DNA from: a virus
Direction: 5' to 3' (one strand)
Length of the DNA: 43,776 nucleotides
IMG/VR virus record: IMGVR_UViG_3300031841_004368
Coordinates: 1-43,776 of that record
Shown here: positions 1 to 43,776 of the stretch, piece after piece
How positions within the stretch are numbered: position 1 is the first letter of the stretch
Layout: each line of letters starts with the position of its first letter
Notes under the pieces: generated by a model
The model's input: the letters and a program-made list of their open reading frames with translations, nothing else
What the model was told of the DNA's origin: nothing
Database searches by the model: none
Translations under genes and position numbers: made by a program

Positions 1-12
1 GAGATACATGGC

Positions 13-189
13 TCAGTCGGCAATGCGTTGCGAAGCCACCAGCAGGCCGGAAGGCACAGCCAAACCAGCCAACAGGATTAGCGCCGCCATCGGTGCCCGG
101 TTCTCATCAGTGGTAGGAGTTAGGGCAGCGGCGCAGACCGTGCCCAGCTGGAGCACGACGGCGAGAGTGATAAAGAAGAGTTTGGTCAT
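13..189 (-). CDS. Small two-helix membrane protein, unknown function
   Basis: A 58-residue protein. Residues 3-22 (LFFITLAVVLQLGTVCAAAL) form a hydrophobic helix or signal-like segment, a short polar loop with TTDENR follows, and a second hydrophobic stretch (MAALILLAGLAVPSGLLVA) sits near residues 34-52. The ATG at 189 was chosen because upstream codons in the frame have no membrane character and overlap the gene at 248-523. It lies about 60 bases downstream of that gene on the same strand, so the two probably share a transcript. The two-helix layout fits a small holin-like or other inner-membrane protein, but nothing specific supports a lysis role and a holin candidate exists at 29977. Confidence 0.45.
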   Translation of the reverse strand: MTKLFFITLAVVLQLGTVCAAALTPTTDENRAPMAALILLAGLAVPSGLLVASQRIAD

Positions 190-247
190 TGGATAGTTAG
201 CGATTGTGAAAGGTGATGGGCGACGACAGCGCCGCCCAGGAAAAGAG

Positions 248-523
248 TCAGGCGTAGGGCTGGTCAAGACACCAGCGACAGAAGTTTTCAGCCTTGAGAC
301 CGTCTGACATCTGCTGATAGCTGAAGTGCTCCACAGCCCAGCGCCGTTGGTCAGCGGTGAGACGTAGCCAAGCGATAACGGCAGCTTCAGCCAGCTGCAC
401 GCCCTCGACACTGCGAGCGCCCACACGCTCGAACGCGGCAGAAGGTGAGAAAGAAGAACCGGAAGGAGTCATTGAAAGATCAGCGATTGTTTCGGCAAGG
501 CTCACAGCCCCGCTTGAGTTCAT
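248..523 (-). CDS. Hypothetical 91-residue protein
   Basis: A soluble protein of 91 residues with no family I recognise. It has a Ser/Ala-rich N terminus and an aromatic C-terminal half containing RRWAVEHFSYQQMSDGLKAENFCRWCLDQ. The start at 523 follows an inverted repeat at 532-543 (ACCTATGGAGGT on the plus strand) of the type found before other early or regulatory genes here, which supports both the gene and its start. It diverges from the terminase gene across a 434-base control region and is probably the first gene of a short leftward transcript. Function unknown. Confidence 0.55.
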   Translation of the reverse strand: MNSSGAVSLAETIADLSMTPSGSSFSPSAAFERVGARSVEGVQLAEAAVIAWLRLTADQRRWAVEHFSYQQMSDGLKAENFCRWCLDQPYA

Positions 524-531
524 TGTCGCTT

Positions 532-543
532 ACCTATGGAGGT
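532..543. promoter_or_regulatory. Operator-like inverted repeat ACCT-N4-AGGT
   Basis: ACCTATGGAGGT, nine bases upstream of the minus-strand start codon at 523. It has the same arms as the sites at 869, 38531 and 42188. Confidence 0.45.
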
Positions 544-868
544 TAGGTCAAGCGAATCAGCCAAAATTGCCTCGATTGTTTCGGGAACTTAACCAGCGTG
601 CCGCATCGCATCAAGGCCCAGGGCGACGCGGTGTCCAGATCTTGCGTACCTGCCACCGGAGCAGATACGCAACGGCAGACCTCAGGCGGTGACTGGCGTC
701 TGACGAGTCCAGCTCGCGCGAGCCAGTCCAGCGCCGCCGAGCTTGGACACAAGCCCGAAACACAGCCCCACCCCGTACCCAACGGATTGAGGCATAATTA
801 GGTTACTCCCAAGCTCCCAGGTGCAGACCAATTTTCGACAACCTTACCTATGGAGCCCGATTCAAACA

Positions 869-880
869 ACCTATGTAGGT
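869..880. promoter_or_regulatory. Operator-like inverted repeat ACCT-N4-AGGT
   Basis: ACCTATGTAGGT lies 78 bases upstream of the terminase start. The arms are perfect inverted repeats. The half site ACCTATGG at 846-853 and the late motif at 924-934 flank it. Confidence 0.45.
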
Positions 881-923
881 AGGCCCCACCTCCGGGAACA
901 TCTCACCCCCCGGCAGGGTCTAC

Positions 924-934
924 GGCAACCTATG
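924..934 (+). repeat. Directional late-gene motif, copy before terminase
   Basis: GGCAACCTATG, 23 bases before the terminase ATG. It diverges from the consensus GG(A/C)AAN(C/T)TAG at the final G only. Confidence 0.5.
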
Positions 935-957
935 TATGTGTAAAAACGGCCATAAGA

Positions 958-2310
958 ATGGGTGTCTTGGGCGTCATCCCCGGCGGTAAATGCTTTGAGC
1001 CTCCCGTACATCGCAGCACAAGATGCACAAAGACATACGACGAGTTCTTCAATATGATTTGGGAGGATCTACTTCCTCACCAAAAAGAGTTTGTAGTTGA
1101 CACGGAACACAAGATATTAGGACTCTGCGCAGGCTTCGGCGCCGGCAAAACGTACAGCCTGTGTGTGCGCATATTGATCGACTGCATGAGATACCCGAAC
1201 ACGGTTTTATGTGTGTTCGAGCCCACCTACCAAATGCTGTTAGACGTATTCATCCGATCATTTGAGGAGATTCTTGAGAAGTACGGCGTCGAGTACGACT
1301 ATCGCGCATCCCCCCAGCCTGAGTTCACTGTCCACACCCCCACCGGCAAAGCAACGCTGCTGTGTAGAACAATGGAGAGCTACAACCGCATCCGTGGCGC
1401 CAACTTAAGCATGGTATATGCCGACGAGATTGATACATCCCGCCCGCATATTGCCGAGAAAGCCTCACAAATGATCTTGGCACGTTTGAGAGGCGGACCC
1501 AACCCACAATTTTGCCTCGCCAGTACACCAGAAGGCTACGGATACATGTGGCAAACATTCACCCAAAGACCCGGAGCTGACCGGCGTCTAATCAAGGCCA
1601 AGACTCTCGACAACCCCTACCTCCCCGACGGATTCGTTGACTCCCTATATGCCAACTACCCACCCCAGCTCCTCGCCGCCTACCTAAACGGAGAGTTTGT
1701 CGCACTCGACAAGACAGTCGTCTATCCATATTTCGACCGCGACACGCACTGGAGCGACGAAACAATCCAGCCCACCGACACGATTTACGTGGGAGCAGAC
1801 TTCAACGTAGGCGCCTCATTCCTAGAGGTTTTCGTCCGTCGTGGTGACGCCTACCACGTCATCGAAGAGCACTACCCGAAGGACACCCCATCCGTCGTCA
1901 AGCTACTGCAAGAGCGCTTCCCAGACCACATAGCGAAGGGCCAGCTCACCATCATCCCCGACGCCAGCTCACGCAAGCGCACCACCAGCAACGCTGCCGA
2001 GAGCGACTTAGGCATTCTCCGCAAAGGCGGCCTACGAGTAAAGATTCAAAACACCAACCCACTAATCGAGGATCGTGTCAACGCAGTCAACGTGCTTCTA
2101 ATGAACAACCGCCTCTACATCAACCCCAGCTGCAAGTATCTAATCCGCAGTTTCGAGACACAGACCTATAACGAAAACGGCAGTCCAGACAAGTCAGGAC
2201 GAGGAGTAGAGGACCGCTCCGGCCCAGTGGATGCTGCAGGCTACGTGATTCACGCCCTTGCGGGTCTGCGCCGTTATGTCACCGGAGGCAGCAATTTCCG
2301 ATACAAGTAA
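958..2310 (+). CDS. terL: Terminase large subunit
   Basis: The motor ATPase and nuclease that packages DNA into proheads, about 450 residues, a normal length. A Walker A loop GFGAGKT lies at residues 59-65 and a Walker B VYADEID at about 153-159. The coupling-motif region CLASTPEG follows near 187-193. The RNase H-like nuclease domain has candidate metal-binding aspartates in VGADFNVG (about 281), IIPDASS (about 334) and GPVDAAGYVIHAL (about 424). The ATG at 958 sits 23 bases after a copy of the late-gene motif, the usual spacing here. An internal ATG at 1054 would shorten the N terminus but keep all motifs. No small terminase subunit is obvious beside it. Confidence 0.95.
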   Translation: MGVLGVIPGGKCFEPPVHRSTRCTKTYDEFFNMIWEDLLPHQKEFVVDTEHKILGLCAGFGAGKTYSLCVRILIDCMRYPNTVLCVFEPTYQMLLDVFIRSFEEILEKYGVEYDYRASPQPEFTVHTPTGKATLLCRTMESYNRIRGANLSMVYADEIDTSRPHIAEKASQMILARLRGGPNPQFCLASTPEGYGYMWQTFTQRPGADRRLIKAKTLDNPYLPDGFVDSLYANYPPQLLAAYLNGEFVALDKTVVYPYFDRDTHWSDETIQPTDTIYVGADFNVGASFLEVFVRRGDAYHVIEEHYPKDTPSVVKLLQERFPDHIAKGQLTIIPDASSRKRTTSNAAESDLGILRKGGLRVKIQNTNPLIEDRVNAVNVLLMNNRLYINPSCKYLIRSFETQTYNENGSPDKSGRGVEDRSGPVDAAGYVIHALAGLRRYVTGGSNFRYK

Positions 2311-2314
2311 GCGA

Positions 2315-2325
2315 GGAAATCTAGG
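2315..2325 (+). repeat. Directional late-gene motif, copy before portal gene
   Basis: GGAAATCTAGG in the 35-base gap between terminase and portal, 20 bases before the GTG start. Confidence 0.65.
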
Positions 2326-2345
2326 CAAAAGACAGCAGCAGAAGA

Positions 2346-3926
2346 GTGTCCCAAGCCCTAAACAGCTCATATCTAGGACGGGATTTTACGCAGGGGCGTT
2401 TATATGATCCCGTAGCACTTCCCAAGCCAGCGGGATCAGAGAACGACCCCAGCGTTCCCAGCAATGCTGTGGTGTCGATGCTAAAGGGATGGGATCCAAT
2501 CAACATTTGCGTGGCCGGCACACAGGGCATCCGCGAGGACGCGAAGCGCGTCTTACCGTTGGAGCCCCGCGAGGACCAAGAGTGTTGGGAGCGCCGGGTT
2601 TTTCATGCGGTGCTACCTCCGTTTCTTAGCCGTCTTGCCGCTCAGGCTTCAGGTCTAATTTTGCGGAAGGGCATCACCTTGGAGGGGGACGACTTCTGGC
2701 AGGAGTGGGCGAAGGACGTATGCGGCGACGGCACCACTTTGAACGCCTTCGCCAGGCGGATGCTCGAAACCAGCATCCTCTACGGCCATAGCAGCGCGAT
2801 CGTAGACATCAACAAGCCCTCCACCAGCCGTCGGTTGACTTTGGCCGACCAGCGGCAGAACCCGATCAAGCCCTACCTAGTCCACGTCCACCCGCAGACG
2901 ATCCGGGGATTCCGCACCGCAGACCAGAACCCCCAGGGCGAGCTGGAGCAAGTCCGCATCCGCGAGCTGGCACTGGAGAGCAAGGGCCGCTTTGGGGAGG
3001 AGCAAGTTGAGCAGATCCGTGTGTTGGAGAAGGGCTCCTACCAGCTATGGCGCAAGACCCCGACCGGTGCGTGGTACATCTACGAGCAAGGCGACACCGA
3101 CCTAGAAAATCTCCCATTCTTCACGGTCTACAGCGACCGCACAGGCACACTCACCAGCAACCCACCGCTCAAGGAAGTGGCGTACATGGCCATCAGCTAC
3201 TGCCAGCGCTGGACCGACTATGCCCATTCGCTCCACGTCGGAGCCATGCCGATCTTGACGATGCGGGGTTTCGACCCTGACGCCGACGCACCGATCGGCA
3301 TCAGTCCGAACACGGCTATTTTGCTGCCCGACACTGGCGGCGCCGAGTATGTCTCCCCCACCAGCGACGCCTTCGACTCCCAGCTGTCAGCACTGAATGC
3401 ACTGGAAGACCAGATCAACCGTTTAGGCATCAATACACTCAACAAAGCCAATCTGACGAATGCTGCTGCAGAAGCCCGCCGACTCGATCGCATCGACAGC
3501 GACTCAATCATGGCGTTAATCAGCACGGACCTCCAGCTGACATTGACCGAGATGATGAAAACGGCTGCTGAATTTGTAGGCATCGAACCCCCGCGCGTCA
3601 TCATCCAACAGGACTACGACAACAAACTGCTGGACGGCAACGGCACCACAGCACTGCTCCAGCTCTACATGCAGGGCGCCATCACCCAGCGAACGCTACT
3701 CAAGGCTCTGTCAGCAGGGGAGGTTCTCCCCGCCGGCACCGACATCGAGGAAGAGATTATCGAGACCCGCGATTATCTGATGGAATTGAACGGCGCCGGG
3801 GGTGACGGATTGGACCCTCTGAGCAACAAGCCGGAGAGTCTGAGCCGCGACAACCGCTCCGGCCAAGGCGAAGACATCAATTCGCAGACCCTGCCCACAC
3901 CCATGCGCCCCGGCAAGAATCCCTGA
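2346..3926 (+). CDS. Portal protein (DUF4055-like)
   Basis: A 526-residue protein in the standard place after the terminase. The segment PPFLSRLAAQASGLILRKG followed by GTTLNAFARRMLETSILYGH and a short VDI strand resembles the DUF4055 portal family of siphoviruses. The protein would form the dodecameric ring at one capsid vertex through which DNA enters and leaves. Start is GTG at 2346, 20 bases after the late motif. The C terminus is polar and glycine-rich, as is common for portals. The MuF-like gene follows after eight bases. Confidence 0.85.
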   Translation: MSQALNSSYLGRDFTQGRLYDPVALPKPAGSENDPSVPSNAVVSMLKGWDPINICVAGTQGIREDAKRVLPLEPREDQECWERRVFHAVLPPFLSRLAAQASGLILRKGITLEGDDFWQEWAKDVCGDGTTLNAFARRMLETSILYGHSSAIVDINKPSTSRRLTLADQRQNPIKPYLVHVHPQTIRGFRTADQNPQGELEQVRIRELALESKGRFGEEQVEQIRVLEKGSYQLWRKTPTGAWYIYEQGDTDLENLPFFTVYSDRTGTLTSNPPLKEVAYMAISYCQRWTDYAHSLHVGAMPILTMRGFDPDADAPIGISPNTAILLPDTGGAEYVSPTSDAFDSQLSALNALEDQINRLGINTLNKANLTNAAAEARRLDRIDSDSIMALISTDLQLTLTEMMKTAAEFVGIEPPRVIIQQDYDNKLLDGNGTTALLQLYMQGAITQRTLLKALSAGEVLPAGTDIEEEIIETRDYLMELNGAGGDGLDPLSNKPESLSRDNRSGQGEDINSQTLPTPMRPGKNP

Positions 3927-3934
3927 GGTAAGCG

Positions 3935-4810
3935 ATGGCCCGTAGCGAACAAGAGAACGAGGAGTATCTAAGGCTTTTATGGCTTCTGCTTCGCGAGAGT
4001 GAAGTCAAGCTGCAGGATGTTACCCGTCCATTGTTGCTTCTGCTGTTATGGCAATTCCGCAACCAGCTTTTAGCCACATTCCCCACCACCGGCCAAAGCC
4101 GACAACTTCAGGTCAGTTCACTGATCAAGAGTCTTGAGGGTCCGCTAGGTCGATACAACGATCAATTCAGGGAAGTATTGATTCGCGAGCTAGAGATAGT
4201 CGATAGTTCCAGTGCCATAGAAGCGTCCAAATTCGCTCAATACGAACTCCCCCTCACCCGCCGCGACTACACACCCCGAAAGGGAGACGACCTTCTCAAA
4301 ACCACCCGCGCGTCAGGAATGACCCTTTACCGCTACCTGACAAAGGATGCGCGAGGGATCAGTCCTTTTATGCGCAACCACATGCGAGCTGCAAGAGCAA
4401 AGGTGGATGCCGGAATTATGAGAGGCGACAGTTCAATAGAGATTGCTCGATCGATCGTGGCAGAGCGCACTGTGCGCGGCTACATCCAACCAATCAACAG
4501 TCGCGGCACGCTCTACGCCTTATTGCGCAACCGCGACACAGCACTAATCGCCAACACCGTGTGGGATGTATCCGGCTATGCCGAGCGAGAAGTTTTTGCC
4601 CGACAGCAGTACCTAACCACACGCAAAGGCAAACCCCCCAGCGCTGAATTTATTCCAAACGGGTGGGTATGGAATGCGATTTTAGATCCGCAGACATGCC
4701 CAATATGCCGCCCCTTACATCTAACGAGGTACGCGAGCATCAGCGACGCACCTTACCGCCCCCCTGTGCATCCTCGTTGTCGCTGTCGTCTTCTACCTGC
4801 ACAGACATAA
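3935..4810 (+). CDS. MuF-like minor head protein
   Basis: A 291-residue protein. Its C-terminal part carries the Mu gpF signature: LDPQTCPICRPLH near residues 250-262 and PPVHPRCRCRLL near 276-287. The paired CxxC and HxxCxC pattern suggests metal binding. The family acts in head morphogenesis and is often packaged with the DNA. The N-terminal two thirds is mainly helical, with a leucine-rich segment (RPLLLLLLWQFRNQLL) around residues 31-46. A GAGG ribosome-binding sequence precedes the ATG. The position directly after the portal gene is standard. Confidence 0.85.
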   Translation: MARSEQENEEYLRLLWLLLRESEVKLQDVTRPLLLLLLWQFRNQLLATFPTTGQSRQLQVSSLIKSLEGPLGRYNDQFREVLIRELEIVDSSSAIEASKFAQYELPLTRRDYTPRKGDDLLKTTRASGMTLYRYLTKDARGISPFMRNHMRAARAKVDAGIMRGDSSIEIARSIVAERTVRGYIQPINSRGTLYALLRNRDTALIANTVWDVSGYAEREVFARQQYLTTRKGKPPSAEFIPNGWVWNAILDPQTCPICRPLHLTRYASISDAPYRPPVHPRCRCRLLPAQT

Positions 4811-4821
4811 GGCAACCTAGA
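4811..4821 (+). repeat. Directional late-gene motif, copy before scaffold gene
   Basis: GGCAACCTAGA starts directly after the TAA stop of the MuF-like gene and ends 19 bases before the scaffold ATG. Confidence 0.7.
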
Positions 4822-4840
4822 TTGCACTATCCCACCCGAC

Positions 4841-5554
4841 ATGCCTGAGCAACAGATTCCTGCAGAGCAGGAGTCAGCGGCAGTTGATTCCGTGAATCAA
4901 CCCCCAGCCGAGGATGCTTCTGCACTACGCGCCAAATTAGAACTTGTTCAACGGGACAATCTCGCCAAAGGCGAGGCGAACCGCAGTCTGAACGAAAGGC
5001 TTGGCGAGAGTGAGAAACGTCTACGGGAAATGGAAAGCCAGCTCAAGGCAACCAACCAGCAAACGCTCGAATCAAGCGGGGAGTACAAACAGCTTTGGCA
5101 GGACGCTTCAGCAGAGAACGGCAAGTTGATGCAGCGCATCAGCGAGCTTGAGGGACAACTACAGCAACGTGACCAAGCCATCAGCGCCGAGCGATTGAAG
5201 GCAAGCACGATCAATAAGTTGTCAGCTGCAGGAGCAATCAGTCCAGAGCAGTTATACGGCCTTCTTCAGTCGCAACTGAGGGAATCAAACGGCCAACCTG
5301 CAGTGATTGTCAACGGCATCGAGCAACCACTCGACGCCCATCTGAGCACACTGAAGAGTGAAAACAGCGGTTGGGACCATCACTTTGCAGCCAATCGTGG
5401 CGCAACCGGGATGGGCAGCAGGACTTCCACCAGCGTGGAGGCAAATGCAAACCCCTTCAAAAAGGAGAGTTTCAACATGACAGAAGCTCTTTTGATGGAG
5501 GAAAAGAATCCCGATCTAGCTAAGCGCCTACGTGCGGAAGCTGGTCTGGGGTGA
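4841..5554 (+). CDS. Probable capsid scaffolding protein
   Basis: A 237-residue acidic protein with a long charged region, residues about 28-125, rich in Glu, Gln, Arg and Leu and expected to be coiled coil. Such proteins direct assembly of the major capsid protein and then leave or are digested. The C terminus (NPFKKESFNMTEALLMEEKNP) is basic and then helical, as in scaffold tails that contact the capsid protein. It lies directly upstream of the major capsid gene, the usual place. No protease domain is visible, so this appears to be a separate scaffold without a fused protease. Confidence 0.8.
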   Translation: MPEQQIPAEQESAAVDSVNQPPAEDASALRAKLELVQRDNLAKGEANRSLNERLGESEKRLREMESQLKATNQQTLESSGEYKQLWQDASAENGKLMQRISELEGQLQQRDQAISAERLKASTINKLSAAGAISPEQLYGLLQSQLRESNGQPAVIVNGIEQPLDAHLSTLKSENSGWDHHFAANRGATGMGSRTSTSVEANANPFKKESFNMTEALLMEEKNPDLAKRLRAEAGLG

Positions 5555-5583
5555 TCACGGTAAACCCCTTTCTTTAAGAAAAA

Positions 5584-6669
5584 ATGGCAGTCCTTCAGAA
5601 CTTCGTCGGGGGTACTCTCCTTGGCGATCTTATTGTCCGCCCTAATTTCGGGGCTTGGACCAGCGAGCGCATCTACGAACTGAGCCGTTTTGTTCAGTCC
5701 GGCCTGATCGAGCGCAACCAAAACTTGGCAGCGAGCGCTGGCGGCACTCGGACTCAGCTCCCAATGCTGACTCCCATCGACCCCACGTCTGAGCGGATTG
5801 ATTCCTCAGAAGTCTGGGGCACCTCTGGCGCCGGCTACCTGAGCATCCAGAAAGTCGGATCTCAGGACCACATTGTCTCGATCTACCGTCGCGGTTTCGC
5901 ATACGGCACTGACGACATCAGCAAAATGGGCTCTGGCCTTGCTGATCCTCTGGGCCACGTTCGCGACCAGCTTGCTGCTGCCGTGAACAAGCTGAACACC
6001 ACCAGCGCACGCAGTGTGATGGAAGGTGCCTTTGGCCCCATCGTTCCCGACGGTGTTCTTCAGAACTTCGCGATCGACAAGACCGGCGGTGCAGCTCCCA
6101 CTGCAGTCAACTATCTGGCAGCCGCTTCGGTGATCGAGGCCAAGCAACTCCTCGGAGAGCGCGGAACCGATCTCACCGGCATGGTGATGCACAGTGCTGT
6201 TGCTTCCTATCTGGAAGAGCAGGGCTATATGCAGGCTCTGGTTGACGGCAGCACCGTCTACGCCGGCCAGGGCATCGGCGTCGGTAGCGGCTCCGGCTTT
6301 GCCGGTCGCGCCTTCGGCATGAACGTCATCATTGATGATCAGTTCGGCCCACTTGCCGGCGGCACCTCTGGCGACGTGAAGAAGTATCCCGTCTATCTGG
6401 CGAAGGGCGGTGTGATGCAAACCGCATCACAAAGTGATCTTCGCATCAACTATGACAGGAACATCCTGAGCTTCCAGGATCAACTGGCAGTGGACTTCCA
6501 CCAGTGCCATACGATCCCCGGAGTCAGCTGGACTTCTGCAACGGACAACCCCACCGATGCAGCGCTTGCCACCAGCACCAACTACGGTGCTTCATACACC
6601 GATCTGCGGAACGTGGGTCTGGTTCGCCTCTTGGTGAACACCCCTTACGATCCCACCACCTACGCCTGA
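5584..6669 (+). CDS. Major capsid protein
   Basis: A 361-residue protein, identified by size, position after the scaffold and general character: an N-terminal arm (MAVLQNFVGGTLLGDLIVRP), a serine/threonine-rich E-loop-like region, a central helix (LGHVRDQLAAAVNKLNTTSARSVMEGA) and a glycine-rich core. It is probably HK97-fold, though the fold cannot be proven from sequence reading. Codon choice looks clean and C/G-ending, as expected of a highly expressed gene. It is followed by a strong hairpin terminator, consistent with a high transcript level. The preceding gap has only a poor match (GGTAAACCCC) to the late-gene motif. Confidence 0.85.
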   Translation: MAVLQNFVGGTLLGDLIVRPNFGAWTSERIYELSRFVQSGLIERNQNLAASAGGTRTQLPMLTPIDPTSERIDSSEVWGTSGAGYLSIQKVGSQDHIVSIYRRGFAYGTDDISKMGSGLADPLGHVRDQLAAAVNKLNTTSARSVMEGAFGPIVPDGVLQNFAIDKTGGAAPTAVNYLAAASVIEAKQLLGERGTDLTGMVMHSAVASYLEEQGYMQALVDGSTVYAGQGIGVGSGSGFAGRAFGMNVIIDDQFGPLAGGTSGDVKKYPVYLAKGGVMQTASQSDLRINYDRNILSFQDQLAVDFHQCHTIPGVSWTSATDNPTDAALATSTNYGASYTDLRNVGLVRLLVNTPYDPTTYA

Positions 6670-6690
6670 TTCAAGGCGTTGACAGCAAAG

Positions 6691-6716
6691 AGCCCCCTTG
6701 CGGGGGCTTTTTTTTT
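6691..6716. terminator. Strong terminator after the capsid gene, probably bidirectional
   Basis: Perfect stem AGCCCCC / GGGGGCT with a 4-base loop (6691-6708), followed by an unbroken run of T. It lies between the converging capsid gene and the minus-strand gene ending at 6738. Confidence 0.9.
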
Positions 6717-6737
6717 GCGTGCTTGACGCTATCGGTG

Positions 6738-7019
6738 TCACTTCTTAGTTCTGTTCTTCTCAAACCTCTCGAAGGTTGCTTTCGTGTTGACCGTCGATTG
6801 GTATGAGCGCGTCCGCACTTGTTTAACAAGCATCGGATTGATCTTTAGTTCCTCTGCGATCTGAGTATCAGTCTTACCTTCACCCATCAGCCGATGCAGA
6901 TCCTTTACGAGATCATCCCAGAGCCGTTCGTTAAGCCCTTCTGCGGCCTTTGCGGCTACACGATCAGCTTTACGACGCCCTTTGGTGTAACTGACCTTAT
7001 GCGAAAGCTCTTCTGTCAT
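6738..7019 (-). CDS. Small helix-turn-helix DNA-binding protein
   Basis: A 93-residue basic protein read against the surrounding late genes. A likely helix-turn-helix lies at about residues 52-70 (TDTQIAEELKINPMLVKQVR), followed by a basic tail ending ERFEKNRTKK. The ATG at 7019 was preferred over an upstream frame extension because a minus-strand copy of the late-gene motif (7047-7036) lies just before it and the extension would run into the next gene's leader. It could be a regulator of late genes or a displaced small terminase subunit, which also starts with such a motif; the sequence does not decide. Confidence 0.65.
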   Translation of the reverse strand: MTEELSHKVSYTKGRRKADRVAAKAAEGLNERLWDDLVKDLHRLMGEGKTDTQIAEELKINPMLVKQVRTRSYQSTVNTKATFERFEKNRTKK

Positions 7020-7035
7020 GCCCAAGTTTGACTCT

Positions 7036-7066
7036 CCATAGATTGCCTCACCAGGCAACCTTGGAG
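7036..7066. repeat. Divergent pair of late-gene motifs
   Basis: The minus strand carries GGCAATCTATGG (7047-7036) and the plus strand GGCAACCTTGG (7054-7064). They sit back to back with a six-base spacer. Each points towards its own gene, the minus-strand gene starting at 7019 and the plus-strand gene starting at 7085. Together they form an imperfect inverted repeat. Confidence 0.65.
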
Positions 7067-7084
7067 TAAAGGGCGGAGAAGACC

Positions 7085-7639
7085 TTGGCACCAGTCATCA
7101 ACGCTACCGCAGGCGACGCACAGGCAAACAGCTACCTGAGCGTTGTAGATGCAGATAGCATTGCCGACTCGATGTTGGGGACATTGGCGTGGACAACCGC
7201 CAGTGCAGATGACCGCGCTCGCGCACTGGTGACAGCGACAAACGGCCTAGAAACACTGACCTACATCGGCACCAAGACCACAGACACCCAAGCATTACTG
7301 TGGCCCCGCACTGACGCCAAATGCGGCGACAAAGCACCAAGTGAGGACGCCATCCCCCGCGAGATTGAGCTAGCCACTTTTGACTTAGCCGAAGCACTCC
7401 TGGCTGATTCAACAATTCTGCGCAACACCCAGGCAGGCGGTGAACTTGTGCCCGGAGTACCCAATGCCGACCTCCGCCGGCTAAAGCTTGACGTGCTCGA
7501 ACTTGAATGGAAGGGCACAGGCTCACGCACCACACGACCAGCATCACCACTGACCGCACTTCCTCATCTGCGCACGCTGATTGGCTGTCTATTGGTTGGT
7601 CAGCAGAGCACAAATCTGATCTCAGTGGTCAGATCTTAG
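7085..7639 (+). CDS. Head-tail connector / adaptor protein
   Basis: A 184-residue protein. The pattern ANSYLSVVDADSIADSML, then RARALVTATNGLETL, QALLWPRTDA and AIPREIELATFDLAEALL matches the helical adaptor family often labelled DnaT-like or head-tail connector. These proteins sit below the portal and hold the neck. The start is TTG at 7085, 20 bases after its motif copy. It follows the capsid gene in the usual order apart from the inverted gene inserted between them. Confidence 0.7.
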   Translation: MAPVINATAGDAQANSYLSVVDADSIADSMLGTLAWTTASADDRARALVTATNGLETLTYIGTKTTDTQALLWPRTDAKCGDKAPSEDAIPREIELATFDLAEALLADSTILRNTQAGGELVPGVPNADLRRLKLDVLELEWKGTGSRTTRPASPLTALPHLRTLIGCLLVGQQSTNLISVVRS

Positions 7640-7684
7640 TACCCCTAAATAGGGTCGATAGATTGAAGAACACGCCCTAAGAGT

Positions 7685-8209
7685 TTGCCGCGCAACCAGC
7701 GACCACGAACGGGCTACCTAAGCACACCTCTATCACGGGAGGAGCAGAGGTACGCAGCCGATATGTATCGCCAGCACCAGGGGCTAGTCAGGATGATGGG
7801 CCGCAAGCTTTGCCGTAAATACCCGTTTGTCTCATCTGAGGATGTGTTCAGCAGCATTGACTTTGCCTTCTTAAAGGTATGTCGCGCATGGCGTCCCGAG
7901 CGCGGTGCATTTAGCACACTTCTAGGTGTGTTTTGTGAAGGCGAAGTATTGCACTTCATCCGTGACCATAACTTCATCATCAAAGCCCCCGGCAACGTGC
8001 GCCGCACAGGTCAGCTTGCTCGACGACTTTTAAGCAAAGGTGCATCTAAGGACCAAGTAATGGTTGAGCTATCAATCACCTCAGAGCAGTTTGAGCAGGC
8101 TCTAATCGCAACATGCGCTGCTGACCATGAGATTAAAGGGTTTGAGTTGCACATTTGCCCCAGAGCTACACCTATGGAGACTTTAGAAATGAATGATACG
8201 GCAAATTAG
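7685..8209 (+). CDS. Short sigma-factor-like protein with regions 2 and 3 only
   Basis: A 174-residue protein. Residues about 31-98 align with sigma-70 region 2: HQGLVRMMGRKL, then VSSEDVFSSIDFAFLKVCRAW, the diagnostic RPERGAFSTLLGVFCEGEVL, and HFIRDHNF. Residues about 100-140 (APGNVRRTGQLARRLL, then a helix-turn-helix-like DQVMVELSITSEQFEQAL) match region 3 of SigB/SigF-type factors. No region 4 follows, so the protein could not contact a -35 element in the normal way. Layout and size recall the T4 late sigma gp55. It probably directs host RNA polymerase to late promoters. Start is TTG at 7685; a later ATG at 7763 would cut into region 2. Confidence 0.7.
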   Translation: MPRNQRPRTGYLSTPLSREEQRYAADMYRQHQGLVRMMGRKLCRKYPFVSSEDVFSSIDFAFLKVCRAWRPERGAFSTLLGVFCEGEVLHFIRDHNFIIKAPGNVRRTGQLARRLLSKGASKDQVMVELSITSEQFEQALIATCAADHEIKGFELHICPRATPMETLEMNDTAN

Positions 8210-8210
8210 C
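8200..8210 (+). repeat. Directional late-gene motif, copy before tail tube gene
   Basis: GGCAAATTAGC overlaps the TAG stop of the sigma-like gene and ends 26 bases before the tail tube ATG. Confidence 0.5.
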
Positions 8211-8236
8211 TCAAAGCAAATCTGCACTCTTGAGTA

Positions 8237-8716
8237 ATGGCTACAGGAGCATTTTTTAATAGCCTCGGGTATCGCCTCTACGTCGCGGCGGGCACGACCG
8301 CATCGGCAATCCCAACCGATGCCACTGGCATGACGGAGCTGATCTCCCTCACCAACGCCGGCATCCAAGGTTCTTCCGAGACTCAAGAAGTCCAAGACTA
8401 CGGCTCGACTCTTGGCTTCACGGCTGCAATCGTCACCACTCAGTCTTACTCCATCCCCTGCACGCTCAACCTCAACCTGAACGATCCGGGCTACGCGATT
8501 CTCAAGAACGCAGCACTCAACTCAGCCACCGGCACTACGGTCACTTGGTATCGCGAATCTCCCGAGATGAGTGCGACTGGTGATCCTGAGAAGCACGCCG
8601 GAGTCGCATTCGTCACCGACTTCTCCGAGAGTATTGAGGCAGGCACCGTGGCGACTGTCTCGTTCACCCTGGCCGGTTACGGGGCTTACAGCTACACAGC
8701 TGAGACCGACATCTAA
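8237..8716 (+). CDS. Major tail tube protein
   Basis: A 159-residue beta-rich protein. The start GAFFNSLGYRLYVAAG, the segment VQDYGSTLGFTAAIVTTQSYSIPCTLNLN and the end SIEAGTVATVSFTLAGYGAY are typical of lambda-gpV-like tube subunits, which open with a small domain and end in an IEAGxxxxxxFTLxGxG strand. It would polymerise into the tail tube around the tape measure. A strong terminator follows, as after the capsid gene, consistent with heavy expression. Confidence 0.8.
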   Translation: MATGAFFNSLGYRLYVAAGTTASAIPTDATGMTELISLTNAGIQGSSETQEVQDYGSTLGFTAAIVTTQSYSIPCTLNLNLNDPGYAILKNAALNSATGTTVTWYRESPEMSATGDPEKHAGVAFVTDFSESIEAGTVATVSFTLAGYGAYSYTAETDI

Positions 8717-8751
8717 TCCTGTCGATACATTAGTTGGGAGAGCAGAGCTGC

Positions 8752-8777
8752 AGCCCCGCTTGTCGGGGCTTTTTCTT
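8752..8777 (+). terminator. Terminator after the tail tube gene
   Basis: Stem AGCCCCG / CGGGGCT with a 5-base loop (8752-8770), followed by TTTTCTTT. Confidence 0.85.
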
Positions 8778-8778
8778 T

Positions 8779-8946
8779 ATGCCAGTCGAGACTGAGATGA
8801 CTGAAGACGGATGTGTGAAGATCACAGTGACCGAGGAAGGGATCACGGAGGTTGGTTGGGTGTCCTCGTTTCACTTGGTTGCTCCGAAAGTCACGCAGTT
8901 GGTTAGCAGCATTCGCAAGAAAGCGATGAACGCATTATTTACTTGA
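8779..8946 (+). CDS. Small acidic hypothetical protein
   Basis: A 55-residue protein starting at ATG 8779 immediately after the terminator's T-run. It contains VKITVTEEGITEVGWVSSFHLVAPKVTQLVSSIRKKAM. An upstream in-frame ATG at 8734 would translate through the terminator hairpin, so the later start is preferred. Its end overlaps the minus-strand gene at 8939 by eight bases. Being placed right behind a terminator, it would need read-through or its own promoter, so its reality is uncertain. Function unknown. Confidence 0.4.
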   Translation: MPVETEMTEDGCVKITVTEEGITEVGWVSSFHLVAPKVTQLVSSIRKKAMNALFT

Positions 8947-9397
8947 ACTGCTCTTGCAGGAACGGAAGCACAGGCACTCTTTCGCGTGCCAGTGTCACCC
9001 AGTCACGCGGAGTGCGATAGAACGGCGTGCCGTCGAGGCCTATGTAATCGCCCGTGATCACCTGCTCGGCGTAATAGGCATCCCAGCCGATTACAGCCGT
9101 GACCTTCTTGTTTCCCTTCGCGGGGTATGGTTTCTGCAGCGACGCGGCAAGGAAGCCGGTGTCGGAAATTTCGCGAACATCTTGCACTCTTCTTCCGTCA
9201 TTCTTATACCAAGTGACTGTACTTCCGGTTTCGCGCTCACGGTAGCCGGTCCATTTCTTGTTGTAAATTATCTCCGTACCTTCCTGGCCGATAAAATCCT
9301 GAAAATTAGACAGGCCCACATACAGCTCAAGAGCAAGCTCTTCACCGAACTGCTCAGTTGACTTGGTGAACCTAGATCTGCCTAATCTTACTGTCAT
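8939..9397 (-). CDS. Tail-completion protein, HK97 gp10-like (probable)
   Basis: A 152-residue protein on the minus strand inside the late module. A helical start (FTKSTEQFGEELALELYVGL) leads to DTGFLAASLQKPYP, VTAVIGWDAYYAEQVITGD and PRDWVTLARERVPVLPF. The run (S/D)TGxLxxSL, then a strand with YAxxV, then a final helix is the usual outline of HK97 gp10-like neck proteins. Start ATG 9397 overlaps the stop of the preceding gene (ATGA), so the two are coupled. Its orientation against the other head genes is unusual. Confidence 0.6.
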   Translation of the reverse strand: MTVRLGRSRFTKSTEQFGEELALELYVGLSNFQDFIGQEGTEIIYNKKWTGYRERETGSTVTWYKNDGRRVQDVREISDTGFLAASLQKPYPAKGNKKVTAVIGWDAYYAEQVITGDYIGLDGTPFYRTPRDWVTLARERVPVLPFLQEQFK

Positions 9398-9783
9398 CTC
9401 TGTCTCCTAGACACCAGCACAATCTTCTCCCCCAGCGCCTGAGCGAGCACACCACCAAGCAAACCAGTTTTCCCGTAAGGAGGATTCAGCTCAAGCACCT
9501 CACAATCCACAGCGGGCTCGGAAGCGAACGTAACGGACCCTGTAGAACCCACCAGCACACGACTGTCGAGCGTGCTTACTACATAGCCTTCATAATATGT
9601 CTGCTCAATGTCTACACCGGGGAACTGACGATTCCGTTGCTTATCGGACTTTAGGAACAGATCGACAGTGGCGGTTTCCTCCACCGGTTTGATATTTCCG
9701 GTTTCTGGATCCGTTATGGTTGCCTCCCCAGCCACTTTGAAAGAGGCAGAGGCGTTTTTTAGTCCGGTGAGAGCAGATGCCAT
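9394..9783 (-). CDS. Probable head-closure (stopper) protein
   Basis: A 129-residue beta-rich protein. Segments ETATVDLFLKSDK, VDIEQTYYEGYVVST and DCEVLELNPPYGKTGLLGGVLAQAL suggest a small barrel with an exposed loop, compatible with a neck stopper that seals the filled head. The function is inferred mainly from its coupling to the gp10-like gene downstream, since stopper then completion protein is the usual order. It starts at ATG 9783, directly after a minus-strand copy of the late motif. It diverges from the tape measure gene. Confidence 0.45.
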   Translation of the reverse strand: MASALTGLKNASASFKVAGEATITDPETGNIKPVEETATVDLFLKSDKQRNRQFPGVDIEQTYYEGYVVSTLDSRVLVGSTGSVTFASEPAVDCEVLELNPPYGKTGLLGGVLAQALGEKIVLVSRRQR

Positions 9784-9784
9784 G

Positions 9785-9808
9785 CCCTAACTTGCCAGGC
9801 AATCTTGG
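9785..9808. repeat. Divergent pair of late-gene motifs
   Basis: The minus strand reads GGCAAGTTAGGG (9796-9785), one base from the minus-strand ATG. The plus strand reads GGCAATCTTGG (9798-9808), 24 bases before the tape measure ATG. The two motifs are separated by a single base and form an inverted repeat, like the pair at 7036-7066. Confidence 0.65.
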
Positions 9809-9832
9809 TTTATAGGGCATTAGCAGGTAGAC

Positions 9833-12800
9833 ATGGCTCAAGGTGGCGACGGTTTAGATCTTGGCGCAGCTGAGATTAAGGTTGTCGTCGATTACAGCAG
9901 TGCGCTTGAGGGTGTCAAGCAGTTTAAGACCCAGTTCGACAGCACTTTAAGTGGGACTGGCGCCAATGTATTCCAGGGCATCGAGCAGCAGGCAATAGCC
10001 GCTGGACGCAAGGCTGCGAACTCCTTTGCGGCTGCTTTTAAGAAGGTCAAGATCGAGCCTGTCGTCAAGGCCGGCAACAAGAATGAGCTGTCTGAGATTC
10101 AGAAGCTGGTCCAGGAAGCGACAAAGCCTATTAAAGAGCGTGCAGGCGCACCACTAGCCCAGCTATTTAAGCTCCAGCCGCAGACCGTCGGGGACTACAA
10201 AGAGCTTGCAGCAGGTCTCGACAAGATCAGAAGCAATACTAATGCGGGTGCTTCTGAGATCGAGCTACTTAATAGGAAGATCGAGGATCTGAGGCTGTCA
10301 CTGAAGCTTCTGACTTCGACCGGCACGACAACTTTTGACGATCTACGGGAGAGCGCCCAAAGGACCATTCCTCTCACTAAGAAAATAGGTGACGCCATAC
10401 TTGGTGCGACGCCCGCGTGGGTTTCCTTCAGTACAAAAACAGTTGCCGATGTAATCCAGGCTCTTGATGCCACCGGGCAGAAGGCCACAGAACTGGCGCA
10501 AAAATTCAAGGGAGCAGCGAGCGCTGCGAAGGGCATCGTCAGCGTCACCAAGGACGTAGCAGGTGCCGGCTTCAATGTCGCTAAGCGTGGTGTTGGGGAT
10601 CTGTCTATCGTCGGAAGTGCTTTAGCCGGCAGAGAGTCTTCCCAGAAGTTGCTGAGCGATCGACTTCAAATCTTCAGGGATTTAGGCACAGAAGCGAAGA
10701 CAACAGCAGGTGCCATCACCCGTATCTCAGAGGGCGCCGGCCTTTTGGGTATCTCAGCCAACCTAGCTCCATCACTCGATGCACTCAGCGGTCTGACTGG
10801 TCTGATCAGAGAGGTTGTGACCTCAAGCGAGTCCATTGTCGATAAGGGTTTAAGCAAGCTGCCATTTGGCCTTGACGTTCTGGAACAAGTTCCCAACATT
10901 GGCTCAGGTGCGACTCGGATTCTGGATGAAACAGTTAAACAGGGATCCGCACTTGCGAACACACTCGCGCCGATTGGCGATCTAATCAACGACGTAGCAG
11001 CGCAGCTGACAGCAATAGGACCAGCAGGCGCCGTGGGCTTTGCAGCTGCTACAGCAGCCGCTGCTGCGCTTGAGAGCAAATTCAAGCTGATAGAGAAGTC
11101 AGTCAACGCCGTTGCGTCGAAGATCAAGTTCAATCTTGGTGAGATAAAGGCGGAGTTAGCAAAGCCTCTACCCTTGGGTGAGCTTGAGGATCTGCTCAAG
11201 GCTGAAAGATCTGGGCTCAGGGAAGTAACCCCCGGCTCACAAGAAGAGAAGAATGCTCTGATCACCATTGCATCGCTGGAGAATCAGATCACCGACCAGA
11301 AGAAAGCGCAGGAGCGGTTCACCAAGCAGATCACAATGAGCGAGAGGGAGCGCCTCAGTTATGTGAGGGCTGCGGTGGACCTTGAGCGTGTTGCAAAGAA
11401 CGAGAGAGGCCGACTACCTGCACTGCCCAGCACGCAGCAGCTTCAGCGGACAGTCGATAGTCAAGGTCGCGTTTTCCCTCAGCGGATCAACGGCACGATC
11501 GATTTCACCAATCCTCTGACGGTAGGCAACCAGTACACACCGGAGGGCCGGCGATTCTTCGGCGGTAACGCATTCGACAGTCTTGACAACCAGCTCACGA
11601 ATGCTCCAAGGACTGACTACCGCGACATTTTGCGCCGGTTTCTGGCGGCTGAGGATGGGTTTTTTGACAAGAGGATCGAGTTTTTCAGCAAGGAAGAGAA
11701 GAGGTTCAGTGACATTGATACTGCACGCAGGAATGACCGCAACCTGAAGGCATCTAAACGATCACGTTCGCGTCTAAATGCTTTTGCTGCGCTAAGTGGA
11801 GGTGATTACGCCTATGAGCAGTTCCTGAAGCAATCCGGCGCGGATATAGCCTCCCAGCTTGGGAGAATCCAGGACGATTTCGACACAGCAACGAACTTCA
11901 GGACTGCACTCGACGACCGGCGACGCAGCAGAGAACAGGAAGAAGCCGACCGCCGCCGCCGTCTGCGCCGCAAGCGCAGTAGGGAGAGGATTAACCGTGT
12001 CATTCAGGCGCGTAAACGGAATGCAGACAGACGCTCCGGTGCTTTGCAAGGCGGCTTAATCGGCGGCGGCTTCCCTCTGCTATTCGGGCAAGGCGCTTTG
12101 CCTGCCATTGGAGGTGGTATTGGAGGTGTTGTTGGTGGTCTTTTAGGCGGTCCGGGCGGGTCATTTGCCGGCAGTATCGTGGGCACTGCGATCTTCACTG
12201 CTCTTGACGGCCTAGCCAACAGTGCCAATACAGCAGCTGCGGCCCTTGAGAAACCAGTCGAGTCGCTGAATAAGCTGGTTGAGGGCAAGTTGATCACCAG
12301 CAGCACAGCGAACCTGGCCTCGACAGTTCAAGGACAAGGCCAGCTGGCACTGGCCCGTTTGATTATTGATCAGGGGTTAAGGGAAACCGGCGCTGACGAG
12401 CTTGTAAACCCAAGAAAAGCTCAGGAAGTCAAGGACAGAGAGTTTGTCGATACTCAAAACCAGATAGCAATCCAGAAACAGTTCGGCGGCTTTGACTTAG
12501 GCAGAGATATTCAGAGAGCCGTGTCTTTCTATACCGGAGTTTATGACGATCTTTCTACCAACTTTGCAATCGAAACAAGAGATGAAAACGGGGACTTACT
12601 TGTAAATCCCAGGCTTAGAGCCAGGGAGACATTAGCCGGAGCTGCTATAGGCAAATTGAAAGATGCAGCTGTTAAGGCAAAAATCATTACAGAAAAGGAA
12701 TACAATAAAGAGTTTATTGCTGGCCAGCTAGAGGCTGGCAACGTCGGGCAAAACCTACTTGGCACATTTCCCATTAGGTCAAAAGTCACAGAAGTAGGCC

Positions 12801-13939
12801 AAAATCTTATCGACTTTCTTAGGGGTAAAGACCCAGACTTTTTAACAAATATACCAGAATTTGCTGAGATATTCAATGAATCCAAAGAGTCTATTGCGGC
12901 TCAAGAAAAACTCTTGGGCAAGCAGAAAGACATATTCGGAGTAGATTTAGATCTGGCGAAAGTATCCGGCAAGGATGCAGATGCAGAAATAAAATTTCTT
13001 GAGAAGAAGCTAGGTCTTACGAGAAAATTTAATAGAGCAAACGAAGAGGTCATTCAGAACGATGCAGAGCGAAGTGCCGCGAATCAGAAGAACCTTGCAG
13101 CTGAGGAGCAAGCACTAAGGAGGATCAACGATCTCAAGGTCAAGTCCCTTCAGCAAGATCTCGCTTTCTCGAACAACATCTCTGCATTATCCCGCCAGCG
13201 AGTTGACCTACTGGCTGCGCAGGGCAAGGAAGACCCGTCAAGCTTCCTTCAGATACAGGGAGTTTTAAGTCAGTTCCTTGCTCAGCGGGATCAGGCCAAT
13301 CTTCTCTCGCAGGTCGCTGCTGAGGATTTTGAGAACGTAGAGGCAGGGAGGCGGGCCACTGAGGCCAGCGAGACTCTGAAGAACGGCTACCTAGAGGCCA
13401 ACCTAACCCTGAAGAAAGGTCTTGAGGACGCTCAGCGCCAGGCCCGCAACATCGGCTTCGCACTGAACGATGCGCTGGGCAATCTGGCCACGGCCCAGCA
13501 GGGCTTCGCAGGACTAGGGAACCTCCAGACCATCAGCGTAAGCGGCGGCCCTGACATTTTCGAGGCGTTCCGGGGCAAACGTGATCAAGCCCTGCAGCTG
13601 GCCAAGGATCTTGGAGTGACGCTGGACTTCGACGTACCGGTGAGCGGGGTGTTGACCGAGCGGTTCGCGAGGCGTCAGATCCGCGACTTCGACAAGTTCA
13701 TTGAGGCCGGCAGACCATTACGTGACGCCCGAGTAGGTGTTGAGGATGCTCAGCGTAGTAAGGATATAAGCGACGAGACGGTTCAGAACTTCAAAACTGC
13801 AATCGCATCTCTGAACAGTGAAGCCACCCCTGCAATGAGAGACCTAGCCACCAGCGTTGATAACCTGGCCAAGAAAGAATGGCGCATTGACATTCAAGTT
13901 GAGGGGCAACCTAGAGTCATCAGGGAAGGCGTTTACTAA
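9833..13939 (+). CDS. Tail tape measure protein
   Basis: At 1368 residues it is the largest protein here; it sets tail length and probably helps DNA entry. It is mostly helical and charged, with long heptad-like stretches (for example residues 1060-1110 and 1150-1210). A very glycine-rich hydrophobic stretch at about residues 734-790 (GGLIGGGFPLLFGQGALPA, then IGGGIGGVVGGLLGG) may enter the membrane. A strongly basic run RRRRLRRKRSRERINRV precedes it near 705-725. No lysozyme or peptidase domain is visible. It begins with MAQGGDGLDLGAAEIKVVVDY, a beta-strand opening seen in many tape measures. Base composition is locally richer in A and T around 12380-13080. Confidence 0.95.
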   Translation: MAQGGDGLDLGAAEIKVVVDYSSALEGVKQFKTQFDSTLSGTGANVFQGIEQQAIAAGRKAANSFAAAFKKVKIEPVVKAGNKNELSEIQKLVQEATKPIKERAGAPLAQLFKLQPQTVGDYKELAAGLDKIRSNTNAGASEIELLNRKIEDLRLSLKLLTSTGTTTFDDLRESAQRTIPLTKKIGDAILGATPAWVSFSTKTVADVIQALDATGQKATELAQKFKGAASAAKGIVSVTKDVAGAGFNVAKRGVGDLSIVGSALAGRESSQKLLSDRLQIFRDLGTEAKTTAGAITRISEGAGLLGISANLAPSLDALSGLTGLIREVVTSSESIVDKGLSKLPFGLDVLEQVPNIGSGATRILDETVKQGSALANTLAPIGDLINDVAAQLTAIGPAGAVGFAAATAAAAALESKFKLIEKSVNAVASKIKFNLGEIKAELAKPLPLGELEDLLKAERSGLREVTPGSQEEKNALITIASLENQITDQKKAQERFTKQITMSERERLSYVRAAVDLERVAKNERGRLPALPSTQQLQRTVDSQGRVFPQRINGTIDFTNPLTVGNQYTPEGRRFFGGNAFDSLDNQLTNAPRTDYRDILRRFLAAEDGFFDKRIEFFSKEEKRFSDIDTARRNDRNLKASKRSRSRLNAFAALSGGDYAYEQFLKQSGADIASQLGRIQDDFDTATNFRTALDDRRRSREQEEADRRRRLRRKRSRERINRVIQARKRNADRRSGALQGGLIGGGFPLLFGQGALPAIGGGIGGVVGGLLGGPGGSFAGSIVGTAIFTALDGLANSANTAAAALEKPVESLNKLVEGKLITSSTANLASTVQGQGQLALARLIIDQGLRETGADELVNPRKAQEVKDREFVDTQNQIAIQKQFGGFDLGRDIQRAVSFYTGVYDDLSTNFAIETRDENGDLLVNPRLRARETLAGAAIGKLKDAAVKAKIITEKEYNKEFIAGQLEAGNVGQNLLGTFPIRSKVTEVGQNLIDFLRGKDPDFLTNIPEFAEIFNESKESIAAQEKLLGKQKDIFGVDLDLAKVSGKDADAEIKFLEKKLGLTRKFNRANEEVIQNDAERSAANQKNLAAEEQALRRINDLKVKSLQQDLAFSNNISALSRQRVDLLAAQGKEDPSSFLQIQGVLSQFLAQRDQANLLSQVAAEDFENVEAGRRATEASETLKNGYLEANLTLKKGLEDAQRQARNIGFALNDALGNLATAQQGFAGLGNLQTISVSGGPDIFEAFRGKRDQALQLAKDLGVTLDFDVPVSGVLTERFARRQIRDFDKFIEAGRPLRDARVGVEDAQRSKDISDETVQNFKTAIASLNSEATPAMRDLATSVDNLAKKEWRIDIQVEGQPRVIREGVY

Positions 13940-14661
13940 TGACCGTTACGGTTGGCGGCCTGTCGTTTGGCAATCTGGTCGCCCAACCGTTGGAGTACGA
14001 CGGTGAGGCCAGATTCGGAAGGACCGCAACCGCCTGGCGCCTGCAGGGCCTGCTTACATTTGCGCAGTGGAGTCTGCTGCAATCCACCTACAAGGGCTGG
14101 CGAGACGTTCGCATAAACGACGAAGATTCACGCACCAGCAACTCGATCGGAACCACCGTCACATTCAGCGGCACCGCCGCCGGCATCACATGGACAAACA
14201 TACCCTGCTGGTTCAGCCAGGCGCCGTCCGGTGAGAGCAAGGGTCAATACGTCCAGTGTGACTTCACGCTGATCAATGCTGCCGAGGCACTACAAGCCCT
14301 GCAGGCAGACACCGAGGACAACTTCACCTTCGGGACGTTCACCTATGGCGCCGTGCTTAAGCTCCGCGCACCGGTCGAGACGTATGCTTTCCTCCCGCAG
14401 ATTCAGCAGACGGTCTCCGGCGCCCACTACATCTCCGGCCCGAACGCACTGACGGAGGCCTATCAAATCGAGGGCGAGACGGACTCCGCCGGATGGGCTC
14501 AAGTTCTCAGTCGCTACAGCACTGATGTGGCCGGCACACCATCAGTTGGCCAGTATTTCCCGACCGCCCCACCGGCAGCAGCAGCTGAGGCTCGAATTGA
14601 GAACGGCGTCAGATCGGACATCTTCGTTGTCTCGTTGTCACTGATCAAGGTGATCGGCTGA
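13939..14661 (+). CDS. Distal tail-like protein
   Basis: A 240-residue protein starting at an overlapping TAATG with the tape measure stop, so translation is coupled. The N terminus (VTVGGLSFGNLVAQPLEYDGEARFGRTATAWRLQGLLT) and beta-rich body fit a distal tail or minor tail protein that joins the tube to the hub. A probable flexible Ala/Pro segment (PTAPPAAAAEARIENGVRS) lies near residues 209-227. The assignment rests on position between tape measure and hub and on general character. Confidence 0.55.
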   Translation: MTVTVGGLSFGNLVAQPLEYDGEARFGRTATAWRLQGLLTFAQWSLLQSTYKGWRDVRINDEDSRTSNSIGTTVTFSGTAAGITWTNIPCWFSQAPSGESKGQYVQCDFTLINAAEALQALQADTEDNFTFGTFTYGAVLKLRAPVETYAFLPQIQQTVSGAHYISGPNALTEAYQIEGETDSAGWAQVLSRYSTDVAGTPSVGQYFPTAPPAAAAEARIENGVRSDIFVVSLSLIKVIG

Positions 14662-17600
14662 TGGCAATTACAGACATCCGGGCTCAATCCACCCTGAACG
14701 GGCTGCCAATCACGCAGGGCAGCGTCAGCGACTCCTTTGCGACGGGCGGCGGCTGGATCACCACCACCGGCCAAGTCACGTTATTAGGTCTTCATAGCTT
14801 TTCGATTGGTGGCACGGCGAGTATCAACACAATCCCGCGCACGCTCTATGTGCTGGGCGTGTGCCCGGATCCCTACAGCAACATCACGATCGTCACCGTC
14901 GGGTGTCGCCTCAGCGTTCTGCGCAATCAAGTCCCAGACATCAACCAAGAGCTTGAGGATTTGGAGCAGGAGCAGTGCGAGGACGACATCGACACCTACG
15001 CCGCCAGTGGGTTTCGCGGCCAAGGCGTGATTACGGATCTGGGCACCATCTGGTCGAAGTGCATGAATGAGCTTGGCTTCACCGGCTCTTTGACCTCTGG
15101 GATCAAGATCCATGTCAGCAAAAAAGACGGCTTCGACTTCTCTTCCGGGTATTTGCGAATAGCGGAAGAGATTCTGGTATCAGAGGCGAAGTACGCCTAC
15201 GCCGATGGCACGCAGATCCGTGTCATCACACCCGGCAATAGCGGTCTCTACATCTACGGCAACACCCTGCTGGATCTGTCGGCTTCCAGCACAACCGACG
15301 TTCCCAAGAAGGACGCGCTGATCAGGTATGAAACGGTTGAGATCACACCCCCCGACGACGGCGAAAACGTCCCAGAGGTAGAGGAGCCCGACGCATGGAC
15401 GAAGGATGAAACACAGGGCGAGAAGCCCCAGCGCGTCAAATACGAGCGCCGTGATAACGGCGTGGCGACCTACCTCTACAACCACGACTTCGTTTCCTAC
15501 ACCTCTAGCGAGACCACCTATTACGACGAGGTGAAGCCGCCGGATAATCCTACGTGCGAAGAACAGTCCTATGAGCCATCGTTCGAGGAGTTGGTCTCAG
15601 GGAAGATCAAGGAGCGCATCACGAAGCAACGGGTGACGCTCGGCAACGACTGTCAGGCCTACTGCGAGTTCCTGATTGATATAGAGAATGTCGAGCCCAA
15701 CTACGAGCTGGAGGGCTTTGTCACCACAACGGAGACTTACACCTACGACGACTTTGGGGAGCTGAGCAAGGTCGAGACAGTGACAGTCCAGCCTCAGTTC
15801 CTGGCGTTCTCAGATCTACCTAACCTGCTTGGGATCGATGGCGATTATGTGTCGCTGACCGCCTTCGACATGGAGGTGGAGAAGACCGTCGTTGAGTACA
15901 CCAACATCTACGAAAACGGCGGCTTCGTCAACGACCGGATCTACAAAACGGCATCAGGCGATTACAAACTGCTGAAGGGGCGCAAGACAAAGACTTCCCG
16001 GTACGTGCCCTACTTCAAAACCAACAACTTCCGCCACCGGCTTCAGGTGATGAGGGAGTTGGGTCAGCTGAGCAGCATCGAGGACATCGGATGGGTGTGG
16101 GACAACCTTGTGTTCCCGATCGGGCCAGGTGAGAACTGCGAGGCATCGAATCTGATCAGCAGCGAGATCGTCACCGAGGCCGGCAGGGACATCACCAGCT
16201 TTGTGCAGTCCCGCCCCACCGGGAAGCTGCCCGCGCAGAGCGGGGATATTACGCAAAGCAAGCTAGAGACTCCCGAGTTTCAGAACCTCACCAAGTCCGA
16301 GAAATTCACGTTTAGGGGGCATGACTTTGGCGAAGGATTCACTGAGTACAGCGTGCCCTTCACCGGCTCGGATTATTACAAGCGTTATGGATCACCTGGG
16401 AGCTATACATGGAGGAAGAAGGAAGGCGACCGTTCTAATTTGGGCCGGTGTGCTGAGTTACAGCACCGCATGGCTTTTGGTCGAACTGCTGCCTACACAG
16501 CCGTCATACCCGCTAGCCGGTGCCCTACGTCGCCGTTGTTTTCAGCACGCATCCAGAATCTTTCAGCGCAATTCATCTGCTCCGGCGTCACATGGCAGTT
16601 GAGCGACACCGGGGCCGTCGCGGCCCTTGACCTTGTGCTTTGGTCAAACACGGTCTCAGGATTCCTGCCTTCCTACCCCGGCACGCTGAACACAGTCTGG
16701 GATGTGACCTACAACGACCAGGGCGATTATCTGACCGCTTCTCAAATCTCCGACTATTTGGGCACGACCGAGTGGTATGTGGACAACAACAACACGGTGA
16801 CTCTTGACCCCAGCGGCACGGGTGATTATTCCAACACGCAGGGGAACCTTCTGCTTCCTGACGGTGAAGTTGCTGAGGGCAACCAGCCCCCGGTATGGGT
16901 CGAAGAGCAGTCGATCGAGCTTGTAACACAGACCACTTGCACCGCTAAGGTTTTAAGCCATGAGCTGACAAACACATTAGAGCAGGTCGATATAACCACA
17001 AGGTCATTGCTAATCTATGGGCCAAAGTGGATTTATCCACAAGCTGGGACGTTTACAAAATACTGCTCTGAAGCGCCCTACATCATTGACCGCTTCCTTG
17101 CTCTTGACCCAGGTAACTACACAGAATCATCGTCTGGCAACACCAAGCTAATACAGACCTACCCAGATTTGCTTGCAAACGCAGGAGCGTTCAGCTCAGC
17201 GGGTTTTGCGATTGATGCGAAGCAATTTACTTATCAACTAGAGTGCAACGCAGCAAGTTTCAGCTTGAGCGGCAGTGACGCAATCACCATTGCTGACAGG
17301 TTGGTTCCTGCTGATGCAGGATCCTTCACTCAGGCCACGCCAAACAATCTTTTGATACAGGAAGTTAGTGAACTGTTCTCCTACCCAAATTACAACGGGA
17401 CTACAACAACCACAGCAAATGGTGGGTACGCGATGACCACGTATAACACCTACACCAGCGCAAACTACGGAACACAGGTTGGTTGGTATGTGAGGTTTGC
17501 CAACCTTGACATCAACGGCAATAGCATTATCAGTCCTACTTATTTCAATACAACTGACACCTACCAGATTGAGTGGGGACCAGACAGCACTGTATGGAGA

Positions 17601-17903
17601 ATGACATTTCAAGGCTACAACACCTACTCCGGCTACATAAGGCTGTTGATGTATCAACCGAGTCTTGACGAGTATCCGTATGGAACGGATGACATGGTGT
17701 ATAGCCTTAACACACTTGGAGCGACCACTTTCAACGCAAACGGGGTGAGGATTCTGAATCTAGTAGAAAACGCCACCAGCTTTCTTGTCTATCACGGTAG
17801 TTACGGCCTGTCGGGCCAAGACGCGATATTCAAGAGGGCTCTTAATTTAAGTGCTTCATCAGGTTCTTATAGCGTTGCTGGCCAGGCCGCGACTCTGACT
17901 TAA
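14661..17903 (+). CDS. Tail hub / tip protein with a repetitive C terminus
   Basis: A 1080-residue protein whose start overlaps the previous stop (TGATG). Its position after the distal tail gene and its size suit the central hub that tops the tail and carries host-binding parts. The first 750 residues are beta-rich, with an acidic patch ELEDLEQEQCEDDID near 95-110. From about residue 790 onward, degenerate 15-25 residue units repeat: AGTFTKYCSEAPYII, PGNYTESSSGNTKLI, AGAFSSAGFAIDAKQF, AASFSLSGSDAITI, AGSFTQATPNNLLI and, at the end, SGSYSVAGQAATLT. Base composition becomes more A/T-rich from about 16930, suggesting that the repeat-bearing end was acquired separately. Confidence 0.65.
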   Translation: MAITDIRAQSTLNGLPITQGSVSDSFATGGGWITTTGQVTLLGLHSFSIGGTASINTIPRTLYVLGVCPDPYSNITIVTVGCRLSVLRNQVPDINQELEDLEQEQCEDDIDTYAASGFRGQGVITDLGTIWSKCMNELGFTGSLTSGIKIHVSKKDGFDFSSGYLRIAEEILVSEAKYAYADGTQIRVITPGNSGLYIYGNTLLDLSASSTTDVPKKDALIRYETVEITPPDDGENVPEVEEPDAWTKDETQGEKPQRVKYERRDNGVATYLYNHDFVSYTSSETTYYDEVKPPDNPTCEEQSYEPSFEELVSGKIKERITKQRVTLGNDCQAYCEFLIDIENVEPNYELEGFVTTTETYTYDDFGELSKVETVTVQPQFLAFSDLPNLLGIDGDYVSLTAFDMEVEKTVVEYTNIYENGGFVNDRIYKTASGDYKLLKGRKTKTSRYVPYFKTNNFRHRLQVMRELGQLSSIEDIGWVWDNLVFPIGPGENCEASNLISSEIVTEAGRDITSFVQSRPTGKLPAQSGDITQSKLETPEFQNLTKSEKFTFRGHDFGEGFTEYSVPFTGSDYYKRYGSPGSYTWRKKEGDRSNLGRCAELQHRMAFGRTAAYTAVIPASRCPTSPLFSARIQNLSAQFICSGVTWQLSDTGAVAALDLVLWSNTVSGFLPSYPGTLNTVWDVTYNDQGDYLTASQISDYLGTTEWYVDNNNTVTLDPSGTGDYSNTQGNLLLPDGEVAEGNQPPVWVEEQSIELVTQTTCTAKVLSHELTNTLEQVDITTRSLLIYGPKWIYPQAGTFTKYCSEAPYIIDRFLALDPGNYTESSSGNTKLIQTYPDLLANAGAFSSAGFAIDAKQFTYQLECNAASFSLSGSDAITIADRLVPADAGSFTQATPNNLLIQEVSELFSYPNYNGTTTTTANGGYAMTTYNTYTSANYGTQVGWYVRFANLDINGNSIISPTYFNTTDTYQIEWGPDSTVWRMTFQGYNTYSGYIRLLMYQPSLDEYPYGTDDMVYSLNTLGATTFNANGVRILNLVENATSFLVYHGSYGLSGQDAIFKRALNLSASSGSYSVAGQAATLT

Positions 17904-17911
17904 ATCCTTCA

Positions 17912-17922
17912 GGCAAGCTAGG
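17912..17922 (+). repeat. Directional late-gene motif
   Basis: GGCAAGCTAGG in the 44-base gap after the hub gene, 25 bases before the next ATG. Confidence 0.65.
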
Positions 17923-17947
17923 CAGAGTTCACAAGTCAAAGCTTCTA

Positions 17948-18367
17948 ATGGCAGCTTTCGCCAAATACGACACTACGGTTGAGAAGCTTGCTGAGGGTGT
18001 CTTCAATCTTGCTACTGACAGTTTGCGCATCGCGCTGACCAATCAGGCCCCGGTGCAGGCCACCGACTCGACTACTGCAGACATTTCTGAGCTAGCGACC
18101 GGTGGTGGATACACACAGGGAACAGGCATCGCCGTTACTCAGACCGACTCTTCACAGACTGGTGGGCTCTACAAACTGACTTGTAGCGATCCAGCCACTC
18201 TAACTGCAGTCGCTCCAGGCATCGGACCATTCCGATACGTGGTTCTTGTAGGCGCAGGTGGGAATCTCCTGGGCTATTGGGACTACGGAACCAACCTGAC
18301 TTTGGCGGACGGTGAATCATTTAGCGTTGACTTTGATCAAGTCAATGGCGTAATCCAACTGAGCTGA
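17948..18367 (+). CDS. Tail-associated structural protein, unknown role
   Basis: A 139-residue protein of beta character, starting MAAFAKYDTTVEKLAEGVFNLATDSLRIALTNQAP and including FRYVVLVGAGGNLLGYWDYGTNLTLADGESFSVDF. This pattern is common in phage tail clusters, where these proteins are usually labelled as minor structural proteins and expected to form small jelly-roll-like units. The first gene of a tight cluster of four (17948-21415), it is followed by the next gene after four bases. Confidence 0.55.
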   Translation: MAAFAKYDTTVEKLAEGVFNLATDSLRIALTNQAPVQATDSTTADISELATGGGYTQGTGIAVTQTDSSQTGGLYKLTCSDPATLTAVAPGIGPFRYVVLVGAGGNLLGYWDYGTNLTLADGESFSVDFDQVNGVIQLS

Positions 18368-18371
18368 CCTA

Positions 18372-18773
18372 ATGACACTTTCGCTTTCTATCTCCACAAA
18401 GGAGCTGGAGCGTCAGGCTACGCTGTGCTTCGAGGGTCTCGCATATAAAGTGTTTCTGGTTCAGAACACCAACAGCTACACAGCGGAAGACACCGCAGCT
18501 GATTGGGAGTCACTTGAGCTATCGAGCACTGGTTACGCAGCTGTGACAGGCACTATCGCCCCCGGCGCATACAGCACGGTGAACGCACGCTTTGAGATGC
18601 CACAGATCGAAGCCACGTTTACCGCAGGTACTGGCGGTATGTCTTACAGCAGCGTGTGTCTAAAACTGGGGACTGAATCTTACCTTCATAGTGTGATCAC
18701 AGAATCTCCTACTGTGACACTGCTCGATGGTCAATCAAAGACTTATACCATCCGTTTAGCACAGGATGACTAA
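18372..18773 (+). CDS. Tail-associated hypothetical protein
   Basis: A 133-residue, Ser/Thr-rich protein predicted to be mostly beta strand (AYKVFLVQNTNSYTAED, VKLGTESYLH-like segments, and SPTVTLLDGQSKTYTIRLAQDD at the end). It shares the strand-ending style of its upstream neighbour (an aromatic strand, then a LxDGxS turn, then a final strand), so the two may be distant relatives. The genes are separated by four bases and the next starts directly after the TAA. Confidence 0.5.
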   Translation: MTLSLSISTKELERQATLCFEGLAYKVFLVQNTNSYTAEDTAADWESLELSSTGYAAVTGTIAPGAYSTVNARFEMPQIEATFTAGTGGMSYSSVCLKLGTESYLHSVITESPTVTLLDGQSKTYTIRLAQDD

Positions 18774-21248
18774 ATGGGCGCCAGTCATAAAGTCAATGTT
18801 CGTAGCTCTGAGCCTAACGATGACGGTCTAGTTGACATAGTAGTTTCTCGCGCCCAGGCGAGACGCCAGCAACAGAACGACATTGAAACTGCACGTAAGG
18901 ACATTGAGAATGACCAAGCCGCGTCCGCTACTTCTTTAGACAGTCGCAAAAAACGCCGAGTTACAGATACCAAAGAATACGAATGGGTGCCAGGCGGCAT
19001 CTTTGAGCCTAAGCGTCAATTTATTGGGATCTACAACTACAGCGACTGGAGAACGGAGAACATCAGCGAGAACCTGATGACTCAGACTAATGACATTTTT
19101 GACCTAAGTCATTATCCAGAGTTTCCAGACATGCGAATTGTGCCCGAGTTTGGGTTTGCCTACACGATTGTTCCCGACACCGGACCTTGCAGCCCCTGCA
19201 ACCCAGATCCTTTACCTAAAGATTCATCACTCGACCCTGCTCAATTTGGGGTGTCGTGCGTTTACGACTATATGTTATGGGGAGTCTATAACGCAGGGAG
19301 ATCAAGAGTAAAAGTCGGGAGCTTAGGTCAGCCCAGCTGGAAGCTGGCTATATGGGATTTAGCAGAGGTGAAGGATCTTGAGGATTCTGATAACGGTTGG
19401 ATCGATAAAAGTACAGAGGATGATTATTGGAATCTTGATTACACAGATCCCAACTATATGGGACTGGCCTGGGCAAAGGACTTTATGGAGAGGCTTGAAC
19501 TTTATACCGACGCATCTGTTTACACGATCGAAGTTCCAGATCAACCTGAGTATAAAACTTGGGATCCGAGCCTAGACGATCGTTTTCCTGGCTTTGCTTC
19601 GAGCGCTGACCGAGAATACTTACAGAAAGAAAAGGCCCCCTTTGAGTTAGGCGAAAGCCTCGTCATGGGAATGATGTGCTCCGGCACAGAGCGCAATCAG
19701 TATGACTATCCTGAATGGGTAGTATCTCATAGTCCCGATGGTCGATATACGTGGGCTTATGAGCTTCGCATCGTAGACATACTGAAATGCAATAATGGAT
19801 ACCCCGCATGGGTGTTTCATAGCAATGGCTACGACATCTATAAAGCAAGTAGATTTAACTTCTACTACAGTCCGCCGCAATCATACAACTACAGTTACAT
19901 CAAACAGATCCGCAAATACCAGCAGCAGCTTTGGTACACGCGCATCAAAATAGATCACGCGACTGGAACTAAGGTTGTGAATAATGGTGTCCTCCCCCCT
20001 TGGGATTTAGAGGATCCAGATACAGGCAACTTGATGATTGATGAAAACTATTTTTACCTGGCGACCGAAGGGGGCTCGCAGTCGCCTGATGAGCCGGCGG
20101 CTCCGTCACTTCATAGAGGTAAATACAACATATTCTTCGATCCTTATATGGATCACCTTAAGTCTAGTTTCTCAGTAACAACAGGCTTTCACAGTTACAC
20201 AAAAACCTTAGAGATCTGGGGCAAGATCTGTGATGACGTTTTGTTTGACGATGATCCTTCGACTGAGTGGCGCCGCCTGGGCTACGCCGAGGAATGGGTC
20301 TTTGACCTTGAGAATGACACGATCATGCGAACGGGCATTGTCAACCGGTCACGGCTTTTGGCAACCCAAGGTCAGCTGACCAACCGCGACTTTTTCATTG
20401 GTCAGGAGGGCACCAACTGGACAGTAGATGGTCGCAAGTCGTTTATGAAGGTGCAGACTACGGGAGTCTTCACCTATTGCCCCCCAGTTCCGAACTGCTC
20501 ATTCTCCCCAGCCCAAAGCTACGACAACAAGTGGGTCCAGTATGACTTGGTTTCCGACGTTAATTATCTCGACACTCAAGCGGATATAAGCACCGGTACG
20601 TTTAACGGTCAGACTGCGACGTTCGGTGTCACCGATCAACCTTACGGATACAAACTAGACCCTAACTATGACGCAGACGCCCAGCAGCATTTCACAATTC
20701 GGGTCAAGGTGCCGGGGCTAAAGGACATGGACCCCACAGAGGCAGGTAAATATAGGTTTGGTGTCAGCGGTGATGTCAACTCCGCTAAAAAGGAATTTGT
20801 AGCCTCAACCTGGACCTACAACTTGCCAGCCTTCCCCGCCGGCACTGTGTTCGAGATTCAATTTACACCGCAGGATCTGCAGTGGCAGCAGAGTGTGCGG
20901 CGTCTAATGATGAGCAGCTATACGCAGACCAACAGGTATCCAAACGTAGGGGTACGGTTTCCGAGGAAACACCTCGGTGTCGTGAAATCATTTGACGGTA
21001 GCTGGTGCCTGGGCGAGAATTACGATGCTGACGCACCGGATGAAGTGCATTATGTGCAATGCGACGGCACTCCTGTAGAAACTCAGTTGAGCAAAGAGTT
21101 TCCTTTTGGAAAGCACCATGAGCACAACCCCAGCGCTGGGACGTGGCAATTTATCTCAAACCCCATTATTGCGCCAGGCAGCGGCGACGCCAGCCTGCCT
21201 TTTTCAGAAGTAACGCTCAATGGAAACATCTACAAGGTGATTGTCTGA
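18774..21248 (+). CDS. Large aromatic-rich tail-associated protein, unknown
   Basis: An 824-residue protein of no family I recognise. The N terminus is basic and helical (SRAQARRQQQNDIETARKDI, then DSRKKRRVTDTKEYEW), a likely anchor. The body is very rich in Tyr, Trp, Asp and Pro, with stretches such as RFNFYYSPPQSYNYSYIKQI and NLDYTDPNYMGLAWAKDF, typical of an extended beta protein or carbohydrate-facing surface. It has cysteine clusters CSPCNPD and YCPPVPNC. It sits between tail tip genes and the chaperones, so a structural or receptor role is likely but unproven. Confidence 0.5.
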   Translation: MGASHKVNVRSSEPNDDGLVDIVVSRAQARRQQQNDIETARKDIENDQAASATSLDSRKKRRVTDTKEYEWVPGGIFEPKRQFIGIYNYSDWRTENISENLMTQTNDIFDLSHYPEFPDMRIVPEFGFAYTIVPDTGPCSPCNPDPLPKDSSLDPAQFGVSCVYDYMLWGVYNAGRSRVKVGSLGQPSWKLAIWDLAEVKDLEDSDNGWIDKSTEDDYWNLDYTDPNYMGLAWAKDFMERLELYTDASVYTIEVPDQPEYKTWDPSLDDRFPGFASSADREYLQKEKAPFELGESLVMGMMCSGTERNQYDYPEWVVSHSPDGRYTWAYELRIVDILKCNNGYPAWVFHSNGYDIYKASRFNFYYSPPQSYNYSYIKQIRKYQQQLWYTRIKIDHATGTKVVNNGVLPPWDLEDPDTGNLMIDENYFYLATEGGSQSPDEPAAPSLHRGKYNIFFDPYMDHLKSSFSVTTGFHSYTKTLEIWGKICDDVLFDDDPSTEWRRLGYAEEWVFDLENDTIMRTGIVNRSRLLATQGQLTNRDFFIGQEGTNWTVDGRKSFMKVQTTGVFTYCPPVPNCSFSPAQSYDNKWVQYDLVSDVNYLDTQADISTGTFNGQTATFGVTDQPYGYKLDPNYDADAQQHFTIRVKVPGLKDMDPTEAGKYRFGVSGDVNSAKKEFVASTWTYNLPAFPAGTVFEIQFTPQDLQWQQSVRRLMMSSYTQTNRYPNVGVRFPRKHLGVVKSFDGSWCLGENYDADAPDEVHYVQCDGTPVETQLSKEFPFGKHHEHNPSAGTWQFISNPIIAPGSGDASLPFSEVTLNGNIYKVIV

Positions 21249-21415
21249 TGCAGAAGTTTTCCCAATCGACCTCGCAGAAGGCCTACCAAAGACAGACTCA
21301 GGATCTGATCAACAGAGTCCTTGCTGCCAGAGATAGAAACTTCAGGAGGTTCAGTGACAGGCAGCGGCTGTCAGAGAGAATTAAGGCACTGAAAATAGGC
21401 GCTAGATTGACTTAG
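21248..21415 (+). CDS. Small basic hypothetical protein
   Basis: A 55-residue, Arg/Gln-rich protein whose ATG at 21248 overlaps the preceding stop (TGATG), so it is translationally coupled to the 824-residue gene. The sequence (QKAYQRQTQDLINRVLAARDRNFRRFSDRQRLSERI) is predicted to be a single amphipathic helix. It may be a small chaperone or binding partner for the large upstream protein. Its coupling supports it as a real gene. Confidence 0.55.
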   Translation: MQKFSQSTSQKAYQRQTQDLINRVLAARDRNFRRFSDRQRLSERIKALKIGARLT

Positions 21416-21430
21416 TTCCCTACCTACCTA

Positions 21431-22000
21431 ATGCTCCCTTTTGTCACGCCGCCTAGCACCAGGAAAACGGTCAAGGTCGGCAATGAGGAGACAGGCATTC
21501 TTGAGTTTGAGGTTCGAGGTGGTCTGACCGTTGGCGAATCAGCGATCATCACCAAGTTCCTTGGCGACCAGCAGAAATCTCTTGTGTATGCGGCGAAGGT
21601 AGCTGACTCGATCGCGACTGCGGAGAGCATTTCTCTATCTGAGGCCTACCAGCTAGTGCAGCGGGCCATGAACGGTGACGACCTTGAGGAGAAGGAGGAA
21701 GAGATCAGGCTGAAGCATCAGGACAAGATCACCGATCTGCTGGTGAAGTATGCGGAGCTTGGTGCTCGGAACATGATCGCCACCGTCACAGCCGTCATCC
21801 AGAACCGGCTGAACATGCCCGACTGGACCGAGAGGGACACCGCCGGTATGGACAAAGCTCTGTTCCAGGGCGTGTGGGAATTTGCGATGCAGGAACAAGA
21901 TGCGGAAGGGGGTCAGGAAGCGAACCCGACTGAAGAAGAGCTGGGAAAGCCGCAGCGGGCGACACGGGGCAGGAAGTCAACTGGTCAGAAATCGCCCTGA
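21431..22000 (+). CDS. Tail assembly chaperone, short (G-like) product
   Basis: A 189-residue protein, the zero-frame product of the chaperone pair. It has a mixed N-terminal domain (LEFEVRGGLTVGESAIITKFLG), then helices (SLSEAYQLVQRAM, KITDLLVKYAELGARNMIATVTAVIQNRLN). The Gln/Glu-rich C terminus EQDAEGGQEANPTEEELGK leads to the frameshift site. By analogy with lambda gpG it coats the tape measure during tail assembly. It ends at TGA 21998-22000. It lies far downstream of the tape measure gene rather than just upstream as in lambda. Confidence 0.7.
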   Translation: MLPFVTPPSTRKTVKVGNEETGILEFEVRGGLTVGESAIITKFLGDQQKSLVYAAKVADSIATAESISLSEAYQLVQRAMNGDDLEEKEEEIRLKHQDKITDLLVKYAELGARNMIATVTAVIQNRLNMPDWTERDTAGMDKALFQGVWEFAMQEQDAEGGQEANPTEEELGKPQRATRGRKSTGQKSP

Positions 22001-22590
22001 CGCTGTTTCACGCCTACCCAGGCGTTTTCTCCCCGGCCAACTTTCACAATGAACGTCGCCGCGACGTGTTCATGGCGCTTCGTCATCTGAGGGAGATGGA
22101 GCGCGATGCGGCGTGCCGGAATGAAATGCCGATCGCGTTATTGGCATCTCTCTATGCCAACGCCAACAGGGACACGAAGCGCAGAACCAAGCCTTACACG
22201 CATTCGGACTTTTCGTTCTTCGCACGGGAAGAGAGGCCCAACGACTATCTCGACCCAGGGGCTGTGGCCGTTGCGTTTGCGCTGGAGAACGAGGGCCTGA
22301 CCCCGCCGCTGCTACTGGCGGTGTGGGACAAGATCGTGAAGAGAGAGCCCGGCCCGATGCCGGATCAGCGGGCTCTCAAGAGCGACTGCGGTCGGTTGTG
22401 GATACTTGCGCCCAAGTGGGAGGGCGCAGCGTGCCGTGGCGGGTTAGTGCTGATGAAGGGCAAGCCCGAACAGACTATGCGCGTGCGGGACATTGACAAA
22501 CCGATGCTGTATTACGACCTAAAGATCCCCCAGCGCAAAGGCTTTGGATGGATCGAGGGCGGCCAGATCCTTCACCCAGCGGAAAACTAG
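21431..22590 (+). CDS. Tail assembly chaperone, -1 frameshift (GT-like) product
   Basis: The -1 frame is open from 21934 to the stop at 22588-22590 and has no start codon until GTG 22066. Slippage by one base at 21943-21949 joins residues 1-173 of the short chaperone to 213 further residues, giving about 386 residues. Past the joint the protein reads EVNWSEIALTLFHAYPGVFSP, then RRRDVFMALRHLREMERD. The segment upstream of 22066 looks like genuine protein, so calling a gene from 22066 would cut it. In lambda the long form recruits tail tube subunits to the tape measure. Confidence 0.75.
21943..21949 (+). promoter_or_regulatory. Programmed -1 ribosomal frameshift site GGGAAAG
   Basis: The heptamer is read as G GGA AAG in the zero frame, exactly the X XXY YYZ phase required. 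It is the same heptamer as in the lambda G/T tail genes. It lies 49 bases before the zero-frame stop, within the window where both frames are open (21934-22000). Confidence 0.85.
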
Positions 22591-22591
22591 A
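22581..22591 (+). repeat. Directional late-gene motif overlapping a stop codon
   Basis: GGAAAACTAGA contains the TAG stop of the frameshift product and ends two bases before the next ATG (22594). Such short spacing argues against an ordinary promoter role at this copy. Confidence 0.65.
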
Positions 22592-22593
22592 GC

Positions 22594-22989
22594 ATGAATC
22601 TGCTTGACTTCCGCACTGAGTTAGAGACGTTGCTGGCTGACTATATCGGTCAGTACACACTCGCCAACGGGGTTAAAACCCCGTCTATAGCAGTGCGTGA
22701 GGCTGGTGAAGGCTTCCCAGCGGGAACCACAGTTGAGGGTATCGAGGTTGTTATCGTCCGAGAGCCTGAGATGATTGCTCAGTCTCAGTATCGACAGAAG
22801 CAGGCACTCAGAGAGTGGACTGTCTTTCTTGTTGATTGGGGTACGGAGCTTTATTCGCTCGAAGATGTATCAGAACTGATCATCTTCAACTACCCGAGTG
22901 CTACGTCCAGGACGTTGACTGTTCCACGGGGACTTGGACCCGAAAACCAGATGCAGATGAAGATCCGTACAAACCCGAGGGCGATCTAA
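22594..22989 (+). CDS. Hypothetical structural protein, possible tail terminator
   Basis: A 131-residue protein, MNLLDFRTELETLLADYIGQ, followed by a strand-rich part (KTPSIAVREAG, GTTVEGIEVVIVREPEM, REWTVFLVDWG). A helix, then a few strands, then an ordered C terminus is compatible with gpU-like tail terminators, which are otherwise not identified here, but the resemblance is loose. It is coupled downstream through a TAATG overlap to the fibre-base gene at 22989. Confidence 0.4.
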   Translation: MNLLDFRTELETLLADYIGQYTLANGVKTPSIAVREAGEGFPAGTTVEGIEVVIVREPEMIAQSQYRQKQALREWTVFLVDWGTELYSLEDVSELIIFNYPSATSRTLTVPRGLGPENQMQMKIRTNPRAI

Positions 22990-23330
22990 TGGCCACCCAG
23001 CCCGCAACCCTGAACATCCGCCCCCAGCGTCGAGCCGATTATGTCCTTGACGTTGTTTTCAACGACAGCAATGGAACACCGCTGAATCTGACCGGCTGGA
23101 GTGCGATAGCACAGGTGTGGGATAAAGATCGCTCTGTGCAGCACGGCACTTTCCTAGTCAACTTCACCGATGCTGCTGCTGGATCTGTCCAACTGAAGCT
23201 GGGGTGGGCCACCACGACCAACCTACCCGACGAGAGCTTTTATGACGTGATGCTGATCGATCCGTCTGGACTGAGAGAGTTTTATCTTGAGGGTGTGGTG
23301 CGTCCAGCTAATGGCTACTCGTCGCCATGA
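22989..23330 (+). CDS. Baseplate/fibre-base protein with BppU-like N terminus
   Basis: A 113-residue protein starting at the TAATG overlap. It reads LNIRPQRRADYVLDVVFNDSNGTPLNLTGWSAIAQVWD, the outline of the small beta domain (rrGDT, then PxxLTGxxxxAxv) found at the start of many baseplate upper and tail fibre proteins, and ends LREFYLEGVVRPANGYSSP. Only this domain is present, so it probably acts as an adaptor on which longer fibres sit. It overlaps the next gene by ATGA. Confidence 0.55.
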   Translation: MATQPATLNIRPQRRADYVLDVVFNDSNGTPLNLTGWSAIAQVWDKDRSVQHGTFLVNFTDAAAGSVQLKLGWATTTNLPDESFYDVMLIDPSGLREFYLEGVVRPANGYSSP

Positions 23331-23776
23331 GTCAAATAGAAGTTACACAAGCCGACCGCAAGGTTCTTGTCACCGAAACAGTCAATCAGTCTGTTCAGGC
23401 GACTGAGCCACTGACTTCTGTCGTCATAACAGACAGTCAGCCTTTATCCGTTGTAATCACACCTCCCACTCAGACAGCAGCGGTTGGCGAAGCTGTTGTC
23501 CAATCGATTGTTCTCACCACCCCAGCTGGCCTACCGACAGAAATACAAACACCAGGCCCACAGGGTCCGGCTGGAGAAGCCGGTGTGCCACTGTCAACGA
23601 CTTTCACCTATACAGGCTCCCAGCTGACCAACGTAACCAATGCGGTGAAGGACACTACGTTTGCCTATAACCCTGACGGCACTCTCGCCTCAGCCACATC
23701 AGTAAAGCTAGGCGTAACTACAGTCACCAGCTTCAATTACAGCGGAGGAAGGCTGGTCAGCACGACAGTCTCTTAG
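23327..23776 (+). CDS. Short fibre protein with a collagen-like turn
   Basis: A 149-residue protein. An N-terminal Val/Thr-rich beta region (residues 1-65) is followed by PGPQGPAGEAG near residues 79-90, a short collagen-type Gly-X-Y run. A beta C-terminal region follows with YTGSQLTNVTNAVKDTTFAYNPDGTLASATSV and SFNYSGGRLVSTTVS, a repeated (T/S)YxxGxL pattern also seen in phage fibre trimer tips. It probably forms a small trimeric fibre. It is coupled to the upstream gene through ATGA. Confidence 0.6.
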   Translation: MSQIEVTQADRKVLVTETVNQSVQATEPLTSVVITDSQPLSVVITPPTQTAAVGEAVVQSIVLTTPAGLPTEIQTPGPQGPAGEAGVPLSTTFTYTGSQLTNVTNAVKDTTFAYNPDGTLASATSVKLGVTTVTSFNYSGGRLVSTTVS

Positions 23777-23777
23777 C

Positions 23778-23788
23778 GGAAAACTAGC
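23778..23788 (+). repeat. Directional late-gene motif
   Basis: GGAAAACTAGC lies just after the TAG stop at 23774-23776 and 19 bases before the next ATG. Confidence 0.65.
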
Positions 23789-23807
23789 GCAAAAGCTCTG
23801 AGTTACC

Positions 23808-25394
23808 ATGGCCCTGATTGTTGATCCTGATGACCTCAACCAAGGCACAGAAGTCACCATTAATACGGGTACAAAGAGGTTCACCCTCAACACCACCGGC
23901 AACCTGAGCACTGATGGTGTTACCTTTAAGTGTTTATATTCTTTTCTAAAAGAAGAGTGGAAAAACGACGCCACTCTGATTCCATTCGAGTTTCCCTGTA
24001 TTCCGATCACAGATGAGTCTTTTGAGATCGTAAATGGCTGGAACTTTGACTCTGATGCCAGCCGGTACTTAGTCAGAAACTCAGGCTGGGCCGTCAAGGA
24101 TGCGTCCGGCAACACGACGGAGGAGTGGGCAGGCATTATCGGTCTGGGCACCATTGAGCCAAACGACCAGCTCTACTTCAACCAAGGCCAGGGTGCCACC
24201 AACGTACAGCTCACCGGTCAGGTCAATCAGGCCGTACAGACTCTCGATGACCCCAACGGTGATGGTGTCTTTACAGACGGCTTCGATCGTCGATCACAGT
24301 TTGATCTTTACGTTCGGGAGCAGGCGCAGATCTACGGAAAGGCAGATCTGGTAACTATCGGTGTAACCGGCAACCTCGCACCGATCGCGTATCGATTCCC
24401 TCTGCAGACCAGTGCCGACTCGAAGGTTACGGTCTCGGATAACGACATTGACACACTCGCCCCTTACACGGGCATGTCAATTACCTTCTATAACACACCC
24501 CAGCAGAGGGACTTGGGAGGTGTGACCTACAACTTCGGTGTCGTCATCGACGCCAACGGAGGAACTGCTGAGCAGGTTTACCAATGGTGCCAGCGTCAAA
24601 ATCGCAAGAATACCGATATTGATGCAGGGGCTAGCGGGCAGATCGGAAACATCACTGATCAGTTAATGATCTTTATCGGTGATGTCATCTTCACTCAGGG
24701 TGTCAATAACGATCAAGGTGGCGGGCAGGGTGTGTTTGTGGACAACATCTTGCTCGCAGACATTAACCGTTACGAGTTCTGCGACAACAACGGTGACTTC
24801 CATTCTGCGCCGTTTGTCTCAGTTGCCACTATTGACTTCAATGCCAACTTGGAGAACGACACCAACGCCAAGTGGTGGATGTTCTACACCACAAACCCGG
24901 CTGGCAACATGGGAACTGCAAACGCAGTAATTGTTCATGGTGCTGATAAAGTCAGCGGCACTGACATTTCATTCACCGCTCCCGATCTAATCAATAGCAC
25001 AACCACCGATTTTACGACTGCATTTAGCGTTGATGAGTACATACACGTTGAGGGCACAGTCTCAAACGATGGTTACTACAAGGTGGCAGTAGTCAGCGCT
25101 AACCAGATTGAGCTGGTGGAGCAGACTATCAGCACTGAGTCGGCTGGCAGTAGCTTCACCATCACTCAAGCGCTGTTAGGTGATGTGTCGGGCCAGGATT
25201 TCGTAGAGGTTAGCTTCGACTACGACGCCAACAATCAAGGCGGTCGCACCGTCGGAACTGATGCTGACGTGACGCTTGTGGCTATCGGCCTTAACACCAG
25301 CCAGTATGTGTCCGTCGAAAGCACGATCGGACGATCTAAGGAAAACAGCATTAGCGTCGTCGCCCCGCTGGAGCGGAACTACAACAACCCATAA
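23808..25394 (+). CDS. Tail fibre / spike-like structural protein
   Basis: A 528-residue beta-rich protein. The N terminus (MALIVDPDDLNQGTEVTINTG, then FKCLYSFLKEEWKNDATLIPFEFPCIPITDESFEI) resembles tail-attached surface proteins. The middle has Asp/Asn-rich turn segments. The last residues SVVAPLERNYNNP end in the same (Q/N)Y(x)NP tail as the two paralogues downstream (QYENP, QYLNP), so the three may share a terminal attachment or folding signal. Confidence 0.6.
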   Translation: MALIVDPDDLNQGTEVTINTGTKRFTLNTTGNLSTDGVTFKCLYSFLKEEWKNDATLIPFEFPCIPITDESFEIVNGWNFDSDASRYLVRNSGWAVKDASGNTTEEWAGIIGLGTIEPNDQLYFNQGQGATNVQLTGQVNQAVQTLDDPNGDGVFTDGFDRRSQFDLYVREQAQIYGKADLVTIGVTGNLAPIAYRFPLQTSADSKVTVSDNDIDTLAPYTGMSITFYNTPQQRDLGGVTYNFGVVIDANGGTAEQVYQWCQRQNRKNTDIDAGASGQIGNITDQLMIFIGDVIFTQGVNNDQGGGQGVFVDNILLADINRYEFCDNNGDFHSAPFVSVATIDFNANLENDTNAKWWMFYTTNPAGNMGTANAVIVHGADKVSGTDISFTAPDLINSTTTDFTTAFSVDEYIHVEGTVSNDGYYKVAVVSANQIELVEQTISTESAGSSFTITQALLGDVSGQDFVEVSFDYDANNQGGRTVGTDADVTLVAIGLNTSQYVSVESTIGRSKENSISVVAPLERNYNNP

Positions 25395-25405
25395 ATTCTG
25401 TCGGC

Positions 25406-25416
25406 GGAAACTTAGG
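25406..25416 (+). repeat. Directional late-gene motif running into a hairpin
   Basis: GGAAACTTAGG overlaps the first bases of the hairpin at 25415-25432 and ends 23 bases before ATG 25440. Confidence 0.6.
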
Positions 25417-25438
25417 GGACCAGACGGTCCCCTTTTTT
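25415..25438 (+). terminator. Terminator-like hairpin touching a start codon
   Basis: Stem GGGGACC (25415-25421) / GGTCCCC (25426-25432), loop AGAC, followed by six T (25433-25438). The next gene's ATG starts at 25440. The purine-rich ribosome-binding sequence of that gene (AGGGG) is in the 5' arm, so the hairpin may both stop transcripts and hide the ribosome-binding site. Confidence 0.75.
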
Positions 25439-25439
25439 C

Positions 25440-27782
25440 ATGGCGTCTATTTCGATCACCTCAAATCTGGTTGATTTTTCAGATGAGGTGAGTCTTTCAA
25501 ATTGGGGCGCTACTGGCGGGGGCGGTGCGGGCCTTGCACTTGAGACGGATTTCTGGGTAGAAGGAGGCACCAGCGTATCCAAACAGGTCAAGGCAGCGAC
25601 CAAAGGAATCACCTACATAAATTCTACTTCTGTCAACTTCGACCCGCAGAATACAGTCTCTCGAAGGCGTCACATTTACCTTTGGCTACTCACAACAACC
25701 CCAGGCGCCGCAGATACTCGCGCCAATGGGGGACTGAGGGCGACCATCACCGCCAGCGGCAACGCTGCTTCTTCTATGTTCCTGAGTGGTTCAGATGATC
25801 CTGAATTACTGCGAGGAGGCTGGCGTTGTTATCCGTTCTTTCCAGGAGGTGACGATAACTACGACCAGCGAGATACAACATTTAAGATCCCGTCCACCAA
25901 CATTCCAAATGTCAATGAGTTTGGCGGAGACCTAAGCAACCTTGTTACAGTCAACGGAATCAATTTTGGCGTTGACGTTATTCGCTACGGGGACAGTATC
26001 ACCATCAGCGGTGGAGGATCGCCCGACCCTGACGTGACCCTGCAGGACATTGTTGATACTTCAATAGACACTAACAATGCGTGGGGCATTGTTGACAGCC
26101 TTTTGGGAGGCATGAAATTACAGGGCAGGCTGGTTTTCGGGATTGACGACTCGACCAGCGAGACATCATTAGTCGGAGAAAACTTTTTGATCCAGATGCC
26201 GGACAACAACATTGCCGGCCCGAACAATGTAACGAACGCTGGCTTGTGTCTCAAGACGCAGCCTGATCTGAATGGATTTTTATTCCAAGGTAGTCAGACT
26301 GACTGCACTTTCACGAACGTCACCTTTAGTTCACTAGACAGTTGGAATAAAGGATGGTTTGACTCTGCCAGCGCTACTAACTCACCGACAGTCACTTTTG
26401 ACGGATGCACCTTCAAGAGCACTGGCGATCATGATATGGATACAGGAACGACGTATGTTGGTTGCGTTTTTGAGAACTGCGGTGAGGTGAGTCTTGGCGG
26501 TGGCAGTGCAAGCGGATGCGAGTTTTTAAGTAACCAAGCGGTCATCGGCAGTATCTCAAACATTGATAACTGTTCATTTGAAGCCATTGACTCAGGTAGC
26601 GACAACACCTATGCCCATCCGGTTTTGGGCTACCTGGATTTTGAGGGCACTACATCTCAGTGGAGAGATAAAGGCCCTGGCGGTCGAAGTAATTGGGATA
26701 TTGACACAGGCGTGGCCACGGGCACAAACAGTAACCAGACGGGAGGGACTACTTACAAAATTGGCGCACTCACTCAAAACACTTCCCTCAGTATCAACGC
26801 TGGGCCGGATTATTGGAACGCTGGAACAGCAGCGGATAACGCGGCACCCTGCACTTTTGAGGCGTGGATTTACGGCAATGGCCAAATCGGCTCAGGCGTG
26901 CAGCTAATTCTGCAAAGAAACAGTGTGCTGCTTAACGCAAGTATGAATTTGCAGTGGTCTGTTATAGGCACGGGAGTCACAAATCAGGCACGATTGAATC
27001 TTCAGTACGGCGACCCCAACACCGGCACACGTAAAGGCATTCAAGGCAACGGAGGCCCTTGGAATGCGAACGGCATGAACCACGTTGCCATAAGCCGAAA
27101 CGAGCTTGGTGACTGGGGATTCTTTATGAACGGATCGGCTTGTGGAGCAACGACAACTGGAAACATCGAACATTATTACGGATCAGGACCGTTTCGGATG
27201 GGTATCCCACCGGGCGGCATTGCCACTGACAATTACGAGTTTGAGATCGATCAATTCCGTTGCTCAGGTCGATGCGTTTATGAGCACGGGCAGTCGTACA
27301 CACCCTCGACAGTTCTCAGCACGACAGGAGCTGCACACGCCATTATCTGCGACGACCCACCGGGCAACTACACACTGGACAACTGCACATTCACCAGCTA
27401 CGGATCTTCGGGCACTAATAGCTCAGCCATTCGGTTTACTGCTACCAGTGGCACTATCACAGTAAACGTCATCGGAGGAAGCATTCCGACTTACACCTCA
27501 GATGGAGCGACCATCGTCTTCACACTCTCAACAACGCTTACGTTAACAGGGATTACACCCGGCACAGAAGTGCGTGTGTATCAGGCGGGCACCACAACCG
27601 AAGTGGCTGGAGTCGAGTCAAGTCTTACCGGTACTGAGGCGTTCGGCATCAATGTCAGTTCAGTGGATGTTGTGATACACAGTCTTAACCAGCTTCACAA
27701 GCGCATCCGCAACCTAGACACCAGCACTGACAGAAACATTCCGATTCAGCAATTCGTAGATAGGCAGTACGAGAACCCCTAA
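25440..27782 (+). CDS. Parallel beta-helix spike with inserted LamG-like domain
   Basis: A 780-residue protein, paralogous to the gene at 27811. The shared N terminus has GGGGAGLALETDFWVEGGTS and a matching KQVK segment. Beta-helix rungs of the type NCSF/GCTF/SGCEF follow to about residue 385. Residues about 388-620 are an inserted LamG/concanavalin-like domain with CTFEAWIYGNG, NHVAISRNELGDWGFFMNG and FEIDQFRCSGRCVY. The helix then resumes (YTLDNCTFTSYG), ending with a shared C-terminal domain (TLTGITPGTEVRVYQAGTTTEVAGVES) and RQYENP. It probably binds or degrades host surface sugar. The alignment with the paralogue supports the ATG at 25440 despite the adjacent hairpin. Confidence 0.75.
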   Translation: MASISITSNLVDFSDEVSLSNWGATGGGGAGLALETDFWVEGGTSVSKQVKAATKGITYINSTSVNFDPQNTVSRRRHIYLWLLTTTPGAADTRANGGLRATITASGNAASSMFLSGSDDPELLRGGWRCYPFFPGGDDNYDQRDTTFKIPSTNIPNVNEFGGDLSNLVTVNGINFGVDVIRYGDSITISGGGSPDPDVTLQDIVDTSIDTNNAWGIVDSLLGGMKLQGRLVFGIDDSTSETSLVGENFLIQMPDNNIAGPNNVTNAGLCLKTQPDLNGFLFQGSQTDCTFTNVTFSSLDSWNKGWFDSASATNSPTVTFDGCTFKSTGDHDMDTGTTYVGCVFENCGEVSLGGGSASGCEFLSNQAVIGSISNIDNCSFEAIDSGSDNTYAHPVLGYLDFEGTTSQWRDKGPGGRSNWDIDTGVATGTNSNQTGGTTYKIGALTQNTSLSINAGPDYWNAGTAADNAAPCTFEAWIYGNGQIGSGVQLILQRNSVLLNASMNLQWSVIGTGVTNQARLNLQYGDPNTGTRKGIQGNGGPWNANGMNHVAISRNELGDWGFFMNGSACGATTTGNIEHYYGSGPFRMGIPPGGIATDNYEFEIDQFRCSGRCVYEHGQSYTPSTVLSTTGAAHAIICDDPPGNYTLDNCTFTSYGSSGTNSSAIRFTATSGTITVNVIGGSIPTYTSDGATIVFTLSTTLTLTGITPGTEVRVYQAGTTTEVAGVESSLTGTEAFGINVSSVDVVIHSLNQLHKRIRNLDTSTDRNIPIQQFVDRQYENP

Positions 27783-27793
27783 GGAAACTTAGA
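27783..27793 (+). repeat. Directional late-gene motif
   Basis: GGAAACTTAGA directly follows the TAA stop and ends 17 bases before GTG 27811, with GGGAG between as ribosome-binding site. Confidence 0.7.
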
Positions 27794-27810
27794 GAACAAA
27801 GGGAGAACGA

Positions 27811-29406
27811 GTGGCGGTCTTCACGTTTGTTACTGACTTTCAGCTGTTTGGCAACCGGGGTAGCAGTACCACTGGCTATAACGCTTTAGGCGGTGGTGCC
27901 AGTGGCCTATCTGTCGAGACTGACTTTTATATTGAGGGCACTACGTGCATCTCAAAGCAGGTAAAACAAGAGAATAAAGGCATCGAATACGCTTACTCTA
28001 CCCTCACGATATTTCCTCCAACAAATGCGACAACAATGAACATTTACCAGTGGGTTTATACAACAACCAAGCAGGCTATGTATGAGAGGACAGCCGGGGG
28101 TGGTGCTAATTCTGGCGGATTGGAAATCGATGTGGCTGGCCAAAGCGGGGTCCACACTGTCACCGTAGATGGCAGGCAATCGCAAGATTTAGATTCTTGG
28201 CACTGTATTGTTTATGACCCTTACAGAAGTGGGCACACAAACCAGCTAGCGTCAAACGATGGAATTTTATCGATAGGCGCTCTGCTGAACAACGAGTTCA
28301 GTGTTCGGGGTGTCAATTTTGGTCTTGATATTTGCTGGGTGGGTAACTATGTTGGTGGCTACGGCGGCGGCGGAACAGATCCCGACGTTAGTTTTGAAGT
28401 CATTTCTGCAGTGACTGATGACCCTAGCAATCGCTATGGCGCGTTTCAGCGAAGCGGCTCAAGTTATCAGTTGCTGGGGATCTTAAACATAGGAGAGCCG
28501 GGGCAGACGACATTATTTTCAGATGTTGGAAGCTCAGTGGTTATTCCTTTGCGCAACTATCCAGAGTTAGTTGGCGCCTCCAACAATAATAATACGATAG
28601 ACAGGATCGTAGGCGTAGATTGCAGTCAAGTTGTAGTCCAAGGTGGCAGCGGCACTACAGCCAGCTTCACACGAACCATTTTCTCGTCGCTTGATCCACA
28701 GAACACAGGCCGATTCAGCACCACAGCTTCTTCGACCGTGACACTGACGAATGCAGTTTTTAGCCAGTGGGGCACGGTGACTCCAGGGGGCAGCGGCACA
28801 AGTTTTAGCAAATGTAAGTTTATTGATCTTGAGGTAGGCGTAGTCAATACAGCTGGTGGAACCTTTGACTCTTGCAGTTTTACGGACTGCCCCCCTGCTG
28901 TCAGTTCGCTCGGCAGCATCACCAACTGCACGTTTAGTAGTGATGGAACTAATGGACACGCGATAGTCACGGATGTCACCAGCGGAACGGTCTCCCTAAC
29001 CGGTAATAGTTTTGTTGGGTACAACGTGTCTGACGGCCAACTAGACAGTGCAATTCATTTCACAGCAACTTCAGGATCTGTGACAGTCTCACTTACAGGT
29101 GGTGTTCAACCTAGTTACAGAACTAACGGAATCAGTGTCACTTTTCAGTCGTCTAGCACACTCACGCTGACAGGCTTAATTAACGGGTCCGAGATTCGCG
29201 TCTATCAAAACGGTACGACCACAGAGGTTGCTGGTATCGAAAGCACGTCTTCATCGACCTTTGCTACTGCCGTCAACGTCTCTGCTGTAGACATTGTTAT
29301 CCACAACCTCGGCTACATCCACCAGCGGATTGTCAATGTAGACACTTCGACTGATCGTAACCTGCCCATTGAGTACCAGATCGATCGACAGTATCTCAAC
29401 CCTTAG
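27811..29406 (+). CDS. Parallel beta-helix spike, paralogue without LamG insert
   Basis: A 531-residue paralogue of the upstream spike. It shares GGGASGLSVETDFYIEGTTC near the N terminus, beta-helix rungs with FSKCKF, FDSCSF and ITNCTF, and the C-terminal domain TLTGLINGSEIRVYQNGTTT through RQYLNP. Where the neighbour has its LamG domain, this protein passes directly from NCTFSSDGTN to GHAIVTDV. The start is GTG at 27811. The pair probably arose by tandem duplication; both may sit on the same tail organelle. Confidence 0.75.
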   Translation: MAVFTFVTDFQLFGNRGSSTTGYNALGGGASGLSVETDFYIEGTTCISKQVKQENKGIEYAYSTLTIFPPTNATTMNIYQWVYTTTKQAMYERTAGGGANSGGLEIDVAGQSGVHTVTVDGRQSQDLDSWHCIVYDPYRSGHTNQLASNDGILSIGALLNNEFSVRGVNFGLDICWVGNYVGGYGGGGTDPDVSFEVISAVTDDPSNRYGAFQRSGSSYQLLGILNIGEPGQTTLFSDVGSSVVIPLRNYPELVGASNNNNTIDRIVGVDCSQVVVQGGSGTTASFTRTIFSSLDPQNTGRFSTTASSTVTLTNAVFSQWGTVTPGGSGTSFSKCKFIDLEVGVVNTAGGTFDSCSFTDCPPAVSSLGSITNCTFSSDGTNGHAIVTDVTSGTVSLTGNSFVGYNVSDGQLDSAIHFTATSGSVTVSLTGGVQPSYRTNGISVTFQSSSTLTLTGLINGSEIRVYQNGTTTEVAGIESTSSSTFATAVNVSAVDIVIHNLGYIHQRIVNVDTSTDRNLPIEYQIDRQYLNP

Positions 29407-29416
29407 GAAACCTAGA
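29406..29416 (+). repeat. Directional late-gene motif, consensus copy
   Basis: GGAAACCTAGA. Its first G is the last base of the TAG stop of the spike gene; it ends 17 bases before ATG 29434. Confidence 0.7.
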
Positions 29417-29433
29417 TGGGGCGCTGCATTTAG

Positions 29434-29943
29434 ATGAGCTTCACCTTCGACGGGGCAAACAAACTGATTATCTGCGACCCCGGCGTGACAGCCTTCACCG
29501 CAGGCGACTTGTATTCTCGATGGAAGGATTGGGTACGTGAGCAGACTAACGCCAAATGGGACAGGGCTTTTTCAGATAGTCTTGGCGGTGACTCTTTGGG
29601 AGGCGGTGCTTCTCTTGGCAGTTATTTTTTCATCTCAAACGGGTGGACTATAAGACCGCAAGAGGCTAACCACCAGCTTGTGGTTACTGGAAATCTCTTC
29701 CCTCTACCTGACACCGCCCCTGTGTTCACAGCGACTTTGGGCAATTTCAACGTCTTGATTACTTCGCAAGTCAGTTCTCTGACTCAGCAGGTTCTGACTG
29801 GTGGAGGTGGTGGTGCTGATGCCAACAGTGTCGCAGACGCTGTATGGAACAAGAATCTCAGCGGCCTTGCGGCAGATACGGCTGGGGATACGTTGGTCAA
29901 GGCTAAGCAATCTGCGGATATTGGAGTTGCACTGTCTTCCTAA
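29434..29943 (+). CDS. Tail-associated structural protein
   Basis: A 169-residue protein opening MSFTFDGANKLIICDPGVTAFTAGDLYSRWKDWV, then FFISNGWTIRPQEANHQLVVTGNLF. This arrangement (strand-rich N terminus, LYSRWKxW helix, NGWxIRPQEAxHxLxVxGNL) recurs in tail regions of many siphoviruses as a fibre-associated protein. A glycine run GGGGGAD near residues 122-128 leads to a helical C terminus with ADAVWNKNLSG. Last of the tail genes, before the lysis region. Confidence 0.6.
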   Translation: MSFTFDGANKLIICDPGVTAFTAGDLYSRWKDWVREQTNAKWDRAFSDSLGGDSLGGGASLGSYFFISNGWTIRPQEANHQLVVTGNLFPLPDTAPVFTATLGNFNVLITSQVSSLTQQVLTGGGGGADANSVADAVWNKNLSGLAADTAGDTLVKAKQSADIGVALSS

Positions 29944-29954
29944 GGAAACCTAGA
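29944..29954 (+). repeat. Directional late-gene motif, consensus copy
   Basis: GGAAACCTAGA directly after the TAA stop, 22 bases before ATG 29977. It is identical to the copy at 29406. Confidence 0.7.
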
Positions 29955-29976
29955 ACAATGGTCGGATACTCATGAA

Positions 29977-30195
29977 ATGCAGCCACAGCAGAGAAGTCCA
30001 GACTGGTTAGTAGCAGCTGTCCCGACTTTGCTGGTCGCTGCAGTCGCTGGAATCTTAGGGCTGATTGTGCAAGTTTCTAAGATCGACGCCGGTCTTACCG
30101 CCATTGCGGATGACCTAAGAGAGCTGAAGGATGAGACAAGAAGCAGACTGACTGACCTAGAAACTCGCGTTCGCACACTGGAGATGAAAAAATGA
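29977..30195 (+). CDS. Small membrane protein, holin-like
   Basis: A 72-residue protein with one membrane helix (WLVAAVPTLLVAAVAGILGLIVQV, residues about 10-33). A charged coiled-coil tail follows (SKIDAGLTAIADDLRELKDE, then TRSRLTDLETRVRTLEMKK). It lies three genes upstream of the endolysin. A single helix plus coiled coil fits a holin or a membrane-anchored lysis accessory protein. It overlaps the next gene by ATGA. Confidence 0.55.
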   Translation: MQPQQRSPDWLVAAVPTLLVAAVAGILGLIVQVSKIDAGLTAIADDLRELKDETRSRLTDLETRVRTLEMKK

Positions 30196-30389
30196 GTGTC
30201 AAGAAGTGCGATAAGTGTGGAGCTAAATGGGTCTCAGGTCAGCTGTTTTGGAGCACCGGCAAGAAAGGAAGAGACGAGGATTTAGCTGGGCTCGTCTGCG
30301 ATAAGTACGGAGACCATCGCTGCATCAACCCCTGCAAGGGCACTGAGCATGGCGGGGACACATGGGCCAAACGGATTAGCAGCCTGTAA
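30192..30389 (+). CDS. Small cysteine-rich protein
   Basis: A 65-residue protein with CDKCGAKW at residues 5-12 and later cysteines in VCDKYGDHRCINPC, which could hold a zinc ion. Its coupling (ATGA) to the holin-like gene suggests that it is expressed in the lysis region. Function unknown. Confidence 0.55.
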   Translation: MSVKKCDKCGAKWVSGQLFWSTGKKGRDEDLAGLVCDKYGDHRCINPCKGTEHGGDTWAKRISSL

Positions 30390-30396
30390 GGTGTTC

Positions 30397-30424
30397 GGCA
30401 AAATAGAGCAGCCGGAAAGATAGA
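30397..30424 (+). repeat. Two tandem late-gene motif variants
   Basis: GGCAAAATAGA (30397-30407) and GGAAAGATAGA (30414-30424), both with A at the seventh base. The second ends five bases before ATG 30430. Confidence 0.45.
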
Positions 30425-30429
30425 GACAG

Positions 30430-30570
30430 ATGGACCATCAACTAGAAGCTGGGATTGCCCTTGGCTTGTGGTGCGCCTCAGAGGCACTTTCATTCACTAA
30501 GCACAAAGAGAACGGCGTTCTTCAGGTGCTTTTTAGCGCTCTCCGTATGGCTTTCCCTTACAGGAAGTGA
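30430..30570 (+). CDS. Small 46-residue protein before the endolysin
   Basis: Reads MDHQLEAGIALGLWCASEAL, then a short polar helix, and ends SALRMAFPYRK. A semi-hydrophobic helix (IALGLWCASEALSF) and a basic end suggest membrane association. The pattern IALGLWxASE is familiar to me from small cyanophage genes of unknown role. It carries the AGGAAG at 30562-30567 that serves as ribosome-binding site for the endolysin gene. It probably belongs to the lysis set. Confidence 0.6.
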   Translation: MDHQLEAGIALGLWCASEALSFTKHKENGVLQVLFSALRMAFPYRK

Positions 30571-30574
30571 GCGA

Positions 30575-31771
30575 GTGAAAGGTCCAATCCGACTGATCGA
30601 CGCCCAGCGTTATCACAAGGGCCTGCCGCACCAGAATGCGGCATGGGAGTGGCTGCAGAACGAGCTAACAGATCAGCAACTCTCAGACTTTGCAGCTCTG
30701 TTTCGATCTGGACCTAGAGTTAGCTCCTCTGCGATCAACAAGATTGAGAACGATTGGGAAGGTATATGTATAGCGGCTGAGCGGGCAGGCAGCATCTATC
30801 CAGAGCTGGTGGCCGCTATGTGGGCACTGGAGAGCGGTTATGGCAAGCACTTCCAGCGACAAACAAACAATCCTTTTGGCCTAAAGGCACTTCCGACTCA
30901 AAGTGGTGTTGCACTTGGGACTGAGGAAGTCATTGCAGGGCGTGTGGTTCAGATAACCGATAGGTTTTTAACATTCGAGAGTCTTAATGATAGTGTTGTC
31001 TACTTAGTTGACCGTTGGTTTAAGGACTTCACAGTAAACGGCAAAACATTTACAGGCGCCAACAGCCGACCCAGTATCGAGGAGGCGGCATGGCACATAC
31101 AGATTGAGGGCTACAGCACTCATCCTGAATACGCTAAGAGACTGCTTCAGATTGTCGAAGAAAACGATGGCAAAGATTTAGACCCGTCTGCTGGAGTGGG
31201 GGCTAAAAATCCCTTAGACGTGCCGTACTTAGCCCAGTACGACAGCACAATACCTGGCCAAGCTCAGAGAATGTGCTTCTCAAGTTCTTGTGCAATGCTA
31301 GTTAAGGCATTGCAACCACAGTGTCTCGGCAACGGCGACGAAGCCGATGACGACTACCTGCGAATTGTTCATGAGTTCGGGGACACCACAGACCCCAGCG
31401 CTCAGCTACGTGCGCTTAGGCGCTGTCGAATCGACGCCAGATTCACGCAGGAAGCAGATTGGGACTTGATCAAGCTGAAACTTCGGCAGGGAAAACCCGT
31501 GCCGATGGGTATCTTGCACCAGGGGCATCTAAACAATGGCGGTCCCTCAGGTAACGGACATTGGATCATTGCGATTGGACTGAATGAGACACGCCGAAAA
31601 ACAAACGGCGGACCAGGACTGATTGTTCACGACCCTTGGGGTGATCTCGATCTTGTCAGTGGGCAGTACCTGAGCAAGCAAGGTAAGAGACTGACTTATT
31701 CGTTCAAGAATCTCGCTCCTAGATGGATGGTCGAAGGCCCCGGCTCCGGCTGGGCAATTATCCCCGATTGA
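30575..31771 (+). CDS. Endolysin with glucosaminidase and C39-like peptidase domains
   Basis: A 398-residue lysis enzyme, GTG start at 30575 after AGGAAG with 7-base spacing; a longer frame extension overlaps the small gene and was rejected. Residues about 55-200 are a glucosaminidase domain: WALESGYGKHFQRQTNNPFGLKA, with the likely catalytic Glu at 86. Residues about 220-390 match C39-type cysteine peptidases: VPYLAQYDS, CFSSSCAML with candidate Cys234, GHWIIAIGL supplying His, and VHDPWGD supplying Asp. The two domains would cut the glycan and peptide parts of the host wall. No signal peptide is seen, so release would depend on a holin. Confidence 0.85.
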   Translation: MKGPIRLIDAQRYHKGLPHQNAAWEWLQNELTDQQLSDFAALFRSGPRVSSSAINKIENDWEGICIAAERAGSIYPELVAAMWALESGYGKHFQRQTNNPFGLKALPTQSGVALGTEEVIAGRVVQITDRFLTFESLNDSVVYLVDRWFKDFTVNGKTFTGANSRPSIEEAAWHIQIEGYSTHPEYAKRLLQIVEENDGKDLDPSAGVGAKNPLDVPYLAQYDSTIPGQAQRMCFSSSCAMLVKALQPQCLGNGDEADDDYLRIVHEFGDTTDPSAQLRALRRCRIDARFTQEADWDLIKLKLRQGKPVPMGILHQGHLNNGGPSGNGHWIIAIGLNETRRKTNGGPGLIVHDPWGDLDLVSGQYLSKQGKRLTYSFKNLAPRWMVEGPGSGWAIIPD

Positions 31772-31774
31772 TCT

Positions 31775-32011
31775 ATGCAGTATCTAGTAACCATTAGCGC
31801 TGTCATTGTCAGTGAGTGGAATAATGACCCTGAAGATCTGGCGGCAAATCTGTATGCGCAAGTCTGTGAACTTGCGTTTTCAGAGGATCACCTTCTTCAG
31901 CTAGAGGTGCTTCCTGTCCCTTTACCCAAGGATGCTAGTGCGTTCACCGCTATGCCTGCTCCACGAAACGATTTTGATCAGAAAGAAGGAGGCGAGGAAA
32001 CTCTTTCGTGA
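31775..32011 (+). CDS. Hypothetical 78-residue protein
   Basis: Starts three bases after the endolysin stop, MQYLVTISAVIVSEWNNDPEDLAANLYAQVCELAFSED. A short strand followed by a helix and an acidic tail is predicted. Spacing suggests co-transcription with the endolysin. Its last 80 bases overlap the HNH gene if that begins at 31932. Not recognised. Confidence 0.5.
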   Translation: MQYLVTISAVIVSEWNNDPEDLAANLYAQVCELAFSEDHLLQLEVLPVPLPKDASAFTAMPAPRNDFDQKEGGEETLS

Positions 32012-32303
32012 GAACATTTTTCGACTGTGGGGCCATAGGTGTGCTTACTGCAGCCGGCCTAACCCCAGCACCTTAGACCACATAAAGCCACGTAAGGCTG
32101 GAGGTGACAGCAGGCAGCACAATCTGGTGCCGGCCTGTGTCTCATGCCAGAAGAGCAAAGCAGCGCAGGAGGTATTCAGCTGGTTTACCCATCAGCCTTT
32201 TTACGATCTTGATCGTCACGCCAATTTAATTCTCTGGATGAACCATAGGCCATGGTCAACCAGTGCAGCTTTATCTGAGCTTGCCATAGCTGGTGATGGG
32301 TAA
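31932..32303 (+). CDS. HNH endonuclease
   Basis: Up to 123 residues. The HNH fold is clear: LWGHRCAYCSRPN, STLDHIKPRKAGGDSRQHNLVPACVSCQKSK, giving a CxxC pair, DH, N and a second CxxC that together hold zinc and form the active site. A helix (VFSWFTHQPFYD, then LILWMNHRPW) closes the protein. The start is uncertain: ATG 31932 overlaps the upstream gene, and TTG 31974 would give a shorter product beginning just before the conserved part. Phage HNH enzymes may aid DNA packaging or be mobile homing nucleases; the position near lysis genes does not settle which. Confidence 0.75.
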   Translation: MLVRSPLCLLHETILIRKKEARKLFRENIFRLWGHRCAYCSRPNPSTLDHIKPRKAGGDSRQHNLVPACVSCQKSKAAQEVFSWFTHQPFYDLDRHANLILWMNHRPWSTSAALSELAIAGDG

Positions 32304-32341
32304 ACATCATCCCCCCGCCATGAACCTCCCACAGATCACCG

Positions 32342-32397
32342 ACCTTACGCATATAAGGTTCCATAGAGCTAAGTATCATTGAGGTAGCCCTCTAGGT
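32342..32397. promoter_or_regulatory. Control region with two inverted-repeat sites
   Basis: ACCTTA / TAAGGT arms (32342-32347 and 32354-32359) form a perfect spaced inverted repeat. Downstream, AGCCCTCTAGGT (32386-32397) is a 10-of-12 match to the site ACCTCTCTAGGT and is followed by TCCC as at 38531. The GTG of the next gene lies at 32407. Both features suggest a repressible promoter. Confidence 0.5.
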
Positions 32398-32406
32398 TCC
32401 CGCTTA

Positions 32407-32688
32407 GTGACTAATTCACAACCCTCCAAGAGATGGATCACAGGAGCAATAACACTCGAACAGGAGCTTGAGTGCGAGAGAGCTAGCAGAGCAATCATGA
32501 ACGAAGCAGACATGGATGGCGTCAGAAAGCTTTGTGTATCTCTACTCAAAACTCACTACAGACAGATGAAGATGCTAGAGGAATCTATGCTCAGAATTTC
32601 TGAATTGGAGATTCTGGCGTTTCTGCTCAGTGAGGCTGAACAAGCCGACCTTGTGACGCTTAGGGATAACGCAAGGGATATGCTCTGA
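32407..32688 (+). CDS. Small helical protein, possibly NblA-like
   Basis: A 93-residue protein starting at GTG 32407. The core ITLEQELECERASRAIMNEADMDGVRKLCVSLLKTHYRQMKMLEE resembles the helical hairpin of the phycobilisome degradation protein NblA and related small cyanobacterial proteins (an LxLEQE start and a later LxxxYRQM helix). This is a visual match only. If correct it would help dismantle host light-harvesting antennae. Its last 114 bases lie antisense to the end of the sigma factor gene. An operator-like site precedes it. Confidence 0.5.
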   Translation: MTNSQPSKRWITGAITLEQELECERASRAIMNEADMDGVRKLCVSLLKTHYRQMKMLEESMLRISELEILAFLLSEAEQADLVTLRDNARDML

Positions 32689-33594
32689 CTTAGGCGCTGT
32701 GTCAGTGTTGCGTACATCGTTTCTACGCAGGTGGCCCCGGATCTTTGCGCGTGCCTTGTTCTCCTTCTGACGTACTCGTTCCCTAGATATACCTGTGTCA
32801 CGGGATATTTCTGCATAGCTGCATTCTGGCCGACCATTGACGCCCCACTTCCTTTCAACTAGCATCCGCTCTTCTTCTGTTAGTGCATTGAGAGCTATCA
32901 ACATTCTTTCATTTTCATACTCATAGAAATCAGGATCATCATCCAGTGATTTTGGGCAGGGGATGAAGTCGTGCATAGGACCACGACCGTCAGTATGTTC
33001 TCTGCTTTCGTCGAGACTGGCTATGGCCCGCCGTCTGTCCAGCACAAGTTCTACTTCTGCGACGGGCTGGTTTAGAACTTCAGCAATGTTTTTGGATGTT
33101 ATGGCTTTGTTAGTCTCCATCAATTTAGGAATCGCTGAGACGCTGATTTTGGTCTCAAGATCCGCTAACTGACCGGGTTTTTTAATTAAGGTCTCGGCCT
33201 TCTGGATCTGTCTCGTGATCTGTTGGCGGATCCACCAATACGAGTAGGTACTAAACTTGTATCCTCTAGTTGGGTCAAAGCTTAGGCAAGCTCGCGCCAA
33301 GCCGATGTTGCCTTCTTGGATTAGATCCAGCATCTCCAGGTGCGTAACACGCCTCATGTATCGCTTCGCGACCATGATCACCAGCCGTAGGTTGCCTTGA
33401 ATTAGGCGATCCCGAGCACGCTTGCCGGCACGGATGATTCTCTTTTCTTTTGCTGTCGGATTCGTCGGATCTTTAGTGTTTATGAGTTCTTGCCACCGCT
33501 GGATGCGATGACCACACTCAATTTCCTCCGCTCCCGTTAGAAGTGGATGCCGACTGATCATGTCTAGATAGTCGGCCATTGGGTCAATAGACAT
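32575..33594 (-). CDS. RpoD-like (group 2 type) sigma factor
   Basis: A 339-residue primary-type sigma factor. Region 1.2 is DYLDMISRHPLLTGAEEIECGHRIQ (residues 8-32). Region 2 contains DRLIQGNLRLVIMVAKRY and the -10-reading YKFSTYSYWWIRQQITRQI (112-130). Region 3 follows, and region 4 has LTEEERMLVERKWGV and YAEISRDTGISRERVRQKENKARAKI (238-286). All DNA-reading parts look intact, and the order is that of cyanobacterial RpoD paralogues. It probably redirects host RNA polymerase. A 49-residue tail after region 4 lacks known content and is the only part overlapping the plus-strand gene. It starts three bases after the zinc-ribbon gene. Confidence 0.9.
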   Translation of the reverse strand: MSIDPMADYLDMISRHPLLTGAEEIECGHRIQRWQELINTKDPTNPTAKEKRIIRAGKRARDRLIQGNLRLVIMVAKRYMRRVTHLEMLDLIQEGNIGLARACLSFDPTRGYKFSTYSYWWIRQQITRQIQKAETLIKKPGQLADLETKISVSAIPKLMETNKAITSKNIAEVLNQPVAEVELVLDRRRAIASLDESREHTDGRGPMHDFIPCPKSLDDDPDFYEYENERMLIALNALTEEERMLVERKWGVNGRPECSYAEISRDTGISRERVRQKENKARAKIRGHLRRNDVRNTDTAPKSEHIPCVIPKRHKVGLFSLTEQKRQNLQFRNSEHRFL

Positions 33595-33597
33595 TGA

Positions 33598-33861
33598 TCA
33601 GGTGATTGGTTTAGTGCGTTTCCACCTAGTGGAAGTATCTACGAATTTCTCAATAGCAGAGAACCTAACTCGTCGATAGTTGCTGTCTCTGTAGAGAGAG
33701 CCAGAGGATCTACGGATTGCTCCCATAGGAGGAATGACTTCGAGTGTCACCCAGCGGTGGGAGCAAGCCTTGCATTTGCGCTCATGTATAAGAGCGTCGT
33801 CACCGTCCCTAACTGTGCGGTGCATCCTGCTGTAGGAGCATTGACAATTAGGGCAGAGCAT
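33598..33861 (-). CDS. Zinc-ribbon protein with NrdR-like N terminus
   Basis: An 87-residue protein, MLCPNCQCSYSRMHRTVRDGDDALIHERKCKACSHRWVTLEVI. The CPxC...CxxC ribbon with an intervening R(D/E)GD and a final (F/W)xTxE matches the first domain of the repressor NrdR, but the ATP-cone that should follow is missing. The tail is basic (RDSNYRRVRF, STRWKRTKP). It probably binds DNA or RNA polymerase. The ATG at 33861 overlaps the preceding stop (TGATG), and the sigma factor follows after three bases, so the two are likely made together. Confidence 0.7.
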   Translation of the reverse strand: MLCPNCQCSYSRMHRTVRDGDDALIHERKCKACSHRWVTLEVIPPMGAIRRSSGSLYRDSNYRRVRFSAIEKFVDTSTRWKRTKPIT

Positions 33862-34037
33862 CAAACATCACAGGTTGCACTGTGCTGGGCTTTGTTTCTT
33901 AGACACCCCAGCATCAAGTTTGTCTGGTGTTGCAGCACAAACTCAGCAAAGTCGCAGTAATACTGGCGTATTTCAGGACTATTTGCTGCCCATTTGTGGT
34001 TTCCACACCACTTGTCGAAGATTTCGTCAGTTTTCAT
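33861..34037 (-). CDS. Small coupled hypothetical protein
   Basis: A 58-residue protein, MKTDEIFDKWCGNHKWAANS, then PEIRQYYCDFAEFVLQHQTN and a short basic end QHSATCDV. A GGAG ribosome-binding sequence lies eight bases before ATG 34037, and its TGA overlaps the next start (TGATG), so it is a credible gene. It is helical and Trp/Tyr-rich; no family recognised. It belongs to the minus-strand chain leading to the sigma factor. Confidence 0.65.
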   Translation of the reverse strand: MKTDEIFDKWCGNHKWAANSPEIRQYYCDFAEFVLQHQTNLMLGCLRNKAQHSATCDV

Positions 34038-34068
34038 TTGAAGGCTCCATTAACAATGCTTTTTGCGC

Positions 34069-34281
34069 TCATGCGATAGGCGGACGGTTCTGATTGGCGA
34101 GAAGTTCATTGAGCAGCCCCACCAGCCCCTTCTGAAAGCTGGAGCCATAGCCGCCATGAATCAAAGCGGCGCGAATCTGATCCTTGCTCTCCGGGGTCAC
34201 GAAAAACGTGATGGCCGCCTTGCCTTCCCGACTGGCCTGACCGCCGCCGACCACGGCAGAAGGAATTGCATCTGTAATCAA
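34069..34281 (-). CDS. Ribbon-helix-helix-type regulator (probable)
   Basis: A 70-residue protein. KAAITFFVTPESKDQIRAALIHGGYGSSFQKGLVGLLNELLANQN has the strand, helix, helix outline of ribbon-helix-helix DNA-binding proteins, preceded by a glycine-rich arm. The start is taken as TTG 34281, which overlaps the upstream stop (TTGA) behind a G-rich stretch; no ATG precedes the conserved part in a sensible place. A dimer would read short inverted repeats, so it is a candidate binder of operators in this genome. Confidence 0.6.
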   Translation of the reverse strand: MITDAIPSAVVGGGQASREGKAAITFFVTPESKDQIRAALIHGGYGSSFQKGLVGLLNELLANQNRPPIA

Positions 34282-34466
34282 GCTGCACCCCCCAGCTCTT
34301 GAGGAGCCTGTTCTTTTTGAGTTTCGAGGTAAGCCTTGTAGAGACCCGTATAGGTTCCACAAGTCCGACCACTACTCTGGTAGAGCCAGTTGATGAACGC
34401 ATCAACTTGGTTGCACCATTCTGGATCCAGCGGATTAGCTGGTGGATTTGCCAGTGGATTTTTCAT
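34278..34466 (-). CDS. Hypothetical 62-residue protein
   Basis: MKNPLANPPANPLDPEWCNQ, then VDAFINWLYQSSGRTCGTYTGLYKAYLETQKEQ. A Pro/Asn-rich arm followed by one helical unit. It overlaps the next gene (TTGA), so the two are coupled. Not recognised. Confidence 0.55.
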   Translation of the reverse strand: MKNPLANPPANPLDPEWCNQVDAFINWLYQSSGRTCGTYTGLYKAYLETQKEQAPQELGGAA

Positions 34467-34505
34467 AAGACCAAAAATTAGTTGGTGGGTTTTCGATAGA
34501 AGAGT

Positions 34506-34703
34506 TCAATCAATCTTCCGAAGTAAAATCGCTTCCGCAGCCGCAAGATCGCCAGGGCGACCAATCCATTCCAGGCGATTAAAGACGGAGCCATATTCCC
34601 TGTGGGCGATTGTTTTTGCCTCACCAAAGCTATCTGCCTTAACGAAGTCTGTTACACAAGGTCTGCCTGTGCTGTCTTTGATCTGGAAAAAGAACTTCAT
34701 CAT
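34506..34703 (-). CDS. Hypothetical 65-residue protein
   Basis: MMKFFFQIKDSTGRPCVTDF, then VKADSFGEAKTIAHREYGSV, ending AAAEAILLRKID. A small alpha/beta protein by appearance. It is the second gene of the leftward chain; spacing of about 20-40 bases to each neighbour is consistent with one transcript. No family recognised. Confidence 0.55.
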   Translation of the reverse strand: MMKFFFQIKDSTGRPCVTDFVKADSFGEAKTIAHREYGSVFNRLEWIGRPGDLAAAEAILLRKID

Positions 34704-34723
34704 GAGAATTGAATGTTGTTTGA

Positions 34724-34951
34724 TTAGTTGGGGATTCCGAGTGATTCAGCGTGTTGACATAAAGAAACCTTTGCCACCTCAATTAAGGAGAGGTGGGCAT
34801 GAAGGACTTCAGACAGCTTCTGTCTCTCCTGAATGGTTGATTCGTCTCGACCGTCCGAGAGGCGGTGGACGACAGCCAACACGTCATGCAAAAGCAGCTC
34901 ACAGTCAGCAGCTATGACCTCAGGCGGGCACAGCGTTTTCGAGGAATACAT
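34724..34951 (-). CDS. Hypothetical helical protein, first gene of the leftward chain
   Basis: A 75-residue protein from ATG 34951, MYSSKTLCPPEVIAADCELL, followed by helices LHDVLAVVHRLSDG and LSEVLHAHLSLIEVAKVSLC. An upstream TTG at 34996 could add 15 residues. It is divergent from the integrase gene across about 150 bases. The position at the head of a small-regulator chain beside an integrase is where phage immunity genes often lie, but the sequence shows no clear DNA-binding motif. Confidence 0.5.
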   Translation of the reverse strand: MYSSKTLCPPEVIAADCELLLHDVLAVVHRLSDGRDESTIQERQKLSEVLHAHLSLIEVAKVSLCQHAESLGIPN

Positions 34952-35104
34952 CGAAGTCGGTCGGGGCGGCTTAAATAACGAGTTTTGGCAGCCCAACTAG
35001 CTTTTTTTACCAAGTGGCTTAGAGTGGTTTCCCTCAGTTGAGGAATCCCCCAAACCCCTTGGGGCGCAGCTGTTTGGGCTGGTCACAGCTTAGTGGAGAA
35101 ACCA
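34952..35104. promoter_or_regulatory. Divergent region between regulator chain and integrase
   Basis: Contains a T-run preceded by CTAG (34997-35008), an inverted repeat CCTCA-GT-TGAGG (35032-35043) and the palindrome CCCCTTGGGG (35055-35064). It probably carries promoters for both directions and may contain an attachment site, as serine integrase genes often lie beside theirs. Confidence 0.4.
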
Positions 35105-36550
35105 ATGAGCGCAACTAAATCGACGAGTCTCAAACGACACGACAGAAGACTCAGGGTTGCTTACATACGAGTCTCGACAGACAAGGCCGATCAGAGAACG
35201 TCTCTGATCGAACAGGAGCGTGTGGCGAGAGACGAGTGGCAGGTTGATCAGATATTTACTGAGGTTTACTCAGCTAAAAGCCCCGGCAAGCGGAGCCAGT
35301 TTGAGGCCATGGTCGAACTAATCGAGGCCGGTGAAGTCAAAGAGGTCCGAGCGAAGATGCTTGACCGTCTCAGCCGTAACGACTCAGACCTTCAGCGACT
35401 GCGGGAGGCAGCAGCCCTCCGGCAATGCCGAGTGCTGGTCGATGAGTGCAGCGACCTAGCGGCCCAGGACTCCACCACTGAAACTATGGTCGCCATGACG
35501 GGTTTCTTGGCTGAGCAGTATTCGATGGTTCAGCGTCAGAAAGCGCTCGCAACCAACGCCAGCAAGCGAAAGCGCGGAGTAACTACGACGTGCAGGGCAC
35601 CTTTTGGTTACCAGCTGAACGCTGACAAGACGCAGCTCGAACCGCATCCGCAAAACTGGACGCTGGCCAAGGCGTTGTGGGAGATGTTGTCTGCGAACGA
35701 ATTTAGGGTCGCCACCACCCTTAACCAATGGAGAAGCGAAAATTACCCTCTCCTGCCGATCAAAGCAGCCGGCATTTGTAGCTGGATGAACAATCCCGCT
35801 TTGACCGGTGACATGACTTACTTCGGGCGTTCATATAGACCGAGCGCTGCTGAGAAACGTCTCGGCGTAAGGGATCCGAACAGGCAAGAAAAAGTCAAGC
35901 ATGGCTGCCACCCCGCACTTGTAACAAAAAGTCAGTGGATAGAAGCCCAGCGTGTAATCTCCACTAGAAAACAAGGAAGGAGAACCAATGAAAATAGAGG
36001 GAACACTATGTTCAGGGGTTGTGCAAAATGCGCATACTGTTTGCAGCCTATGCACTTCCGTGATATGGGCAGAAGGGCATGGCGCTGCACCAACGTAGGC
36101 AGTGACTCAAAATGCCCAAACTGCTACAAAACGGTCAAAGAAGATCTAATAATAGATGATTGCATCTCAGCAATAACAAAAGTTGCGGAAAGAATTGCGC
36201 AGGATCTGCAAACATACGAATCTACTGTCAGTAAAAGCACTCCTGAGCAGGAGCGAATTGAGCTGAACCTTGAGTATCTACGCATGGCGCCTGACCCCTC
36301 AATGGTGCAGGAGCAGATAGAACAACTTGAGGAAGAGCTAAAAGCACTTAAAGGCAGTCAATCTTCCACCAGTGACTTAGTCGCTAGCGCAAAGGTTTTT
36401 GCAAATCCCAGCGCTTGGGAGGTGCTGAAGTCCCTACCCGATAGCCGAGACAGGCTGAGGGCTGTCTTCGTGGAGTACATCGAGGCCGTCTATGTCGATG
36501 CCAGAGGTGGTCAAGGCACCCCCACAGTCAGCGTCAAGCTCAGAATCTGA
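35105..36550 (+). CDS. Large serine recombinase (integrase)
   Basis: A 481-residue enzyme that would integrate the phage at an attachment site through a serine-linked double-strand exchange. The catalytic domain starts LRVAYIRVSTDK with nucleophile Ser24, and MLDRLSRN supplies active-site arginines near residues 88-91. A recombinase domain follows from about 160 (RAPFGYQLNADK, then NNPALTGDMTYFG). A zinc ribbon (CAKCAYC, CPNC) lies near 305-345. A coiled coil with QEQIEQLEEELKALKG follows near 395-415, typical of integrases that control direction. ATG 35105 has GGAG six bases upstream and was preferred to GTG 35093. It implies a temperate life cycle. Confidence 0.9.
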   Translation: MSATKSTSLKRHDRRLRVAYIRVSTDKADQRTSLIEQERVARDEWQVDQIFTEVYSAKSPGKRSQFEAMVELIEAGEVKEVRAKMLDRLSRNDSDLQRLREAAALRQCRVLVDECSDLAAQDSTTETMVAMTGFLAEQYSMVQRQKALATNASKRKRGVTTTCRAPFGYQLNADKTQLEPHPQNWTLAKALWEMLSANEFRVATTLNQWRSENYPLLPIKAAGICSWMNNPALTGDMTYFGRSYRPSAAEKRLGVRDPNRQEKVKHGCHPALVTKSQWIEAQRVISTRKQGRRTNENRGNTMFRGCAKCAYCLQPMHFRDMGRRAWRCTNVGSDSKCPNCYKTVKEDLIIDDCISAITKVAERIAQDLQTYESTVSKSTPEQERIELNLEYLRMAPDPSMVQEQIEQLEEELKALKGSQSSTSDLVASAKVFANPSAWEVLKSLPDSRDRLRAVFVEYIEAVYVDARGGQGTPTVSVKLRI

Positions 36551-36588
36551 TTCGCCTGTGGTTGTCACCACGTTTCGTGAATTTTGCA

Positions 36589-36604
36589 ACACTAAATTTA
36601 GTGT
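36589..36604. repeat. 16-bp perfect palindrome behind the integrase gene
   Basis: ACACTAAATTTAGTGT, a perfect palindrome in the 74-base gap between the converging integrase and DNA polymerase genes. It could be the core of an attachment site, a protein-binding site or a weak two-way terminator; no T-run of useful length follows on either strand. Confidence 0.6.
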
Positions 36605-36624
36605 CTCGGCTAAGTAGCTATTCA

Positions 36625-38433
36625 TTACTTAGCACCCCAACTTTCGAGGATGCCACCCTCTGCTTCAAATGCAACAGTATCCCCAATCATTGGTATTGCC
36701 GCCGCCCGCATCTCAAACAGAACCAACCCTAACACATTTTCTGCATCTTCTGGGCGGGCGGTGACTAAAACCTCGTCATGGATAGTCGCCCTAATAGCAG
36801 CATGTGATGGCAGTTTTCTATGAATTGATACAAGAGCGGCCTTCATGACATCCGCACAGCTGCCTTGAATCTTGCTGTTTGCCATGGTCTGCACACGCCT
36901 GTCTTCACCGAAGAGCTGGCGGCGTCGCCCGATGAGAGTCCTACTGTGCAAGCCCCGATCTAGCTCAGACTGGCAGTAGCGGTGCCACTTAGACACTTGT
37001 GGGTATGCCTTGTGCCACATCTGATGGAACTTTGACGCCTCATCCAGTGAAAGGTAGATGCCTCTGGTAGCGAAGTAGGTCTGAAGCCCTCCAGCCGCTG
37101 ACGCATACGCCAATGCAAAGTTACAGTTTTTCGCAGCCTGCCTTTCGTCTTTCTCAACTTCCGAGTCATCCTTGCCATACATGAGTGCAGCTGTCCTTGT
37201 GTGCAGATCTGCGCCATCGTTAAACGCATCGATCATCCCGCGCACACCAGCCACAACAGCAATCATCCTCAGCTCCATGGCTGAGTAGTCAGCCTGAATC
37301 AAAACTCTCCCCGGCTCAGGCTCAAAGCAAGACCTAAACATTCCATCGCGAGGAACCTGTTGCAGGTTCGGATTCGAGCAAGAAAAACGTCCAGTGCCGG
37401 TGTTAAGAGGGAGGAACTGCGCGTGAATACAGCCGTCTTCCTTTACATGGTCTCTCAACTTTGTGGCCATAGTGGCGCGTTTGTCTGCTTCTTTGAAGGT
37501 CTGATAGAGCCGGATAATCTCTTTGTCGCGGTGAGTGGCTAGCACTTTCCTATCAAGTGAGACCTTGCCTTGATCGTTTTTGGGCTCAATGCCTAATTTC
37601 GCCCAGGCCGCTGCATTCTGTTTTGAGCTGCTGGGATTAAAGCCGGCGTAAACCTTTGTGCCGAGACGAATGGATCCTGTGGTTTTGGCGTTGGTATTGA
37701 TGGTGCCATCGGCACGACGAGGCAGACCATCATGACCGGCTTCAACAAGGAGTTCATCAAGACGTTGCACATAATAAGCAATTCCATCTTCACGACCGAA
37801 AGAATAAAACTCAGAAGCTTGAAATAGCTTTTCTTGGTTCACATGGAGCCCTGCAGCCTCCATCGCAGCAACGACTTTGATCAGCGCACATTCCAGCCGA
37901 TAAGTCGGACCCAGCCCCTGAGCATCTACTTGCTCATGCAGCCGGGGCATCATCTCAAAACAGTATTGAACATCGTTCATCGCATAATCAAGATCCTCTT
38001 TGCTCAGATCTGCACTCATCCAGTCTTGAGCCTGGAGTGACTTATCAAGCACTACCCCAAGCTCACGCTTGACGACAGCTTTCAGGTTGTGCTTGACATC
38101 AGCTTTTCCGACATGAAGAAGTCGGGAGCAGATCATCGAATCAAATAGCTCGCCCGCCATGTCAACACCGCAACCAAGCAGCACGCGGTAATCAAATGCG
38201 AGATTGTGTCCACAGATCTCAAGCTCTTCGTTTTCGAGAAAGATTCTCAGGGACTCCCACTGTTCTTCTCCCCAGCTCGATAAGTCATACCACTGAGAAG
38301 AGCTATCACTGTGCAACTGCAGTAGGCGCACGTACTCTCTGCCTTTCCAGCATTCGGGAATGAGAGCTGTCTCCATGTCGAGGCAAAACCACATACCCAG
38401 ACCTTGCAGCTCCTGAAACAGCGCCTGATCCAT
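36625..38433 (-). CDS. Family A DNA polymerase with 3'-5' exonuclease domain
   Basis: A 602-residue replicative polymerase without a 5'-3' exonuclease domain, like the T7 type. Proofreading motifs: LDMET (Asp19, Glu21), GHNLAFDYRVL (Asp81) and YAMNDVQY (Tyr150, Asp154). Polymerase motif A is QADYSAMELR (Asp382), motif B RQAAKNCNFALAYASAAGG (Arg431, Lys435, Phe439) and motif C IHDEV (His552-Glu554). Phe439 corresponds to E. coli Pol I Phe762. The two glycines normally in NFGxxYG are both Ala here. Transcribed leftward, divergent from the primase-helicase, with an operator-like repeat upstream. Confidence 0.95.
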   Translation of the reverse strand: MDQALFQELQGLGMWFCLDMETALIPECWKGREYVRLLQLHSDSSSQWYDLSSWGEEQWESLRIFLENEELEICGHNLAFDYRVLLGCGVDMAGELFDSMICSRLLHVGKADVKHNLKAVVKRELGVVLDKSLQAQDWMSADLSKEDLDYAMNDVQYCFEMMPRLHEQVDAQGLGPTYRLECALIKVVAAMEAAGLHVNQEKLFQASEFYSFGREDGIAYYVQRLDELLVEAGHDGLPRRADGTINTNAKTTGSIRLGTKVYAGFNPSSSKQNAAAWAKLGIEPKNDQGKVSLDRKVLATHRDKEIIRLYQTFKEADKRATMATKLRDHVKEDGCIHAQFLPLNTGTGRFSCSNPNLQQVPRDGMFRSCFEPEPGRVLIQADYSAMELRMIAVVAGVRGMIDAFNDGADLHTRTAALMYGKDDSEVEKDERQAAKNCNFALAYASAAGGLQTYFATRGIYLSLDEASKFHQMWHKAYPQVSKWHRYCQSELDRGLHSRTLIGRRRQLFGEDRRVQTMANSKIQGSCADVMKAALVSIHRKLPSHAAIRATIHDEVLVTARPEDAENVLGLVLFEMRAAAIPMIGDTVAFEAEGGILESWGAK

Positions 38434-38567
38434 CCAACCTCCCTAGCTCAGGTCAAGCCTAGAGAGGTTATTTGACTTGTCTACTGCGGACTCATGAGAA
38501 TCAACCCAAGAAGGTTGAAAAGCCAAAATTACCTCTCTAGGTTCCCATTGCAGTACGCAACTCAGCG
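38434..38567. promoter_or_regulatory. Divergent polymerase/primase control region
   Basis: Two inverted repeats face opposite ways: GCCTAGAGAGGT (38457-38468; the minus strand reads ACCTCTCTAGGC) serves the polymerase, and ACCTCTCTAGGT followed by TCCC (38531-38546) serves the primase-helicase. On each side the repeat lies about 20-25 bases before the start codon. This is the clearest sign that the repeats are shared operators of replication genes. Confidence 0.65.
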
Positions 38568-40859
38568 ATGCTCCGATCAGAGCAGATTGATTCTCTCGCA
38601 GCGCTTCCCGACGAATGGCGTTACACCCTCACAGGGGGTAAGGGCAGTGTCAAACAACCCATCAGCGCAGGCTGGAACATCAAAGGAAACGGCCTGTCGA
38701 GAGACTCGATCGAGCTGATGGCCGAAGGGCACAAAGACGCTGACTCATGGAAGATCGCAGCAGCAACAGGTATTGGCGCCATCACAGGCCCGGAGTCAGG
38801 CGGTCTGCTGGTGATTGACTTCGACGGTAAAGGGGACCAGGCGGAGAAAGTCTTTGCCTCCCATTTTGGAAGGCCCTCCAGCGATCTACCAAGTACATGG
38901 ACCACCATCTCAGGTAAGGCGGGAAGAAAGAAGATCTTTCTTCGAGTCACACCAGATCAAGAACTTGAGCTGAATAACCGGTCGGCAGTCTGGCGAGACG
39001 AGGAAGGTCTGACAGTCCTAGAGGCCATCTGGAGGAACACCACCGGCACCGGAAGGCAGGCTGTAATCAGCGGCACACACCCCAGCTCCACTAAGGAAAA
39101 CCCACTGTTTTACCGGTGGGTCAACTCCGGCAGTGAATGGGCCACATGCCCCGATTGGGTAGCGGAAGGCGTTCTCCGACAGATGGATAACGCCCGCAGC
39201 GTTGTCGATGCCACCCGCAGTGGAGAGAAAGACGGTGAGCCCACAGCCTATGAGCAGTTACCAATTCCGAAGCGCTGGGAGCTTTGTGCCAACGCATTAG
39301 ACAGCTGCCCAACTCGCGACGGAAAAGGGTCAAGCACTTACACCACAGTTCGTCGTGCGATCTGCGCACTGCTGCACGAATGGGGCGCCCCACTAGCAGA
39401 AATGATGATCGCCCAGAGCAAATGGGACACCAAAAACAACTGGGGACCAAACGAAAGCGCAACGCAGTTGTTGAGAAGCCTGCAACAGTCTGATATTCCC
39501 CAGAACGAGAAGGTAACGATCGGTTCTCTGTTTCGCCTAGCTCAGCTGCACAGCGACTGGATCTGGCCTGACGAGTACAAGCCCCCGAAGCCTGCGAGTG
39601 CGATTGAGAAGCAGGAGATCGACAAGTTGATAGCTCAGATGAACTTCCACTATCAAGACAAAACAATGTCGGCTTTGATCAGAGGAAAGCTGTCCAAGTT
39701 CTATGGAATCAGAGACAGTGAGATCATGACACTCCGGCTGGAATCAGCGCTGGGGCATGTCGTCAAGGCTGAGAAGAAAGCGGAGCAGGCACAGGATGTT
39801 TTCAACGGCCTTATCTCACGTCGCGTTCACCTTCTCGCAGGAGCTTCCCACTCCGGTAAAACCAGCCTGGCAGCTTTCATGGCTGGAAAGGTGTTGAACA
39901 GCGAGTTCCTAACGCAGGATGACTTCGACTTCGGTGAGGATGTTGAGCTTCCATCCGGGCCGATGAACTGCATTGACATCGGCAGAATCCGCCACTCCAG
40001 CTCAAAGCCGGGGAAGGTGCTTGTTTTCACCAGCGACTGCAGTGACGAAGACATGATGCGCGACATCGCGATTGAAGGCGCATCGAGGACAGGAATGGAC
40101 GCACGGCTCAAAGTGGTTAGCGGGCTTGGCTTTGCCCAGATGGTGGAGATCGTTCTCAACATCCAGGACTTTGAGCCAGACCTAGTGATCATGGACTGCC
40201 TGAGCAGCATGGCGCTGCCTGGCATCTCACAGGCCGATGCAGCGTATGCCGCCCCCATCCGTGAGCTGGTGCGATTCAACGGCGCCAAGTGGAAAAAGGC
40301 AGCATTTCTGATCCTGCACCACACGACCAAGGCAGATCCACGCAAGTCAGCAGGCACTGAGCAGATCAAAGCAGCATCAGAAGAGCTGCTGGTCTATTAC
40401 GACCCGCACCAGGCCGCCCACGTCGGCAAGCCTGGCCGACCCAAGAAGAACGTATTGCCGAACGTCCGTCATCTTGAGTTCGAGAAAAGCCGGGGTGGAT
40501 ACAAGGGCAAGACAATCGTCATCGAGCGCGACGGCATGGCCGGCAGGTGGGACTGGCGCCTTTATGAGACAGACCCCAAAGAGATGACTGCTTTCGACTT
40601 TCTAGTGAGTTCGTTGATGAATTGCACTGACGAAGAATGGCGTACTCCATCCGAATGGCGAGACCGTCTCAACGCTGCCCACATAAGCAGGAGGATGACT
40701 TGCCGCTACATGGCCCAGCTGTCGGGAAAAATTCTTGACAGGCAGTGCATCCCCGATCGGCGTAACCGACTGACCACCCACTACAGGATCAAGCCGGAGG
40801 TGACGCACGCCGCCAAGCAGATGCTGAAGAGCAACGGAATGGGCAATAACTTCGTGTGA
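38568..40859 (+). CDS. Primase-helicase (prim-pol N terminus, RecA-like ATPase C terminus)
   Basis: A 763-residue protein. The N-terminal region resembles bifunctional primase/polymerase domains: QPISAGWNIKGNGLS, IAAATGIGAITGPESGG and LLVIDFDGKG with metal-binding Asp84 and Asp86. After a linker, a RepA/DnaB-like ATPase has Walker A AGASHSGKTSL near residues 424-434 and Walker B LVIMDCLSSM near 539-548. The tail is basic and may contain a winged helix (WRDRLNAAHISRRMTCRYMAQL). It would open the fork and prime synthesis for the divergent family A polymerase. Start ATG 38568 lies 25 bases after the operator-like repeat. Confidence 0.85.
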   Translation: MLRSEQIDSLAALPDEWRYTLTGGKGSVKQPISAGWNIKGNGLSRDSIELMAEGHKDADSWKIAAATGIGAITGPESGGLLVIDFDGKGDQAEKVFASHFGRPSSDLPSTWTTISGKAGRKKIFLRVTPDQELELNNRSAVWRDEEGLTVLEAIWRNTTGTGRQAVISGTHPSSTKENPLFYRWVNSGSEWATCPDWVAEGVLRQMDNARSVVDATRSGEKDGEPTAYEQLPIPKRWELCANALDSCPTRDGKGSSTYTTVRRAICALLHEWGAPLAEMMIAQSKWDTKNNWGPNESATQLLRSLQQSDIPQNEKVTIGSLFRLAQLHSDWIWPDEYKPPKPASAIEKQEIDKLIAQMNFHYQDKTMSALIRGKLSKFYGIRDSEIMTLRLESALGHVVKAEKKAEQAQDVFNGLISRRVHLLAGASHSGKTSLAAFMAGKVLNSEFLTQDDFDFGEDVELPSGPMNCIDIGRIRHSSSKPGKVLVFTSDCSDEDMMRDIAIEGASRTGMDARLKVVSGLGFAQMVEIVLNIQDFEPDLVIMDCLSSMALPGISQADAAYAAPIRELVRFNGAKWKKAAFLILHHTTKADPRKSAGTEQIKAASEELLVYYDPHQAAHVGKPGRPKKNVLPNVRHLEFEKSRGGYKGKTIVIERDGMAGRWDWRLYETDPKEMTAFDFLVSSLMNCTDEEWRTPSEWRDRLNAAHISRRMTCRYMAQLSGKILDRQCIPDRRNRLTTHYRIKPEVTHAAKQMLKSNGMGNNFV

Positions 40860-41269
40860 CCCACTGGTGACCTATCGGGGGCGGCTCTTCGCCCCTTTAT
40901 ACATTAGCTAGTGTTTTTGGACCTTACTAGGCAAACCCCAGTCGTAGCAAGGGTTTTGCAGTGTAATCATCTAGTTCCTAGTAGGGTACTTGTCTCTACC
41001 CCTCTCACTAGAGTACAAAAAAGGACTTCACTTAATAGTGGGTGTGTGTCTACACAGGATGGCCGGGGTTGAGTATTTAGGTGTCTAGGTACGCTTCTAG
41101 ACTCAAGATAGTGTTCTAAAGAAAACCAGTCATACCAATGGATCTACCTTATAAGGACACACATAACAAAAGTAGTATTTATACGTGCGTATGCGTGCGC
41201 GTTATCTCCTTAGGTTGACGTACACACCCATGCGTTCCTAGAAAGGGTCTCCACCCCAGCTAGACAGAC
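40860..41269. promoter_or_regulatory. CTAG-dense intergenic region, possible origin or control hub
   Basis: No credible gene lies in these 410 bases. CTAG occurs at 40908, 40927, 40971, 40978, 41008, 41085, 41097, 41238 and 41260. The region also holds the palindrome CCTTATAAGG (41147-41156), an alternating purine-pyrimidine tract (41180-41202) and TCTCCTTAGGTTGAC (41205-41219), an imperfect operator-like site. It separates the replication enzymes from a possible repressor. Candidate roles are replication origin and multi-site operator. Confidence 0.6.
41180..41202. other. Alternating purine-pyrimidine tract
   Basis: 23 bases of unbroken Y-R alternation rich in GC/GT steps (TACGTGCGTATGCGTGCGCG core), able in principle to adopt Z-DNA under negative supercoiling. 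It lies just upstream of the operator-like site at 41205. Confidence 0.5.
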
Positions 41270-41902
41270 ATGAGCAAGCGACTGCCCGAGACAGAGACAC
41301 CCATCGACCAGCAGCTCAAAAGGGGACGTGAAGCCTTCACCCAGCACTTCAATTTCTTTCTAGGCAGCGCCAGCTCAACAGATCTGATGAAGCTCGCGGA
41401 CACCGTATGCGGTAAGCGTTACATCCACAGCTCCATGATCCAAAACCTCAGAAGGGGAACGATCAAAGACCCCAACCACGCAGCCCTGTTAGCTCTTGGA
41501 GCGGTCAACCGTCACATTTCCGAGGGAGGCAGTCATATTTTTGTGCCGATGCGCAAGAGCGACGGCAGCCCAATAGACGAGAGCACTGTTCACCTCGCCT
41601 TTCTCGGACTAATCGATCTGCAACCCCTGCCCGAGACCTTGAGCCCCTGGCCCACACCGGAGCAAGAGAACCTGATCGTCCAGAAGCTTTCTCACGAAGC
41701 CCGTAAGACTTTGATCAATGGGGACGTTGACTTCTATCAAAACCTTGACCAGTACACACCTTTAGTTAGTTCTCTGCTCACCTCCAAGAAAGGTCTGAGC
41801 TTGAGAGAGATTCTTAACGAGCCATCTCTCTATGCAGTGCTTGGCTGGGATAAGAGCTACCCCATCGAACTGGCACGAACCTGCATAGGTAGGGAAAGCT
41901 AG
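41270..41902 (+). CDS. Possible phage repressor with helix-turn-helix-like N terminus
   Basis: A 210-residue protein. Residues about 35-85 (STDLMKLADTVCGKRYIHSS, MIQNLRRGTIKDPNHAALLALGAVN) resemble a Cro/CI-type fold, with a first helix LMKLADTV, a recognition-helix region IHSSMIQNLRRG and a later LxALxAVN helix. The rest is helical and may give dimer contacts or a second function. It lies behind the CTAG-dense region and an operator-like site, a layout suggesting self-control. Unlike classical CI there is no visible LexA-type peptidase. Repressor function is an inference. Confidence 0.55.
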   Translation: MSKRLPETETPIDQQLKRGREAFTQHFNFFLGSASSTDLMKLADTVCGKRYIHSSMIQNLRRGTIKDPNHAALLALGAVNRHISEGGSHIFVPMRKSDGSPIDESTVHLAFLGLIDLQPLPETLSPWPTPEQENLIVQKLSHEARKTLINGDVDFYQNLDQYTPLVSSLLTSKKGLSLREILNEPSLYAVLGWDKSYPIELARTCIGRES

Positions 41903-41903
41903 T
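41893..41903 (+). repeat. Directional late-gene-type motif in the early region
   Basis: GGAAAGCTAGT overlaps the TAG stop of the possible repressor and ends 18 bases before ATG 41922, showing that the motif is not limited to structural genes. Confidence 0.55.
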
Positions 41904-41921
41904 AAGACTCCCCGGCTAAAA

Positions 41922-42149
41922 ATGAATCCAAACGCCCGTGCCTATGTCCAGCAACCAAGGCCCCGGCAAGGCAGGCACACACACTGGGGCGAGAAGAAGA
42001 CTTGCAGGAGCCTGAACCTGACCGACTGCTGCTGGGAGCTGCTTACAGCGATGGCAGACAAGGAAGGCTGCAACAGATCTGAGTGGATAGAGCGTTATGT
42101 GCGTAAGCAGTCCACAGACGAGCTGGACGGCCTGAACAACCCCGTGTAA
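41922..42149 (+). CDS. Ribbon-helix-helix-like DNA-binding protein
   Basis: A 75-residue protein. After a basic arm (RPRQGRHTHWGEKKTC) comes RSLNLTDCCWELLTAMADKEGCNRSEWIERYVRKQ, fitting the strand, helix, helix pattern of CopG/Arc-type regulators, including the (N/S)RSExI(E/R) start of the second helix. It would act as a dimer on short inverted repeats. It lies between the possible repressor and the replication gene at 42225, preceded by a copy of the directional motif. A second such protein is at 34069. Confidence 0.65.
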   Translation: MNPNARAYVQQPRPRQGRHTHWGEKKTCRSLNLTDCCWELLTAMADKEGCNRSEWIERYVRKQSTDELDGLNNPV

Positions 42150-42187
42150 CAGAACTTGAGACTTAAGGAGGTTGCTTCACGCTGACA

Positions 42188-42199
42188 ACCTCTCTAGGT
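42188..42199. promoter_or_regulatory. Operator-like inverted repeat, consensus copy
   Basis: ACCTCTCTAGGT, identical to the site at 38531, within AACCT-CTCT-AGGTT arms, 25 bases before GTG 42225. A purine-rich AAGGAGG lies further upstream at 42165-42171. Confidence 0.65.
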
Positions 42200-42224
42200 T
42201 AGAACGGACCAGAAAAGCAGCGAC

Positions 42225-42872
42225 GTGCCTTTTTTCAGCCAAGACTTCAGCAAAAGCATTGAGCAAGCAAGCAATTCAATCCCCGATCGCGAGCGCTACG
42301 TCAACCCCAGCATGATCGGCAAAGAAGGTGGTGTGGCATCTCCATACCGCTTTTCGATCTTGAGCGCTGCTCCACTTGAGGGCTATGAGTTGTGGATTGA
42401 CCTTCCTGACAAGAAGAAAACCAAGCGAGTAATTGAGGGCAACAGCAAGCCAACTGACGCCGAGATTGAAGCAACGGCTGCAGCAGCAGGCGGCACACCC
42501 TCCCCCGCCAAAGAGTTTGGAACTGGCAAAGTTCTTGATAAGCCAGACATTCGCCGGATCATTTCGTTTTTCGTTTACGAATACGACCGCGAACAAGTTG
42601 TGCTGCTCACCATCAGCCAGATCGGGCTCATGACTTCTTTGTTCGGAAAGCTTGGCGATCCCGACTTTGAGGATCTGACCAAGTGGGATTGCGAGATCGC
42701 GAAAGAGATTCGTAACGACCGGACTTTATATGAAGTCAACATGAAGCCTGCACGTCGTGCTAACTCGGATGTAAGCAAGAAAGTGACGGCTGCATGGAAG
42801 GCGGCCACGACTGAGGGATTCAATCTTGAGGCCCTGCTGATCGGCGCCAACCCATTTAAGGCAGCTGAGTGA
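42225..42872 (+). CDS. Possible single-strand DNA-binding protein
   Basis: A 215-residue protein with GTG start. It has an ordered core (ASPYRFSILSAAPLEGYELWIDL, DIRRIISFFVYEYDREQVVLLTISQIGLMTSLFG) with aromatic strands, plus a long helix (SDVSKKVTAAWKAATTEGFNLEALL), and an Ala/Pro/Thr-rich loop near residues 80-95. Its location before a RecB-type nuclease and after the replication enzymes suits a DNA-binding recombination partner. I do not recognise a specific family. An acidic tip, common in such proteins, is weak here (ending AAE). Confidence 0.45.
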   Translation: MPFFSQDFSKSIEQASNSIPDRERYVNPSMIGKEGGVASPYRFSILSAAPLEGYELWIDLPDKKKTKRVIEGNSKPTDAEIEATAAAAGGTPSPAKEFGTGKVLDKPDIRRIISFFVYEYDREQVVLLTISQIGLMTSLFGKLGDPDFEDLTKWDCEIAKEIRNDRTLYEVNMKPARRANSDVSKKVTAAWKAATTEGFNLEALLIGANPFKAAE

Positions 42873-43069
42873 TTTTAGGTCTCCCCAAAGAGTCCTACGC
42901 AGTGAAGACACCCAGGGGATTTATGCGCTGTTGCGACAAATCCCCCGGCTTTACTCATCACATCAGCGAGGCCACCCACTGGCCCACTGTTAAGCAAGCC
43001 GACTCAGTAGCCAACGCCTACACGCGAGAGACCGGGGAATTAGCTCAGCCGATCGCAGTTCAACCATGA
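42869..43069 (+). CDS. Small coupled hypothetical protein
   Basis: A 66-residue protein with GTG start overlapping the upstream stop (GTGA). It is linked downstream by ATGA, so three genes form a tight translation unit. It contains RGFMRCCDKSPGFTHHISEATHW, with Cys and His residues that might bind metal. Function unknown; probably serves the DNA recombination genes on either side. Confidence 0.6.
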   Translation: MILGLPKESYAVKTPRGFMRCCDKSPGFTHHISEATHWPTVKQADSVANAYTRETGELAQPIAVQP

Positions 43070-43776
43070 AAATAGACAAACTCCCAAAAGCTCGCGCAGA
43101 GGCTATCCGTCTGCCCGACAAATCAGGCTACGAGACACCACTCGGACGCCTTGACAGCGTCACCCGCATTCTCGGAGCCACCAGCGAAGGCAAGGAAGCC
43201 CTTCAACAATGGCTGAAGCGTCCAGACGCAGAGCAAATCTCAGCAGCTGCTTGCAACAGGGGAACATGGACCCACAATCAGATTGAGACATGGATTGAGA
43301 ACCCAGAACACGACCCCAAACACTTTGCTTTTGGCGGTTACTGGAGAAACATCAAACCCTTCCTACAAAAACACCACGTACACACTGTCGCCCAGGAGAA
43401 GACGGTCTATCACCCCGCCGGCTTTGCTGGAAGCTTCGACAACCTCGGCTATTGGAGTTACACAAACCGCGAATCCATCACCAACGAACAGGCATCAGAA
43501 CAACTGTGCCTTCTGGATTGGAAAACCTCTAAGAATTACCGAGGCGACCGACGTTTCAAGGACGACAAAGGCCCTTTACTGCAGGACTACTTCTGCCAGC
43601 TAGGTGCCTACGCCGCAGCAATCAAATATGTCTACGGCATCCAGCCTGAGCGTGCCTTACTTGTAATCGCCCGTCCAACAGGCCGATGGCCAGACATTTG
43701 GGAGCTAACGGGAGAGGAGCTGGAAGAAGAGAGCCGAAAGTTTATTTACCGCAGTAACTCGTATTACATCGTGGAG
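43066..43776 (+). CDS. PD-(D/E)XK nuclease, RecB/Cas4-like (truncated by window end)
   Basis: The frame is open from ATG 43066 to the last base, 237 codons without a stop. Core motifs of the family are present: FAGSFDNLG, then LCLLDWKTSKNYRG (the D and ExK-equivalent DWK pair) and DYFCQLGAYAAAIK (the QxxxY helix), followed by ERALLVIARPTG. Such enzymes resect DNA ends for phage recombination or process packaged DNA. It begins within the stop of the upstream gene (ATGA). The C terminus lies outside the window. Confidence 0.8.
   Translation, partial: MKIDKLPKARAEAIRLPDKSGYETPLGRLDSVTRILGATSEGKEALQQWLKRPDAEQISAAACNRGTWTHNQIETWIENPEHDPKHFAFGGYWRNIKPFLQKHHVHTVAQEKTVYHPAGFAGSFDNLGYWSYTNRESITNEQASEQLCLLDWKTSKNYRGDRRFKDDKGPLLQDYFCQLGAYAAAIKYVYGIQPERALLVIARPTGRWPDIWELTGEELEEESRKFIYRSNSYYIVE

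Follow-up and report, generated by a model that had tools for sequence, protein, structure and literature searches.

The window analyzed here, the whole 43.8-kb stretch of DNA, is a viral contig of siphovirus type in which a short directional sequence recurs ahead of many genes, and the question it raises is what this sequence does. Its terminase large subunit (TerL) shares 42% identity with that of cyanophage KBS-S-2A and its portal protein 36% with that of S-2L. Head and tail genes run mostly rightward up to approximately 30 kb, and genes for lysis, a sigma factor, a serine integrase, DNA polymerase, and primase lie beyond. A Megablast comparison of its first 25 kb with phage records returned no match, and relatives of the window were therefore found via protein comparison; no portal relative was found when the window portal protein was scanned against bacterial genomes. 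A simple gene caller was used, and both the start codons and the gap counts given for the contigs are therefore approximations. Based on the analyses below, we consider that the repeated motif is a promoter (probability about 0.94) and that it very probably serves as the start signal of the phage late (virion) genes.

A directional motif upstream of gene starts

The original prediction listed 18 copies of an 11-base motif (16 on the plus strand and two on the minus strand). All of them were recovered at their coordinates with zero or one mismatch to GGMAANYTAG, including the copies at 29406 and 29944, which are identical over 11 bases as had been claimed; however, only the 10-base core is informative, the 11th base being weak, and a 19th strong copy at 13905 had been overlooked. 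Exact matches to the core number 12 on the plus strand and one on the minus strand, versus one and zero for a control pattern read backward. For all 13 exact copies, a gene start follows on the same strand at a distance of 12-42 nt; this zone comprises 1.3% of strand positions (binomial p 4e-25, a value that is flattered because the pattern itself was derived from most of the same sites). A search without motif input in 32-nt windows upstream of starts ranked GGnAAnnTA first (10 of 39 starts versus 0.25 expected); the same gapped pattern was also the best in G011, a contig that is syntenic with the window and about 30-55% identical to it in protein sequence, and patterns of the GGnATnCT or GGAAnnnTA types emerged in S-CBS2 and G046. 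The motif also survived the position scan that had been proposed as its check, since density in coding regions was not equal to that in gaps and strand bias was strong. A loose scan allowing one mismatch gave 49 matches versus 31 +/- 5 by chance, so that weak copies are inseparable from noise by sequence alone. Some late genes that have gaps carry no copy, the major capsid gene (5584) among them. A literature search with the letters GGAAAACTAG revealed nothing relevant.

The predicted promoter cores begin with GGCAACCTAT (924-933, plus strand), 24 nt before the ATG of terL (958), with the same core at L010 1592. The next two plus-strand cores precede the portal gene (GGAAATCTAG, 2315-2324; GTG at 2346) and the scaffold gene (GGCAACCTAG, 4811-4820; start at 4841), and both have orthologous copies in L010 and G011. 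On the minus strand, GGCAATCTAT (7038-7047) points leftward, 18 nt from the ATG of a small ORF that starts at about 7019, and both this ORF and its motif are conserved in L010. A weaker plus-strand core with one mismatch (GGCAACCTTG, 7054-7063) lies 21 nt before the head-tail adaptor gene (7085), and the next gene downstream is a sigma factor gene at 7685. The major tail gene (8237) is preceded by GGCAAATTAG (8200-8209, plus strand), whose own TAG doubles as stop codon for the sigma ORF; this copy is identical in L010 although both flanks differ, and the G011 orthologue also has a copy. Two cores stand back to back at the tape-measure gene (9833): GGCAATCTTG (9798-9807, plus strand) before that gene and GGCAAGTTAG (9787-9796, minus strand) for the minus-strand gene 9783-9394. 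The same divergent pair is present in G011, where the orthologue of the minus-strand gene has GGGAAACTAG 24 nt ahead of its ATG. The overlooked copy, again GGCAACCTAG (13905-13914, plus strand), is situated within the 3' end of the tape-measure ORF, 24 nt before the ATG at 13939, and G011 carries GGCGATCTAG at the same embedded place, likewise at 24 nt.

The remaining cores are all on the plus strand. GGCAAGCTAG (17912-17921) lies 26 nt before gene 17948, with GGTAACCTAG at the matching place in G011. GGAAAACTAG occurs twice: at 22581-22590, 3 nt before the ATG at 22594, where its own TAG ends the upstream gene and the G011 orthologue has a spacing of 24 nt, and at 23778-23787, 20 nt before gene 23808, whose homologue in G019 is preceded by GGAAAACTAA. 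GGAAACTTAG precedes gene 25440 (25406-25415, 24 nt) and gene 27811 (27783-27792, 18 nt to a GTG), and GGAAACCTAG precedes genes 29434 (29406-29415, 18 nt) and 29977 (29944-29953, 23 nt). ORF 30430 has two weaker cores in tandem, each with one mismatch (GGCAAAATAG, 30397-30406, 23 nt; GGAAAGATAG, 30414-30423, 6 nt), and GGAAAGCTAG (41893-41902), whose TAG ends ORF 41270-41902, lies 19 nt before gene 41922.

Minus-strand genes (8939-9783 and 6738-7019) are found inside the rightward structural operon; they have homologues in G011 or L010, and two of them carry their own leftward motif copy. Another exact repeat, ACCTCTCTAGG, was observed at 38458-38468 (minus strand), 38531-38541 (plus strand), and 42188-42198 (plus strand), where it precedes the DNA polymerase, primase, and gene 42225; at two mismatches its occurrence is not above chance, and it might represent another class of promoter, early or middle.

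Start-point signature, spacing, and terminators

Alignment of the copies reveals that the two initial G residues, the fourth base (A), the eighth (T), and the ninth (A) are almost invariant, that the third is A, C, or T, and that the seventh is C or T. A -10 box depends most on its -11 A and its -7 T, and the fourth and eighth bases of the motif fall at these key positions. The main signal in the flanks is an enrichment of purines at offsets 13-14 from the first G, which is 6-7 nt past the T of the motif. At offset 14, purines make up 81% in the window, G011, and G019 combined (p 3e-5 versus leader); at offsets 13 and 14 they reach 82% and 70% in S-CBS2/S-CRES2 and 81% and 89% in six further phages, with mostly 30-65% at other flank positions. 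This purine pair should mark the predicted start point (+1). There are no conserved -35 bases, flank information being near zero there in three site sets. Thus, each copy probably acts as a late-class, single-element promoter in which GG-MAANCT-AG would form a -10-type box (GG at -14/-13, M-A-A-N-C-T at -12 to -7, and A-G at -6/-5), with transcription starting on the purine 6-7 nt past the T and leaders of about 14-23 nt.

The distance from motif to gene is in line with such leaders. Most window sites end 18-27 nt before the start codon, the spacing is mostly 24 nt at G011 sites and 16-23 nt in the S-CBS2 type, and in six further phages 87 spacings of 16-23 nt were counted versus seven for the reversed pattern. 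Spacings of 17-27 nt had been given as usual, with occasional values of 1-5 nt; the former range holds for most sites, but true 3-nt cases are found in the window at just 22581 and minus 9796, since at 30414 the 6-nt spacing is that of the second of two tandem copies, the first lying 23 nt from the start. At 22581 and minus 9796, the A of the ATG is itself the predicted start point; leaderless transcripts would fit these two sites. The original prediction named a promoter first yet considered that it explained only part of the sites on account of the short spacings, which in fact appear compatible with a promoter if transcription starts on that A. Two other readings of the motif were dropped: a hairpin or GNRA loop, for which no conserved pairing partner was found upstream, and a -35-type element (ECF GGAAC), for which no -10 element follows downstream and the purine signature lies 6-7 nt after the T.

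Transcription terminators provide further evidence. Among 78 sense-strand terminators from 11 phages, 21 have the motif within the next 15 nt, usually followed by a gene, whereas the reversed-pattern control gave none after the same terminators. A promoter is needed at such places because transcription that has just stopped must restart there. One terminator-like hairpin (GGGGACC-AGAC-GGTCCCC-TTTTTT, 25415-25438, plus strand) lies between the motif at 25406 and the start codon. Its 5' arm would span approximately positions -5 to +2 relative to the predicted start; most of the arm would then be missing from transcripts initiated at this motif, and they should not terminate. Hairpins between motif and start codon were also observed at G019 36552 and at S-CBS2 32942 and 33353. 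In total, such terminator-motif overlaps number six versus two in the control, and a meaning for them is suggestive only.

A small SigF-like sigma factor and its co-occurrence with the motif

The most plausible reader of the motif is encoded in the window itself. ORF 7685-8209 (plus strand, start codon assigned as TTG), which in the late operon follows the head-tail adaptor gene and precedes the major tail gene, encodes a proposed late sigma factor of 174 aa with SigF-like regions 2-3 and no region 4. It matches a PHROG sigma family (E 1e-8), the NCBIfam SigF model at E 7e-4 (far below the curated score cut-off), and Pfam Sigma70_r2 at E 1.4e-3 (below cut-off). The SigF match covers profile positions 33-147 of 258 and stops there, and a Pfam search detected no Sigma70_r4; because region 4 is missing, the protein is best called SigF-like and not a full member of the SigF/SigB/SigG family. 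It is homologous to the second sigma factor of S-CBS2 and S-CRES2. All 22 scanned members of this small sigma family match NCBIfam SigF at E 0.01, and a profile of 29 relatives retrieved FliA (E 1e-13) and sigma F (E 1e-10) from the PDB. The predicted domain superposes on the sigma2 domain of 8b3z with a TM-score of 0.79 by target length (1.9 A over 76 columns); Foldseek matches had E values above 0.001, with a good fit for the sigma2 domain only. A profile scan with the family found 79 loci. In the model of one longer relative, the place of region 4 is taken by a helical domain, and the loss of region 4 is clear for the window clade only. In S-CBS2, the frame of the second sigma factor (gp077, L076:16832-17564) ends early (VPQGRC) and the tail of the S-CRES2 sigma matches the stretch past this stop in another frame; the early end appears to be a frameshift or sequencing error.

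Distribution of the motif among relatives follows that of this sigma factor: besides S-CBS2 and S-CRES2, dozens of contigs encode a relative of it, and most of these are motif-rich. In G011, the motif precedes orthologues of the portal, scaffold, major tail, and tape-measure genes, genes 13939 and 22594, and the minus-strand gene 9394-9783, and exact-pattern counts in whole records of relatives are one-sided, at 9 to 0, 6 to 0, 5 to 0, and 5 to 0. Structural-region genes often carry it (18/44 in S-CBS2 and 18/41 in S-CRES2) and other genes rarely do (3/58 and 5/58, respectively). Across 32 contigs with the small sigma factor, GGHANNCTAG occurs 202 times in sense and 26 times in antisense orientation, versus 110 and 88 for the reversed control; no comparable sense-strand excess was found in 18 records in which the small sigma factor was not detected. 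The variant GGAAnnCT, usually preceded by C (CGGAAnnCT), lies upstream of 22/102 and 21/100 starts in G034 and G037, the carriers that diverge most (<1 expected). The expectation that related cyanophages have the motif at orthologous gaps therefore held for relatives with 30-55% protein identity but failed for KBS-S-2A, S-2L, S-H1, and MED4-184, in which neither the motif nor a relative of the small sigma factor was found; sharing appears to hold mainly for carriers of the small SigF-like sigma. Deviating cases are the incomplete contig G019, which has the motif and in which the small sigma was not seen, and the contig fragments G054 and G059 (L176-L179), in which the small sigma is present and the top upstream pattern is other than the GG motif. 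When only loci of <=20 kb around the sigma gene were considered, the excess was weak for most (95 versus 52 expected), which is as expected if sigma sits among early genes in S-CBS2-type phages, and whole records are thus needed. KBS-S-2A has TAnACTG before starts instead of the GG motif. Boxes of the TAAACTG/TAGACTG type precede orthologous late genes in KBS-S-2A (L057; 20524 and 34305) and S-H1 (L058; 22237 and 33950), at about the same distance to the start as the GG motif.

These observations make it likely that the small sigma factor reads the motif: host core RNA polymerase carrying this phage-encoded, shortened SigF-type sigma would recognize each copy, no -35 element being needed because the protein has region 2 but no region 4, and the sigma gene may be autoregulated through the motif copy at 7054. 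An unlikely but still appreciable alternative is a promoter with a different reader, namely host SigF, the second sigma factor of the window, or a phage activator acting with host polymerase. Host SigF recognizes GGTAA at -12 (PMC2758279), but its promoters also require TAGGC at -32, where nothing is conserved here. The second sigma factor (32575-33594, minus strand) is of the full RpoD/SigA type (TIGR02997, E 3e-61; Pfam regions 1.2, 2, and 4), and its promoter-recognition residues gave no clear answer when inspected by eye. It is present in the window and G011; however, it is not the favoured reader because KBS-S-2A and S-2L also have this RpoD-type sigma and lack the motif, whereas the small sigma tracks the motif.

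More than half of the distinct small-sigma relatives (36 of 61) carry a Q-x-x-L-F tail, usually QGSLF or QPSLF, right at the C-terminus or close to it (e.g., L097, L101, L115, L087, L092, and S-CRES2 gp23 at L077:12308-13042). Shuffling would yield 0.07 such tails, although the sequences are related and do not represent independent events. The tail is present in both the S-CBS2 type and the divergent G034/G037 type and absent from the sigma factors of the window, L010, G011, and the L080-type clade. In bacteria, the beta-clamp motif takes the form QL(S/D)LF and is C-terminal (PMC9690074). We tentatively suggest that in S-CBS2-type relatives the QGSLF tail might tether the late sigma factor to the host beta sliding clamp, so that replicating DNA would switch on late transcription, the window clade being a version without the tether; the odds are somewhat against this idea.

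Other readings of the motif and known systems

Readings other than a promoter fare much worse. It is very improbable that the motif is a translation signal in mRNA, comparable to the start-associated sequences of cluster K mycobacteriophages, although it lies at a fixed distance to gene starts and Shine-Dalgarno sequences are scarcer at motif genes (3/16 versus 9/20 in the window; 4/20 versus 32/82 in S-CBS2 and 4/21 versus 30/78 in S-CRES2; not significant). The start-associated sequences contain a Shine-Dalgarno core and lie 3-7 nt from the start (PMC3203893), whereas the motif has no such core and mostly lies 18-27 nt away, which weakens this option of the original prediction; nor would such a signal account for the downstream purines or for copies right after terminators, where upstream transcripts would not carry the motif. 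Slightly less probable still is an mRNA processing site giving each late gene its own 5' end. Processing would likewise yield fixed leaders on separate messages, but 21 copies come straight after a terminator, the core resembles a -10 box in having A and T at the two usual key positions, and the divergent minus-strand genes are preceded by copies of their own. A repressor or stoperator site or a gene-exchange boundary, options likewise raised at the outset, is hardly credible: the motif is directional, intergenic, and repeated, and the phage, which has an integrase, may be temperate, but such elements predict neither the purine start point 6-7 nt downstream nor fixed spacing nor placement after terminators, and there is no reason for stoperators to follow a sigma factor in their distribution.

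If the promoter reading with the small sigma factor is right, it would name the late promoter and its likely sigma factor for a wide range of cyanosiphoviruses, S-CBS2 and S-CRES2 among them; their sigma genes have been annotated but not linked to promoters in the literature searched. Late genes could then be mapped from sequence. It would also add a further phage sigma lacking region 4 that is paired with a -10-only promoter, here of SigF type.

Several known systems share features with the proposed one. The cluster K start-associated sequences are also short directional repeats before gene starts, but they differ in their distance of 3-7 nt, their AGGAG core, and their occurrence in non-structural genes. 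Synechocystis SigF requires both TAGGC at -32 and GGTAA at -12 (PMC2758279), and the type 3 promoters of this cyanobacterial group 3 sigma share with the phage motif a GG-H-A-A element at about -12; however, the phage motif has no -32 element and the window sigma has no region 4. The phage phiEco32 protein gp36 lacks region 4, reads a single element, and starts transcription 6-8 nt downstream (PMC8948821). Like the proposed system, it is a phage sigma without region 4 served by one promoter element (tAATGTAtA, preceding middle and late genes), and its start distance compares with the purine signature at 6-7 nt here, but the element sequence is different, the host is E. coli and not a cyanobacterium, and the comparison made here covers architecture.

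T4 offers a further functional parallel: its gp55 uses a sigma2 domain to read a -10-like element (PMC7892883), and the sliding clamp activates its late transcription (PMC2988020). The gp55/gp33/gp45 system likewise combines a small sigma-domain-2 protein, a -10-like element only, and many late promoters, and many relatives of the window sigma carry a clamp-binding-like tail, although the window sigma itself does not. It differs in that its 8-bp element is another sequence and in that no gp33 or phage clamp was identified in the present system. If the clamp tether is real, it would represent a second origin of late transcription coupled to replication, a mode described up to now for T4-related phages, and the tail would make it testable whether such coupling has arisen outside the T4 family. 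In its mode of action, the proposed small-sigma late promoter would resemble the T4 late promoters, and it apparently evolved separately in cyanobacterial viruses.

Follow-up and report, generated by a model that had tools for sequence, protein, structure and literature searches.

Does a small sigma-like protein encoded among the late genes of a virus direct the transcription of those genes, and if so, through which signal in the DNA? The question is raised by a stretch of viral DNA 43,776 nucleotides long (IMG/VR record IMGVR_UViG_3300031841_004368, hereafter the window), in which a preliminary description, made from the letters without database searches, had proposed a second, minimal sigma factor in addition to an RpoD-like one and had suggested that it could recognise a dispersed CTAG motif.

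A minimal sigma relative at the head-tail joint

The open reading frame at 7685-8209 on the plus strand, here called SIG, is present as described: it starts with TTG, encodes 174 residues and contains the segment RPERGAFSTL. TTG stands at the equivalent site in two close relatives, L002 and L023. SIG and its counterpart in L002 share 80% amino acid and 69% nucleotide identity, and their nucleotide differences are distributed over the first, second and third codon positions as 33, 19 and 108, a bias that marks SIG as a protein under purifying selection.

Profile searches do find sigma families, as had been claimed from the sequence. Two PHROG families, both annotated as RNA polymerase sigma factor, match SIG (PHROG 351, E=1e-8; PHROG 36098, E=2e-7), as does NCBIfam SigF (E=7e-4), with a score that falls short of the model cut-off. 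Pfam Sigma70_r2 aligns with window SIG alone at E=1.4e-3, scoring less than the gathering threshold, and is matched by 10 of the 12 members of the SIG family, the best at 1.8e-6. When a family profile built from 12 relatives was searched against the PDB, it matched S. aureus SigB (8x6g_H) across regions 2-3 at 1e-5 and sigma F (1l0o) at 4e-4, which, together with the NCBIfam match, bears out the resemblance to SigB and SigF noticed initially. The AlphaFold2 model contains the expected helical core of region 2 (pLDDT ~90), then the HTH of region 3, with a tail that is poorly ordered. Its top Foldseek matches in the PDB are almost all sigma subunits, the named best matches among viral models are mostly sigma factors, and region 2 superposes on the N-terminal domain of SigE with a target-normalised TM-score of 0.78. 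Whole-chain matches to PDB structures reach E-values no better than 2e-3, modest figures attributable to the uncertain relative placement of the domains in the model (pTM 0.55). SIG is a genuine sigma relative with regions 2 and 3, nearest to SigB/SigF, although on our reading of the alignment its polymerase-contact residues in region 2.2 deviate from those of canonical sigma factors.

On the plus strand, region 2 occupies 7763-7972 (residues ~27-96, from the Pfam alignment and the high-pLDDT helices), and the region 3 HTH occupies 7991-8113 (residues ~103-143, with model helices at 103-117, 122-129 and 133-143 and the match to the SigB profile). A conserved tail, HxCPRxTPxxxLE in the alignment of relatives, follows at 8120-8206 and stands where region 4 would otherwise be. 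IMG/VR searches yielded 17 loci and then the best 80 of 146 relatives; among the matches listed about 95 are SIG relatives, all ending without region 4. Every relative whose frame was traced stops ~30 residues beyond region 3 with a common C-terminus carrying an HxCPRPTPWxxLE-type motif, so that the missing region 4 noted in the preliminary description characterises the family and does not come from truncation in this contig. SIG is derived from group 3 sigma-70 proteins without being a complete member, since region 4 is absent. An ECF identity, which combines regions 2 and 4 and lacks region 3, was ruled out, as SIG has region 3 and no region 4.

The neighbourhood of SIG is equally constant. 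The head-tail adaptor gene Ad1 lies directly 5' of it (7085-7639, plus strand; PHROG 477, E=2.5e-25, and synteny) and the major tail protein gene, MTP, directly 3' (8237-8716, plus strand; PHROG tail families and synteny), and the order Ad1 - SIG - MTP recurs in essentially every locus among the relatives listed. The siphovirus-type late module first proposed as the setting of SIG is thus confirmed, but its placement within the head module has to be corrected to the joint between head and tail. MTP is commonly followed in related loci by minus-strand homologues of the window gene at 9394-9783, less often by homologues of that at 8939-9397, and then by plus-strand tail genes; in the window, too, these two genes lie on the minus strand inside a plus-strand tail region. 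The RpoD-like factor also exists as reported: the gene at 32575-33594 on the minus strand encodes a full sigma with regions 1.2, 2 and 4, the second sigma of this phage, and 10 of 16 longer related records contain a strong match to it.

Other features of the window were recorded alongside. A minus-strand gene for an HTH protein (6738-7091) lies between the major capsid gene and Ad1, divergent from the latter and preceded by its own weak element; it occurs in many, not all, related loci and was rejected as a split-off region 4 or gp33-like partner, many loci having no detected homologue. A large serine recombinase of XisF/phage integrase type is encoded at 35093-36550, and related records contain a serine integrase, a tyrosine integrase or none detectable. 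An inverted repeat resembling AACCTCTCTAGGTT appears at 38458-38469, 38531-38543 and 42187-42200, near polA/PrimPol and an early-region gene, and looks like an operator. As to the host, we infer that the window phage infects a cyanobacterium, since cyanophages predominate both among the isolates closest to it by sigma and among the best matches to its portal. A search of genome contigs returned one match only, the head-tail region of a relative in a short contig labelled as a Rhodoferax MAG (L100), which is probably a mis-binned phage contig; that search found no prophage host for the SIG family.

A repeated element before the late genes

Reading the intergenic regions of the window first suggested the element GG[A/C]AAnYTAG. 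For homologous genes, 566 upstream regions remained after deduplication, and an unsupervised EM run on them recovered the motif cGG[C/A]AAcCTAGG de novo in 281. The late element, GG[A/C]AAnYTAG[G/A], lies on the strand of its gene, inverted genes of the late region included. Its frequency differs sharply between genes: it precedes MTP in 68 of 68 loci, homologues of the minus-strand gene 9394-9783 in 53 of 54, the gene in scaffold position in 36 of 39, Ad1 in 54 of 68, the portal gene in 16 of 18 and TMP in all six. Upstream of SIG itself (4/73), mHead (0/27) and g14661 (0/38), all of which stand close behind other genes, it is scarce or absent, and it is rare or absent before polA, PrimPol, the integrase and the RpoD-like sigma (one sequence each). 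A late region interrupted by genes on the opposite strand requires that those genes have promoters of their own; the homologues of 9394-9783 retain their minus orientation in most related loci, and do so with a minus-strand element.

In the window, copies were scored with a hold-out matrix, from whose training set the window and relatives close to it had been excluded. Of the 19 hits that score 12 bits or more, 15 fall between 10 and 45 nt ahead of a gene start, a placement whose P of 4e-24 is indicative only, the gene list being the analyst's own. From left to right on the plus strand, elements precede terL (924-934; 34 nt from the start; 12.8 bits), the portal gene (2315-2325; 31 nt; 16.0 bits), the gene in scaffold position (4811-4821; 30 nt; 15.4 bits), Ad1 (7054-7064; 31 nt; 14.2 bits; probably serving SIG too), MTP (8200-8210; 37 nt; 12.0 bits) and the gene in tape-measure position (9798-9808; 35 nt; 12.6 bits). 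Further along the same strand they stand before the genes starting at 13939 (13905-13915; 34 nt; 14.9 bits), 17948 (17912-17922; 36 nt; 15.2 bits), 22594 (22581-22591; 13 nt; 15.7 bits), 23808 (23778-23788; 30 nt; 14.8 bits), 25440 (25406-25416; 34 nt; 15.8 bits), 27811 (27783-27793; 28 nt; 12.9 bits), 29434 (29406-29416; 28 nt; 15.6 bits) and 29977 (29944-29954; 33 nt; 15.6 bits). A late -10-like element outside the structural region precedes gene 41922 (41893-41903; 29 nt; 12.5 bits). Two copies lie on the minus strand: a weaker one upstream of the HTH gene (7037-7047; 28 nt from the ATG at 7019; 10.2 bits) and one at leaderless spacing upstream of gene 9394-9783 (9786-9796; 13 nt; 10.7 bits).

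Measured from its first G to the start codon, the spacing of the element peaks at 28 nt and mostly falls within 26-38 nt; a second, sharp peak stands at exactly 13 nt, and there every start is ATG. An A and a T four bases apart, like A-11 and T-7 of -10 elements, are among the least variable columns in 235 non-redundant instances. Placing this T at -7 gives the element the numbering G-14 G-13 M-12 A-11 A-10 n Y-8 T-7 A-6 G-5, and A is enriched 13 and 14 positions beyond the first G, at the expected +1, to which leaderless ATGs add a small part. In this register the 13-nt spacing would result in leaderless mRNAs. Upstream of the element no column among the 235 sites exceeds 0.17 bits, and hence no -35 is conserved, as expected for a sigma without region 4. 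The dispersed CTAG motif of the preliminary description therefore survives as part of a longer element in extended -10 register; bare CTAG was rejected as a signal, being scarcer in the window than expected (95 occurrences against 125-135). Over positions 1-20000, a generic sigma-70 promoter scan found seven sites against 11 in shuffles, and terminators occurred at chance level (20 against 19.4), so that only the two strongest, at 6687-6712 and 8752-8770, deserve mention.

Which protein would read the element

Comparison across phages links the element with SIG. Cyanophage KBS-S-2A has terL, the portal, MCP, Ad1 and an RpoD-like sigma in common with the window but has no SIG, and 81 loci of its type (0.80 Mb in total and devoid of SIG matches) served as a SIG-less comparison set. 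With a matrix trained on the SIG-bearing set, sites 26-38 nt upstream of starts number two in the 0.80 Mb of SIG-less loci against 287 in 0.97 Mb of SIG-bearing ones, and total matrix matches in the SIG-less loci equal the shuffled expectation. Nor did motif discovery within the SIG-less loci, run de novo, yield any element with so sharp a placement, and the late element is missing near gene starts in KBS-S-2A, S-2L and MED4-184. The association is a correlation, and SIG-bearing lineages also have MTP and some other genes in common.

A second lineage extends the comparison. S-CBS2-type sigmas are homologous to SIG (profile-profile hhalign, 4e-12) and have no detectable Pfam region 4. Since the window-clade matrix found few sites in their loci, eight of them at 26-38 nt, a separate de novo search was run there; it returned TGgTAnACT, an extended -10 placed mostly 27-35 nt upstream of starts with a minor peak at 14 nt. 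It differs from the consensus of the window clade, as co-evolution of sigma and promoter would lead one to expect. For P-SS2-type phages the number of loci was insufficient for de novo motif discovery. Conversely, L007- and L005-type records contain SIG and the element with no detectable RpoD-like sigma. Taken with the register, these comparisons make SIG very probably the reader of the CTAG-containing late element.

Two other readings were weighed, and to each we assign a small probability. Firstly, the element could be an operator comparable to the stoperators of mycobacteriophage L5, a repressor site silencing the late genes of a prophage, with SIG as a separate regulator. Like stoperators, it is short, asymmetric, repeated through the genome, co-oriented with transcription and located in short intergenic gaps (PMC9283540), and the serine integrase of the window would fit a prophage. 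A fixed distance to the start codon, with a second mode at leaderless spacing, is however not expected of repressor sites, and neither are the A-11/T-7 architecture of a -10 promoter and the enrichment of A at +1. At the equivalent place, phages of S-CBS2 type have an extended -10 of canonical form, and three long records without an integrase match (G006-G008, that is L061, L090 and L095), which may be incomplete, still carry the element. Secondly, and with a similarly slight chance of being right, the element could be a promoter read by the RpoD-like sigma, or by a host sigma with an unseen activator, leaving SIG as an accessory factor or an anti-sigma or decoy. Promoter architecture leaves its reader unnamed, and most SIG-bearing phages do have the RpoD-like sigma. 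Against this, KBS-S-2A-like phages have that sigma and lack both SIG and the element, the L007 and L005 records show the converse, the two SIG lineages differ in consensus, and the missing -35 suits a sigma without region 4. A hairpin of GNRA-loop type in the leader RNA, or a processing or translation signal in place of a promoter, is very improbable and the hairpin was dropped: a few window copies (27783, 29406) can be paired on paper with a GNAA-like loop, yet the would-be stem flanks are unconserved, and at the 13-nt sites the element stops 2-3 nt before the start codon, which leaves no room for an ordinary leader function.

We therefore favour, with considerable confidence, the reading that SIG would be a group-3-related late sigma which has lost region 4 and reads the -10-only promoters of a dispersed late regulon. 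The mechanism that we propose builds on the computed homology, synteny, element, register and association, and extends by inference to polymerase binding, promoter function, timing, autoregulation and host. Region 2 of SIG would dock on the beta' clamp helices of the host RNA polymerase, probably that of a cyanobacterium, whilst regions 2.3-2.4 and 3 would read the extended -10 from about -14 to -4, with no contact made at -35. Most late genes or short clusters, those on the opposite strand included, appear to have their own copy of the element, and one small protein would thus switch on a dispersed late regulon. SIG, which has no element of its own, is probably transcribed from that of Ad1, in which case its synthesis would reinforce itself. 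The RpoD-like factor may act on a different set of genes; the suggestion made at the outset was that early and late programmes may use different sigma proteins.

Some relatives of SIG carry peptides that resemble clamp-binding motifs, for which the bacterial consensus is QL(S/D)LF, described as C-terminal (PMC9690074). Among S-CBS2-type sigmas of at least 240 residues, 32 of 38 end in Q-x-[SNDG]-L-F, a pattern found at 34 of 2,181 ORF ends in these loci, 33 of the 34 being the sigma. The sigmas with C-terminal QxSLF belong to S-CBS2-type loci L203-L241; gp077 of S-CBS2 itself is shorter, with 206 residues, and has no such end, as though truncated. Several minimal sigmas of the L004-L015 clade (e.g. 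L004, L006 and L007) instead start with EQLDLF or a variant, and in the two long records of this subclade no RpoD-like sigma was seen. The QxSLF and QLDLF groups form separate clades on the sigma tree, which is compatible with two origins. No phage-encoded beta clamp was detected in the records of 16 relatives. Siphovirus late sigmas of SigF-type descent might accordingly couple late transcription to replication through the host beta sliding clamp, in the manner of T4, with a tether site that depends on the lineage, an idea we put forward tentatively and would rate a little below an even chance. Window SIG has neither QxSLF nor QLDLF, and a scan of all window frames gave scattered, chance-like matches only; for the window phage replication coupling thus stays a hypothesis, and its lineage may use another partner or none.

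Relation to known sigma factors and late promoters

The nearest known counterparts are found in cyanosiphoviruses. Phage P-SS2 carries a group 2 and a group 3 sigma, the latter proposed to serve a particular regulon (PMC2784084), and by tblastn SIG matches the sigmas of P-SS2, S-CBS2 and S-CRES1 at 28-31%. These proteins (P-SS2 ORF003, S-CBS2 gp077 and S-CRES1 gp20) are homologous to SIG over the C-terminal half of region 2, region 3 and a PTxxLE stretch; like SIG, they have a partner of RpoD/group 2 type in the same phage, no Pfam region 4 and an extended -10 upstream of genes. They differ in adjoining terL and in their length of 203-244 residues, many having a C-terminal helical extension with QxSLF, whereas the 174-residue SIG lies between Ad1 and MTP with the element GG[A/C]AAnYTAG[G/A]. 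Cyanobacterial SigF and Bacillus SigB share with SIG regions 2-3 and the signature GEIxxxxRD. Promoters of cyanobacterial SigF need two blocks, GGTAA at -12 and TAGGC at -32 (review PMC2758279); the GGTAA resembles the GGMAA that the phage element places in -10 register, but TAGGC has no counterpart in the phage promoters, where no -32/-35 block exists, in step with the absence from SIG of the region 4 that SigF retains.

The two-sigma arrangement is thus already known. A literature search, conducted mainly outside subscription journals, found no account of this lineage of sigmas without region 4, of their promoter element or of the clamp motifs; as far as we have found, the minimal late sigma with -10-only promoters is new, and so is the regulon mapped for it. 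If the proposal is true, widespread and largely uncultured aquatic siphoviruses gain a late regulon that can be read from the sequence of any contig, together with a sigma that seemingly works with a single -10 element and a small system in which to ask how a sigma without region 4 initiates on a host polymerase.

The closest functional parallel is T4. There gp55 recognises late promoters that consist of a -10 element alone, and carries a clamp-binding epitope at its end (PMC2988020, PMC7892883). Kinship with gp55, raised as a possibility by the size of SIG, found no support, the PHROG hits being two general sigma families and the PDB profile searches returning no gp55 chain. The T4 system also differs in its gp33 and its phage beta clamp, counterparts of which were not identified for SIG, and a terminal clamp peptide like that of gp55 occurs in some SIG relatives and not in window SIG. 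Both are nonetheless small late factors based on region 2, with dispersed -10-only promoters before late genes, those of SIG defined in silico. If SIG acts as proposed, it would provide a second and apparently independent case in which late promoters follow the T4 pattern. Through the peptides that resemble clamp-binding motifs, S-CRES1 and other cultured relatives would allow a direct test of whether late transcription is coupled to replication outside T4.
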